A stretch of DNA of 64,000 bases from Desmodesmus armatus (taxonomy: Eukaryota; Chlorophyta; Chlorophyceae; Sphaeropleales; Scenedesmaceae): NCBI GenBank assembly GCA_007449985.2, contig VIIQ02000649.1, forward strand, positions 62,001-126,000, in the 5' to 3' direction. A program made the translations under genes and the position numbers. Shown in pieces: positions 1 through 64,000 of the stretch. Numbering within the stretch: the first letter of the stretch is position 1; each line of letters opens with the position of its first letter. Below the pieces are notes generated by a model that made no database searches, was not told where the DNA came from, and was given only the letters and a program-made list of their open reading frames with translations.

Positions 1-1125
1 TGTGCCCCCATCCCACCCCCTGCCCCACATTTGCCTGTCCTGTCCTGTATAGCTGTTACTGCACTGCTGCAACTGCAATGGTAACAGTAACTGTACATGT
101 AACTGCAACAGCCAGCTGGTCTTTCCTGTCCACCTACCTGCCACTAGTTCAGGCCGCTGCAGCAGCTGCTGTGCCAGGCATATGGCAGAGGGCCATGCCC
201 TGCACCAGTAGGGGTCCCTGTCCAGGCCCTGGGCGATGTAGTAGTCCAGCACAGCATCGACATCCATAGGGGATATCAGCCGCAACACCCTGCAGGAAGA
301 GTAAAAGAAAAAAACAGTCGGGGGTGGTGATGGTGGTGGTGGTAATAAGGGCACTTGCATAGGGATGGGCTGGTGTACCCAAGGGGTCCACCACAAACCT
401 GGGCCAGGGGGGGGGGGGGGGGCGCACGGCCTATTTTTGCACGGGGGGAGGGGCTGATCGAGAAACGAGCCTAAATCATCAAGGGGGGAGGGGTTCAGAG
501 GCCGTCCATAGGGGGAAACAGCAGTACCTAACAACAGCCTAACTCCGACACGGGGGGAGGGGTCTGTGCGCCAAACAGCCTAAAATAGACACAGGGGGAG
601 GGGTAGGAGCAAATTTGGCGCCCCCCCCCCCCCCCCTGGTCTTAGGTTTGTGGTGGACCCCCAACGACGCTGGTGGTACCCAACTGCCCAACTACCTTCA
701 CTTGACTAGAAGATATGATGCTAAATTGTTCAGGCATACACACACTGCTGAACGTGGAAAAGGAAGATGATACGGTATGACACTTGCAGCAATACAGGCT
801 GGCATCCTGTCCAAGCCCACCTGCCTGCCACACTGTAAGCCTGCTCATGGAGCTGCAGCCCGGGTCCAACGGTCAGGTCTAACGGCCTTCCACCCTCTGC
901 AGAGCTTGATGTGACATTACTGCCGTCTGCAGCCCGGCAAGGCTCCAACCGTCCAAGCCTGCTACTGCTGCTACTGCTGTCTGCTACTGCTGCGGAAGTT
1001 TGCGAGAGCTGGGAGGAAACGCAGCTTGAAGAGAGTGATAGCCTGTTGAAAATTAAACATTTTCGACTTGTGAGGAGTGCTGCTGTCGGCAGAGCCGTAT
1101 GGGCCAGGCAACGCATCAGATGCAA
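1..1125 (-). CDS. SAM-dependent methyltransferase, plastid-targeted-looking, N-terminal part (cut by window edge)
   Basis: Two minus-strand exons join in phase: 1125-821 and 289-138. The gene then continues left of the window. Exon 1 starts at an ATG at 1125 (a second lies at 1116) and encodes a Ser/Ala/Arg-rich, acid-poor leader that looks like a chloroplast transit peptide. It ends with HEQAYSVAGR at a GTGGGC donor. Exon 2 continues VLRLISPMDVDAV and DRDPYWCRAWPSA, then LAQQLLQRPELV. A Pro-Tyr-Trp...Trp-Pro-Ser/Gly-Ala block just before the SAM motif is typical of the small class I methyltransferases of the METTL/FAM86 type that often modify proteins. The SAM-binding glycine motif itself would lie in the missing exons. 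The intron 290-820 holds a foldback element. Identity as a methyltransferase is inference from this block; the substrate is unknown. Confidence 0.55.
383..661. mobile_element. Non-autonomous foldback/MITE-like DNA element, 279 bp
   Basis: Perfect 18-bp terminal inverted repeats (ggggtccaccacaaacct at 383-400 and its complement at 644-661) are followed internally by complementary poly-G and poly-C runs. The element is flanked by CAA on both sides (380-382 and 662-664), a candidate 3-bp target-site duplication. Inside are four short direct repeats built on cggggggagggg. There is no coding capacity. It sits in the intron of the left-edge methyltransferase gene. Confidence 0.65.
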
Positions 1126-1280
1126 GTGTACAGCAATCCGAGTTCAGCACAGCAGCAGCTTCGTTGCGTATTCAAACAGTATGAAGGAGCTGCTGCCAAT
1201 CACATCCATGTGTCAAGCTGCACACAGTCACGGTTGCCAGGCCTGCCTTTTTTTGAACCAAACCAGCTGTGAATTAAGTG

Positions 1281-1615
1281 TGCGAGACAGTGCCCGGAAC
1301 CGGGGAGGTAGCAAGATTTCCTGTGGAGACACTGGGAACACACAAAGATGGGAACACAGAACACAATGTAACTAGCACTGGGTCCCCCACCGCCACCCCA
1401 GGCAACGAAAGCCTAACAAAGCAACCTCACAGTACAATAGAAGGCGTCCAGACCAAAGCTGTGAGTCCAGCAGCCCCATCAAGCCTAGTAGGATTACCTG
1501 CAAGCAGCACCACCACCGCGCAGCCAGCGTCAGGAACAGCCCACCAGGATGCCAGGAAGGAACATGTAGGCACAAGGGGGGAGGGTGGGGGTCCTCCCCC
1601 ACCCCCAGCGTAGGC
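1281..1615 (+). repeat. Dispersed repeat, long copy 1
   Basis: About 335 bp, nearly identical to 51051-51384 with only a handful of substitutions. The core gagacagtgcccggaaccgg recurs at 1995 and 2254, and in reverse near 28860 and 29065. No open reading frame is shared meaningfully, so it is probably part of a non-autonomous transposon. Confidence 0.7.
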
Positions 1616-1994
1616 TGGCAGCACCAAGTAGGCCGCCACCGTGGGACCTGAACAGGCACAGCAGACAGAAACAACACAGGACAGGCGGGGCACACAAAAA
1701 ACAGACAGCCGGGCGGCAAAGAGCACAAGGCAGAAGAAAAACCACCCTGCCACCCAAAAACTTAGCGCAGCACGGTGTGAAGTTAACCACCAACGGGGCA
1801 AGAAGCCCCGCCATTGCTAAATGGTGGTACTGACACTGCTACAGGAACGCACCGGGCGCAGCCCGAAGAGAGACAGGCTGAAGAGATATGCATATGTGTA
1901 GTGACAGCAGAGGTTTCATGTAAGTGAGTGGGCACAAGGGGAAGAGAGGGTAGGAAGAAGATGCAGGGCGGGCGCCGTGAATTAAGTGTGCGTT

Positions 1995-2275
1995 GTGAGA
2001 CAGTGCCCGGAACCGGGGAGGTAGTGTGATTTCCTGTGTTCCTGTGGAGACACTGGGAACACACAAGGTGTGTGCGTTGTGGTAAGATCACAGAGGCTGA
2101 AGCCGTGCCTGTCAACGAAAAGAAGTGTTCAGTGATGCATATGCATGTGCAGCTGAAGCTAGACGAGTTTCGGGGCCCCCATACCCTTGGCCCACTGTGA
2201 CATGAAGGTGTCTGGCCAGTTGCTGGCCTTCTGCTGTGCTGTTCTGCTGTGCTGTGAGACAGTGCCCGGAACCGG
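1995..2275 (+). repeat. Two fragments of the same dispersed repeat
   Basis: The first fragment (1995 to about 2067) matches the core and the following block ending gggaacacacaa. The second (2254-2275) keeps only the 22-bp core and is embedded in CTGTGCTGTT simple repeats. Confidence 0.6.
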
Positions 2276-3099
2276 CTGTTCTGCTGTGCTGTTCTGCTGT
2301 GCTGAACTAAGTGTGCGTTGATACACATCATGCTGTGCACTTTGTGTGCTGTGCACACATCAAATTCACAATTCATCCACATTCACACATCCTCGCTTGT
2401 TGAACCATCATGCAATTTTCACCACCCCAGCTGCAAACTTGGTCTGTGTTACACGCTCATCCCTCAGCCATGCACTGCTGCACTGCATGCACACAGGCAA
2501 CAAGGTTTGCCCACCGCATGAGGCATGCAGCCAGTGTGGGTGCGGCTGCACATGGGGACTACCACAACACACCCTGATAACCATCAAGAATGAATCAACT
2601 GCAACGCGCATGCTTGAACCTGTCTCAACATTGCACACATCAAGTCCCAACTGACCGCACAATCAGCACTGCATGGCACCTCAGCAATTTGAATGCTGAG
2701 CCTGCATCAACATCAGCCACACAAAACATGTACAGTATGGCACACAGCACACACAATCACAGTCATAAGTTGCCTACTGCACATTGGTCACTCCGCACCC
2801 TCCACACCCCTCAGCAGCTCAAACAGAGTCCAAAGTTAGACTCCGTTTCTCTGTAGCTGCCACCTCCTCTCCACACACACAGAGGGACCCACCTCAGGGT
2901 CATGCTCACAACACAACACACATCGTCTCAACTGCCAAAACGACACTGGTGCATCTGCACCGCACACACTCCGCTCACACCCCCTCCTGTGCGCTCAGCA
3001 CGGTCACTTCACTGTCAGCAGACAGCAAAAACAAGCTCCTGCACAACCGCACCCAGGCGCTAACAGTAGCCGCAACGCGGCGGCTCACATTTCTGCAGC

Positions 3100-3482
3100 T
3101 TACACCTTCTGCAGGTTGCCCAGAATGCTGGAGCCCACGAATGCAGCAATGGCACCAGCACCCAGTGCTGATGCACCAGCAACCTGAGCAGCCACCAGGG
3201 GGGTGCTGTCATCAGGCACCAGGTACACCAGCGCAGCAGCAGCAGCAGCGGCAAACAGGCCGGCGGTGCTCAGCAGGCCGGGGGTGTTCCTGCGGGGGAA
3301 TAGCAGCAGCAGCAGCAGCAGCAGCAGCAGGCAGGGATTTGTCAGTGGGGGGTGCGAGGCTTGGGCTTGCAGGATGAGGGACTCAGACAAAAGGGGCACA
3401 AGGAATACCAGAGCAGCAGCGGCAGCAGCGACGAACAGGCCGGCGGTGCTCAGCAGGCCGGGGGCGTTCCTGCAGGGCGATC

Positions 3483-3515
<33 letters not shown>

Positions 3516-6500
3516 GCAGCAGCACTGGTAGCGAAATGTTGGTGGGGGGTGCAGGGTTGACAAGAGGGTTGCCAAGAAAAATCTACCAGCGCAGTCACAG
3601 CCTTCAACAGCAGCGATGCACAAACGATCAGCAAGTTGACCCAACCTCGACAAAGCCCAATCAAAACCACAACAAGGGCTGCCCAGCTCACTCTCAACCC
3701 TCCCATTCCCTTCCTTCCTCCCCCCCCCCCCCTACCTCCCCTTCCATCTCTCCTCCCCTGATAGACATCCCTAGCATTCCATCAAGCTCCAGCAGCCCCC
3801 CCCCCCTACACACCCTCTGTCACCCCCCCCCCCCAAAAACACACTTGTTAACTGGGGTTGAGCAGGCCCCCCTCACTTGCTGATAGAGAATAGGGGGGGG
3901 GGAGTGTGGGTGAGACAGCGGGCCTGCTCAGCATCATCACCCACACCTGAGTGGTGAGTCAGGATAAGCGTTCCCACTGCCTCACCCCCAGCCTCTTACC
4001 CCTCACACTGTCCGCCATAGCAGGCACAATCAACACCATCACCATCAACAATCAGCAGGCAGATTCTATCCCAACAAGCCAAGGCAAGGACTGCCCAGCT
4101 CACTGATTCCGAACACTCGCCCCTCTCACTCCCTGCTTCCTCCACCCCCCCCCCCCTTTCCAACCCTCCCTCCACCTCCACTTCTCCTCCCCCTGGCTGA
4201 GCCAACCCGCTAATGATCGAACAAACTTCAACAAGCCTTGTTGGAAGAGGGGCCCTCTCCCCAACAACATCTGTCAACAAGCCCCCCCCCCCCCCACACA
4301 CACATGGACAGACATTAGGCGGGCGGAAATGTGGGGTGGGACAGCAGGACTGCTCAGCGTGACCATCCTTGATTCAGATGGCCAGGCTGAGCGCTCCCAC
4401 TGCTGCACCCCCACCCTTACCCCTCACACGGCATGCTCTGACAGGCACAATTACACACCTTCCCCATTACACAATACACAAGCTATCAGCAGGCGGATCC
4501 AAAGCCACCCATACCAAAGCAAGGACTGCTCAGCTCGCTGAACCAAGCACTGCTACCTCCCCCCTCCCTTCTCCCCCCCCCCCCTCCACTCATCCCTCCC
4601 CTGCCTCAGCAGATCAATAGCATTCTACCAAGCTCCAACAAGCCCCCTCTCCCCCGACACCCTCTGTCACCAATCCCCCCCCCTTGTTGACGGGGATTGT
4701 GCGGGCGGAAGTGTAGGTTGTGACAGCGGGACTGCTCAGCCTCATCATCCACACCGCAGGAGTGACAAGGACGAGCACTCCCACTGCCGCACCCCCACCC
4801 TTGCCCCTCACACTGTCCACCCTGGCAGGCTCAACAAAAATTTCACCATGAGGCATCACACGAGCTATCAGCAGGCAGAGCCTATCCCACCCAGCTCAAA
4901 GCTAGTGCTGCCCAGTCACTGATCAAGACCTCTTCTCCCCCCCTCTCCCTTCCTTCCTCCTTGAACCCTCCGCCTGCTCACCCCCAACAACCTCAACCGA
5001 TTTCTCCCTCAATCTCCTCATTAGTTATCCCTCAGAAACCTCAGCCACCTTGCTGGGTCAAACCGCTATCATCAGCTACAGTGAGGCTCCTCTCCTCCAC
5101 ACAAATCCAGTTGTGCCACTACATCTGTACTGGCACTACAAAGTCCTTCGAAATCACCCCTGGCACTTGTCGATTTGGAAGTGGTGTAGGGGGAGTGTGG
5201 GGTGAGACAGCGGTGCTGCTCAGCGACATCGTCCACACCTGGTTGACAATACGCTGAGCACTTCCACTGAGTCACACCACTCACCCCCCCCCCCTGCTCC
5301 CCTGGACTCCTCATCTCTAGTCCCCTCCCCTGATCCCCTGCCTGCCCCCCAACACACATGGTTTCGCTTACTTGTCAGCCATCAGTGCTGAGCCTGACGC
5401 ACACCTTCCCTGCCTTGCTTCGCCACAAGGCTGGTTGACAGGCAAAGCACCCTCCACACCACCCGTCCCAAAGAAAACCAAGCCCTATGCTCACTTGACC
5501 TCACCTAAGGCGCCTACCTTATCTCCCAGCAAGCCCCCCCCCCCAAAAAAAACACACTCCCCCCCCCCCCCCACTCCCACCCATGTGATTGTACCTCCCA
5601 TCCCCCTGGGCACCCCCTGCTCACCAATAGGGCCAAGGACTCCCTCCGTCTCCACATAGGTTGGATCTGTGGAGATGCCAAACACAACTGATATGTATAC
5701 AACCAGCCCCCCCCTAAATGCAGTTCTCCACTCTTTCTCTCACAACTCACTTGTCAGCTATGAGGCTGAGCACTTCCCGCCTTCTCTGCCTTGCTGAGCA
5801 GCCCATTCCCTTCCCCTACACGCCCCCCCTCACCTCACCTCTTTACCCCCCCCCTCTCTGCTCACTTTCCCATTGCTCACGTGTCAGCGATGTGGCTAAG
5901 CACTTGCACCATCTCCACTGAGCCAAACAAGACTGATATGTTTGCAGGCCCCCCCCCCCCACACACACACGAACACACGTGACTGCCCCCCCCCCCCCCA
6001 CACACACAATCGACTTTCCCCCTTTTTCAACTCACTTGTCGGCGATAAGGGTTAGCACTCCTGCCTTCTCTGCCTTGCTGAGCAGCCCACTCTCCTCAAT
6101 CTTGCTGAGTGTCAGGCCACTGGCCTCAAGCTTGGACAGCAGCTTCAGGTCCTCAAGCTTAGACAGCAGACCAAGCTCCTCCATCCTGCAATGTGAGTGC
6201 GAGAGGGGGGGGGGAGGGAGAATGTCAGTAGAAACTCAGTATGAACTTGTCAAGACAACTGAGGGGTTGGTGGGTGGGTGGGGTGATGGGTGGGTAGGGT
6301 GGCAGACAAAGTTCAAGGATGTTGGCGTGCATGTCCTCCAGCTGGAACAGCAGGCCAACTTGCTAAAGCTTGGCTTCCTCAAGCTTGGACAGCAGACTCA
6401 GCTCCTCCATCCTGCAAACTTTTGAAAGGGGATAGGCGGCGGAGGGTGGTGGGTGGGTGGGGTGGGTGGTGTGTGTGTGTGTGTGGGGGGGGGGGGAGAC

Positions 6501-9498
6501 AAAGACATGTATGTCAGTACAGTCCTCAAGCCAGGAGGGGGGAGATACATACAAACATGCCAGTCGTGAAGATGTTCACCTTCATGACCTCCAGCTTGGA
6601 CAGCATACCTACCTCCTCCATCCTGCACATACTTGTGAGGTGACAGAAAGGTGTGTGGGGGGGGGGGGGAGATGCAGACATACATGTCAGTACAACCATC
6701 TACCAATGTGAGAGGAAAGAACGGGGGGGGGGGGGGGGGTAACTCTCAGGCCTGTTTGACACATGTGGTACGACTGCACTAACCCAAACGTCACCGTCTG
6801 CCCTAGTGAAAAGCACCTGCCACACAAAGCATGTGGAAATACAGAAGCCCACCGCCACCATGATTGCTAATTCATCACGTGATAATTCATGATTGATTGC
6901 AACATGAATGTGCAACATGAATGCGCAACCCAGATGTGCAGATGTAGTGCGTGATCCATGAATGCGCAACATGAATGCGCAACCCAGACGTGCAGATGTA
7001 GTGCGTGATCCATGGATGCGCAACATGAATGCGCAACCCAGACGTGCAGATTTAGTGCATGATCCAATGCATGCCCCACACACTCAGTGCGGGGGGGGGG
7101 GGGGGGGGAGTGAGAGAGTAGTGATCTACACACCATGTGTGCCCACATGTCTGGGGGCACATAGCACACCCATTTTGCCACATGCACCCCCAGGCTTGGT
7201 GACATTCATGGTGTGCCTGCACTGACCTCAACATATGTAAGCCCACCCACTGCAATGATGCGCAGTGCATGCTTTGTAGCACCCCAGGTGGCGATCATTT
7301 GCACATCCATGCTGCGAATACCAAAATGGTGTATGCAGGCTTGCATGTCCACATGGTGTATGCGTGTATGCGCATTCCACGTTGCTTCAATTCACAGGTT
7401 GCATCAGCTTTGTGCACCTGATCCAACTTGCGACTTGAAGAAGGGTGGAATGCGCACACCCCTCCACAACTAGCTGGCAGACACAACATGTAGTGTGTGG
7501 TCATATCCATCTTTGTAACGTGGCGAGGAAGGGCGGGACAGGGACAGGGAAAGGGATCAACACATTGCACAACACATGAGCACACATGCCTGCGGGGCAC
7601 ATCAGCATACCATCGCTGACTCGCAATCCGCAGACCTGGGGGCACATGTGCTGTGTGTGCACTACTTTCCATGTGAACCTACTCTCTGCAACAGCGAAGC
7701 TAAACACACCATGTGGGCTTGCATGTGCACCATTGGGGTGGTGGTCGGTATGGGGGTGGGAGGGCGAGGTACACAATATGCAGATTTCTCTATGTCTCTC
7801 TAACAGCATTTGTTCTACTACCTCTTTCGCAGCGTATGTAGAGCATGTAGACACAGGAAATTGGGGGGGGGGGCTACACAGCGTGTGTGCCAGCAGGCCT
7901 AAAAACACACCAAAAAAAATGGGTTGTGTGACACACACAGCCGCGAGGCTGTTTTCTGCACTGCACTCCGTCTGGGCCCTAACCGCAGCAGAGTGGCAGG
8001 GTAATGTGCAACGGCATGGAATGTGAGACGGATGCTGCACTACGCACCATGTGGACCATTATGCCTGCCGGTACACCTCGTCAAGACACCAGGGTGCACG
8101 TGACAGGCCTGCTGGCACATGTGGTGTGTCGTGCGCTGCACTGCTCACCAGATGGATACATCCACACACGCCTTTGCCCTGTCTTGCCGCATCCCCCCCA
8201 CCCCCCCCACCCCCACCACAACCCCACCTCCAAATAGCTGCTGATGCTCCAAGCCCCCCTCCCCCCACAATCAAAATCCATAACTGCTCGTGCTCCAAGC
8301 TCCCCCCCCCCCCCCATGAAAATGAAACAGCACACCCCACCCCCCACCCAGTATACTATGTTGAATAAATCCCCCACCCATCAGCCCTTCAGCATGCTGT
8401 AGGTGTGTCCGGCAACATGCTGTAGGAATGAAGAGCAGGCACACCCATCAAGCATCCCAGCCCCAGCCCCTTTTCCCCCAGCAGCACACACCCTCCTCCT
8501 CTTTCTGCCTCTCCCATATCCATATTCCAACTGTAACACAGCCCCTGCTTCTTTCAAGATTGCCCTCCACCCCTCCAAGCATTACCCCCCCCCCCCACCG
8601 CTCTTGGCACATGTGGTGTGACTGTATGACCCCAGGACTCACCCTCTGCCTTGGCAAAACCCCAGACCCTTCACACCACGCGTGCATGGATGCAGGTCTG
8701 CGTCCGCAATGTCTTTGAGTAACCCTTAAAAATACAAAGTGCACATATCTGGTCGCATGCAATAAGTGATGTACAAGGCATCATGTGCACCCACCCATGT
8801 GGCAAAGGCGAAGGAGCAGGGAAAAAGAGACAGGGGGGGTGGATGCACTCCACACTGCATGAGCCCAAATGCATGAGGGCACAGTGATTGTTGTTGGACC
8901 ACTGCTCTCAGGCCTCAAGGTTCATGCGGTGTAGGTACAACAACCACTCTGTGCCGCGACAAAAAGGGAAAAAAAGCAAATGCAAAGCCCAGTGGCTGCT
9001 CTGCAAGATGTGCGAGGCTACGCTGCAGGAGTAGTAGCTCTCTCACTCTTTCTTGGGCATCGCAGTCTCTCAGCCTGGCCTGGCACATCATCCCTGAGCC
9101 TGCAGCTGACCTCCCGCCAAGTGCCCTATGTGTGCCTCCCCCCCCCCCCCATAGGGTGAGGGCAGGATCATATGCTGACAGCGCAGTGCCCTGACTGTCC
9201 ACAGAAGCACCCCCCTACCCTGCTCCCGCTGCCCCTGCCCTGACCGCTTGCCATCATTGCGAGGCCTGCCCCCCCCCCCCCCCACCCCCCGGATGCCCCC
9301 CCCCAAAACCCACATCCATCACCCCACACACTACCCCCCCCCCCACACAAAAGGCCCAGACCCCTCCCGCCCGGGTCCTGCCCACCTTGCCAGCACTGTG
9401 AGTCCTGTGGCTGTGGATGACTTCTGTGCGGTGGAGGCACGGGCAACAACTGACACACGGCTGCTGCGGGCAGCACGCGCAGGTGCCACAGCACGCTT
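3100..9498 (-). CDS. RIQ1/RIQ2-like DUF1118 thylakoid membrane protein
   Basis: Three minus-strand exons join in phase: 9498-9386, 6185-6036 and 3289-3100 (stop TAA at 3102-3100). The first supported exon encodes an Ala/Arg/Ser-rich chloroplast transit peptide (KRAVAPARAARSSRVSV). The middle exon is a string of leucine-rich modules: MEELGLLSKLE, LKLLSKLE, SKIEESGLLSKAEKAGVLTL. The last exon has NTPGLLSTAGLF, then a hydrophobic segment, YLVPDDSTPLVAAQ, a second hydrophobic segment and the end GNLQKV. This layout (LLSK-E modules, two membrane spans around a PDDS turn) is that of plant DUF1118 proteins such as RIQ1/RIQ2, which affect grana stacking and LHCII organisation. The initiating exon, ending in phase 0 upstream of 9498, was not identified. 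The roughly 2.7-kb last intron is full of degenerate exon copies. The reading frame is intact. Confidence 0.8.
3405..3469 (-). repeat. Truncated duplicate of the RIQ-like terminal exon
   Basis: An acceptor followed by NAPGLLSTAGLF repeats the start of the real terminal exon (3289-3100), then diverges after the Ala run. It lies in the last intron, upstream of the intact exon in transcript order, as expected when a tandem duplication ends inside an exon. Confidence 0.75.
3889..5300. repeat. Four degenerate tandem copies of a roughly 380-480 bp intronic unit
   Basis: A block with a G-run, gtgrgacagc, then ctgctcagc and a C-rich stretch recurs with anchors at about 3929, 4352, 4732 and 5215. It is part of the last intron of the RIQ-like gene. 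Copies differ mainly in homopolymer length and small indels. Confidence 0.65.
5750..5925 (-). repeat. Partial duplicates of the RIQ-like LLSK exon end
   Basis: Around 5750-5800 and 5879-5920 the minus strand repeats the end of the intact exon (KAEKAG...LIADK followed by GTGAG), but with a frame-breaking base or diverged residues (HIADT). They lie downstream of the intact exon, as expected for duplications that begin inside the exon. Confidence 0.6.
6364..6622 (-). repeat. Two degenerate copies of the RIQ-like MEEL exon start
   Basis: Starting at 6622 (MEEVGMLSKLE) and at 6411 (MEELSLLSKLE, then a stop codon), each copy is preceded by TGCAG like the intact exon at 6185. The 6411 copy cannot be coding through its full length. 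The 6622 copy could in principle serve as an alternative exon but diverges quickly. Confidence 0.65.
6900..7075. repeat. Three tandem copies of a roughly 58-bp unit
   Basis: The unit caacatgaatgcgcaaccca plus gtgcagatgtagtgcgtgatc is repeated three times with a few substitutions. It lies in the long first supported intron of the RIQ-like gene. Long unique-sequence spacers are absent, so it is not a CRISPR array. Confidence 0.75.
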
Positions 9499-10451
9499 CT
9501 GCAAGGGGAGAAAGGGGAGAATGCAGGCAAGACAACATGTGGTCAGGTGAAATTAGGGGATGGTAGGCATTGTGTGAAATGCATGAGATGAGGTATCGGA
9601 TGAGTGGTGGACACAAGCGTGAAGTGGGTGTAACTGCGACAGGTCAGGGCCCTGGATCGCATGTGTGGTGGTGGGACCCACACCGTGCTGGCCAGTCACA
9701 AACCAAAACTTGAAGTTGGAAAAAAATTCATGCCCTGTTGCAGCCGCTGGAGCATGCTAGAGATTGAGAGGCAACTAGCACACAGACCACGCTTTCCCCA
9801 GGGTGGTGGATACAACTGCATGTGGACCCCCACTATCCAAGCCTGCGCTGCTACTAACGGTACATTATGATCCACAAAAATTGCATCAAATTCAACGTGC
9901 GAGCAGCTTGTGGACACACGAAGTGCAACCGTGTCGCTGATTCGCTTTGGAAGACCCTTTGCATCACTCGCTGGCTCCAGCATGCAATTGAGCCACACCG
10001 TCAATATCCTACGAGACAAAAAAACAATCCTGACCCACCTGGAAAGATGCCAGGGCCATGTTTGTGTGGCTGGGGGTGGAGCTGAGCTGAGTGACAGAAA
10101 GGGAGGGATGGGCTGCAATTGCAGGGTGGCAGGAGTACAGGAGCTTGAAGGTAGCGTGAGGAATGGATTCCCAGGCCATATCCCTGGCTACATTCGCTAA
10201 TGACCTAACGCGCTGTCGGAATAACAGGGCGAATGTGGCTCACCATCTGCTTCGGGACAGAAACCACGCCAGACACTTGGAAAACGTTGCTTTTGCAACT
10301 GAGCGTCTGAAGGGTCGACAGCTTCTCATGATGTAGCATATCGGTGTTCCAAGATCACTCCTCCAGATCACAGCTGAATTCACGGCCAGATACCGCCATG
10401 CAACTCCTGCCTTAATCAACCGTCTCTTAAAGTATCAGTATACTGATCAAA
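9499..10451. promoter_or_regulatory. Divergent upstream region shared by the RIQ-like and alpha-mannosidase genes
   Basis: This roughly 950-bp interval separates the first supported exon of the minus-strand RIQ-like gene from the plus-strand mannosidase ATG at 10452. It must contain the unidentified first exon of the RIQ-like gene and at least the mannosidase promoter. I see no clear TATA box or other defined element. Confidence 0.4.
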
Positions 10452-13400
10452 ATGCAGGAACGAGCCGTCCTGGCTGCTACTGCCCTCCTACTTGTGTGCC
10501 TAGCTCAGCATGCTCACAGCACGCTGGCGATCAGCAGTTCAACATGCCAGCAGTACAACACGAGCTCCAAGCGGGACCCCACCAAACTAAACGTCCATCT
10601 GGTACCCCACACCCACGACGATGCTGGCTGGCTGAAGACTTTCGACCAGTACTTCTGGGGTACTCGGCAGGACATACAGGTCTGGCCGTGTGCTGCAGTC
10701 ACAGGCCCTGGACAATGCAGGGGTTGCGCTGCTCCGGTGCATTTGCTAAAGGGTTCCCTGCCATCTGTCACTGGGTGGATGTGTGTCTATGATGCATTGT
10801 GGTTGCAGCAACGGAATACTTTTTGAGGGACACCTCGTCGTTTGTTCGTCTGAGCATTATGCCATTGCAGCAGCAGGCCATCAGCTACCTGTCTCTTCTA
10901 TATGATGGCGGGACTAGGATGCTGCAGCTTGTTTTTGCAGTCAACGTGTTGCTCAATGCAATGCTGCTACTAGCACGAATTGGCCTGCTGTTGTTGCCAC
11001 GCCACGCCACGTCGCGTTGTGCTGTGCCGTGCTATGTAGTGCCATTGGCATCCATGTGGCTCTATGTGTGACTGTATGTCGCCGTGTCTGCGTGCACTGT
11101 GTGTATGTGTTGCATGTGTTTCCCTGCAGGGTGCTTCAGTTCAGTATGTGCTGAGCACTGTGCTGCATGCACTCAAGGACAACCCAGACAGGAGATTCAG
11201 CTATGCAGAGATGGTGAGAAAGGCAGCACTCAATGCACCCACCGTGACACCTCTCGTCGACAGCTCGTGCAGAGACCTAGAGATAGCTGCACCTTTTAAT
11301 ATGGTCAATTACAACCTGACCGCCCAGCTGCATGCTGTGCCTCAGTCCTGCTTCGTGTGGATTGTGCACTCTCTATCGAGCAACAATCCCCTTGCGCACT
11401 GGCCTGCCTGTATGCTGCCACCCTATTCCCCCATGCCTTCATCACTCCCCAGACCTATGTTCCCTTCCTGTCCTCCCCCCCCCCCCCCCCCCAAACTTCA
11501 ACTTGCTAAATCTTTCACTCCTGCCACCTTCAAGCAAGTTGGCCCCCCTCTTTTCTTCAGTCCTTCTTCAGTGCTTGGTGGAGTCATCAATCACCCCAAG
11601 TGCAAGACAAAGTGCGACAGCTGGTGGCACAGGGGCGCCTGGACCTCACTGCCTCAGTGCTCACCTCCCCCCCCCCCCCCTATCTGCTACTAATGCATCT
11701 CCTGACCTACTCCCCTGCCTGCACACTGCCGCCCCCTCCCCCCCCCCCCCCTCCCCCCCCCCCCATTCCCTTCCTTCAGTCTTTTTTTAGTGCTTGGTGG
11801 AGTCGTCAGTCACCCCAGGTGCAAGATGAAGTGAGGCAACTGGTGACACAGGGGCGCCTGACCCCCCCCCTGGCACTTAGCTATCCCTCATCCAACCTCC
11901 CCTGACTCTCGCACCTGCCTGTACCCTGCCACTTGTCTCGCCCCCTGTCCCTCCCCCCCCCCCCCTTCCACCAGTCCTTTTCAGTGCTTGGTGGAACCGT
12001 CAGTCACCCTCGGTTCAAGATGAAGTGAGGCAACTGGTATCACAGGGGCGGCTGGACTTCATCAACGGGGGATGGGTGCAGCATGACGAGGCAGCAGCCC
12101 ACTACGCTGCAATGATCGACCAGACCACACGAGGACACAGGTGATAGGGTTTTGAAGGGGGGGGGCTGAGGTCAGGGGAGTGTGAGCGGAAAGGGAAGCT
12201 TCGTCAACGGCGGCTGGGTGCAGCAGTCAAGGCGGCCGCACACTATTCCGCAATGATTGACCACACCACACGCGGTCACAGGTGGCAAAGGGCTCTGCGT
12301 GTGGGGTGTGCGTGTGTAGGAAGGGGGGGGGGGGACGGCAGGGGCCCGGATGGCGGGGGGGGGGGGCGAGGGGGGAGGGGGCGTGTGAGGAGGGGGGGGG
12401 CGTCAATGGGGGCTGGAGGCAGCATGACAAGGCAGCTGCGCACTGCATGGCAGCTTCTGAACAGGCTAAATGCGGACACAGGTCAGAGGGGGAAATTCTG
12501 GCCGGGGGGGGGGGGGGGGGGGGCTCACCGATCCTCCCCCACCCCCCCTACCCCCCCCCCCCCCCACACACACACACACACGCGCACACACATGGGCAAG
12601 TCACACGTTTGCTGTCACTCACAGCGTGGCTGTTGCTGGGCTGCGGCTGCAGCACCTCTTGTTCAAGCCACCTGACTCACCCCCCCCCCCCCCTCAAACC
12701 CCCCCCCCCCCCCCGCCCCCACCCCACACCCCACCCCACCCCGCCCGTCGTTTCCCTGCAGGTTCTCAACAAGACGTTTGGTGTGACCCCGCGTGTGGGG
12801 TGGCAGATTGACCCGTTTGGCCACTCGTCCACTCAGGCCGCCCTGATGTCTGCTGCTGTGGGCTTTGAGGCACTCTTCTTGGCAGGGCTGACTACCAGGT
12901 GTGGCGATAAGGATGGACCACCCGGGGGGGGGGGGGGGGGGGGAGGGATCATGCACGGGGGGGGGGGGGGGGGGGCAAAGCACCAGGGGGGGGGGAGACT
13001 GGCTGGGGGAGGGGGGGGTACTATGGTGTGTGTGGGGGGGGGGGGGCACCCTGATGGCAGCTGCGGTGGGCTTTACGGTGTTGTTCTTTGGCAGGGCTGA
13101 CAACCAGGTGCGGCGATAAGGGTGGTCAACAGCCTGAGGGGTGGGGGACTATCCCGGCCCGGCGGGGGGGGGGGGGGTGACTATTACGGTGTGTGTGTGT
13201 GGGGGGGGGGGGGGGACACCGCCCTGATGGCTGCTGCTGTGGGATTCGAGGCTCTGTTCTTTGGCAGGGCTGACTACCAGGTGTGGCGACAAGGATGGAC
13301 GATGGGGGGGGGGGGCATCAAGGGGGGAGACTGTCGGGGGGGGGGGGGGGACTGTTACGGTGTGTGGGGTGGGGTGGGGGATGGGGGCTGATGGCTGCTG

Positions 13401-16400
13401 CTGTGGGCTTTCAGGGCTCTTCTTTGGACGGGCTGACTGCCAGGTGGGGTGATAGGCTTGTGTTAAGGGGGGGGGGTAGCAGGCGTAATACACAATACTT
13501 GTCATGAATAGGATGCGCATATAATGAACACATCATGACCACGATTCAAGATGAGAGTGTTGTGTGCCGTGTGTGTGCTGGTGTGTGCTGCAGGACATGC
13601 ATGTTCGTGCTGGCAAGAAGCAGCTGGAGTTCTGTGGAGGGCATCAGCGTCATGGGGGGAGTACGGCCAGGTGAGGGGGGAGGGGAGGGGGTAAAACCAA
13701 GGGGGGAGGGGTGAACAGGAGGGGGGGGGGGTGAACAAGAGGGTGACAGACGAGGGGAGGGGTAAGAGGAGAGGGTGAGTCAGATGCATTGCTGGTGCCT
13801 GTAACAGGGCCGTACCCGCAAAAAAATGCACGACAGATCTGCTCTAGAGACCTGCTGTGAGGTCTACAGGTCGTAGCAGTGCCTGATGTGTGATGATGTG
13901 TTGGCACCAGTAAGAGTCGCAGCACAGCCAGATGCTCAATGTTTACGTCAGTTCTGCCCCCCCCCCCCTTCCTCCCAGGTGTTTGCCCACAACTATCCAT
14001 CAGGCAACTACGGGCCCCCCACTGGGTTCAACTTCGACTGGGGCTCATGGGACGATCCCATCGTGGTGAGTTGAGGCTGGCTGGCTGCTGCATCACTCAT
14101 TCAGCTGGACAAACCTCCTTTTGTACCATGGATGTTCACGCTCAGCACCTTGGCCGGTGCACTGTAGAACCGACCACGTGGTCGGTTCTACAAGGGGTAC
14201 ACACCTTGCAGGGGGGGTGAGAATGAATCTCATGGGTACTGCACTCAGCTATAGAGCAAGTCCTAAGGAACAAGCTGCTATGCTTAAATGTGCAGCCATG
14301 CTCTAGTGTTTCCGCAATTGCAATAAACGTGTGCCCCGCTGCGCCCCTTGTCGGAAAGCTGATTTCGCGTTTTTTCGGGCCAAGCTGGCCCAGCACAGCC
14401 TGTCAGGATTTTGTCCTGTATCTCTGCAAGGCAGTGCTAGCGTGTGGTGTGTATCTGTGCTGTCTCCTGGCAGCACTGACTGAGTGTTGCTGCAGTGACA
14501 TTGCGCAGTCTCGCCCTGCACTGCGCTGCAGGGCCAAAGTGGGTTTCTGGGACCCTGTGTCACTAGTGTGACCTTCAGCATGCTGTATTGCCTGCTAGTC
14601 TCGCTCCGGGCTCACCTGCCCAGCCGATTCCGCTTGTAAGTGATGTTGTGAGTGCGAATGTGCTGCCAAATGCTGGCGCGCCCTTGCTTTTTTGTTCGTG
14701 GTCGGGTCACGTAACCGGTGTGCCTGTTTCTGGCACTCCTGGTGCCTCAGAAACCGCCCTGTGCTCAGCTTCGAGGGAACAGCCTGGCAGGGTCCGTGGG
14801 TTCGTGGGGTGAATGTGCGCAGTAAGTGCGATTAATCAAAGCAATGTTCGCTGCTGATGCTTGCGGCTGGCTGGGGTGACGTCGAGCAACAGCTGGAGAA
14901 ACATTCGCACCCCCCCTGTTGCATGCCTCAACATTGTTGTCCTGGCCAAAGTCAAAGTGTGCAATCTCTCTCTGGTGCACTTTCATGGTGCACCACATCG
15001 CCCCCTCCCCCTACACACACGCGCACGCACAGACGATTCCAGTACTCCAGAGTATAATGCTGCCCCTGCTTTCGTCCCATCTCCTCCCCCCCTCAGGATG
15101 ACCCCAGCAGTCCCGAGTACAACGTACCGGCCCGTGTGAATGCTTTTGTGTCTGCAGCGCATCTGTGGTCCGTCCAGATGGCTGGCAACGACGTGATGTT
15201 CATGATGGGAAGTGACTTCCAGTACGCCAATGCACACGCATGGTTCGTCAACCTGGACAGGTGCGATGCAGGGGGCGGGTGTTTTGAAAAAGGAATTCTG
15301 CCCCTGCACTCTATCGTACTGCACCTTACTGTACTGCAATGCACTGGACTGTGCTTGCTTGTACTGCACTGCAAGGTGCACCTTTGTGTCTGCAACTGCA
15401 GCTTGTGCTGTGTTGCTTGTGCCTCTGCACAGTACTGTTTTTCATGTGCTGTGTGCTCTGTGCTGCTGTTGTGTTGCAGGTTGATTCATTACGTGAATCT
15501 CGATGGCCGTGTGAACGTGCTGTACTCCACCCCCGCTGCTTATGTTGATGCCAAGGCGGCCTACAGTGACACAGCATGGCCTGTCAGAACGGACGACCTT
15601 TTCCCCTATGCTGACTGCCCCCATTGCTACTGGACAGGTACGTGTGGCACCGGGGGGGGGGGGGGGGGGAGTGGGGGGTGGGGGGGGGTGAGTGGCTTGG
15701 GTGCTGAGGCATACATCTGCACGCATGATGTATTGGGTTCCAACCCACGGTAAGGCGGTTATGTCGATGCCAAGGTGTCCAGTGATACAGCCTGGCCTGT
15801 GGAAATTGACATCTTCCCCTGTGCAGACAGCCCACACTGTTACTGGGCAGGTATGCGTGGTGTGTGTGTCGTGGTGGTAGGGGGGCGGGGGGCGGAGAGA
15901 ACACGTGCGCACAGCAGCGCATGCACATATTAGGATCGCATGCATGCCACCCATGCACGCTTCATGCCAATGCACAGCATGCAGGCAACTGCATCTGGAT
16001 GTGGCAAGCCAACTGTTCCGGTGATGCACTTGCTGCTTGCTGCTGGTTCTACTGCCTCCTCAGGCTACTTCACCAGTCGTCCAACCAGCAAGGGGTACAT
16101 CAGACACGCAACAGCATATCTTGCCGCTGCTCGACAGCTGCAGGCCCTGGTACCTACACCACCCCCTGCAACAACACAGCAGCAGCAGCATAGCAAGGAT
16201 GTGGCGGCTGCGCTCAACAGTGGCAGCAATGGTGGCGGCTGCAGTGGCAGCAGTGGCGGGGGCTGTGGTGGCAGCAATGGCAACGGCTGCAGTGGCAGCA
16301 GTGGCAGCAATGGCGGCTGCAGTGGCAGCAGTGGCGGCGGCTGCAGTGGCAGCAATGGCGGCAGCAGTCTTGATGCGCTTGAGGCTGCTGTGAGTCTGAC

Positions 16401-18088
16401 TCAGCACCATGACGCAATCACGGGCACTGAGAAGCAGGCAGTGGCCAATGACTATGCCAGGTGGGAGTGGGGGGTGGGGGGGGGGGGACAGAACCTGGGG
16501 GGGGGGGGGGAAAGAACCTGGGGGGGGGGGGGGCGGGAGGGACCAGATGCAGGGGCGAAGGGGGGGGGGGTGAGGGGGGGAGGAGGCCAGATGCTGGGGC
16601 GGGAGGGGGGGGGGCAAGTGTGTGTGTGTGTGTGTGTCGACAGAGGGAGTACTTGGATACATGCAAGCTCACTAAGACTGTCCTACTAAGCAGGCAAGCA
16701 ACAGTGACGTAATCGCTCAGTACCGAGCACTGCGTCGATGGCAGGTGGAGACGCTAGACATCATAAACCTGCAGGAAAAAGTGGGTAATGCGAGGTAACA
16801 AGGAAAGCGTTCACCTGGTTGGGGGTGTGGCGTCCTCGACAGTCAATAGGGGCCTCCGCAGGGCGGGCAGAGTAGACATTGCTGACCAGGACTGACGACT
16901 GTAATGGACGAAATCGAGACTGCTAGAGGGGCCACATCCCTCGCTTATGCATGGCAAAGCAGCGCTGTCTCGTCCCGTTACCCCGGAATTACCTGCAGGC
17001 ACAATAAAGAGGTTGGAGATGGCAGCAGCGGTAGTCAGTAAAGGGCGTAGAATCTCATATGGGCGGCATGAAGGCTTCCTCCTAGTGTGGCTCGATGTGT
17101 CTTGAAGGTCAAAGTGAACGCTGCCGGTGATAAGGGCGTGGGTCGTTGTCAGGGTCTGGGAGGAAGGGCATAGGAGTTTGACTGGTAGGACAGCCTGCTG
17201 AACAACAGCAGTCACAGCATGCACTCGGCAATCAAGTGAGTAAGGAAACGCACATGCCTGTGTAGGCAGCATAGAACCTGCAGGTAGTAATGGAAGGGAA
17301 TGAGGGAAGACAGCAGGAGAACCTATAGCTATAGGATGCATACACGCTGATGTATGCTCCTAGTGCAAACAGCGACACAGCGGATAGCTGCTGCTGAGTG
17401 TTTGCCTACCTACGAAAGCAAAACTCGGGCTGCATGCAGCTCCCCATGTCAGGTAGAAAACAATGTGCCGTTCAACGAGAATGCACAGGAAAACTGCAGA
17501 GCAGCATCTGCAGATAACGAGGTTGCCAATCAACTTGGCGTTAGGCTTTGATCGAACGCAAATGAAATTCAAATTAACCTCTTGCGGGAGCATAAAGCTC
17601 ACAGCCTGTGTGTGTGTGTGGGGGGGGGGGGGGGTAGTGCACAGGTAGTGCCTGATACTTATGCCAGGTGGGGAACAGGAGTGCAGGTTCGCGGTTGCAT
17701 TGGGCTGGGTGAGTGGGTGCGCGGGGGGGGGGGGGGGGAGATTAGGTGAGTTGGGTGGGTCAATGGGGACGAAACGGGTGTTTGCGTACAAGCACATGAG
17801 CGGGCCCGGGGGGGGGGGGGGCGGGGGGGGGGGGGTGAGGTTGTGCCCTGCAGCGCAGTGATGCTGGGTCGCAGCACCACCCACCAGATGTTTTCTACCA
17901 TGACGAGTCATGTGTCTGTGCAACACCCACCCACCCACCCTGTCACTACTGCCAGTGCTGCTGCTGCTGCTGTCACTGCTGCTGCTGCAGGTACCTCTAC
18001 CTCGGCCTTCAGGAAGCATCTCAGGTGGTCAATGATGCACTCACTGCACTGCTCACTGCACAACCGCCACCATCAAACATGCAGGCAT

Positions 18089-18155
<67 letters not shown>

Positions 18156-19997
18156 TAGCAGCAGCAGTAGCAGCGGCAGCGGCGCTCGTGGTGGTGATGA
18201 CGGGCTGGTTCCACGAAGCTGGCGGCTGCAGCAGCTGTTGCACTGGGCCTTGCAGAACCTACACTACTACTTGTTCCCAAGCACAGCCGCCAGTACCAGT
18301 ACCAGCAGCAGCAGAAGCAGCAGCAGCAGCAGTAGCAGCAGCGGCGGCTCGGTTGGGCTTCAGTTGGTGCAGTGCCCGCTGCTGAATGTGAGTGTGTGTG
18401 GCGCCACAGTGGCAGCAACTGCAGCAGCACCAGCAGACAGCCAGACTGCTATACGCAACCAAGGGCACCAAGCAGCAGCAGCAGCAGCAGCAGCAGTAGG
18501 TGGTGTCCATGAGGGTAAGGATCAGTCTCAGGGCCGTCATCGGTTGAGTAATCATGTAAGGCAGTTGAAGGTCAGTCCCAGCAGCAACAACAACCACCAA
18601 CACATCACCAACGCTGCCGCCAACCACCCTACCACCGTAAGCAGCAGCAGCACCAGCAGCAGGAGGAGTAACATCACTACTTCTTCAGCAGGAGCAGCAG
18701 GTGTGTCACACACAGATCTCACCAGCAGCAGCAGCAGCAGCAGCAGTGGTGGTCAGGCTGGTGTGTTGGTTGTGGCATACAACTCTCTGGGTGTGTCCCG
18801 TCAGGAGGTGGTGAGGGTGCCGGTCAGCCAACCGGCAGCAGCAGCAACCTACAGCGTGCAAGGTGGGTGGCGGTTGACAACAGCAGCAGCAGAATGCCAC
18901 AGCAGTGTGCGCTACATGTGGTACACTGACAGATCTGACCACCCAGTATCCAAATCTTGACACAGCACGGCATGGCACAGCGCAGCACACCACACATACT
19001 TCCTCACTACAGCGCACTTCACATCCTGGGTTCAGCACAGTCAGCACCTCTGGGAGGTTGGAACCTTGTCCCGCATACCTGTACTGTACTGAACCAACGT
19101 ATTGCGTGATTTGTCATTGCAGATGCTGATGGTACTGCTGTTCCCGCCCAGCTACTGCCTGTGAGCCCAGCCACGACAGCACTACAGCAAGGGCTCATGA
19201 CAGCAGGTGAGGTGAACACACCAACAGCCTTGCTTCGACGCTTGGGGGGGGGGGGGGGGGGGGAGTAAAGAGAAAGGGGGGGGGGGGGGAGGCAAGTGAG
19301 CCCAGCCACCACAGCACTGCAGCAAGGGCTCATGAGAGCAGGTGAGCCGACTCACCAGCCCGGCTCTGAAGCTTGCGGGGGGGAGAGGGGGAGGGGGGGG
19401 GGGGCGAGGGGGAGTGAGAAGGGAGGGGGAAGAAGTTGAGAAGGGGGGGGGGGAGGGGGGCAGGGGTGCAGCACTACACCAAGGTCTTATGAGCGCAGGT
19501 GAGGTGTAAGCTACCAACAGCCCTCTGAGATGCCTTGTTCGAAAGAATGTTGGGCCAGGGGGACTGCAGGCCATGTGATGGGGCGAGGAATGTTGGGAGA
19601 AAGGAGGGAGGGGTGCAGGGGCTGGCGTCACTCCCATCTGCTACAATATTGATAGACAACGCACAAGGCACAGCAACGGCACCTCCCCTTCCCTTCCCCC
19701 ATGATGCAGCACGTCTACATATAAAAAGCATGCAGCTGCTCTTCTTGCAATCAACAGTACTGCTGCTGCTGCTGCTACTGCTGCTGCTGCTGCTGTGGTG
19801 CCCTTGCCTGCAGGCCTTCTGTCAGACCCCTCAGCAGCAGCAAGCCATGAGCTGGCATTCACGGCTGACCTTCCCCCCTGGGCTATGCCACATACGCCCT
19901 CACAACCACAACCACTCCCCCAAGCACCAGCACAATCCATCCACCCCCCATACACCCCCCAGCACCAACATCCTCTGGCAAAACACCACTCAAACAT

Positions 19998-20032
<35 letters not shown>

Positions 20033-23000
20033 TACAGCAGCAGGTGGCCCATCTGTCCTTGACTCCCTGCAACCGCCTTCAAGCCCAACTTCAGCAGCAG
20101 CAGCAGGAGCAGCAGCAGCAACAGCAGCAGCAGCAGCGGCAGCAGCAGCGCCGCACCCTCAGGTTTCCAACGGTGTGTTAAACCTGACGCTGCATGCTGT
20201 CACTGGCCGGCTGCTGTCTGTGTCAGCAGCGGATGGCAGCTGGGTGATGCAGCTCACACAGGAGCTGATGTGCTACAGGAGCAGCACAGGAGACACACCA
20301 GCAGCAGCAGCAGCAGAAAACGGGCTTGAGTCACAGGTGGCGGCAGCAACGGCGGCGGCAGCCACCGGCAACCATGCAGCAGCAGAAGCAGCGGCAGCAG
20401 CAACAGCAGGGGTTCACAAACAATCAAGACCGGGCTGTACTGGTGGAGGCAGCAAGAGTGTTGGTGTTGGGTGTGGTGGTGATGGTGGTGAGTCTGATGG
20501 TGGTCAGAGTAGTGGGGCCTACATCTTCAGGCCTGATGGACAGACACAGGTGAGAGCAGCAGCAGCAGCAGCAGCAGCCACTGGCCCTGCTTTGCTGATA
20601 ACACAGACAAACTTTTGTGTTCTCCCTGCTGCTAGAGTGGGGTGGGGTGGGGTGGTGGGTGAGGACAGGGGGCATGAAGATGTGTGGGTGTGTGTGTGTG
20701 GGGGGGGGGGGGGGGGGCGCTGTGTTGGGCGTAATGGTGATGCTGTGTTGGGTGTGGTGATGGTGGTGAGTCTGATGGTGGTCAGAGTAGTGGGGCCTAC
20801 ATCTTCAGGCCTGATGGACAGACACAGGTGAGAGCAGCAGCAGCAGCAGCAGCAGCCACTGGCCCTGCTTTGCTGATAACACAGACAAACTTTTGTGTTC
20901 TCCCTGCTGCTAGAGTGGGGTGGGGTGGGGTGGTGGGTGAGGACAGGGGGCATGAAGATGTGTGGGTGTGTGTGTGTGGGGGGGGGGGGGGGGGGGCGCT
21001 GTGTTGGGCGTAATGGTGATGCTGTGTTGGGTGTGGTGATGGTGGTGAGTCTGATGGTGGTCAGAGCAGTGGGGCCTACATCTTCAGGCCTGATGGACAG
21101 ACACAGGTGAGAGCAGCAGCAGCAGCAGCAGCAGCCACTGGCCCTGCTTTGCTGATAACACAGACAAACTTTTGTGTTCTCCCTGCTGCTAGAGTGGGGT
21201 GGGGTGGGGTGGTGGGTGAGGACAGGGGGCATGAAGATGTGTGGGTGTGTGTGTGTGGGGGGGGGGGGGCGCTGTGTTGGGCGTAATGGTGATGCTGTGT
21301 TGGGTGTGGTGATGGTGGTGAGTCTGATGGTGGTCAGAGCAGTGGGGCCTACATCTTCAGGCCTGATGGACAGACACAGGTGAGAGCAGCAGCAGCAGCA
21401 GCAGCAGCCACTGGCCCTGCTTTGCTGATAACACAGACAAACTTTTGTGTTCTCCCTGCTGCTAGAGTGGGGTGGGGTGGGGTGGTGGGTGAGGACAGGG
21501 GGCATGAAGATGTGTGGGTGTGTATGTGTGTGTGTGGGGGGGGGGGGCGCTGTGTTGGGCGTAATGGTGATGCTGTGTTGGGTGTGGTGATGGTGGTGAG
21601 TCTGATGGTGGTCAGAGCATTGGGGCCTACATCTTCAGGCCTGATGGACAGACACAGGTGAGAGCAGCAGCAGCAGCAGCAGCAGCCACTGGCCCTGCTT
21701 TGCTGATAACACAGACAAACTTTTGTGTTCTCCCTGCTGCTAGAGTGGGGTGGGGTGGGGTGGTGGGTGAAGACAGGGGGCATGAAGATGTGGGGAGGGG
21801 GACCCGTTGTGGGCATGTTGGTGGTCATGTTAGTGTTGGTTGTGGTGGTGATGGTGAGCCTGATGGGGGCCAGGGCAGTGGGGCCTACATCTTCAGACCA
21901 GATGGACAGGCACAAGTGGGAGCAGCAGCAGCACCCCTCAGCAGCAGCAGTACACCTCTCCCATCCCTACCAATGCACTGCACATACGTGCTCTGCTGCC
22001 AGTGTTTGAGGGTGTCAGCAGACCCAACAGCGGGGTGAGAGCAGCAGCAGGCCAGTGACAGTTGTTTCCGTGTTACCCCCCCCCCCCCCACACACACACA
22101 CACACACATGCTGCTAGAGTGGGGCACTGGCTTCTCTTTGCTGAACATGCAAACATACTGTCGCCTCTCCCTGCTGGTAGTGTGGGTTGGGAAACCCTAA
22201 ACCCTAAACCCTAAACCCTAGTGGGACACACCACACACACCCCACCTGAGGCTACACACCCGGTACCTTCCCACAGCATGCACGGCAGCACATGCCTCAA
22301 CAGACCTGTCAAACCATTTCACACTTTGATGTTATCCTGTGTGTACCCTTGTCGCAGGGAGCCATCCCACTGCTGGCCCCAGATCAGCCTGCCAGCCTGC
22401 ACGGCAGCACGTACTCAACATATCCGTCACCACGTCACACTTTGCCGTTGGTGTGTAAGGCATTGAACTTGACTCACGCATCACTGTGTATGCTGTGTGT
22501 ACCCTTGCTGTAGGACGCCATCCCACTGCTGGCCCCAGATCAGGCTGTGTTACAGCCACACTGATCAAACCATGCCTCCCTCACACTTATCAGCCAATTT
22601 CCACCTTGCTGTTTGTGTGTGTATGCTTGTCGCAGGGAGCCATCCCGCTGTTGGCCCCAGATCAGCCTGTGTCAGTAACCGTCAGGTCAGGTCATGTGCT
22701 CACAGAGGTGGTTCAGGTGTGGAACAGCTGGGCAGCCCTCACCACACGACTGAGGGCAGGAGCCGATACCATCGAGCAGGTGAGGTATCTCCCTCTCCAC
22801 CCCCCCCCCCCTCCCCATTCCCATCAGGATCCCCCCTTCCCTCTCCCCCCCCCCTTCCCTCTTTGTCCCCCCCCCCCCCTGTGCTTACAGAGGTGGTCCA
22901 GGTGTGGAATAGCTGGGCAGCACTCACCACACGACTCAGGGCTGGGGCTGATACCATCGAGCAGGTAGGGTGGGTTGGTCCCGTAATGGAGGGGGGTGGA

Positions 23001-23194
23001 GGGCAGGGAGGGGTGTGCGTGGTTTGGGGGGGGGGGGGGGGCGAGAGGGAATAAGGGGGGTGGGCAGGGTTGGTGTGCCTTGACTGGAGAGCTTTGACAG
23101 AAGCCCCTGACCCAAGTACCAACATAGCCGTGGGGGTTGGGGTACTGTGATGGCATGTCTGGGTCAGTTGGACTTGTGCATATCACGGCACCGA

Positions 23195-23238
<44 letters not shown>

Positions 23239-25892
23239 AGGAATGGACGGTGTGTCCCATCCCCACCGCAGATGGCATGGGCAAGGAGGTCATTGTGCGC
23301 ACCAGCACTGACATGCACACAGGTGTGTGTGTGTGGGGGGGGGGCGCTTGCGACACCTTGCTTTGCAGAGTGCGGGGGTGGGAAACATGTGATTGTCGCC
23401 ATTCCGGCCTAGAGAGAAAGTGTGGCAGCAGGAGCTTGCCAGCAAGCCAGCGGTGGGGAGGTCAGTCGAGCAGTTGCCTGCAGTGCTGCAATACTACTGG
23501 TACTGTTCACGTTTGAACTTGTGCAGATGTGCATGCGCTTCCAAGGCACAGTGTCTGAGTGCTGCTAGTGTCTCATCTTATATGTGTAGACAGAGAACGT
23601 GCATCCAACTGTAAAAGAGCCAGTGGAAAGGGGAAGTCAAAGTACTGACGCTGTGTATGTGTGCTGTCGCTGCATTGACTACTGTCCGCTTGGGTGTGTT
23701 GTGTGCAGGTGGTGTGTTTTTTACAGACTCAAACGGCCGTGAGATGCTGCTGCGCAAGATCAACCACAGACCTACCTGGCCCCTACAGGTGTGTGGCGTT
23801 GATAGCCAGATGCACAGTCGCACATTCATGCAGCATTCATGGCATACTCATGTGATGTTCATGGCATATGAAGACCACCATCATTGTCATCATGTGACAT
23901 ATACGGCATGTTCATGTGGCTTTCAAGGCATAGTCATGTGACATCTGTGGCACATCATGTGGCATTCATGGCACATTCATGTGGCACATGGGCAGGCAGT
24001 GTTTGCAGCAGCCCACCAACACTGCTGATACCAAAGCAAAGAAAGGACCACCCATCTCGCACTTTCTTCCATGCCCAACCCCACCCTTGCCCCCATCCGC
24101 CCCCTGCCATCACCCCCCCCCCGTCTTCTCAGGTTACTGAGCCTGTAGCTGGCAACTACTACCCCATCACCGCAGCAGCCGCCATCACTGACGGCTGTCT
24201 GACCCTGGGCCTAGCCACTGACAGGGCACAGGGCGCAGCAAGCCTGGCTGAGGGACAGCTGGAGGTCATGCTGCACAGGTGAACGCTGAGTCGCCGCCAA
24301 GGGGGCCCCAATAATCATTTGCGACGGGTTGAGCTTCACTGTGCAGTGGTGTTGCTGCAACGCACTGTCTTTCTGTTCCCCGGTGTCCCCCCACCCGGCT
24401 GGCCACACACAACTCAGTCAAGGTACTAGTCAAGTTGAACGCCATGTCATGCTGTCCTGCGCCGTGCTGTGTTGTGCTGTGCAGGGTGACGGTTGTGGAT
24501 GACGCCCGTGGTGTGGGAGAGCCCCTCAACGAGACCCTCTGTGGCTGCACAGGGCCCAGCTGCTCATGCCCTGCAGGCGGCCTGCCAGCACGCGGCAGAC
24601 ACCTATTAGTAATTGGTCCTGCACCAGCAGCGGCAGCTGCCCTGCGCTCAGCACAGCAGCAGCTGAATGACCCACCTCTCCTGGCCTTTGCTGACCTGCA
24701 AAGCTTGGAGGGGGTTGGAGCGCGGGCTGGGGAGCAGGGTACAGCAGGGGAGCAGCATGAGGGTGCTGCAAGAAAGCCACAGACTGCTGGTGCTGCTGCT
24801 GCCGCTGCAAGCAAACCTGCTGCTGCTGCTGCCGCTGCAAGCAAACCTACTGGTGCCGCTGCAAGCATACTGCCAGACCAGCAGGAGCAGCAGCAGCAAG
24901 GTATGGGGTTGATAGCAGCGCTGGGCCTGCAGGGGCGTTGGAGTGGTGTTGTGCCTGCTGTGCTGGCTGCTGGGGGTTTGCCGCCCAACCTGCACCTGCT
25001 GACCCTCATGAGAGCTGAGGAGGAGGATCCCTCAAAACTCATACTGCGCTTGGCACATTCCTTCCAGGTGGGTTTGCTGCCAGCAAGGGGGGTGGGTTTG
25101 CTGGGCCGAGGGGGGGGGGGGGTGGGAGGGCGGGCAAGCTGGTTGGGGGGGGGGGGGGGTGCCCCTCCCCCTTTTTCAGGCCCTGCGCGCGGGGGGGGGG
25201 GGGGGGGGGGGGGTCCAACTGTTATCAAGGAACTGACGGGGCGGGTGGGGTGAGCCAGAAGGCGTTTTTGGCACAGCTGTGTGTGCCACAATGCATGCTG
25301 TTGAGCTGTTGCGTTGTTCCTGCTGCGGCTGTGCACGTGCCTGACTCCGCTTTCCTGTTGTTTTCAGGTTGGGGAGGATCCTGAGCTGTCAAACCCTGTG
25401 AAGGTGGATCTGCAGCAGCTGCTGGCAGTGCCCATAATTGACATACAGGAGCTGAGCCTCACTGCAGCACAATTCAAGAAGCAGCAGCAGCGGCCCAGAC
25501 AATGGACTGCAGGAGAGGCCATGTCAGCTGGCAGGGACAGTTTGGAGGCTGCTGACGGCAGCAGCAGCAGCAGCAGCAGCAGCGGCGGTGACAGCAGCAG
25601 CAGCGGCAGCTGGGGACAGGCACTGTTTCAGCACATGCGGGGGCTGAGTGGCTGCCAGGTTGTTGATGCAACAGCAGTGCAGTCAGGGGCGGTTCCTGCA
25701 GGAGGGTTACATGGAGCAGGTCAGCACAAGCAGCAACTCAGCGCACGCAGGCTGCAGGTGCAGCGGCCAGCACAGCAGCAGCAGCAGGGAGAGGGGCCCT
25801 TTGACATCTGGGACCATAGCGGAGATGTGGGCAGCACGGTTGAGCTCTTCCCACAAGAGATCAGGACGTGGCTTGTGACTGTTGGTCACTAG
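10452..25892 (+). CDS. Alpha-mannosidase, glycoside hydrolase family 38, lysosomal/vacuolar type
   Basis: The gene starts at 10452 with a signal peptide (hydrophobic ALLLVCLA) and then HLVPHTHDD, whose His and Asp bind the catalytic zinc. DPFGHS at 12810 contains the nucleophile Asp; [19 protein letters not shown] and [10 protein letters not shown] (16402, zinc His) follow. C-terminal matches include [36 protein letters not shown] and EIRTWLV. Supported exons: 10452-10679, 11130-11213, 11975-12140, 12762-12898, 13594-13670, 13979-14065, 15097-15260, 15480-15637, 16064-16460, 17991-18862, 19123-19206, 19814-20549, 22636-22779, 23241-23322, 23709-23788, 24133-24278, 24485-25067, 25368-25892. 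Predicted length is near 1580 residues against about 1000 for the family; the excess is Ser, Gln, Ala and Gly/Cys runs. Five exons need a one-base correction. It should trim alpha-mannose from N-glycans in a vacuole or outside the cell. Confidence 0.93.
11561..11860 (+). repeat. Two truncated upstream copies of mannosidase exon 3
   Basis: Starts at 11561 and 11780, after TTCAG, encode [24 protein letters not shown] and then diverge before the [13 protein letters not shown] half. The full-length copy is 11975-12140. Both truncated copies keep the correct frame across the start, where the full copy has lost one base. Confidence 0.8.
12199..12480 (+). repeat. Two downstream partial copies of the mannosidase [10 protein letters not shown] exon half
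   Basis: Segments ending at about 12281 and 12480 repeat VNGGW...AAAH...GHR, each followed by a donor-like GT. Both are diverged or frame-broken relative to 12056-12140. G-runs separate them. Confidence 0.7.
13045..13455 (+). repeat. Three tandem copies of the mannosidase [16 protein letters not shown] exon end
   Basis: Copies near 13050, 13222 and 13389 repeat the 3' half of the exon that ends at 12898, each ringed by G-runs. The 13222 copy reads [19 protein letters not shown] without the one-base loss seen in the 12762-12898 exon. Alternative splicing to this copy is possible. Confidence 0.7.
14163..14192. repeat. 30-bp perfect palindrome in a mannosidase intron
   Basis: The arm tgtagaaccgaccac is followed immediately by its exact complement, centred on CACGTG. 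It lies between exons 13979-14065 and 15097-15260. It could be a cruciform, an RNA hairpin or a footprint of an excised element. Confidence 0.85.
15755..15851 (+). repeat. Partial duplicate of the mannosidase exon 15480-15637
   Basis: It repeats the last half of the exon ([14 protein letters not shown]..., PHCYWAG) with about a dozen changes and a following donor GT. It lies downstream of the intact exon. Confidence 0.75.
16811..17341 (-). CDS. Antisense open frame nested in a mannosidase intron, unrecognised
   Basis: A 176-codon minus-strand frame with mixed, non-repetitive amino-acid composition, unlike the surrounding low-complexity intron. It contains stretches such as [17 protein letters not shown] and [10 protein letters not shown]. 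No domain, signal peptide or start context is convincing. It may be a fragment of a transposable element inserted in the 1.5-kb intron 16461-17990, or chance. Confidence 0.25.
   Translation of the reverse strand: MHPIAIGSPAVFPHSLPLLPAGSMLPTQACAFPYSLDCRVHAVTAVVQQAVLPVKLLCPSSQTLTTTHALITGSVHFDLQDTSSHTRRKPSCRPYEILRPLLTTAAAISNLFIVPAGNSGVTGRDSAALPCISEGCGPSSSLDFVHYSRQSWSAMSTLPALRRPLLTVEDATPPTR
19295..19500 (+). repeat. Two partial copies of the mannosidase exon 19123-19206
   Basis: At about 19297-19346 and 19470-19499 the block [14 protein letters not shown] plus its donor is repeated, separated by long G-runs. The second copy is diverged. Confidence 0.75.
20470..21936 (+). repeat. Tandem repeat of about 278 bp, five copies plus a degenerate sixth, each carrying a mannosidase exon end
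   Basis: Anchors GTGAGAGCAGCAGCAG occur at 20550, 20828, 21107, 21380 and 21658, giving periods of 278, 279, 273 and 278. A diverged sixth unit ends near 21936. Each unit contains the coding block [15 protein letters not shown], a donor, a CAG run, then GT- and G-rich intron. Copies are almost identical except for G-run length and a few substitutions, so the expansion is recent. Confidence 0.9.
22192..22220. repeat. Interstitial telomere-type repeat, four CCCTAAA units
   Basis: Four perfect CCCTAAA units (TTTAGGG on the other strand), the last incomplete, lie in the mannosidase intron just after the 278-bp repeat array. This is the Arabidopsis-type telomere motif found in many green algae. 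A short TTTAGGG-like pair also occurs near 36001. Confidence 0.9.
22355..22962 (+). repeat. Partial copies around the mannosidase exon 22636-22779
   Basis: The start [11 protein letters not shown] is repeated upstream near 22357 and 22517 (the latter [10 protein letters not shown]). The end [22 protein letters not shown] is repeated downstream at about 22887-22962 with its own donor. Only the central copy is complete. Confidence 0.8.
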
Positions 25893-26895
25893 TTGTACTA
25901 TGTAGATGTAGTAACGAGTACAAGCTAGGACATTGAGTCTTGACCAGTCCGCTTGACCGTGCTGCATGCTGCCAGGCTGGCAGACTGAGGCCACTGCCAC
26001 CTCGCCGGCTACTGCTATCAACAGGTTGCAGGCTCAGAGGAGCTGACAACAGTGTGGGAAGTGATGCACTTTATTTGTGACGGTTTGCCAGCACAGCACT
26101 GCTGAACAACTTGAGGGCTCGACTGGAATCAAGTGCAAGTACCATTCAAAAAGGCAGGCAGCATCGTTCTGCGGCCTGCTGTGCCCAGCTCAAGTCAAAG
26201 CTGAAAATATGCACCATCTAGAGCCTGCTTTGGGGGGACATAGAACGTCAGCACAATTCACAAACGGATTTCGAACTCTGCAGCATCGCCTCAGGATTCC
26301 TCAGACAATCACAAACAATCAATTGCTCTGATGCGTAGGCGTTACAGGGCAACCCGAACCAGCTGGTGCTCCCACCACCTTAGCAAACGTGCTTTGGCGA
26401 GGAAGCAGCATGCTGGGAGGGAGCGCATTGCACGCATGCAGACCAGCTCCAAACAGCGATAGAAGCTTGAAATTATCAAATAAACCATTAGGTTAACGCG
26501 TTGGGGAGGATGAAGGCCAGCCTTACAAATCGCGGATTAGTGATGTTGTTAGTGTTGTTGATGGACCCTCGCCCTTTGCCCCAAAAGCACAGCCCCCGCC
26601 CTTCACCCTTGTCACTCACTACTTCCTGCTCCTGTTTGCACTGCTCGTCAGCGCATCCAGCCCAATCATACAGCTGTGCAGGTCAGTCTGGGACAGGAGA
26701 TTGTGCGCTGCTGCTACCATTGAGCCTGCAATAAACATTAAAGTAGTGCTTTGAAGCAATGTGACGTTGCCTGGCCTGCGAACACAGCAGCCACCGGAGC
26801 TCCCATCAGACGTTTCTGCACCCACAGATTCCCTCCTGACTGGCTCCTTTCACATCATTCTGCAGGTTCACACCTCACAACACAAAGCAGCAACA
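25893..26895. other. Intergenic region between alpha-mannosidase and the small GPI-type protein gene
   Basis: It contains the mannosidase 3' untranslated region, the likely promoter of the plus-strand gene at 26896, and one possible minus-strand exon (26619-26725). Sequence complexity is normal compared with the introns nearby. Confidence 0.45.
26619..26725 (-). CDS. Candidate minus-strand terminal exon, unrecognised
   Basis: After TTTATTGCAG the minus strand reads SMVAAAHNLLSQTDLHSC, then MIGLDALTSSANRSRK and a stop. Composition is protein-like and the acceptor is good, but no upstream exon could be placed without overlapping the plus-strand gene at 26896. It could be chance. Confidence 0.2.
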
Positions 26896-27606
26896 ATGAG
26901 GACCAGCGTCATCTGCGTCGTGGCTCTGCTCGCCCTGGCATGTAGGTGCTGCAGTGACCCTGCCTGGTTGCGCCTGTCAGTGTGCCCAGCAGACGCACAT
27001 TGTCAATGAATAAGCAGCTGTCAGATGATGGTGCAGCTGTACTTCTCTGGCACGCAGCAGTATGGAAGCTTCAGGCTGGCCCTGCCATCCAACGCCGTTT
27101 GCGCCAACGCATGCACCAGCAGCTGGCAGCTCCTCCAGCACCTCCTGCCTGCATCAATATTTATCAAAACGTTTGTATTTATTTACAGCAGTCCTGCCAG
27201 AGATCCTGCGATCCAGATGTCTGACTGAGGTTGCTGTTTCTGCTGTTGTTGTTATGCCCACCCACCCACAGGCGTGGCATCTGCCCAGCCAGCCCGCAGG
27301 AACGCCACCGCCATGGACGAGCCCATGCCAATGGCACCTCGTGCCAGGAACGCCACCAACGCAACAGCAGTGAGGAACGCCACTGCCTCTGCAGTTGCCA
27401 CCAGGAGGAACACCACCGCAGCTGCACCTGCTGAGCCCATGATGGCTGACGAGCCCATGATGAACACCACCAGGCCTGCCCCCGCTGCCGCTGCTGCTGC
27501 CAACGCAACCGCCGCACCCGCCAGGACATCATCTGCTGCCGTTGCCACCACTGGCTTCGCTGCCGCTGTTGCCGGCTCCGTCCTGCTCCTGCAGCTGGTG
27601 CTGTAA
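26896..27606 (+). CDS. Small secreted, N-glycosylated, probably GPI-anchored AGP/mucin-like protein
   Basis: Two exons, 26896-26941 and 27272-27606, give 126 residues. The donor is GTAGGT and the acceptor CACAG, and phase agrees. The joined N-terminus MRTSVICVVALLALACVASA is a textbook signal peptide with an A-S-A cleavage site split by the intron. The mature chain is rich in Ala, Thr, Asn and Pro, with about eight N-x-S/T sequons (NAT, NTT) and two DEPM motifs. It ends in Ser/Ala followed by the hydrophobic tail GFAAAVAGSVLLLQLVL with no charged residue after it, as in GPI-anchor signals. It probably coats the cell surface. It has no recognisable enzyme domain. Reading through the intron gives an early stop, so splicing is required. 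Confidence 0.75.
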
Positions 27607-29680
27607 GCAGACCCGCAGCTGATCCCGCAGCATGTGTGTTTGATTCATTGACTGCTGTAGCTGTGCTTGCATGACGGCGATGTGCTGATGCTGTGTTCAT
27701 CAGCCGAGCATCGCTCGTGTGTGTTGTTTGTTAGGACTGCACAGTTGGCACGTCCCCTGCTGCTGCGCCGCTGCACCATATCGGGACAGCCAACATTTGC
27801 TTGACTGCCAACACAAGCCTGCTGCTCTTGGGCTGTGCTGACGGTACCCCATGGTTGGCAGCTGCTGACTGTTTTACGCCAGGCACTTGGGCGCATGACT
27901 TGGTTTGGTGTGAGTGTTTGTGTGTGCAACAGGGTGATGGACTGACTCGTGCTTGTCGAGTCAGTGTGACCAGATGCTGCAAAGCTTCTGTCAACGCAGT
28001 GAGTGATCCCACCTACTTTTGCAGCTGGGATTGTGTGAGATAACAGTGTGAGACCTTCACCCTTCAGAGCGGTCAGTGCCGACAAATGAAGACAGGCTGG
28101 CTTTTGTGACAATGTGCTGTTGGCTGTGCGTCAACGACAAACGGGTGTTCAAAAAGGCAGACGGCCATTTGGGTTGTTGCTGCTGTGAATGTCTTCTGCT
28201 ATTTGTTGTGCATGGGGGTGCTTGTGTGAGAGAGAGGGTGGGCAGCAGTTGTGCTGTCCTGCAGTAAGGCATGCTCGCGCGGCATTTATGAACCCGAGTG
28301 CAGCGGTCAAGTCCTGCAGGTGGCACCAGTCAGTGGGCTTGTTGCATTTCTGTGAATGATCTCACGCACTAGCGACAGCAGCTGCAACGGCTGCCACATG
28401 CTATGTGTGTTGCCAACTGCAAGGCAAGGGCAGGGCCCAGACTGACTGTAACAGACTGCTGGGATATATTGAGCGATGCGAGCATTGGTGCCAGAGTATG
28501 TCCGTACATTACAGTAGAGTACACTGCATGTGTCACAGCAGTATGTGCAGGACACAGCCAGCACCAACTGTCTCTCTGTGCTCATATGGGCAATGGGCAG
28601 GATGTACACTTCCAAGCATTGTGCAGTTCCCATTTGACAACATGTAGCAGCTCATCAAGCTCACACTGCAAAAGCATTCGGCACTGCAACCAGCAATTTC
28701 AATTGCATAAAGATGTTTGTAAATCTTGTTGCAACAATGCAAGCACAGACATGAATTGCACACCAAGCCGCCACTCGTACCAACACTGTTCCACTGGTCG
28801 CTGGTACTTCCCACATTGTCTGTACAACCACTGTCTCCACAGGAAATCACGCTACCTCCCCGGTTCCGGGCACTGTCTCACTGTTCCTCTCACAAAAACA
28901 TCATACAGCAGATTACTGGCGCTTCTACTTCTTCTATTGTACTGTGAGGTTGCTTTGTTAGGCTTTTGTTGCCTGGGGTGGCAGTGGGGGACCCCAGTGC
29001 TAGCTACATTGTGTTACCATCTTGTGTGTTACCAGTGTCTCCACAGGAAATCACGCTGCCTCCCCGGTTCCGGGCACTATCTTACAGATTACTGGCGCTC
29101 CTGCGGCATACCGCGCAGGACATAGCCATAGCCACAAACCAGCAAAAACACAAGCAACCCTCCCGGCGGCGCCTGCAGATTACTCCACTTGCCTCATATT
29201 TCGAGGGTGACACACACAAGCAGCCGGGGAGGGAGCGCCATGGCACTCTCTCTCCTCACCCAGCAACTGAGTGACAGTGTGACTGCCGATGGGCCCGGGT
29301 GGCTGCGGGTGCCTGTACAGAACAGAGCTGCAGGACAATATGCCTGCAGCTCCTGCTGCCACCACCCAGGCACCCAACTATCAATGTCACATGGTACAAG
29401 TCAAATTCAAAATTTCAGACCCTATCACAAGCGACCGAGGCTCGACAGCCTGACGTAACGGTCGATCACCTCAACTACAGGAGGGTGCGTTTGGTACACG
29501 AGACTGGCCCCACCCAGCCACCTCGGTAGTCCCGCATGACCATGCCTCAGCTGACACAGTGCATGCTGGCGCTGCTGTTTGCGCTGGCACCGCTGCCACA
29601 CTGGTTGCGAGGTACGTCAAGGCAGAACGCGCAACAGCAGCAGCACCCAGCAACTTGTGCGACCAGCCGCTGCTGCTGCG
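27607..29680. other. Intergenic region with dispersed repeat copies
   Basis: It holds the 3' ends of the two converging genes and a reverse-oriented copy of the dispersed repeat (28803-29085). Longer open frames run through that repeat and show no domain. I see no further gene. Confidence 0.45.
28803..29085 (-). repeat. Dispersed repeat, reverse-oriented copy and second fragment
   Basis: 28933-29085 matches the complement of about 1285-1430, including ttctattgtactgtgaggtt and the core. 28836-28881 is another core fragment. Divergence from the 1281 and 51051 copies is higher than between those two. Confidence 0.7.
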
Positions 29681-31301
29681 TCAGAAGCAGCAGTCGCAGT
29701 CAAAGGGGCAGAGGGGTGTGTCGCCGCCGCCTTTCCTGCCCATGCCCAGCTCCTCCTCACTGTATACTGCATAACCCTCCTCCGTGCGCTTGCGGGACTT
29801 GCCTGCAGCAGCACAGCACAGCATAGCATAGCGTCAGCACAGCACAGCGTACACGCGATACTTCAGCAGATGCTGTGAATTACTGCCTTCCTCACTACAT
29901 ACTGGCCACAGTGAGCGACTGGCTTGAGGCTCCGCCCCCTCTGCATATGTCACACTACACAACACACGCAGTGACAGCTGCAATGACAGGGAGTGGCCTA
30001 AAGCACAAGCAGCACAGCCGCTGTGCATGCTAAAGGACATGAACGATGTCGCTGTGGTGTGCACCATGTGGTGCAACTGCTAGGCTGCATGGTGTGCTGC
30101 ACAGGAGGGCACTCTGCTGCAGCAACTGTACATGACAGGAGGCTGCAGCCTCTGCTCAACGGCTCCTGCATACCTGTCTGCTGACCAAAGATGTCATCCT
30201 TGCTGCCTTCTATCTTGGGCGCTTGCCTGATGCCTGCAGCAACAGCAATGGCAGGCCACAGCAGGGTGGGGTTGGATAGGGGGAGTGCATGCAGGTTGTG
30301 GTGAGAAACTGGAGGATTGCGCGCATGGAAGGAGGGTGCAACAACTGCATTGATTTTGGCTACGAGCTGTGCGCTTTATAGAGGATGGAGTGTGTTGCTG
30401 CTCCTTGGGCTTCCTGGGCCTGCAGGGCTACACCAGCGTGCTGCAAACTCGTGCTGCATGCTTTCAGACATCCATACACGCAACTGTACAGGTACGTGTG
30501 TACACGTACAACAAAACATGTGTGGTGGATACGCAGGATGCGCCCAGCCTCGACAGCATGACTACCTCAACATGGCAGTGCATGTGCAGCTACTACATGC
30601 AGATGCTGGTGACCTTGGGTTGCAGCTACTGTTGTGGTGGCTTCGCATGCCAACCCGTGTGCTGAGCGGCTGCAGGAAATGTGCCTAGAGACACACAGCT
30701 TGTGACCGACATGACCTTGCATGGCTGCTGTTAAGGTACCCCATTCTGTAATGCTGACACATGAGCTGACCGCGTTGCGCAGCCTCAAACTCATGTCACA
30801 ACAGCAAAGCAGGGCTCAAACACTGCTGGCTGGGTACAGGTAGCAGGAGTCTAGTGCAAGCAGCACTTTCTGCTGCATGGGCGTGTATGCAGTTTGCAAC
30901 TGCGTTGCATAGCGGGTTGTGTGCCACCGCACCTGTGCTGCTTGCCGTGCTGCCTCAACCTCTGCTGCTAATCCCTGCAGCTCCGGCGCCAGCTGCTCCT
31001 CCTCTGACTTGGGCTGTGCAGCTGCGGCCTTTTTGCTAGTTGCAAAGATGGCATCGATCTCGTCCTTTGCAGCGCGCTTCTTGCCCGTTTTGTCCTTGCT
31101 ACCGCCTTGCTGCTCGACAGCTGGTGTTGCTGCTGCTGCTGCTGCTGCTGCTGGTGCCGCTGCTGGTGCCGCTGCTGCCTTCTTGGATGCCTTGTGTGGT
31201 TTGGTGGACTCGACACCGTTATTTTGTGCTACTTCTTCATTCGTCTTTCCAACATCAACTCCTGCTGCAGCACCCTTCTTTTTGCCCATAGTAGTGACCA
31301 A
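29681..31301 (-). CDS. DUF1764 family protein (conserved eukaryotic, unknown function)
   Basis: Three minus-strand exons: 31301-30933, 30233-30174 and 29802-29681 (stop TGA). The start is at 31301 or, more typical of the family, at 31289 (MGKKKG). The order is a Lys/Ala-rich basic N-terminus with an Ala/Pro run, then KDEIDAIFA, then PKIEGSKDDIFG, then RKRTEEGYAVYSEEELG and the C-terminus TPLCPFDCDCCF. The EID-IF motif and the terminal CPFDCDCCF box are the hallmarks of DUF1764. Exons 2 and 3 join in phase. Exon 1 ends in phase 0 while exon 2 needs one preceding base, so either donor and acceptor shift (GTGGCA with ATCAG, giving VRQAPK), a small exon is missing, or a base was lost. No membrane segment or signal is seen. 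Nuclear or nucleolar location is only a guess from the basic N-terminus. Confidence 0.85.
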
Positions 31302-31665
31302 GGGTGTGTGTCCCGCTCAGTGGCCTGCTGCTGTCACTGTGGTGGTGATGCTGCTGCTGTGGTGGTGATGGTACTGTTGGTGCTTGATTGAACAGGAGCA
31401 CACCACAAAAGGCATAGCACTACTTCGTGAGGGACAGGCACAATGCAACTTTCCGAGAGTGCCGTGCGAGAGGCTGGTGGCTGTGTATCAACAAAAAAAC
31501 GCTGCTTCTGCAATCCAAATGTGCACCAATAGCTTGTCTTCGTGCCAGTCTTTGCTCACTATCAGTAACCGCAACCGCAACCGTCGCCAGATCAAAGTGT
31601 ATATGAGTATAAGCCTGTGATTGCAGTCGCAGCTTCGCAGCTGTTGATTGTGGCAGACGAGCAAC
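31302..31665. promoter_or_regulatory. Bidirectional promoter between DUF1764 and histidyl-tRNA synthetase genes
   Basis: The two start codons are head to head, about 365 bp apart. The interval is less repetitive than the introns and contains both 5' untranslated regions. No defined element is recognised. Shared expression of the two genes is inference from spacing. Confidence 0.5.
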
Positions 31666-34600
31666 ATGTCACACACCAAGCCGCTCAATGTGGGTGGCAT
31701 TGGTGCCACCCCCAGCCTGGACGATGTGGTCAGTGTGGCTCGTGGGCATCTAATCGCCCTGGATTCAGCCGGAGCCGAGCGCATCAAGAAAGAGTCTCCC
31801 GCTCCAAAGTCCTTTCAGCCCGAGCCAGCCTCAGAGCAGCCCCCAGCTGTTGCAACTGAGAGCAGCAGCCAGGACCTGTTCCCCACATGCCTGACCCACA
31901 AGCAAGCAAGGGCCGTGCTCATAACGCGCCTGCTGACGCTTATGAACGGCAAAAGTGGCGTCAGGCTGCAGCTGGCAGACTTTCTCAAGGAGCTACTCAA
32001 CCATGACCTCGTCCCAACCCTGCCAGCAACAGACGATCAGTCAGTGCTAACTGCACTTGCCAACGCATGCAAGGGCGAGGGCAGCGCCAGCACGGCCCTA
32101 GCAGCAGCAGCAGCTCCTGGACAGCCGTTAGCAGCAGCAGCAGAGGCGGCTGGCATCAGCCTGCCAGGGCTCAGCACAGCAGAGCGTGCTGTGCTGACCA
32201 GCGGAGCATCCGCAGCAGCAGGAGTTGGGTCTCTGATGATTGTGGCAGGGCGCCAGCTGCTGACAGCAGTCACTGCTGTGTCTGCTTTGAGCTGCGAGGC
32301 AGCAGGTGCACAGGTGAGGGCCCTGCATCGTGATGTTTCACTAGACAGTGCTGTTGGGTGACTTGACTAGATGGTTGTGGCCAGCCAATTGTTGATCTAG
32401 ATGTGGATCTAGTAGTAAAGTGGGCTGTGGGGAACAGCCAGTGCAGGACACACAACAGCATGCAGCAGTCAGCACCAAGGCTGTGAGGGCCCTGCACCAC
32501 ACTGTACAAGTAGACACTGCTGTTGGGTGACTCTGACTAAGTTGTGTGTGGCCAGCCGTGGGTGGGGGGCGGGGGGGGGGGGGGGGGGGGGGGGTAGCTA
32601 TGAGACTAAGTCAGTGCTGTTTGAGGCACTCAGTAGCATGCAGCAGTCAGCAGTATGGCTGTGTGCTGTGCCAGGGGTCCTGCCTGCGTGTGCCGGCCGA
32701 TGTTGTGTGCGGGCAGCACACACAGGCAGGACCGCTGGCACCACACACAGCCATGCTGCCGACTGTTGCATGACACTGCGTATCACGATCGGGCACATGC
32801 CAATGCACAGCTTCCATGCAATCAAGCGTTAGCTGCCACCTTTTGAAGCGCCAAGTGGCCAGACTGCCTTATCTTTCCATGAAATAGCTCTTGCAGTTTG
32901 CAACGATTACGTCATCAGTAGCAGCCCAGCACAACTTACAGTTTGGCACATGTCCTGCAGGAGGTTGACATGGTCTAGGCTAGGGGCTGCAAGGGCGCCA
33001 TTGCAGCACTGCTCTTGCATAGAATCGTCATTGTAGTGCTCCTTACACCTCTCCGCACAGCAGCGGATGGCAAGCCTGTCCCCTCAGTAAATTCTTCCCG
33101 CCTCCTGGTCCTTTGTCCTGCAGGTCAAGTCGTTTGAGGCTGATGTAGTTGAGGCCCAAGGCTACAAGGGGGCTGTCACATCACTCTTGTTTGTCGTATT
33201 CGGAAGACTGCTTACACCCATGCCTTGCCTTGCCCCTTTCCTGTGCTCCTGGCACTTTGTCCTTTGTCCTGCAGGTCAAGTCATTTGAGGCTGATGTAGT
33301 GGAGGCCCAGGGCTACAAGGGAGCCATCGCAGCAGCAGACGAGCTAAAGGGCCTGTTGGAAGGCAGCAAGGCAGCAGGCACACGCAAAGGGCTCAGCGCA
33401 GAGCAGCAGGCAGCGTACAGCAGCCTCCCACAGGTGCTGGGTGCAGTATCAGATGCGCTGGGCACTGTATACAGCGCTGTGCGGCCTGAGGTGCAGAGTG
33501 CAGCACTACCAGTCAAGGTAAGCGGTGTGGTGTTTGCTCCCTCCTGCAAGGGACCCTCCCCAGCAGTCCCATCTTGGCCCCAGCATTGTAGAATGCGATC
33601 CACACCCTCTGACCTCCACCCCCACCCCTCGCTACACAACCAGTCTTAGCCTTGTGTTCTGGTGCACAAAGAGGACAGCACAACAACCACCGAACCTTTG
33701 CTGCTGCTGCTGCTATGCTGCTGCTGCTGCGCTGTGTCGGCCCCACCCATTCTGGCCGGTTCACAGGCTGGTGCCATCCCCCCAGCTGCCAGTCCCACCC
33801 TGGCACCAGCACTCCTCGACGCCGCCCACACCCTCCTGTGCCTAGCACACAGCTGCCTCACACGCATTCAAGCTTATCGCTGTGTCTGTGACCCTTGCTA
33901 ATGCTGCTGCTGTCCGCTGTGTCTGTCCCGCCCATCCTGCCGACCGGCCCTGTCCTGCCCCCCCCCCCCCCCACCCACCGCCACCACCACCATACACACA
34001 CAGCTTGGCGCCATCCCCCCGGCTGCCAGCCCCACCCTAGCCCCAGCTCTTTTGGACGCCGCCCACACCCTCCTGCGCCTAACACACAGCTGCCTCACAC
34101 GCAGCCATTCTTTGCCCTGCATATGCAAAAAAAAACGGCCCATGACACCCACCGAAACCCTGCTGCTGATGAGGCTTCTGCTACCTGCTGTGTCTACCCC
34201 GCCCGTCTCCCCCCCACCGCCCTCCCACCCTCCACACACACAGGCTGGCTCCATGCCCCCAGCTGCCAGCCCACCCTAGCCCCCGCTCTTTTGGACGCCG
34301 CCCACACCCTCCTGCGCCTAGCCCACAGCTGCCTCACACGCAGCCATCCTTAGCCCTGTGCTTGTACACACAACAGAACGACACAACAGTCCCCTGAACC
34401 CTTGCTAATGCAGCTGCTGCCCGCTGTGTGTCTGCCCTGTCTCCCCCCCCCCACCCCCCCACCCCCACACACACACACACACAGGCTGGCTCCATCCCCC
34501 CAGCTGCCAGCCCCACCCTGGCCCAGCACTCCTCGACGCCGCCCACACCCTCCTGCGCCTCGCCCACAGCTGCCTCACACGCAGCCAGGCCATAGCAGCA

Positions 34601-37600
34601 GCAGCATGCCCCGCAGCCGCCCCCCAGCTACAGCAGCTGGCAGCAGCAGCAGCCGCCGGGCCCGTGGCAGCAGCGCAGCAGCAGTTGGCAGCAGTGGGGG
34701 TGCAGATGTTGGGTGCTGGTGGGGGCGTGGTTGGTGGGGGTGCGCTGGAGCTGCGTGCTGCACTTGCGGCCGAGGCGTCACTGCAGGCGCTGCAGCAGAC
34801 GGCAGCGGTGGAGGGCCTCGCTGCTGTGGTGTCACTCAGACTGCAGGAGGTGAGCTCAAGTGTCAGTTGGGGGGGGGGTGACAGGTGAAGCACATTGATG
34901 GAGCACATGCCTGTATCGTGAGGTTTGTTTTGACCGCGTACACTTGCCTTGCAGGCCCAACAGCCGGTTGCAGAATGCATCTGGTGTCACAAACGCAGTT
35001 GTTGCTGTCCAACCGACGCTGAACAACCCTCCTGCTGAGTTGCAACCCTGCCGACTGCTTTCTGTTCAACAGGGCCCCAGCAACAGCACAGCTGTAGAAT
35101 GCATCTGGTGTCCACACACAGCTTTTGCTATGAACCAACCCTGAACAACCCTTCTGCTGTTCTGCACCCCCTGCCCACTGCTTCCTGTTCTGACAGGGCC
35201 CCGCAGCGCCTGAGGCAGCAGACGCCCCCGCAGCAGCAGCAGCAGCTGCCCAGGAGGATGCCGGCAAGAAAAAGGACAAAAAGAAAGACAAGAAGGGCGC
35301 GGCAGGTCTAATCCTTGGCAAGGGTACTGCCATTGTCAGGGCACACCTTGAAAAAGCACTGGCAGCAGCAGCAGCAGCAGCAGCAGGAGGAGGTGGTGGT
35401 GATACTGCTGCAGCAGCAGGTAGTACCTTGGGTGTGGCAGAGGGGCAGCTGGAGGGTGCGGAGGTGCTGCTGGGTGGTGCTGCTGGTGTTGTGGCGGTTG
35501 AGGGCGTTATAACGTCACATGAGGCTGCTGCTGTGAAGATGCTGGAGGATGTGAGGGTGGTGGTGGAAGCGAACCAAGCTCGACGCAAGCCCAAGGTGGG
35601 TAGTTTTCAGTATTTATTGAAGGAACTTTTAGCCTAATAGCTTGCCGGGACGTGTGTTGCATGTATGGGTGTGTGTTGAGGGGTTGGAAGGAGGGGCAAC
35701 CATGTGGTTTCGAAGGGGTGGAGGCAAACCCAGCTTGACGCAAGCCTAAGGTGCGCTGACATTGATTTTGCAAATTGATTTTGCAAATTGAGTTTACAAT
35801 ATTGTAGCCTGACTGTAGGTCGAGGTGTGCAATGTCTGTAAGTGTGTGTCCCTTGGGGGGGGGGGGGAGGGGCGACAGGGGGTGTCGGTGGTGGTGGAGG
35901 CAAACCAGGCACGACGCAAACCTAAGGTGGGCGGGCGGCCCAGATGGTGATGATTTCAACAAACGTGCATATGAATAGGCCTACTTTGTTGCATGCGCAA
36001 GGGTTTAGGGTTCAAGGTCCTAAATCTCCCCTGGTTTTTCCTACTGATACCCTGGAACTGAATGTTGCTCTCCCCGGATTTCATATGGTGCTGTCGTAAA
36101 CAGTCGCAGGTGGTCCCGAATCGCTGTCAGGCATGTCGCCAAGGGCGTGCGCGACCTCCTGTACCTGAGCCGTGCATGCACATGAGCTGTGCTGACCGAG
36201 AACCTCACGTCCATGTGCTGTCGGGTGCACCTGAATTGCTGTCACGCAGGTTGCCAAGGGCGCGTGTGCCTTCCTGCCTGATCAGCAGTACCACTCATAC
36301 GCACAAAAGGGAACAGCTGTCTCAGCCTGGTTGTCTTTTGTTTGACGCAGGTTGCCAAGGGTGCGCGTGACTTCCTGCCTGATCAGATGGCCATTCGTGA
36401 AAAGGCGTTTGAGACAATCACATCCGTGTTCAAGCGCCACGGCGCGGTTGCGATCGACACACCGTGTTTGAGCTGCGTGAGACACTGATGGGCAAGTATG
36501 GGGAGGACTCCAAGCTCATCTACGACCTAGCAGACCAGGTGTGTGGGGGGGGGGGGCAACTGCTTCTGGTGTGGTGAGGAGGAACAAATCAGAGGGGGGT
36601 GCAGCATCTGCATTATGCGAAACCTTGCCGATCAGGTGGTTTGGGGTTGGGCAGGGGTTGGGAAGGAATGAGGGTGGGTGGGTGGGTGAAAGGGTCATCC
36701 GCATGCCCGTGTTTGAGCTGTGCGAGACACTGATGGGCAAGTATGGGGAGGACTCAAAGCTGATTTACGATCTGGCGGACCAGGTGCGGGGTCGTGCGGT
36801 GTGATGGGATATGTGGCTGCCGGCGCAAAGGAGGGTTCCAGCATTGACCCAGAAATGGGGTTGCTCACCAGCTTTCCATGCGGCTCGGCTCATGGCAAAC
36901 CCGGAACGGGGAACGTGCCGGCACATGCTGACCGCATTGTTGGTGCATCAGACACACAACGTCTGCACATCACTCACTGGACGAAGGCATGTGTGACTGC
37001 TGAACATCATGTTGCTGTTTGACAAGCATCTGCTGAATGTTTTGTGTGTAGGGTGGTGAGCTGTTGAGCCTGCGGTACGACCTGACGGTGCCCATTGCCA
37101 TGCAGATGATGCAACTGTAATCTGTGCGCTGCTCCCAGCATCCGCCGCCTGACCTGAGGCCGCCCGCCGCATCGCTGCGCAAGCACCCCCTCCCCCTCAT
37201 TGCCCCATCGGGCTGGCTACTGCAGCCCAACATAAATATGGAGCGGATTGTCAGCATGTGTTGCTGATACCTTGTCAACTGCGTGTGATGCACCCTGCAG
37301 GGTGGTGAGCTGTTGAGCCTGCGGTACGACTTGACGGTGCCGTTTGCGCGCTACGTGGCTGTCAACGCCATCGGCAACATCAAGCGCTACCACATAGGCA
37401 AGGTGTACCGCAGGGACCAGCCACAGCTCACACGCGGACGATTCAGGTGGGAGGGGGGCGGGCTGTGTGTGCAGGGGGGGCGGGGAAGGGGGGGGTGTTC
37501 CGTGGAGGGGTTGTTGACTCTGCAAGTTGCTAATGTGTGTGTAGGGGGGTGGGGGGGGTCAGGACGTGCGCTGCAGCCGCCAGTGCTAGGGCTTGGGTGT

Positions 37601-37698
37601 AAGTAGGAATGCTTGGTTGGGAAGGAACCTATCTTGCCCAACCAAGCATCCCCAGCCACACTCAAGCCCCCGGCACTGGGCTGCAGTGCACTTCCTGA

Positions 37699-37729
<31 letters not shown>

Positions 37730-40700
37730 ACACATACATTAGCGAAAAGAGTTTTCAGTCAGGGGGCGGGCGTGAGCTTGCATGCATGCACACGTGCACA
37801 TCGCCGCACAACTGCGCTCGTTGGTCAGCCGGGTTGCTGTGAGACGTGTCCCTTCTAGGGCTGATGAGGTGGGAGCCATCCTGTGGGCAGGGCCATACCC
37901 TTGAACCAAGCATGCTGTCTCCATTGTGTTTGCAAGGCATTGAGTCTACGTGTGTCATGTGCTGCTGCAGGGAGTTTTTCCAGTGTGACTTTGACATTGC
38001 TGGCAGCTACGCCGCCATGGTGCCTGATGCCGAGGTGCTCAAAGTGCTCGTGGAGATACTATCAGGTGGGTGGTATCTATAACCACCGTTGTATCGTTTG
38101 GACAGGTTGCGGGTGTAAAATCACAGGGTCATACCCTGTATTTATCAACTATAAAGTCCCGGTGATGCAGGCAGCAAGGAAAGCAGCCGGCAATCGTCGG
38201 CCAGCTAGCAGCATGCAGGATGTGGCAAGGGGTTTTTGAGTTCCTTATTCAACATTTTGGCCCACTGCTACGTCCACACATATGCACAACTCAGTGTGTC
38301 GATATGCTCGCACACATCCCATCATCTGCCACACCATCACTCCCGAATGCCACAATCTCAACTGAAACACACTGTGTGCTGCCTGCAGACCTTCAGCTGG
38401 GGAAGTTCACTGTGAAGTTGAACCACAGGCGTCTGCTGGATGCCATGCTGGCCATTGCTGGAGTGCCCGCACAGAAGTTCAGGCCCATCTGCAGGTCAGT
38501 ACACTGTCCGCTTTTCGACCATGCAGTACAGCACTGCTGAGTACAGTGCAGTACTGTAGAGTACATTGCAGTGCAGCACAGTGCAGTACATTGCAGAACA
38601 GTCATACATACAGTACTGAGGAACAAATCGCCAGGGCTGGCTGGGTGCCTGTGCTGTACTGTACTGCTGTATCTCAACATGCCCACTACTGTATCGTAAT
38701 GCAATTTGAGCGCCCTGTCACTGCGTTTTTTTTTGTGAATGTGTGCTGCTGGCTGCTGCAGTGCTATCGAAAAGCTTGACAAGGAACTCTGGAGCAACAC
38801 ACTAGTTTGAAACTCACACTAGACTGTATCATGATCCTAGCAATCTTTGACTGCTGCTGGATGGCTGCTGGGTGTGCATCTGCTGCAGTGCCATTGACAA
38901 GCTGGACAAGGAGCCGTGGGATGTGGTGCGCGCTGAGATGGTTGAGGAGAAGGGACTGCCGGGAGACGTGGCAGACACCATTGGTCAGTTCGTGGTGCTT
39001 AAGTGAGTGGGGGGGGGGGGGTTGGGGGGGGGGGGGGGAGGCTGGGCACGCAAAGCTCAAGGATGGGTTTCTTGAGCTTGCAACATCTGACGGTTTTGAA
39101 ATTCAGGTTTGAACTCTGCGTCAGTGTGTGTTAGCACAGGGATTACTTGAGTAGCTAGCATACTATGGACATGCAAGTCACAGTCATGTGTGTGTGTGGG
39201 GGGGGGGTGATGATTTGACTCGAAAAGGGTCAGAGGCGTCACAGACCCAACACAGGCTCAGAAGCAGGTGTCTGAAAGCTGTGGCATACACCTGATTAGG
39301 ACTTGAGGGCGTGTATCTTCAGGCAGGCAGGCTGCTGTGTTCTGTACATGATTTACTGTAAGAGGGGTCATGTCTTTGTTGGGTGACGCTGTCTTTGTTT
39401 ATGTGTGTCGTGAGCTTCCGTATGCTGTGTCATGCTGTGCTGTGCTGCGTCCCCAGGGATGAGCCCCGCGTTTACAGTTGGGGACCTTGTGTCTGTGTGT
39501 CTGTCTTGATTTTGTGCTGTGTCGTGCTGTGCTGTGCTGTGCTGTGCTGTGTCCCCCAGGGATGAGCCCCGCAAGCTGCTGGCTGTGCTGACTGCTGCTG
39601 ACCACCCCCTGGCGCAGCATGCTGACTCAGCAGCAGCACTACAGGAGCTGGGCCTGCTGTTTGACTACCTGGAGGTGAGCATAATACAGTGCAGTAGTTG
39701 GTGACAGAGTCCCACTTTGGCGCTAGCCAGCGAGCCAGGGGCTCATGAGGGTGCCCAGGGGGCCTACTAACGTACGCGAGTCTCTCAGGTCATGTGTGAG
39801 GGCGAGCGGAATCACCCAAGGGTAAGGGGGTGCAGTACAGTGCAGAACAGTACATCGCAGTGCCATGCAGTGTAGTACAGTGCAGCATTATACAGCATGC
39901 TGACTCAGCAGCAGCACTGCAGGAGCTGGGCCTGCTGTTTGACTACCTGGAGGTGAGGGGGGAGTACAGTGCAGTACAGCACTATGCATCCCCGTACAGT
40001 GCAGTGAAGTGAAGTGAAGTACAGTGCAGTGCAGGAACATGCAGTGCAGTGCAACTCTTGATATCACCGTAAAGTGCAGAGCAGCAGAGCGCCTTGCCAG
40101 ACAGTACACAGTACAGCACCCTGCCTGACACTCCCCCCACCCACCCACCCAAACTCACACACATATTGATCCCGTGTCCTGTGTGTGTCCCCTCAGGCCT
40201 TCAATGCCCTTGGTCCCATCACTTTGACCTAAGCCTGGTGCGCCCCCTCCCCCCATCAGCTTTGCTTGACCCTTGATCCCCCATGTGTGTCTCCCCCCCC
40301 CCCCCCCAGGCCTTCAATGCCCTTGGTCCCATAAGCTTTGACCTGAGCCTGGCGCGTGGCCTGGACTACTACACGGGAGTCATCTATGAGGCAGTGCTGG
40401 AGGGGGGCAACGTGGGATCCATCGCAGCAGGTGTGTGTTGTGGTTGTTTGGGGGGGGGGGGAAGATGTGTAGCAGTGCTCGGCAACCTGTTTTGGGAGGA
40501 GGGTTGCCTGCATTCCTACCTGTGATGCCTTCAGGCGGCGTGGGGATGGAAGAGGGGGAGGTTGCAGCATGTTTGTAGCTGTGCATGGTGTCGTCCTAGA
40601 GGCAGTGCTGGAGGGAGGCAACGTGGGATCCATTGCAGCAGGTGGGGGTGGGAATTTGGAGTGGACGGAGTGGGAGGGGCACTGCGGGATGGTTGATGGG

Positions 40701-43053
40701 GGTCGATGGAGGGGGAAGTAGGACCTAAGGGGCGGGGGGGGGGGGAGCAGGCAGGGGGACAGTGTTTGCGGAGGCACCATTGCGGCAGGATGGAGCGTAA
40801 GAGAAAGGAACGGGCAGTGTTGTGGACCGGCAAGTTCAACCCATGCTACCACTTTGCAAATAATGACACATTCTCCTCCACCCCCCCCCCCCCTGCGTCA
40901 TCCTGCACAGGTGGTCGCTATGACAAGTTGGTGGGCATGTTCAGCGGCAAAGATGTGCTGGCAGTGGGTGTCACCATCGGCATTGAGCGCGTGTTTGCCA
41001 TTGCGGAGGCCCAGGCACGGGCTTGCGCAGTGTTTGTATGGAATCACCATCACTCACCCACCACGCAAATCTTTACCCCTTGTTGCCATTTTTGAAATAA
41101 TGTTTACCCCCCCCCCCCCCAATCCTGCACAGGTGGTCGCTATGATAAGCTAGTGGGCATGTTCAGTGGCAAGGACGTTCCCGCAGTGGGCGTCTCCATC
41201 GGTATTGAGCGCGTGTTTGCCATAGCCGAGGCTCAGGCACGCGCACGCGCAGCAGAGAGCGGCACAGCCATCCGTGCTACAGAGACGCAGGTGCTGGTCT
41301 CATCCATCGGCAACAACATGCAGGTGGGCGCTTTGGCGGGGGGGGGGGGGAGGTGAACAGGCTCAAAGACAGCCATGCATGTGAGAAATGGCTCCCTTGC
41401 GGGAATTGTGTCATCGACGTCTGTGCTGTACCGTGCATGTGCCATGGCGCTGTCCTGCTGCAACTGCACGGCATCAGAAAGTGCCACACAGGCCGCCTTT
41501 GAGAGGTGCTGATGCCCACATCCAAGCCTGTACGCGACTAATACATCTCATCAAACACACCTGGCCTGCATACTTGAAGCGCATGCAGCTGGCAAACAAG
41601 CTGCGGGCAGCTTTCCACCTGGAGCTGATGCCTGTACATTGCTGGTTTGGCTTTCAGACCCGCGTACACCTGTTCTTAATCGTCCCTGTCCACCTGCGCA
41701 GATCAAGCGCATGCAGCTGGCCAACAGGCTGTGGGCGTCAGGCATCAAGGCTGAGTTTGGGTTCAAGCCCAACCCCAAGATGGGAGACCAGTTGGGCTAT
41801 GCGCTGGATCAGGGCATACCCTTCATGGTGCTGTTTGGAGACGACGAGCTGCAGCAGGGGGTGGTCAAGGTGGGTGGGTCGTGGGTGTGATATGGGGAGG
41901 AGGGGGGGGGGGGGGGGAGTTGCCACACGTTTTTTTCCTTACTGTTAGACTGTGCCCTGCTTGCCTGTGTTTCTGTCGGCACAGCTGTTTGGGGTGTTGG
42001 AATCAGCTAGTGCACAGTGCATCAACAGCTGCACTCCAAGGGCGCGCGGATGAAGGACACTGCAGCTAGCGCTGCAGCAGGGGGTGGTCAAGGTGGGTAG
42101 GGTAGGGTGGGGTAGGGTGGGCGGTTGTACACTAGGTGGGCAGTGACATCGTGGGTGGGTGGTGGGCTATGCATTGGATCAGGGCATCCCCTTCATGGTG
42201 CTCTTGGGGGACGATGAGCTGCAGCAGGGGGTGGTCAAGGTGGGGAGGGGGGGGTTCGAGGGCGAGGGGGGTGGGGGGGACAGGACGGTGGGCAGTGACA
42301 TTGTGGGTGACCAGCTGGGCTATGCTTTGGATCAGGGCATTTCCTTCATGGTGCTGTTTAGGGACGATGAGCTGCAGCAGGGGGTGGTCAAGGTGGGTGG
42401 GGGGTGGGTTTGAGGGTAGGGGTGAGGTAGGGCGGGGTAGGGTGGGGGGTTGTACACTAGGTGTGTAGTGACATTGTGGGTGGGTGGTGGGCTATGCAGT
42501 GGAGCAGGGTATTCTCTCCATAGTGCTGTTTGTGGCTGACGAGCTGCAGCAGGGGGTGGTCAAGGTGGGTGGGGATGGGTACTTCTGGTGGATAGTCACG
42601 ATGTGGACGGGTGGGGGGACACCCTGCTTTGTTTTGTCCCTTTGTTGGAAGGCACAGCGCTTCCATTCTTCTTATGTGGCTGGCACACTGCTGCCCGTCC
42701 ACCCCTGTTGGGCGTTGGCAGCTGTTGTCAGCCTGACAGACTGGCAGACACGCCGGTGCAGGGCTCCCACCCTGGATAAGGCTGGGCTTGCCGCATCACA
42801 TTGCAGCTCTTGAAAATTTGGTGCCAGATTGGAATGAAATGAAATGAAATAACGCATTACATCCGCACTCGTGCTGCTGCTGCTGCTGCTGCTGCAGGTG
42901 AAGGACATGGCAGCCAAGACTGAGCAGACGGTGTCAGTGGACTCCTTGGTGGACGAACTCAAGCGGCTGCTCAGCGCAACACGACCAGCAGCAGCAGCTG
43001 ACGGTGCAGCTGCTGACGGTGCAGCTGCTGAGATGGCCCAGCTGAGTGTTTGA
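31666..43053 (+). CDS. Histidyl-tRNA synthetase, plant/algal type with long N-terminal extension
   Basis: It charges tRNA-His. The start is [11 protein letters not shown] at 31666. Exons: 31666-32313, 33275-33517, 34485-34849, 35197-35595, 36351-36538, 37301-37446, 37971-38065, 38389-38494, 38889-39002, 39560-39674, 40310-40430, 41133-41323, 41702-41869, 42898-43053, about 1018 residues. The first four exons form an alpha-helical Ala-rich extension ending in a Lys-rich stretch ([12 protein letters not shown]) before the catalytic core [10 protein letters not shown]. Motif 2 is split over two exons (GRFR / [13 protein letters not shown]). The HisRS signature is ARGLDYYTG, motif 3 is [11 protein letters not shown], and the anticodon-binding domain carries [10 protein letters not shown] and [13 protein letters not shown]. 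No transit peptide is obvious, so the cytosolic enzyme is likely. Two exons (34485 and 36351) each lack one base. Nearly every exon has truncated tandem copies nearby. Confidence 0.95.
32314..33274 (+). repeat. HisRS intron 1 with tandem intron repeats and a truncated copy of exon 2
   Basis: The donor-proximal block gtgagggccctgca...ctgttgggtgac is repeated at about 32314 and 32486. 33125-33170 repeats the start of exon 2 ([16 protein letters not shown]) before diverging. A long G-run lies at 32571-32594. Confidence 0.7.
33755..34350 (+). repeat. Three truncated upstream copies of HisRS exon 3
   Basis: Copies at about 33766, 34008 and 34243 encode (A/G)-G-(A/S)-[12 protein letters not shown] and [17 protein letters not shown], each preceded by C-runs and followed by a diverging tail. 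The fourth copy (34485-34849) is full length but has lost one base where the first two keep it. Confidence 0.85.
34970..35196 (+). repeat. Intronic tandem repeats before HisRS exon 4
   Basis: The block gtagaatgcatctggtgtc and the following gaacaacccttctgctg segment recur about every 115 bp (near 34973, 35092 and, in part, 35150). Confidence 0.6.
36085..36300 (+). repeat. Two truncated copies of HisRS exon 5 start
   Basis: VAKGVRDLL and [12 protein letters not shown], near 36130 and 36250, precede the full exon at 36351. Divergence shows they are not under the same constraint. Confidence 0.7.
36703..36785 (+). repeat. Downstream partial copy of HisRS exon 5
   Basis: It repeats [25 protein letters not shown] with an Arg-to-Cys change and its own donor. 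This copy keeps the GTG that the main exon has lost at about 36465. Confidence 0.8.
37052..37098 (+). repeat. Truncated upstream copy of HisRS exon 6
   Basis: It repeats [14 protein letters not shown] after TGTAG and then diverges. The full exon is 37301-37446. Confidence 0.8.
37540..37722. repeat. Long imperfect inverted repeat in a HisRS intron
   Basis: Left arm about 37540-37625 and right arm about 37635-37722 share a 13-bp perfect inner stem (atgcttggttggg), plus gggcttg, gcagtg and tcaggac blocks, with a G-run on the outer left facing a C-run on the outer right. It would fold into a roughly 80-bp hairpin in the pre-mRNA. Confidence 0.75.
38762..38810 (+). repeat. Truncated upstream copy of HisRS exon 9
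   Basis: It reads [11 protein letters not shown] after CTGCTGCAG and then diverges. The intact exon at 38889 reads [11 protein letters not shown]. Confidence 0.75.
39455..39957 (+). repeat. Partial copies flanking HisRS exon 10
   Basis: 39455-39475 repeats the exon start (DEPR). 39896-39955 repeats the exon end ([19 protein letters not shown]) with its donor. The intact exon 39560-39674 lies between, the arrangement expected from overlapping tandem duplications. Much of 39820-40090 is acagtgcagt simple repeat. Confidence 0.75.
40196..40640 (+). repeat. Partial copies flanking HisRS exon 11
   Basis: 40197-40235 repeats AFNALGPI upstream. 40597-40640 repeats [15 protein letters not shown] downstream. 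The intact exon is 40310-40430. Confidence 0.75.
40912..41030 (+). repeat. Near-complete upstream duplicate of HisRS exon 12
   Basis: It reads [16 protein letters not shown] and [15 protein letters not shown], matching 41133-41250, with few changes (VLAVGVT against VPAVGVS). It lacks the following ESGTAI...NNMQ part and runs into intron. It shares the motif 3 sequence, so mutually exclusive use is conceivable but would lose the exon end. Confidence 0.75.
41570..42570 (+). repeat. Partial copies of HisRS exon 13 around the intact exon
   Basis: [11 protein letters not shown] near 41578 is an upstream start copy. The end [22 protein letters not shown] recurs at about 42165-42239, 42316-42392 and 42490-42565, each followed by G-rich intron. 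The intact exon is 41702-41869. Confidence 0.85.
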
Positions 43054-43641
43054 TCTTGATCTTGAAGTGGTGCAACTGGTGATATCAGAGGTCTGACCAT
43101 CGGCGCCTGGTCGTGCCAGTATCAAGGTGCTTCAGCACATTGATACCTTGTTGTTGTGTTGTGTTGATGGGTTTGTGTGTTGGATTTCGGCTGGCCAGTT
43201 CAGCAGCACAGCCCAGGTCTGTAGAGTGTGCTGTGCACTGCGTCAGTTCTGGTCGGTTAGGCTTGGACTGCACCTGTCCTGTTGTTGGAAGGTGTGGGGG
43301 GCAGCTGCAACTGTTGGCCCACCTCCAGAAGAACGTCACTTGGCATATGCTGCATCAATTGGTGTTGGCTGTACAGTTTTAAATTTGAATTATGTTGCTC
43401 CTTGTTTATCTTCAAGCAAGGAAGGGCTGCTAAAGCATAGGTGGCTTCCTGCATTAGTCACTGACGTCTGCCCAACTTCAGAGCAACGTTTGCCGCGTGA
43501 GCATCTAAAAGCAATGTTCGGGTACCAAGCAACAAGGTTAAATCGCTTGCAGCGACCTTGAACGGCCCATGGCTTGCGTGTAGTGCTGCCCGCCCGAATG
43601 AGGCCTTTCACGCATACCATGCTGAAAGGCCGCAATCAATC
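43054..43641. other. Intergenic region between HisRS and the FG-GAP protein gene
   Basis: It contains the HisRS 3' untranslated region and the FG-GAP gene promoter. Sequence is of normal complexity. No gene is supported. Confidence 0.5.
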
Positions 43642-44027
43642 ATGCTAAAAGCCCCACGTTTAGCAGCTATTCTGACCGTTGTCTTGTGCTTCTGGAGCAT
43701 CGGGTGAGGAATGCGGCAACTGGCAGCATAGGCTGGCATCGCGGCATCCATACGTTCTTATGAGACGTTCATGTTTTTCATGTCGTTCTTAAAAGTGTAT
43801 CTGAGCGTTCTCATGCACCGCATCGAGCAGCAGCAGTTTTGGCGCCAAACAAGAGGAAGACATATGTCTACAACGATTGCTAATACACCTGCTGCATGTG
43901 TGCTCCTGCAGATCTATCCATGCCATACGTGATGATGCAGCAGCTGAGCAGCAGCTGCCCGCCCTTGATCTACTCTTGACGTCAGCAGACCGCCTGGGCG
44001 ATGCTGCTGTTGGTGCCACACAGCTTC

Positions 44028-44085
<58 letters not shown>

Positions 44086-44284
44086 TGGAGCATCCCCAGG
44101 CCTCCTAGCACTTCAAAAGCAGCCACGTCAGCAGCTGCAATACCAGACTCAGAAGCTTGCTGCAGACAGCAATGCTCATCACGTTGCACCCAGCCTCAAA
44201 AACCAGCAGTCAGCCTTCCCCGTCATCACTTCGTTAGAGGGCCGACCACTGCTTGAGCACACACAGGACAGCAAAAGCAAGTAC

Positions 44285-44319
<35 letters not shown>

Positions 44320-47300
44320 TAAGGGGCTCTCTGCTCCCTCCTCACCTGCTGATCTGCTAGTCACCCCGCCAAGAGGTGACTGGGATGGTGGTGGCGACCC
44401 AGCATGGCCCCAGGCCCCTGCTCCGCCCCCTCAAAGTGTGCAAGGGGACTCACAGCAGTGCACGGAGTACTGGATGCCACCCCACTCGGTATATCTACCA
44501 CCACTTAGCACCGAAACAGCAGCAGCAGCACCCACCGCGGCAGCAGCAGCAGCAGCACCTGCACGTACTGCCTCTGCGAGTACTGACACATCTGCAGCAG
44601 CAGCAGCGACAGCAGCAGCAGCAGCAGCAGTCGAGCCCGGCCTCGCTGTCGCAAGGCGCAAACTGACTCAGCTTGCGCCTAAGTACTGCGGGAAGCTGGG
44701 GACATACGTCCCAAACTACTACACAAACACAGACGGGTCCATGTTTGGTATCAGCATTGCACCGAATGCAGATGGCAGTGTCATTGCAGTGGGGTCGCCA
44801 CTGAATGTTCCTGAGGCAACGGATGCTGGAGGTGCCTCTGTGCTGACCTCCTGGTCTGACAAGACCTGTGAGTATGCAGTGGTGCCAGTGTGGCAGCCTG
44901 ATGGCGGCTACAGGTACTTTGGAGCACAGGTGAGGGAGGGGTGTGGATGGGAGGGGGGGGGGGTGACAGAGGGGGGGTGAGGGGTGTGGGGTGAGAAAGG
45001 GGTGTGGGTGTGAGGGGTGTGGGTGAAATGGATGTGGGTGGGAGGGGGCGAGCAGGGGGGTGGGGTGGGTGAGAGGGTTGTGGCTTCAAGTTGTTTGGAG
45101 CACACGTGAGTGGGGTGTGGGGACAGGCCCATGCTTTCCATCAGCCCCTCACCCACACCCCACTCACGTGTGCTCCAAAGTACCTGTAGCCACACCCCTC
45201 TCACCCAAGAAGCTTGACACACATGCCTTGAAACCAGCAGATAATGTGTGCAGTCATGCACAGAAGCTTGCTTCAATATTGCTGGTCACGGCATGCTGTC
45301 TGGAGGCAGCGTTGCATGGCAGCAAAGCGCATCCAACTGGTTTGATGTCAAGCAGCAAAGCCCTGATATTGCGCTGATGTGCCAATGATCTAACCACCTT
45401 GGGAGGGATGCCCACCCGTGCCATCAACAGGTGCAGCGCCTGGCTGGAAGTACTCCTGCCGTTGCAAATCTTAGGTGTGCTCAATATGCCCGCCGCTGTG
45501 CTCAATATGCCCGCCTGCCTGCCTGCCTGCACAGGTCGCCCTCAGCACGGACGGCACCACAATGGTGGTCATGGACGGCGTGGAAGGCATCAGAACGCAA
45601 ACAGCAGAAGGCAACGGCCGCCGGTCGTGCACGTGTATCGTCGCTACACCAATGGCTCATTCGTGTACACGCAAAAACTGCCAGTTGCACCACGCCGGGC
45701 CATGGCAGCAGCAATGGCGGTTTCGATCACGGACGACTCGCAGACGATCCTCGTCTCCTTCTCTGTCGGGGAGGGTTTTCCGGACAAGCGAGGCAGCGCG
45801 CAGGTGCGGACTGCCCGTAACGAACCGCTAGCGGGTGCTTGCGGTAACATTGAGGCACACTGCGAACGCTCACGGCTCAGACCAGCTTAGCGTGACACAC
45901 ATGTTGCTCTGACGAACTGCCGCTCAACATATGTTGTACACGCATGCGTGTTGTATCCCCGCAGTTGTTTGTGCTGGATGGCACCAGGGCCACTGCCCAG
46001 TACAACTACCTTCAGGACCTAGCCAACCTCAACATGCCTGCTGGTGAGACAGGGCACTCCTTGTTGCAGTGGTCTGGGCCGGTTGGGCGCGCGGGGGGTG
46101 GGGGGGGGGGTTGCATGAGCTCTGGGATGCTCAGCCAGCTGTCGTACATGGAGCTTCAACTTCACAGCCGGTTGGTGCATCTTGTGCGTTGCTGCATGTT
46201 GAAGCAGCACACGCACAGTAACATGCCTGGACAAAACACCTTTGGATCCAAGCAGCCAATTGTGGTGCACTTCTGTTCCAGGCGCTAGAAAGCGTTGTGG
46301 TGCTGCGTCCTAATTCAGCAACCCGCGCGCATGTGCTGCCACTGCTTTGTGCGTTGTACAGGTACCTCTGTGCACTTTGGGCAGACCAGCGTCATCAGCA
46401 GCAACGGTGTCTTCATTGCTGTGGGCACTGCGGCCAACAACAACGAAAACTACAATCTGTTGTACATGTACAAGAAGGATGTGGTGACCGGCCGCTTCAG
46501 GTGCGTACTCCAATGTCTAGTGTGGTTTGAGGGGGGGGGTATGGCTTGAATCATCCAGTGCATCCCATGTGTGCTGCACACTGTGGCGTGGTGTCATGCG
46601 TCATGTAGGGGTGTGCAGAGGTGTGCTCACAATGGCAACTTCCCACCGTTTCCACACACACACACACACACCCCACACACACAGGATCATCAGCTCCATC
46701 AGTAGTGGTGAGTACCTTCCGGACCCCTCCCCCATCATCACCAACATTGGCCTGTCAGATGCCAACGCAGTGGCAATGAGTCAGTCGGGCCAGTTTGTGC
46801 TGAAAGTGGAGAGCGCCATGCTGGTGATATATGAGTGGAGCGGCAAGGGTATGACTGTTACGTGGAAGAGACGGTGCCAGCTGCAGGCGCCTGACGGCTA
46901 CACCTTCAGAACAAGTGAGTGAGGGTGTGCTTCGTGACTGCTCAGGAAAATTCTGCATTGCAGTCAAGGGGCGAGAGCTTGTGGCAGTTATGTCATGCAA
47001 GCAGTTGTTGGTAGTCCTGCATGGTAGCCGACAGAGCGACCCCCAGTGGTGATCACACCCTACTGTTTGCCCACAGAAGTGGCCAAGTCAGATGCAAACG
47101 TGCTGTGTGACAAAATGGCCTGTCCCTCTGCCCTTCTACCCCTCTGCCCCCTCTGGACCTCTTCCCCTCTGACTCTCTAGCTTGTCTCCTCTACACCTCA
47201 ACCCCTTTGCCGTTCCAACCCTCTGCCCCCCTGCCCCTCTGCCCCTCTCTGCTCCTGCTGCAGCTGCCGGGTCTCTCAGTGTCGTTGAAGTTGGTCAAAA

Positions 47301-48573
47301 GGGTTCATTGGTCAAGTTTGCTGCAGGTGCCTACGTAGGCACACTGGAGGCACCAGAACAGATGGCTGTCTTCCTCTACCACTTGGATGTAAGCTTGGCG
47401 GTTGGTGGTTAGTCATGATTTGCATAGCATGCAGCTGCCCTTGATTACTAAACCTACATGACTAGTTGCAGCACTAGCCAACCATCGGGGTCGTGACGAA
47501 AGGTGTCAGTGTCACAAGCTACAGCCGTGCTGCAGCTGCAGGAAGGCACAGCATGGTACAATGCATTGCAGCATCGAAGTTCAGCGTGAGCATCTTTAGG
47601 GCTACCGCTGACACCTTCCATCCCCCAGGCAACCGCTTTCGTTGCAGCACGCTGACGCTCTAGTGCTGTTGCGGCGTGTGATGTGCTTGCAGGTTGGTCG
47701 GGCCGGCAGCTGCCCCTACCGTCCTGCTGAGAAGCACGTGCACAACGACGCACTCAGCAACTATGGCGCAGGTGGGCACATGTGGCAGGGCTTGGAGATG
47801 CAGCAGATACTTTGATGCTCGTCTTTCAATGACAAGGGTCTATCATAGACTGAGGCTCAGCCAGAGAGCTGACCTCCCTCCCCCCCCCCCCCCCCCCCGC
47901 CAGAAGCGGCTGGCGTAGCGTGCCTAATGTGTGTGGCGGTGGCGGTGGCCGTCTGGTGGGAGTCTGCCACCCCCCCCCCAAATATGCTGACTGTACAGTC
48001 TTTGGCTGCGGAAGTGGCGTTGAGGGCGGATGGGCAGCTGCTGATTGCACTGCTTGCCGGCTAGCGCCCAGGTGGGAACCGTATCCACCTTCCCTGTACG
48101 TACTGTACTGCTTTTGACTGTCTATGCCTGTATGGTACTGTACTGATGTGTGACTGCAGGAGTGGCGTTGAGTGCGGATGGGCAGCTGCTGATTGTTGGT
48201 GCTCCCACCGCATGGGATAACAACATGGACAGCCAATCAGGGGCAGTCTACCTCATTGACATTGGCGAGGTGAGTGGACAGCTGGATCCGCAACTGCACC
48301 AGGGTATAAAAAGCAGGGGTTTGGGGTGCCAGACGTACCTACTATCACCACCACAGCGTACGACAGGGTGATGGATGGAGGTTTTGGAGTGCCAGTCAAT
48401 GCTTCTAGAAGTAGATCTACTAGTAGTAGATCTACTACTGCTTTCTTCATGCCAACTCGGTAGTTTTTCGGGGCTGACTAGGCTCACATGGCACATACAG
48501 CTCGACTGCATCAGGGCTTCTGTCCTGGCCATTGCTGCTGCCTCTGCTGCTGCTCACATCATGCCCCTGCTTC

Positions 48574-48625
<52 letters not shown>

Positions 48626-48989
48626 AGGTTGCTGACGATGGTCTTGAGGCCAGGATTGTCACCGAGGCCACCAACACCAATGCAGGATGTGTCAATGGTC
48701 TGGACGCCAACGGCAACCCCTGTGTCACAAAGCAAAAGAAAGACCCCATCTGCAAGGTTTGTGACATTGCATGGTGGCACATGTATGTGAATGCATGCGC
48801 AGTACATGTGTGCATAATGCTGTGCTGTAGTGGCATCTACCATATGCAATCTGCACAGCATCAAACATACATAGTCATGGCCTGGGGTGCAAAAACTACC
48901 CTCACCTGTATCGAGCTGAGTCATATCTGCCTGGATTCTCCATCCCCCCCCACTTCCCCCCCCCCCCCCCACCCCCCCCACCCCCCCAC

Positions 48990-49020
<31 letters not shown>

Positions 49021-49663
49021 ACCCGGCTCCCCCCCCCCACCCAAAGGAACCCCCCTCCCCCAGGATGTCAAGCTAAAAGATGGCCGCGCCATTCACTACG
49101 GAGCCCCATTGTATCCAGCGGGCATGGCATAAAGCTGTACAAAACACCAAGCTGTCTTACGTCTGCCTCTCCTCCTCCCTCACAGGATGTCAAGTTGAAA
49201 GACGGTCGCATCATTCACTACGGAGCCCCTGGCTGCACCCCCACGCCCTCAGCCGGAAGTCAATTCTGGGCCGCCAGCCTGCCTGGCCCTGCCCAGGCTG
49301 CTGCAGTACCTCACGCTCCCTTCTCTACAGCAGCCCTGAGTGCCTATACCACTGTGGCCCCCAGTATCAAGGGGGGTGTGGGGGGTACCCGTGGGCTCTG
49401 ACACTTGGCTAGCCAACCAGGTAAGCAGCAGGGGCAATTTTGCTGTGCATGGGAGATGGATGGAACACAGCTGCGCACCTTGCACAGCTCTGAGTGCCTA
49501 TACGACCGTGGGCCCCAGTATCAATGGAAGTATGGGTGCAGCTTCACTCCACAGCATAAGAGCTGCTGCTAGAAAAGGCTGCCGGCTGACCATTGCTACG
49601 CGCAACACCACACTGCATCACATGCTCTGACACTGTCCTCTGTCGCTGCTGCCACTGCTGCCA

Positions 49664-49706
<43 letters not shown>

Positions 49707-50431
49707 GCCCCTTGCTCCTTCAGGCCAAGGCTGCTGTGCAGGCCAGCTACTTTGGTGTGCCCACGGCCGCCATCACCAAGCCCAAGGAGAGTGTGGTGCA
49801 TGCAGCAGGATGGCCAAGCAGTGTGCAGCCAGCACTGGGGGGACTCAAGGTGAGAGCGGGGGGGGGGGGGGGGGGGGGTTTGAGAGCTTCTGTGAAACTG
49901 CCCCAATGGAGGTGTGGGGTGGGTTTGGGGTGAACACGGCGTCGTTGAGGAAGCCTTGACAAGCTGGAGGAAGCAATCCTGAACGACTGGCAATCTGTCC
50001 AAAAAGGATACTTCACCCCAGTCAGCTAGACAAACAGAACAGTTCGTAAGCACTTGCCTATGGCTTCGCTTGTTTGACAACCCATCCATCCATCCATCCA
50101 TCCCTCCCTCCCTGCTGCCTGTGTGTACTGCCTGCACTGCGTATGTGTGTCTTGCAGTCCCACCTGAACACCGTTGGCAGCGCCACAGCAGCACCTCCAG
50201 GCATCAGTGCCCTCAGCCTACTGTCCTCAGGCATAGGAGCCTTGCTCAACAGAGCTCAGGGTCAGAATCTAGGGGCACAAGGGGCCGGCATCGGGCGCAG
50301 CATAGGCATTGGGGCGCCTGTGGGTGGGCCAGTGCTGCCTGCGGGGGCAGTGATCAAGAACTTGGATGTGCTGAGGCAGCAGCCGGGAATGCCTGCGGCA
50401 GCACCGGCACCAGCAGCGGCGGCTGCAACGT

Positions 50432-50433
<2 letters not shown>
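43642..50433 (+). CDS. Secreted FG-GAP repeat beta-propeller protein
   Basis: The start at 43642 gives a signal peptide (MLKAPRLAAILTVVLCFWSIG) on a 62-bp exon that joins 43912-44929 in phase. Further exons: 45535-45803, 45965-46043, 46362-46500, 46685-46914, 47264-47388, 47693-47771, 48160-48269, 48628-48756, 49186 to about 49375, 49724-49849, 50158-50433, about 950 residues. After a low-complexity region of Ser, Gln and Ala runs come FG-GAP-like blades: FGISIAPNADGSVIAVGSP, VALSTDGTTMVV, FGQTSVISSNGVFIAVGT, GVALSADGQLLIVGAPTAWD with SGAVYLIDIG. Such blades resemble integrin-alpha N-terminal propellers and usually bind proteins or glycans outside the cell, with Ca in the Asp-rich loops. The C-terminus is Gly/Ala/Pro-rich. 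Exon 45535 lacks one base, and the end of exon 49186 is not certain. No membrane span was found beyond the leader. Confidence 0.8.
44938..45215. repeat. Foldback of about 55-bp arms derived from an FG-GAP exon end
   Basis: The arm at about 45064-45118 repeats the preceding exon end and its donor (tttggagcacacgtgagtgg). 45156-45210 is its inverted copy. The exon end was therefore duplicated once directly and once in reverse. Confidence 0.75.
48014..48062 (+). repeat. Upstream partial copy of FG-GAP exon 48160-48269
   Basis: It repeats gtggcgttgag-gcggatgggcagctgctgatt and then diverges. The copy also lacks the GAPTAWD continuation. Confidence 0.7.
49056..49110 (+). repeat. Upstream partial copy of FG-GAP exon 49186
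   Basis: After a 90-bp C-run tract, CAG is followed by DVKLKDGRAIHYGAP, matching the real exon start DVKLKDGRIIHYGAP, and then diverges. 49486-49545 likewise repeats the exon end ALSAYTTV-PSI. Confidence 0.75.
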
Positions 50434-50473
<40 letters not shown>

Positions 50474-50527
50474 GTGGAGGCTACCTGCGGTGGCACCGGT
50501 GCCGACAGTGGCTGCTGCAACTTGCAG

Positions 50528-50558
<31 letters not shown>

Positions 50559-50960
50559 TGGATTGGCCTGTGGCAGCACAAGCACCGGCAGCGGCAGCTG
50601 CAACGTGAGGTGATCATCACATATAATGATTATATGTGCTAGCTCCGCTTTAGGGTCGGGGTAGCTGATGAGTGTTTGTTTCAAGTGCTAGAAGGAGCGT
50701 ATGTGCACAGGAGCAGCTGGCATGGCTGAGTGAGCAACTGCCGGCACGTCATCTGTGCTTCCAGTGTGAGGATGTAGGGTCACCCTAGTAGCATGGTAGT
50801 GGTCACCAGTGGTATGGCTTCCATATGGTAGTTTGTACTGCCAGCTGTGGTTTGGTCGCCCTCTGTGGCCAAGAGGTACTAGATGGTAACTGGCGATTAT
50901 GGTGGTCAGCCGCTACCAGGCTGCTTGTGGGGTTTACTCGTCTGGTACGAGGGTCATGGA
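50434..50960. other. Region 3' of the FG-GAP gene
   Basis: CAG-run rich sequence follows the stop at 50431-50433; the runs are near-copies of the coding C-terminus, out of frame. Next comes unremarkable sequence up to the foldback element. No gene is supported. Confidence 0.45.
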
Positions 50961-51420
50961 TCCGTCAGGTGAATGCTGCATTCATATCAGCATCTCCTCG
51001 GGCTTGGACTTTTTGGTTCCGTGAAGTCCAAGCCTGAGGAGATGCTGATGTGTGAGACAGTGCCCGGAACCGGGGAGGTAGCAAGATTTCCTGTGGAGAC
51101 ACTGGGAACACACAAAGATGGGAACACAGAACACAATGTAACTAGCACTGGGTCCCCCACAGCCACCCCAGGCAACGAAAGCCTAACAAAGCAACCTCAC
51201 AGTACAATAGAAGGCGTCCAGACCCAAGCTGTGAGTCCAGCAGCCCCATCAAGCCTAGTAGAATAACCTGCAAGCAGCACCACCACCGCGCAGCGAGCGT
51301 CAGGAACAGCCCACCAGGATGCCAGGAAGGAGCATGTAGGCACAAGGGGGGAGGGTGGGGGTCCTCCCCCACCCCCAGCGTAGGCAGATGCTGATGTGAA
51401 TGCAGCATTCACCTGACGGA
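50961..51420. mobile_element. Foldback element with terminal inverted repeats carrying the dispersed repeat
   Basis: Inverted ends tccgtcaggtgaatgctgca (50961 on) and its complement ending at 51420 match for about 35 bp with one or two differences. Just inside the left end is a 24-bp stem hairpin (50987-51010 with 51025-51048). The interior (51051-51384) is the dispersed repeat nearly identical to 1281-1615. No coding capacity and no convincing target-site duplication is seen. Confidence 0.75.
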
Positions 51421-51782
51421 CCACTGATTGTGAGTTGAGCATCGAGGTATTGCGTTATTTTTCTGATGCTCTCCCCTCTGGCCGTCGGCAGAGAAAGTCA
51501 CAACGTACAAATTTACAACAATTACACAACAAATGGCACAAATCACATACAGAGAAAGAAGCGGCGGCTGCAGGGAGGCATATGCAAAAAAGGCACAGCA
51601 GCACACAATGTGCACGCCAGCAAATACTGAGAAAAAAAGCTGATGATGACATCACAACCCTGCCTGTACCCCCCATTGCCATGTGAAAAGTACGCCATAA
51701 GCAGTACTGGCACAACACCCATTGCAGCACAACAGCAGCACAACAGCAGCATAACACAGCTCTCGGCCAAGCACCACGCTGC
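51421..51782. other. Region 3' of the MFS transporter gene
   Basis: It is presumably the 3' untranslated region of the minus-strand transporter. Sequence is of ordinary complexity with AAC/CAGCA repeats near 51730. No gene is seen. Confidence 0.45.
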
Positions 51783-54700
51783 TCACTCATCTTCCTCCAG
51801 CTGCTGCTCCTTTGTGGCTTGTTGGTGCGGCATGGACATCACAGCAGCGACTGCTGCAAGGCACAGCCCTGCGAAGAGGGCCTCTGCTGCTGCGGGACCA
51901 GCCGCCACGGCTAGGTTGATGGCAATGAAGGGAGACAGCAGCCCTCCAATCCTGCAGGGCACACCGCCACAAACCGCTCAACAGCAGGGGGGTTCAACCT
52001 TGCAGGTGCAAGCTTGTCAAGCAGGCCGTGCATTCTTGAGCATCAGGCACGCAATTGCCGGCGGCATGCAATTGTTATCGAGATGTGTTCGAGAGGGAAT
52101 GCCGTACTGAAGAGTGGACTGCAGATGTCAGATTGAGGGTCAAGTCCCCTGTATGCTGTCTAGTCTTGCCTGACAACCGTTGTCATTGTTGTTGATGGTG
52201 ACCATATCTGTACGTGTGGATGCAATACGGTGCACAGTGGTTGCGCAGTCGGCCGCACCTGCCAGAAGCATTGCTGATGCCCAGCCCAAAGCCCCGCACT
52301 TTCGTTGAGAAGAGTGAGGGTGTGAACACCCACAGGAGTGAGAAGGCAGCGGATATGAACAGCCGACTGCCAAACATGCTGACCTCTGCAAACAGCAAGG
52401 GGAGCAACAGAAGGGAGCAGAATCCCAGGTGGCAACTGGTGATGCTTGCATGAATGGACAACCTGCATGCCGAAGCCAACTTCGCTTCATGTGGCACATC
52501 ATGGTCAGATCAACGGCTGCAACAGCAGCTGGTGTTGAACCTTGCGCAACAGCAAGCAAGCACGTAGTACTACATGTTACATGAACAGGGGTCGGCCATG
52601 GCTAGCCATGACCAGGTCAGGCAGTGTGCATGCATGACTAGCCCAGTTGATGCATCCAGCTTGCAAGAAAGAAAGCCTTGCCAGCGCTGGCTGCAAATGC
52701 AGGAGCATGCAACCCTGAGAGCACAGTAAGGTTATCCGTCACTTCACCTGTGAGGTTGCTGCTCCAGCTTGCGTCAGCACCACCCGCAGCATGGGCAACA
52801 CCTGCAGCAAACAGAGTACAATCGCAATCCTGTACTTGCCCTGTCAAATACTACTACTAGTAGTCCTTGCTGTCCGCACCTGGCAGCTGCCGGCACACGA
52901 GATTCCAACACACATGTAACAGGTTCAAATTACACACCGCTGACCGATGCAGCTGTAGCAGCACAGATTCACAAAGTCACACCAACAATGACGGTTGATT
53001 ACGTCATCATCTCAACATACATCACGGCTTGCAGCAGTAGCAGCCCACCTGCCGGCAGCACCGAGGCGATGATGGTTGGCAGCAAGCATGCACAGCCCAA
53101 GACCAGTGATGAGACCAGGGCGGTGTGGCCCCCATAGCCCTTGCTGACTGCTGCTGCCCACACCACTGCCGGCACCTCTGCTGCTGCTGTGGTCATGACA
53201 GCAGCATAGTCACTGCCTGGAACCTGCAGGCACATGTGCAGCAGTGTCGATCGCAATCATACAACACACAGACATGACGTTTGGTGAACGTTTGGTCATA
53301 TCATTCACGTGCTGCAGGTACTATGGCGTAGTGCCCGCAGCATGTGTGCCAATCTTTGCATGGAGTGTCCTTGTGTTCAGGTCGTTCTGATGCACCAGCG
53401 CCAGGCAGCATAGGGGCCTGCATGTTTGGTACTACGGGTGTGTTTCCCATACACAGGTTAGTCTCCTGTGGATGCAGCCAGATGCACCACCGTGCAGCTC
53501 CTGCCTGCCCGCCGCACAATGATAAAACAATGTCACACCAGAGTTCGAATTCAACAACAACTTCACAACCAATTTCACCTGCAGCTTGCCATCAATACAT
53601 GCAGGAGTGGTGCCACTGCCACCTGCTGCCGCCGCTGCTCCTGCCGCCTGAATGTGCAGCTGCCCCTCAAGCTGCACTAGGCCATAGTAGGCACAGCCAA
53701 CAGCAGCCCAGCTGAACACCAGTAAGGACGTGGTCGAGGCATGGGGGCCACCCCACAGTAGTGCCAAGGAGTGCTGGACCTCTGCAAGCAGGGTTTTGAA
53801 GCTGCTGGACCCTAGCTGCCAAGGTGCAGGTGGGACATGCTCCTGCTTCTGTTGGTGATTGAGAACTGCATGTTGTGATGATGGTGGGACTTGTGTGGAG
53901 GGTGGTGGGTGCTGGCGCTGGTCCGGTGTGCTGCTAGCAACTGCATCAACGTGCAGGTGCTGAAGGGGTTGGTGCTGGTGCTGGTGCTGGGACTGCTTGG
54001 GCCTTGGGAGAGGCTGGGCAGCACCTGTGCTGCTATTGCTGGACCGGCCGGACAGCAAAGCTGCTGACTCTCGGGTGATGTCTCCATCCAGACTGCCTTC
54101 ATGACTCTGCACTTCAGGAGATCGCTGTGTGGTGGGTGATCCTGGGGCTCCGGCTGCTACTGCCGCTGCTGCTGCTGTGAGTTGTGGCAGGTGCAGGGCC
54201 GGCTTGTTGTTGGTCTTGGCAATGCCCTGCAGGACTGCTGCTGCACCTGCAGGATCCCCCTGAGCCAGCAGCCACCGAGGGGACTCAGGAAGCCACCTTG
54301 CCAGCACAAGCAGCACGCCTGCATGCAGGGCAGCACAGCATGATGCATAGACGCAGTCATCACCATGATGCGTGGGATGTGATCCTCAGGACAACAAGGA
54401 GCAATATTGAGCAGCACAGGTGAAGTGCTGTGCACATGTGAAGTGGGGGTTGCGACACTGCTGAGCCAGCAGTTCAATCCGACCTGCAAATGTCTACAGT
54501 CTGATGTGTGCCTGCAGCACTGCTTGGGGACCGGCGGACTATGACGGTGGTCAGTACATATCAGGCATGCAGGGCTTGAAGCTTCTGGCAAGGCAAATTG
54601 GACGGCTCTCCAATGCTCGCGCGTGCCGTAGTGTACAGTAGCGCTTGTCCTGTAGAGGTCACCTAGTGACTCACCAGTGGGTCTGACCCAAAGGTGCCAG

Positions 54701-56170
54701 CAGCAATGCGGGGTGCATTGAGTGAAGCCCTACAAAGTGGCAACTATCAAAAGCTATCAAAAATGGCAGCACCACCTCACCCACCTAGCGGAACTGTCGA
54801 CAGCAGTAGCAGGAGCCTCCAACCTTGGGAGTTTAGTACCGCCCACGCCAGCGCCGCCTCAGCCACTGTGCCCACTGTCCAGGCCAGTTCGATCAGCACA
54901 CCCCACAGGGCCCTTGAGCGAGCAGGCAGTAGCTCCATCATGAGAGTGAAGGCCACTGGGGCACCCGCAAGGCCAAAGCCTACACAGGCCCTGCTGAGCA
55001 GCAGAAGCTGGGTGTGCGTGGGGAGCAGGGTGTACATAGTGTGAAGTGTAAGGTTGTACAGGTTGGTGTTAGCTGCCTGCCACCCCTGATCGACTCAACG
55101 TGCCAAAAGAGGCTTTTGAGGGGACTGCAGGTGCAGTAAAGCACGGGCTTGGACGAAATCCAGGCAGCCAGCAGCTCCATCATGAGAGTGAAGGCCACTG
55201 GGGCACCAGCGAGGCCAAAGCCTACACAGGCCCTGCTGAGCAGCAGGAGCTGGGAGTGTGTGGGGAGAAGGGTGCACACAGTGCAACACGTTGGGGGTGC
55301 AGAGAAGGAAGGGGCGGTACTTGCCACCCTCAACCTGGGGATGGGCGTGTGGGATACGCAGGTGCTGCACTGGCTAAGATGAAATCATGATGCTGCGGGA
55401 CGTTGGCTGCAAGCCAAACGGTGTGGCCACATAGCCACATGCCCGTGGTGCTGCTCGTGTTGCCTGTACACCATGCCAGGCGTCATGCGCTCAGCACTAG
55501 CCTGACCACCAGCATATAACCCTCTTACCTTCGGAGTTGGTGCAGCACAGCTTGCCAGGCCGGCGGCAACCACCACAGCAGTAGATGTCAGCAGTGCACG
55601 CCTGCGCCCCAGTTCGTCGCCCAGGAAACCCCAGCATGCAGCACCCAGCAGCATGCCGCCAAACACTGTTGATGTCAACAGGGCCTGGCTGGTGGGGTTG
55701 TCAAAGCCAAAGTTGCACGAGGCCTGCCACAGCAAAGCAGCAGATAACAGGGATGTAAGAGACTAGATCGAAATGCACGCACACCTTGCTGCACAGCAGG
55801 CCCAAACCCCAACACACCTTCAGATGCCCCTGCTTGTCTGGGACTCCTTGAATTCACCACCAGCAATGCCTTGTCATCAAAGCTACATGAATAGAAGGCA
55901 GAGAGACCCCAGTGCAGCACTTACCGCAGGCCCCAAGTATGAAAGAACCATGACTTCTGCTGCGTCTCCAGCCCACACAAGGCTGATGCATGCCAACAGC
56001 AGCACTTGGAACTTGCCACCTCCTATCTGATCGAGGGCTTCATCCACCTCTGCGTATGGGAGGTGCTTTGTGCCTTCTGGGTGTTTGCTACTGCCAGGCT
56101 GGCACCCCTGCTCCTTGATTGCATGGCTGTTGTGCTGGGCCCGGCCTGATGGCCACCTCAAAAAGTGCAT
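51783..56170 (-). CDS. MFS transporter of the SV2/SVOP (organic cation/niacin-like) type
   Basis: Eight minus-strand exons join without any frame break: about 56170-55925, 55723-55529, 55007-54785, 54318-53579, 53223-53049, 52801-52748, 52385-52259 and 51951-51783 (stop TGA), about 640 residues. The N-terminal AEVDEALDQIGGGKF is the cytosolic signature of SV2/SVOP proteins. TM1 carries GDAAEVMVLSYLGPA; TM2-3 reads ALLTSTVFGGMLLGAACWGFLGDELGRRR, where GDELGRRR is the MFS motif A loop. Then come SRACVGFGLAGAPVAFT, ARWLPESPRWL before the large central loop, and a second half with VFSWAAVGCAYYG, FTPSLFSTKVRGFGLG and GGLLSPFIAINLA. The loop is expanded with His/Gln/Pro/Ser-rich sequence. Substrate is unknown; plant relatives move organic cations, carnitine or niacin. 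The start at 56170 is uncertain. It is divergent from the RAP gene. Confidence 0.88.
55150..55250 (-). repeat. Truncated upstream duplicate of transporter exon 3
   Basis: On the minus strand from about 55247 it repeats LLLLSRACVGFGLAGAPVAFTLMMELL, then diverges instead of reaching PARSRALWG. The intact exon is 55007-54785. Sequence identity to the intact exon is very high, so the duplication is recent. Confidence 0.85.
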
Positions 56171-57253
56171 TTGCCGTGAAGGGAGTTTGTAGTGGCAGTT
56201 TCGGGCTCTGTGCTGGTCAGTAAGCTCAACTCTCGGCTGTTTGCAGCAGTGCATGACAAACCAGGCCAAGTTTCGAGGCGGCTGCAGCACACCGCCACAA
56301 AGAAAAGTGATGGCAAAGTTTGATTTTGTGTGCTGCAGTGAGGCGTCTGCGCAACATCGGTCGCCATGATCGTCCAACGTTGTCATACATGTGCAAGCCC
56401 CAACCGTGGCACGGTTCGCGGGGTTGGTTTGTGATGTATCCTTTCTTTGACATTGTGTGAAGAACTCCATCCGTCAAGTCAGGCATCAGCAATGCCCCCA
56501 TTGGGAGAAGTGAATGCTACAGCAAAGCTCAACTGCACACTACACAATCATGGCTGCCATTGCTGCATGATTGGGCACCTTTAGCTTTACTGCAGCGCAT
56601 TACTTCAAAAACTTTTCAGCTGGGGGCACCAGCCCAAACATGCTCCTCCGGACTGGGGGATGTGGCCACAGACATCAAGCACCCGTACCGGTGCTGGTGT
56701 CCCGCCCCAGGGTTTCCTCGTTGCAGTGCAGGCACTCACACCAGCCAGCAGCGCAACCGGATTGCAACAGCACACAGGCAGGTGGGTGTGTGCTTTTGCC
56801 GGCCCTACAGACGCCTACATGCGCCCTTCTGTCACAGACCCAGTGTGGGTCTGTGGGAGGGAAGCGGGACCAGCTGCAGCTGGCAGTGCGATTCGAAGCA
56901 CACATTGAGCAAAGAAGATTGTGGGTGTGGCTTTGCATGAATTCTCAGGCAGAATCTTATTTTGGTCTTGCAAGTAACTGGGGGGTCCGATTATAGTCTT
57001 TCCTGTGAGATGGGTATGCCTCTTGCCCCCTGGGCTGGATGCACAGTTTCCGCCTTCTAAGGCGGGAAAGAGAGGGGGGGCATGCTGTTGTTGCAGGGGT
57101 GGGGGCTACAGGGGTTGTCGATTTGCCAGTGCACACGTGAGAATGTTGGAATGACTCACCAATCTTGATACCACGTACCTCCCTTGATCAAACATTGCTG
57201 TCCTGCTGTTATGCTGTGTGTCTCTTGCTGCTATTGTTGATGACTCGCTGCAG
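56020..57253. promoter_or_regulatory. Divergent upstream block of transporter and RAP genes, copy A of a segmental duplication
   Basis: It contains transporter exon 1 on the minus strand and the upstream region (with unidentified first exon) of the plus-strand RAP gene. Blocks at about 56020-56130, 56655-56770 and 57240 onward match 61920-62050, 62580-62715 and 63085 onward in the same order and similar spacing. A bidirectional promoter is inferred. Confidence 0.6.
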
Positions 57254-60200
57254 CCCTGCCTCAGCTCAGCTCTCCAACATCTGCTGCAGCTCACAGCACA
57301 GCACAGCATGCAGTGGCAGCAGCAGACGGCCAAGCGTCCCCCCAGCCTACCCACCAGGACAGCACAGAACCCATTGCACACACCGCAGCGCCTTCAGCAG
57401 GACCAGCACAGCCGCGCAGGCGCAGGCAGAAGCTGCTAGCTACCGCTGCTATCCAGCCCCATGCGCTAGCTGTCCATGCGACCGTTGCTGCAGGCAGCAG
57501 ACAATCGCCTGTCATTGCTGCTGCCGCTGCTGCTGTTGTGGAGGACAGCAGTAGCAAGCAGCAGGACGCAGCAGGAGACAGCCGATTGCCGAAGCTGCGG
57601 AGCCCCGTGCTGCGTGTCGCACTCGCTCGTGCGGCACAGCAGTACTTACGCATCCACAGCACGGTGGTGCACACGCCTCCAACAACTCAACATCCCTTCA
57701 GCCGTGGCTGGCTGCGCAAGCGCTGCAAGCTGCTGCTCCCGCGCGGCAGCAAGCTTCGGCGCAAGTGCCTTCAGCAGCTCACATGCAGTAGGGTTGCTGG
57801 GCCCCGCTGGCCAGAGGTGGGGGCAGCCTCTGCTGGTGCTGAGCAGCGGCACAAGCGCAACCACACCACAGGAGGGCACAAGCCTGCAGCGGGACGGCCT
57901 CGCAGGAGGCGGCGGGTGCTGTTCAGGAGGGGCCTGGGGAGCTGCTTTGGGACGGGTGTGCTGAGGCTGCACAGCGGCGTGGTGCGCATGGGTGCTGCTC
58001 GGGCGCTGCAGCGGCGCAGGCGCAAGCACAGCGCAGCAGCGCATGCAGACAGCACCCGGAGCGCAGCTGGCCCTGCTCCTGCAGCAACTTGGCCTGCCAT
58101 AGCAGCAGCTCGGGGATCCAAAGCCAGGGCAGGCTCACAGCAGCAGCACTGTGCAGCTTACTCCACTCCTGAGCAACGCCAGGCATTCCTGCGCCGCAAG
58201 GGTACTGCCATCCTAGCAGCATGTGGCAGACACAGCAAAGTGTGTGGGCGTTGGGCTAAGGCGGTAGGTGCTCTTGTTGCTGAGGCGCTTGTGCCCACAC
58301 AGCACAAGCTGAGCGCCAGACAGGTCCACCTGCTGAAGTCTCAGCTAGCCAAAGCCTTGCTCGTGCAGCAGCTGCGGCTGCTGCAGAGGGCCAAAAGCAT
58401 GGAGGCACAGCCCTCACTGCAGCGGCAGCGGGTGTGGCACGGGACTCGGCGCAGGTCCGCGGCACAGATCCTCAGAGACAACGCTGGGAAAGCCAGTGGC
58501 AGCGCAGTAGCTGTCAGCGATGCAGACTGGCTCCGGAGTGCAAATGCAGCCAACACAGATGCAGACAGCACGGATGCAGGCAGCGCAGATGCAGACAGCG
58601 CAGAAGCAGACACCACAAAGAATGTGGCAGCCACAGCAAAGCAGCAACGCAAGGCCCAGCAGCAGCGGTGGCAAAGCGACGATGTTACAGCTTTGGAGGC
58701 CTTCCTGGCGCGTGCTCCTACCCCGGGTGTCCTCCTGCAGGTGCTGCAGCACCATGCGGCTCCACTTTCTGCTGCTCAGTGCAGCCTGGCCTACCTGCGC
58801 CTCTCACAGCTCTGCAGGGCCAGGCCAACCCTCCTGCAGAGCCCCAGCACAGGCCACCTGCTGCAGCTGCTGCGTGGGGAGCTGCCGCGCTTGCGCGACT
58901 TCTGCAGGCCATGGCACCTGGCTGTAATGACGACATCCGCGCAGCAGCTGCAGCAGCCGCAGCTTGTGCGCATCATGCTGCCGAGACTACTGCTGCAGTC
59001 GGAGCCAGGCGCAGTGCAGCTGCTCATGGGCGCAGCAGCCTGCCTGGGTGTCCAGCAGCTGCCGTTGGCACGCGCAATGCTGCGGTTGATGCTGCTGCAG
59101 GATGTGCAGCAACTGGTCGGCAGCAGCCAGCAGTCTGCAGCTGCAGGACTGGTCAGTGTCTTGCAACGGACAGGGTCCGGGCTAGACAGGGAGACGCAGC
59201 AGCAGCTGGTGAGCACCCTACTAGAACTGCAGGACGGTAGCATGTCTCAGCTTGTGGTGGCCATCTGGGCAGCGTCCAGCATTGCTCCCGAGCAGGCAGA
59301 GAGCTGGGGCCACCTGCTGCACGCGTTCCTGCAGCTGCTTCCTGGTGCACCGCCTGCTGCTGTTGCAGTCGTGCTGTGCGCAGCTGCATGGGCGCGTCTG
59401 CCGATGACTGGGGAGCAAGTGCAGCTGCTGCTGGCTGCATCAGAGCAGCAGCTGCCTGCTGCCAGCATGGCGGACCTCAGGATTGCAGTCGACGCCGCTG
59501 TGCTGGTCAGCCTGCGCCAGAAGCTTCCAATCCGGCATACCCAGCTGGATGCCTTGCTGAGTGCCTGGCAGGAGCACCTTCCTGCAGCGCAGGCAGGGGC
59601 CCTTTGCCAGCATGCTGTCCGGCCTGGCCGCAGCTGGGCTCAAGATCGGCAACGTGCGTCTGCAGCAGCTGCTGTCCCGCTTTGTGGAGGTGCTGCCAGA
59701 AGCCTCGCAAGGGCAGATCACGGCTGTGCTGGAAGCTGTGGCCTCTGTGGGGTTGAGTGTTTACATTGCGACCTTGCAGCAGCTGCTGGAGGCCTTCATG
59801 GAGCGGGTCTACCCTGCAGTAGCAGCAGTGTCCATGAGCAAGGTGGTGTGGGCAGTGGTCCGCATGGGCAAGGGCTCAGTACTGACGCAGCAGCAGCTGC
59901 AGCAGTGTGATGAAGTGTGGGCAAAGGCGTGGTCCAAAGCACCGGCTAAGGACTGGTCACACTTCTACCGTGCGCTGTGGGCCTGCAGCCAGATCGGCTT
60001 CCTGCCAGGGCGGTTCCTTGCTGCGACTGACCAGGACACCACCTGGGAGCAGCTCAGTGAGCGGGCGAAAGCTGCCAATGTGCCGCAGCTTACAGGCGTC
60101 GTCGCGTCTCTTGCACGCCTGGGTTCGCCCAGGCGTATGTCTGGTGCGTTTGCCAAGGTGGCAGTCCAGCGGCTGCGGGCCCAGGGTGCTGCGGTTTTTG

Positions 60201-61395
60201 GGGCCTCACCTGCTGCTGGCCTGTGCTGGGCTCTAGCTATACGCAGCAAGGGGAGTAGCCCTCAAGTCCCAACATTTGCAGCAGCCTGCAGGGAGCAGTG
60301 GGACGCACTGGGCGTGCCTGAGAAGCGGATGCTGAACCAGGTGCATCTGATTCGGCAGGTAAGCCTTCGTTTCCCTGGGTTGCATTCAAATTGTTGCGGT
60401 GCTATTGAGCTCTGTCAGTTTCACAAAGATAGTGTGAGCGACTTGCTGACCACAGGTCCTTGGGAATACCACTACAGTAGTTTGGTTTTGAAACCACATA
60501 GCAGCATGTTTGGGGTGGTCGTCAGCAGCCCGTTTCAGCGCTGCTGCTTTTATGCCCTTTGTATGCCTGCGTTGTGGCCGTAACTGGCACAGGCTTTCTA
60601 GTGTCCTAGGTCACTGGTCGCCTGGTGGTGTCTTGCTTGTCTTGCACCAAGGTCGATTTGCTGCTTGCAGCTTGCTGCTTGCACAATGAACCTGGCCGGA
60701 AACACGTGTAATGATGATGATGATGAGTGTGCACACTTACAGGTGCAGCGTCACTGCAGGCCAGCATCAATCCCCTCTGGCGGGGTTCAAGCATGCGATG
60801 GCTACTCACATCAATGGTCCCAACTGTGGTGGACACCTGTACAGCTACAAGTGCAACATCTGTGTATGTGTTAGCATAGAGCGCGCATGCTTATCATGCT
60901 TGTATTCCAATGGAATATTCCATTGGAATAACATTAATGTGGGTATGTTTACAGGTGCTTGCGCCCAAGGAGCAGCCAAGGGGCTTGAAAGGCGTGCTGA
61001 GCCGCCCGCAACTGGACGAGTGCAGGGCAGCATGGCAGGTCAATGACCCCCCAAGGACATCCAGGCTGCAGCAGCAGGTGTTCGACCTAGTGAAGCAACT
61101 GCCAGCTGACACCCGGGCCAGGCCGCCAGTCCATGAGTACCGCAGCAGCATCTTCAGCATCGACATTGCGGCGAGGCGGGCAGACGGAAAGCGCCTGGCA
61201 ATTGAGGTTGATGGGCCCTGGCACTTCACCCTGCCTGACAACAGGCGGGACGGGCCGACCGAGTGCAGGAACAGGGTGCTGCAGGCGCAGGGGTGGACGG
61301 TTGTCAGCATACCTTACTATGAGTTTCAGGCTATACCAGAGGATCAGCCGGAGCAGCAGCTGGAGTACCTGCGGCAGCAGGTGCAGCGGGCATAG
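57254..61395 (+). CDS. RAP-domain protein, probable organelle RNA-binding factor (copy 1)
   Basis: The large exon 57254-60358 and last exon 60955-61395 join in phase across a GTAAGC...TTTACAG intron, giving about 1180 residues. The long N-terminal third is Ala/Arg/Gln/Ser-rich and strongly basic (RRRRQK, RRRRRV), transit-peptide-like. The middle is made of leucine-rich helical repeats (LLQVLQHHAA, LQQLLEAFMERVY, VVWAVVRMGKGS, RALWACSQIG). The C-terminus is a RAP domain: EYRSSIFSIDIA, LAIEVDGPWHF, RNRVLQAQGWTVVSIPYYEF. RAP proteins with helical repeats are nucleus-encoded factors for chloroplast or mitochondrial RNA in green algae. No ATG lies in frame before 57988, and the same acceptor and phase occur in copy 2, so a first coding exon lies upstream. 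One extra base near 59597 (a four-G run) shifts the frame. Confidence 0.87.
60903..60930. repeat. 28-bp perfect palindrome at the RAP intron 3' end
   Basis: The arm tattccaatggaat is followed directly by its complement. It ends 24 bases before the acceptor at 60952-60954, where a branch point would be expected. It is AT-rich in a GC-rich setting. Confidence 0.85.
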
Positions 61396-63098
61396 CAGTA
61401 GGCTGCCAGCGTGTCCTGCTGCTGTGGCAGCTACTGTGCTGTGGCAACAGCTGCACTGTGCCTGCAGCTGCAGCCTCTTATTTGGTGACACTGCTGTTAT
61501 GATGTGCTGACATGATGTGCCTGGCCTGCAGGCAGCTTGAAGCAGCTGCTGCATGCATGCATGCACGCATACTCTGACAAGCAGCCATTGCACAGCATTC
61601 ATTAGCAGTGCTCTTGCATGGTTATGCCAGTGCTGTGCCAGTTGGTATGCATATGTGGCTTCTGCCTTTGCCTTTGCCTGTGTGACAGGTGTATGGCTGT
61701 ACCTTGCTGGTGTGCAGTGGTGGTGGTGCCCAAGCGCTTCAAGTTTGTACATCACGTGTTTGTGTGGCGTTGGTTCGTGTGGGTGGGCTTGGTTGTTTGG
61801 TGTGTGTGTCCGCAGCCCGCTGGTTCCTGTGATGTGGCTCCCTTGTGCAGCCCGCTGGTGTACGCACAAGACCACATGTGAGCTGTGCCTCGTTTCCCAA
61901 ATGCACGTCAGCAGCAGCACGTGGAAGTTGCCACCTCCTGTATGGCCTTTGGCTCCGTCCAGCACTGCTGTGGGATTGCTTGGTGCCCTCTGGCTGTCGG
62001 TCCCTGCCAGGCTGGCACCCCTGGTCCCTGATTGCACCCTTATGTAGCCCCGGCCTGCTGGTCATGTAAGACAGTGGTTTCGGGAAGGTGCTGTGGGTGT
62101 AATCTAGGGCTGTTGCTTGCTGAAATTCAACCTGAGCCTGACTGGTGCTCACTGAGTCAGCTCTGTGGAGCAGTTCATGACAAAGTACAGTAGCCTTCCT
62201 GACCAGCATCACACCAAATAATAGAACTGCAATCGTTTGCAGTAAAAGAGATGTGAGTATTGAATGCAGAAGTAAATCCGGTGGTTTCGCTTTCAACAAG
62301 GAGACAACAAAGAATTATTGATCAGGATTAATCCGATGTTGTCATTGTCATCAGTCTGACAGGAGAAGATCGCCCGATTGGTCAACAAAACAGGTTTCTT
62401 GGATATATTTCAATTGTCAACTGGTCCGGCAAAAGCCCAATCCATCACTGGTGTTGTCACAATTGACCAACCCAGTCGCTGCTGATCATGGCTCCAGGAT
62501 TTCGTCAATCTTGTAGTGTTCCTGTAGCTGGAACGCTTTAGCTAGGCTCTGGTGGCCCACATGTTCCTCAAGCACTCCCTGGGGGGATGTTGCTACTGAC
62601 ATAAGGCACCTGTGGTGTTGTCCAGCGCCAGGAGTCCCTCCTTGCAGAGCAGGCACCCACACAGGCCAGCAGCCCAACCTGCTGGCAACAGCACACCACC
62701 ACGGTGAGTTTGCACTCGCTGACAATCATGTGCTGTGGGAAGGGGGCAATGCTCCAGCGAGCAATTGAAGGGCAGCGTATGGGACAGACACTCACTGTCC
62801 CACTATGCTTTGAACTCAACCAGTAGGGTTGGGGCGGGCCAGTGGGGGGCATATATACAGTGGGGAATGGGGGCCACAATCATCAGGCATGCACACCACC
62901 ACCAGTGTGTCCACTAATTGACAGGGTACCGGTCAGACTGCGGGATTGCTACCACCAATTGTGCAGCACGCCTTGGGTGCCTGCAACATGCTCAAGAGGC
63001 TCCATGTGGCAGCTGCCCCTGCAATCATGGACGACGCTGGACAACCATGCATGCCCTGCTGTGCTGCTGTGCGTTTTACCACTCTTGACTGTTTGCAG
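61396..63098. other. Intergenic region between the two RAP genes, copy B of the duplicated upstream block
   Basis: It includes the RAP copy 1 3' end, the relic transporter exon (61920-62050), a block matching 56655-56770 at 62580-62715, and the promoter and first exon (not identified) of RAP copy 2. 62060-62560 is AT-richer, unremarkable sequence with no gene seen. Confidence 0.55.
61920..62050 (-). pseudogene. Relic of the MFS transporter first exon
   Basis: On the minus strand it matches 56130-56010, including tgccagcctggcag and the part encoding GGGKFQVLLLACI, here read in a broken frame as GGGNFHVLLLTCI. It stops where the TM1 sequence GDAAEVMVLS should follow. No other transporter exon is present nearby. 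Confidence 0.75.
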
Positions 63099-64000
63099 CA
63101 GTCCTTCCTCAGACCAGCGCCTCAACAGCTGCTGGCGCTCACAGCACAGCACAGCATGCAGAGGCAGCGGCAGACGGCCAAGCATCCCCACAAGCCACCA
63201 GCCAGGAAAGCACAGCAGAATCCACCGCAGGGTTTGCAACAGCGCCAGCACAACCACGCAGACGCAGGCGACGGCCACTAGCTGCTGGTGCTGGGCGGCA
63301 GCACACGCCTGCTGCCACCGCCACAGTAGCAGCAACCAGCATGCAAGCAGGTGTGACCGCCGCAGCCGCTGCTGCTGCAACCGTTGCAGAGGTCAGCAGC
63401 AGCAAACAGCAGGCGGCAGCAGGCGGCGTAGTCAGCGCAATGGGGCGACGGCGGCGGCGCCGCAAGCGCCGCACGGGGGATGCTGCAGCCTGCGTGGATA
63501 GGCGAGTGCTGACACTACGCAGCCCCGCACTGCGCCTGGCGTTTGCTCGTGCAACGCAGCAGTACAGACGCATCCAGCACACAGTCCTGCACGCGCCTGT
63601 GGCAGGGCACCAGCTGTTCAGCAAGAAGCTGCGGCGCAGGCACCTTCGGCTGCTGCTGTGCGGTGAGGTGCATGAGAGCAGACGCAAACCGGACTCAGCG
63701 GCACACGTGCGTCCAGCGCGGCAGCTTTCCAGCAGCAGGCTGCGACTGCGGCCCAGGAGGCTTCCTGGTACCCTGTGCAGGAGAGGAGCGCTGGCGGTGC
63801 GCAGCAGCGTGCTGCGCAGAGCTGTTGCTCGTGCAGGACAGCAGCACCGGCACAAGCGCATCACAGCAGCGCAAGGGAGCGGCACCCGTAGTGCAGCCAG
63901 ATCTTCTCCTGCATCAGCAACCGGGGCAGCCCTGGCAGCAGCTGGGGAGCAGGGCGGCAAAGCAGGCTCAGCACAGCAGCTTTTCAGGTTCACTCCTGAG
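63099..64000 (+). CDS. RAP-domain protein copy 2, N-terminal part (cut by window edge)
   Basis: From the acceptor TTTGCAG at 63092-63098 a frame stays open to the window end. It matches copy 1 throughout: AHSTAQHA, AAADGQASPQ, AQPRRRRR, VSSSKQQAAAG, LRSPALRLAFARATQQYRRI and a final FTPE aligned with YSTPEQRQ. The acceptor phase is the same as in copy 1 and there is no ATG at the start, so an upstream first exon is needed. Divergence is substantial outside these blocks, with a different basic cluster (MGRRRRRRKRRTG). The repeats and RAP domain would lie beyond 64000. Same expected role: organelle RNA metabolism. Confidence 0.85.

Follow-up and report, generated by a model that had tools for sequence, protein, structure and literature searches.

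How do introns come to hold truncated copies of the exon ends beside them, and why do such copies stay similar to the exons? The question is raised by a stretch of 64,000 nucleotides (bases 62001-126000 of an 805-kb contig, hereafter the window), for which an earlier note made from the sequence alone had described pervasive small tandem duplications. The window was compared with itself, its modelled exons were scanned against their flanks, and the genome (115.8 Mb, 831 contigs) was searched.

Exon models for an alpha-mannosidase and a cytosolic HisRS were obtained by spliced alignment to relatives. The top-scoring named relative of the mannosidase is from Scenedesmus sp. NREL 46B-D3 (70% across 39% of the query), and the named green-algal relatives of HisRS (69-73%) include, among others, those of Dunaliella, Monoraphidium, Haematococcus and Chlorella. 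Judged by these relatives of the two predicted proteins, the source is a green alga. Cytosolic HisRS appears to be single-copy, with 12 of 13 genome matches located here and the remaining one weak (29%). Nineteen mannosidase and 11 HisRS exons entered the scans, some mannosidase segments having been joined manually beforehand. About six apparent single-base deletions lie in conserved exons of the two genes (36351-36538; 11975-12140; two in 12762-12898; 13594-13670; 19814-20054); four were reported by the aligner and two come from reading the sequence, and several sit in short homopolymers. As HisRS is apparently single-copy, these deletions are likelier to be assembly indels than signs of decay, and they indicate an imperfect base accuracy.

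Several other features accompany the two genes. A frame with similarity to PF00221 (aromatic amino acid lyase; 31648-32361, 2e-16) lies immediately 5' of HisRS, possibly within the gene. A mannosidase intron contains a dispersed element with a length of about 710 bp (14209-14919, 74-99% identity); about 40 other sites were scored among 173 candidates, and in contig C436 the element is satellite-like and recurs about every 1.5 kb. Another dispersed repeat occupies three sites in the window (1279-1615, 28808-29089 on the minus strand, and 51049-51385), with copies at most 98% identical. Four AAACCCT telomere-type repeats (22192-22219) in a mannosidase intron, just 3' of a 278-bp array, are possibly a trace of break repair; runs of at least three such units were absent from loci L017-L029.

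Truncated exon copies and their polarity

Self-comparison of the window yielded 51 direct versus 2 inverted repeat pairs within 1 kb outside low-complexity sequence, which confirms that the local direct repeats described earlier are real; one Markov-resampled control window gave no pair. The short direct repeats are dense over 0-50 kb and sparse over 50-64 kb. In the two modelled genes, each exon plus 120 bp was scanned against 1.5 kb on either side, with a reverse-complement control. This resulted in 40 rows, of which 21 pair the end of an exon with a copy in its flank, 3 show the contrary polarity and 16 are exon-internal. All 21 follow the same rule: copies of the acceptor and the 5' part of an exon lie upstream, and copies of the 3' part and the donor lie downstream. 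The 3 contrary and 16 internal rows, judged by reading the sequence, are all CAG/CTG or similar repeats. The control produced 13 rows, the best of which (45.4 bits) is exceeded by 18 of the 21 polarity rows and likewise by several of the CAG/CTG-type rows (up to 69.7 bits). With higher sensitivity, two further upstream copies, both short, were found (Table 1). Thus, a polarity that had been attributed to most copies holds for all of them outside low-complexity repeats.

At least one copy accompanies 6 of the 19 mannosidase exons and 8 of the 11 HisRS exons (together 14 of 30), and in the N-terminal HisRS region at least two further exons (33259 and 34480; frames read from the sequence) have copies. 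This amounts to at least 16 affected exons in the part of the window for which at least 20 had been claimed; about 20 are reached with an exon of an MFS gene and two to three possible exons at 47.9-49.6 kb, which lie beyond that part and were read by eye. Among the genes named at the time, alpha-mannosidase, HisRS and the MFS gene (Pfam Sugar_tr above the cut-off in one of two frames) were recovered, whereas an FG-GAP gene was not confirmed in the frames scanned and a RIQ-like gene was not identified.

In their adjacency and direct orientation, the copies agree with splice-junction-spanning internal tandem duplication. The proposal of the earlier note that breakpoints of tandem duplications fell within exons is supported by the direct orientation, by the polarity and by recent arrays of exon plus intron (20464-21948 in the window; 1506-2182 in locus L026). 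The polarity is no independent evidence on mechanism or driver, since it is forced by geometry once one breakpoint of a tandem unit lies in an exon.

The splice dinucleotide is intact in 31 of the 32 window copies. A whole-exon copy with both acceptor and donor was found neither among the scan rows nor in the mannosidase, HisRS or HSP70 genes. If units of these lengths were placed at random, about 17% of those that touch an exon boundary would include a whole exon, and the probability of zero among 18 such units is 0.03; without conditioning on boundary contact it is 0.29 and therefore unremarkable. The absence of whole-exon copies is weakly consistent with a loss of those copies that would otherwise enter the mRNA. 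Since every copy is without its acceptor or its donor side, the copies would hardly form the reservoir of alternative exons for which they had been taken, at least not of ready ones. Pairs confined to introns are rare (mannosidase, 1 of 23; HisRS, 1 of 22; E 1e-2), whereas about half (9.5 of 18) would be predicted from random placement, but the fast decay of intron parts makes this comparison unfair, and the claim that duplications target exons was therefore dropped.

Table 1. Exons, truncated exon copies and tandem arrays in the window
Feature	Position	Strand	Remark
Alpha-mannosidase exon 3, full extent	11975..12140	+	apparent one-base deletion near start
Two upstream copies, acceptor and 5' part of exon 3	11543-11648, 11760-11860	+	
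Two downstream copies, 3' part of exon 3 and donor	12199-12306, 12403-12511	+	
Mannosidase exon 4	12762..12898	+	spliced alignment
Three downstream copies, 3' part of exon 4 and donor	13049..13476 (13049, 13219, 13388)	+	
Downstream copy, 3' part and donor of mannosidase exon 8 (15480-15637)	15759..15899	+	
Two downstream copies, 3' part and donor of mannosidase exon 12 (19123-19206)	19296..19522	+	
Recent tandem array, 278-bp unit x 4.8	20464..21948	+	end of exon ending 20549, donor and intron
Two upstream copies, acceptor and 5' part of mannosidase exon 14 (22636-22779)	22291..22550	+	
Downstream copy, 3' part of exon 14 and donor	22880..22971	+	all 8 coding differences at codon position 3
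Upstream copy, 5' part of exon at 33259, N-terminal HisRS region	33108..33173	+	frames read
Tandem array, 241-bp unit x 3.5	33762..34587	+	final unit continues into coding sequence; frames read
Two downstream copies, HisRS exon ending 35595	35717..35931	+	
Upstream copy, acceptor and 5' part of HisRS exon 36351-36538	36236..36285	+	weaker one at 36131-36168
Downstream copy, 3' part and donor of HisRS exon 36351-36538	36707..36791	+	flanking intron without homology
Upstream copy, acceptor and 5' part of HisRS exon 37301-37446	37047..37098	+	
Upstream copy, HisRS exon 38889-39002	38753..38785	+	more sensitive pass
Upstream copy, HisRS exon 39560-39674	39423..39469	+	
Downstream copy, HisRS exon 39560-39674	39893..39976	+	
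Upstream copy, HisRS exon 40310-40430	40189..40242	+	
Downstream copy, HisRS exon 40310-40430	40587..40659	+	
Upstream copy, HisRS exon 41133-41323	40880..41030	+	
Upstream copy, HisRS exon 41702-41869	41577..41608	+	more sensitive pass
Four downstream copies, HisRS exon 41702-41869	42071..42580 (42071, 42163, 42304, 42488)	+	
Upstream (higher coordinate) copy, 5' part of MFS exon (matching part 54922-55041)	55164..55283	-	

Other loci and the association with G/C runs

In three HSP70 genes (C692, C566 and C450; 14 exons), which were picked because a family search had already revealed copies in them, the same scan gave 22 rows, 11 of them upstream acceptor-side and 11 downstream donor-side copies. 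The polarity is obeyed in 22 of 22, and there are no contrary, internal, whole-exon or reverse-complement rows. In the family search itself, 9 of 82 HSP70 hits overlap a longer hit by at least 20 profile positions at these three loci, with the same polarity as judged from their order. Overlaps of this size otherwise number one for HSP70 (C548), 2 of 72 hits for Cpn60 (C571, C625), 0 of 15 for HSP90, 0 of 38 for tRNA-synt_1 and five among the matches listed for kinesin (153 hits). Inspection of the sequences at these eight overlaps outside the three HSP70 loci revealed no duplicated DNA, and the overlap at C571 turned out to be an ordinary exon pair; the inspection covered overlaps of at least 20 profile positions, and family searches miss short copies (3 copies among 12 hits in the case of HisRS). 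In nine 10-kb stretches on other contigs, the local repeat pairs number 1-23 (median 2) and are all direct. The copies are thus locus-specific and dense at particular loci only, and the word pervasive, under which they had been introduced, is true of such loci alone: searches with Cpn60, HSP90, tRNA-synt_1 and kinesin gave no copy.

The paralogs C692 and C450 each have a downstream copy cut at nearly the same codon. These long copies are 95-97% like their own exon and 74-81% like the exon or long copy of the other gene, and a second, shorter copy in C450 is only 63-68% alike to all of them over the compared stretch. This pattern hints at old copies under concerted evolution; the shared truncation point may be due to chance.

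Locus L024 (C340:50001-60000) contains an old tandem array (3581-9917) with units of about 250 bp and mostly 64-79% identity. It has 48 G/C runs (C on the plus strand) in 10 kb, and the array is without a clearly recognisable exon.

G/C runs had been suggested to drive the duplications. Of 32 copies, 8 have a run of at least 8 no more than 25 nt away from their truncated end, compared to 11.5% of the affected-intron positions. Duplication coverage correlates with G/C runs outside the duplications (rho 0.35, p 0.004; 66 bins at the 2.5-kb scale) in a data set with three loci included because of their duplications; for the random stretches alone, its correlation with all G/C runs is not significant (rho 0.19, p 0.27). 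G/C runs are therefore a weak correlate and at most one factor.

Homology at the splice junction and codon positions of differences

The extent of homology around the junction was compared in 54 exon-copy pairs (34 donor and 20 acceptor, 32 of them in the window), which were chosen to span the exon part and the junction, some junctions being off register by a few bases. The 30 exon bases adjoining the junction have a mean identity of 0.89. In intron bases 7-66, homology (z>=3) is present in 15 of the 54 pairs and absent (z<2) in 35; among the 30 pairs with an exon identity of at least 0.9, it is absent in 20 and present in 9. When the whole intervening intron was searched for 28 window copies, 13 gave p<0.05 past the first 10 nt. 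Accordingly, the earlier description of the duplicated segments as exon plus intron fits some of the copies only. In the HSP70 gene of locus L026, a recent unit that carries intron (1506-1892 versus 1795-2182) is 89% alike; its intervening intron is common to the first two units, but not to the sequence after the last copy, and has only short repeat-like matches elsewhere in the genome. Elsewhere, homology stops at the junction although the exon parts are 96-98% alike (736-843/1075-1182 in L028; 2573/2812 in L026). Between nonfunctional copies that belong to the same array, differences affect 166 of 1265 sites (13%) in the exon-like parts, with 5 gap blocks, and 323 of 1463 sites (22%) in the intron parts, with 166 gap blocks, the latter figures reflecting mere forced alignment where introns are unrelated.

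Mismatches between exons and copies at codon positions 1/2/3 number 55/38/138 for all 32 window copies, 52/37/129 without the near-identical array and 44/27/127 for 30 gap-free pairs from the window and the HSP70 loci. In the last set, the third-position share is 0.641 (127/198), with a confidence interval of 0.556-0.732 from a bootstrap over 19 exons. In simulations with a neutral copy and an adjoining exon restricted to synonymous changes, the shares were 0.47-0.52 under six mutation settings, and a constraint of about 50% on the copy yields 0.64. For exons with at least two copies (13 groups), unique changes are distributed 3/3/16 in the copy closest to the exon (p 0.0002 versus one third), 29/21/37 in older copies (p 0.046) and 4/6/14 in the exon itself; like the other codon-position results, these are small numbers with a shared exon history, from analyses picked after viewing the data. 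Young copies differ from their exons mainly as coding sequences do, and older ones more like neutral DNA. The distribution in the closest copies requires either donor alleles or constraint on the copies.

Both the third-position lean and the frequent end of homology at the junction exceed what duplication and neutral decay alone would produce. An explanation by plain tandem duplications and neutral decay only, with introns scrambled fast by indels in G/C runs or microsatellites, is thus doubtful. Fast indel turnover explains part of the junction-bounded homology, as the many gaps in the intron parts of recognisable arrays and their near absence from exon-like parts indicate; furthermore, the unique changes of older copies are closer to even, if still departing from one third, and differences at positions 1 and 2 could be the copies' own neutral changes. 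However, the observed third-position share and its interval lie above the simulated range, the closest copies depart strongly from one third, and unrelated intron flanks copies that are 94-98% identical, also where the intron is not of low complexity.

Origin of the copies and relation to known systems

The reading favoured here, with a probability of about 0.5, is that the copies stem from old junction-spanning tandem duplications, the exon part of which has been re-copied from the functional exon or from another allele. Duplications of about 100-300 bp across one splice junction, with one exonic and one intronic breakpoint, would leave one full exon and a truncated piece on its intron side (acceptor and 5' part upstream, or 3' part and donor downstream). 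A piece with one splice site would presumably not be recognised as an exon, would be removed with the intron and could therefore be tolerated; whole-exon copies would enter the mRNA. Units would afterwards expand to arrays. The intron part of a unit would lose its similarity quickly, largely via indels, and the exon part would remain similar, since local gene conversion or template switching would from time to time overwrite it with the sequence of the functional exon or of another allele's exon. Tandem duplication explains the direct orientation, the polarity and the recent arrays, and re-copying would explain the persisting similarity. Two observations stand against this reading: a third-position lean is not expected from exon-copy conversion alone, yet 127 of 198 differences are at this position, and the end of homology at the junction in copies that are 96-98% alike is sharper than gradual decay predicts.

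Both would follow if a break in an exon were repaired by invasion of the other haplotype's exon, with copying past the junction into its intron and closure by end joining. Such an interhomolog repair, which implies one junction from each haplotype, jointly predicts breakpoints in exons, the polarity, coding-biased differences from birth and unrelated introns with genuine splice sites. It is nevertheless rather improbable, as a second HisRS haplotype was not found in the assembly, synonymous divergence between alleles would have to be roughly 5-10% or more with allelic introns that cannot be aligned, and several copies per exon demand repeated events.

Selection could also keep the copies as decoy or alternative splice ends or as partly translated exon pieces, which would agree with the retained splice dinucleotides, the third-position lean and the few gaps in exon-like parts. 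At the low divergence of the copies, however, about 6 dinucleotide losses in 55 are expected by estimate and about 2 are seen, so that their retention is not clearly selected; the truncated copies are without a second splice site, and with 77 of 198 differences nonsynonymous, constraint is far from complete. Selection of this kind is therefore very unlikely. Recursive splicing at exon starts with AG|GT was rejected, since only some exons fit. An assembly artefact, by haplotype stutter or false duplication at G/C runs that are hard to sequence, could draw on the apparent single-base deletions and on the co-occurrence of duplications with G/C runs, but is hardly credible for copies that differ by 2-30%, number up to four per exon side, are of different ages and occur on several contigs, and overlapping contig ends would not account for the intron homology having been lost.

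Tandem duplication and re-copying, the favoured reading, can be compared with several known systems. Tandem duplication of whole exons yields mutually exclusive exons; the algal copies are likewise tandem copies of exon sequence inside a gene, but they are truncated and none has both splice sites. Internal gene duplication and AGGT-type intron creation were reportedly treated by Rogers in 1989, Gao and Lynch in 2009 and Hellsten in 2011. Small internal tandem duplications with a fate set by splice sites are common to that model and to the alga, but where affected introns were compared, their lengths differ from the duplication period: for example, HisRS intron 36539-37300 has 762 bp with periods of 245 and 249, and HisRS intron 40431-41132 has 702 with a period of 211, the full exon reading through the duplicated part. 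An AGGT-flanked exonic unit was not noticed at truncated starts. Intron gain at the duplications was discarded after an unsystematic check by eye, which included HisRS exon 36351-36538 and mannosidase exons 12 and 14 and showed no in-frame donor/acceptor pair joining the upstream exon part to the downstream copy.

The closest of the cases compared is a potato gene, in which a tandem duplication over an intron-exon boundary created a new intron (Ma, Lan, Niu 2016, PMC4974935). Its unit spans the 3' side of an intron and the 5' side of an exon and leaves truncated exonic sequence within an intron, as in the alga; unlike there, the spliced models of the alga need no new intron, an exon remains complete beside its copies, and the duplications affect several exons of a gene on both sides. 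With introner elements, as portrayed in PMC9860276, the algal copies share the new intronic sequence with functional-looking splice sites. An origin of the intervening introns from introners or mobile elements was rejected after two intervening intron stretches had been searched, one of which has no match elsewhere and the other short repeat-like matches only. In the open-access literature searched, there was no report of truncated exon ends as dense as these in the introns of an alga. Events of this kind are already known; their density is unusual here, and the changes in the copies go beyond what simple decay fully explains.

Truncated copies that have good splice sites will lead gene finders astray during annotation. 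If the pattern is general in this lineage, it would provide a dense natural record of how introns, by virtue of splicing, can take up duplicated parts of exons, and with copies of different ages beside one exon, the rate of duplication, the turnover of introns and the re-copying from exon to intron would become directly measurable. It is also conceivable, albeit unlikely, that in some genes the exon ends embedded in introns are not inert: they are junction-bounded, keep their splice sites and have such differences from the exon as about half its coding constraint would leave, which would follow if the exons of other haplotypes repeatedly overwrote them or if their splice sites were in use. If so, introns would hold a stock of spare exon ends that is constantly renewed.
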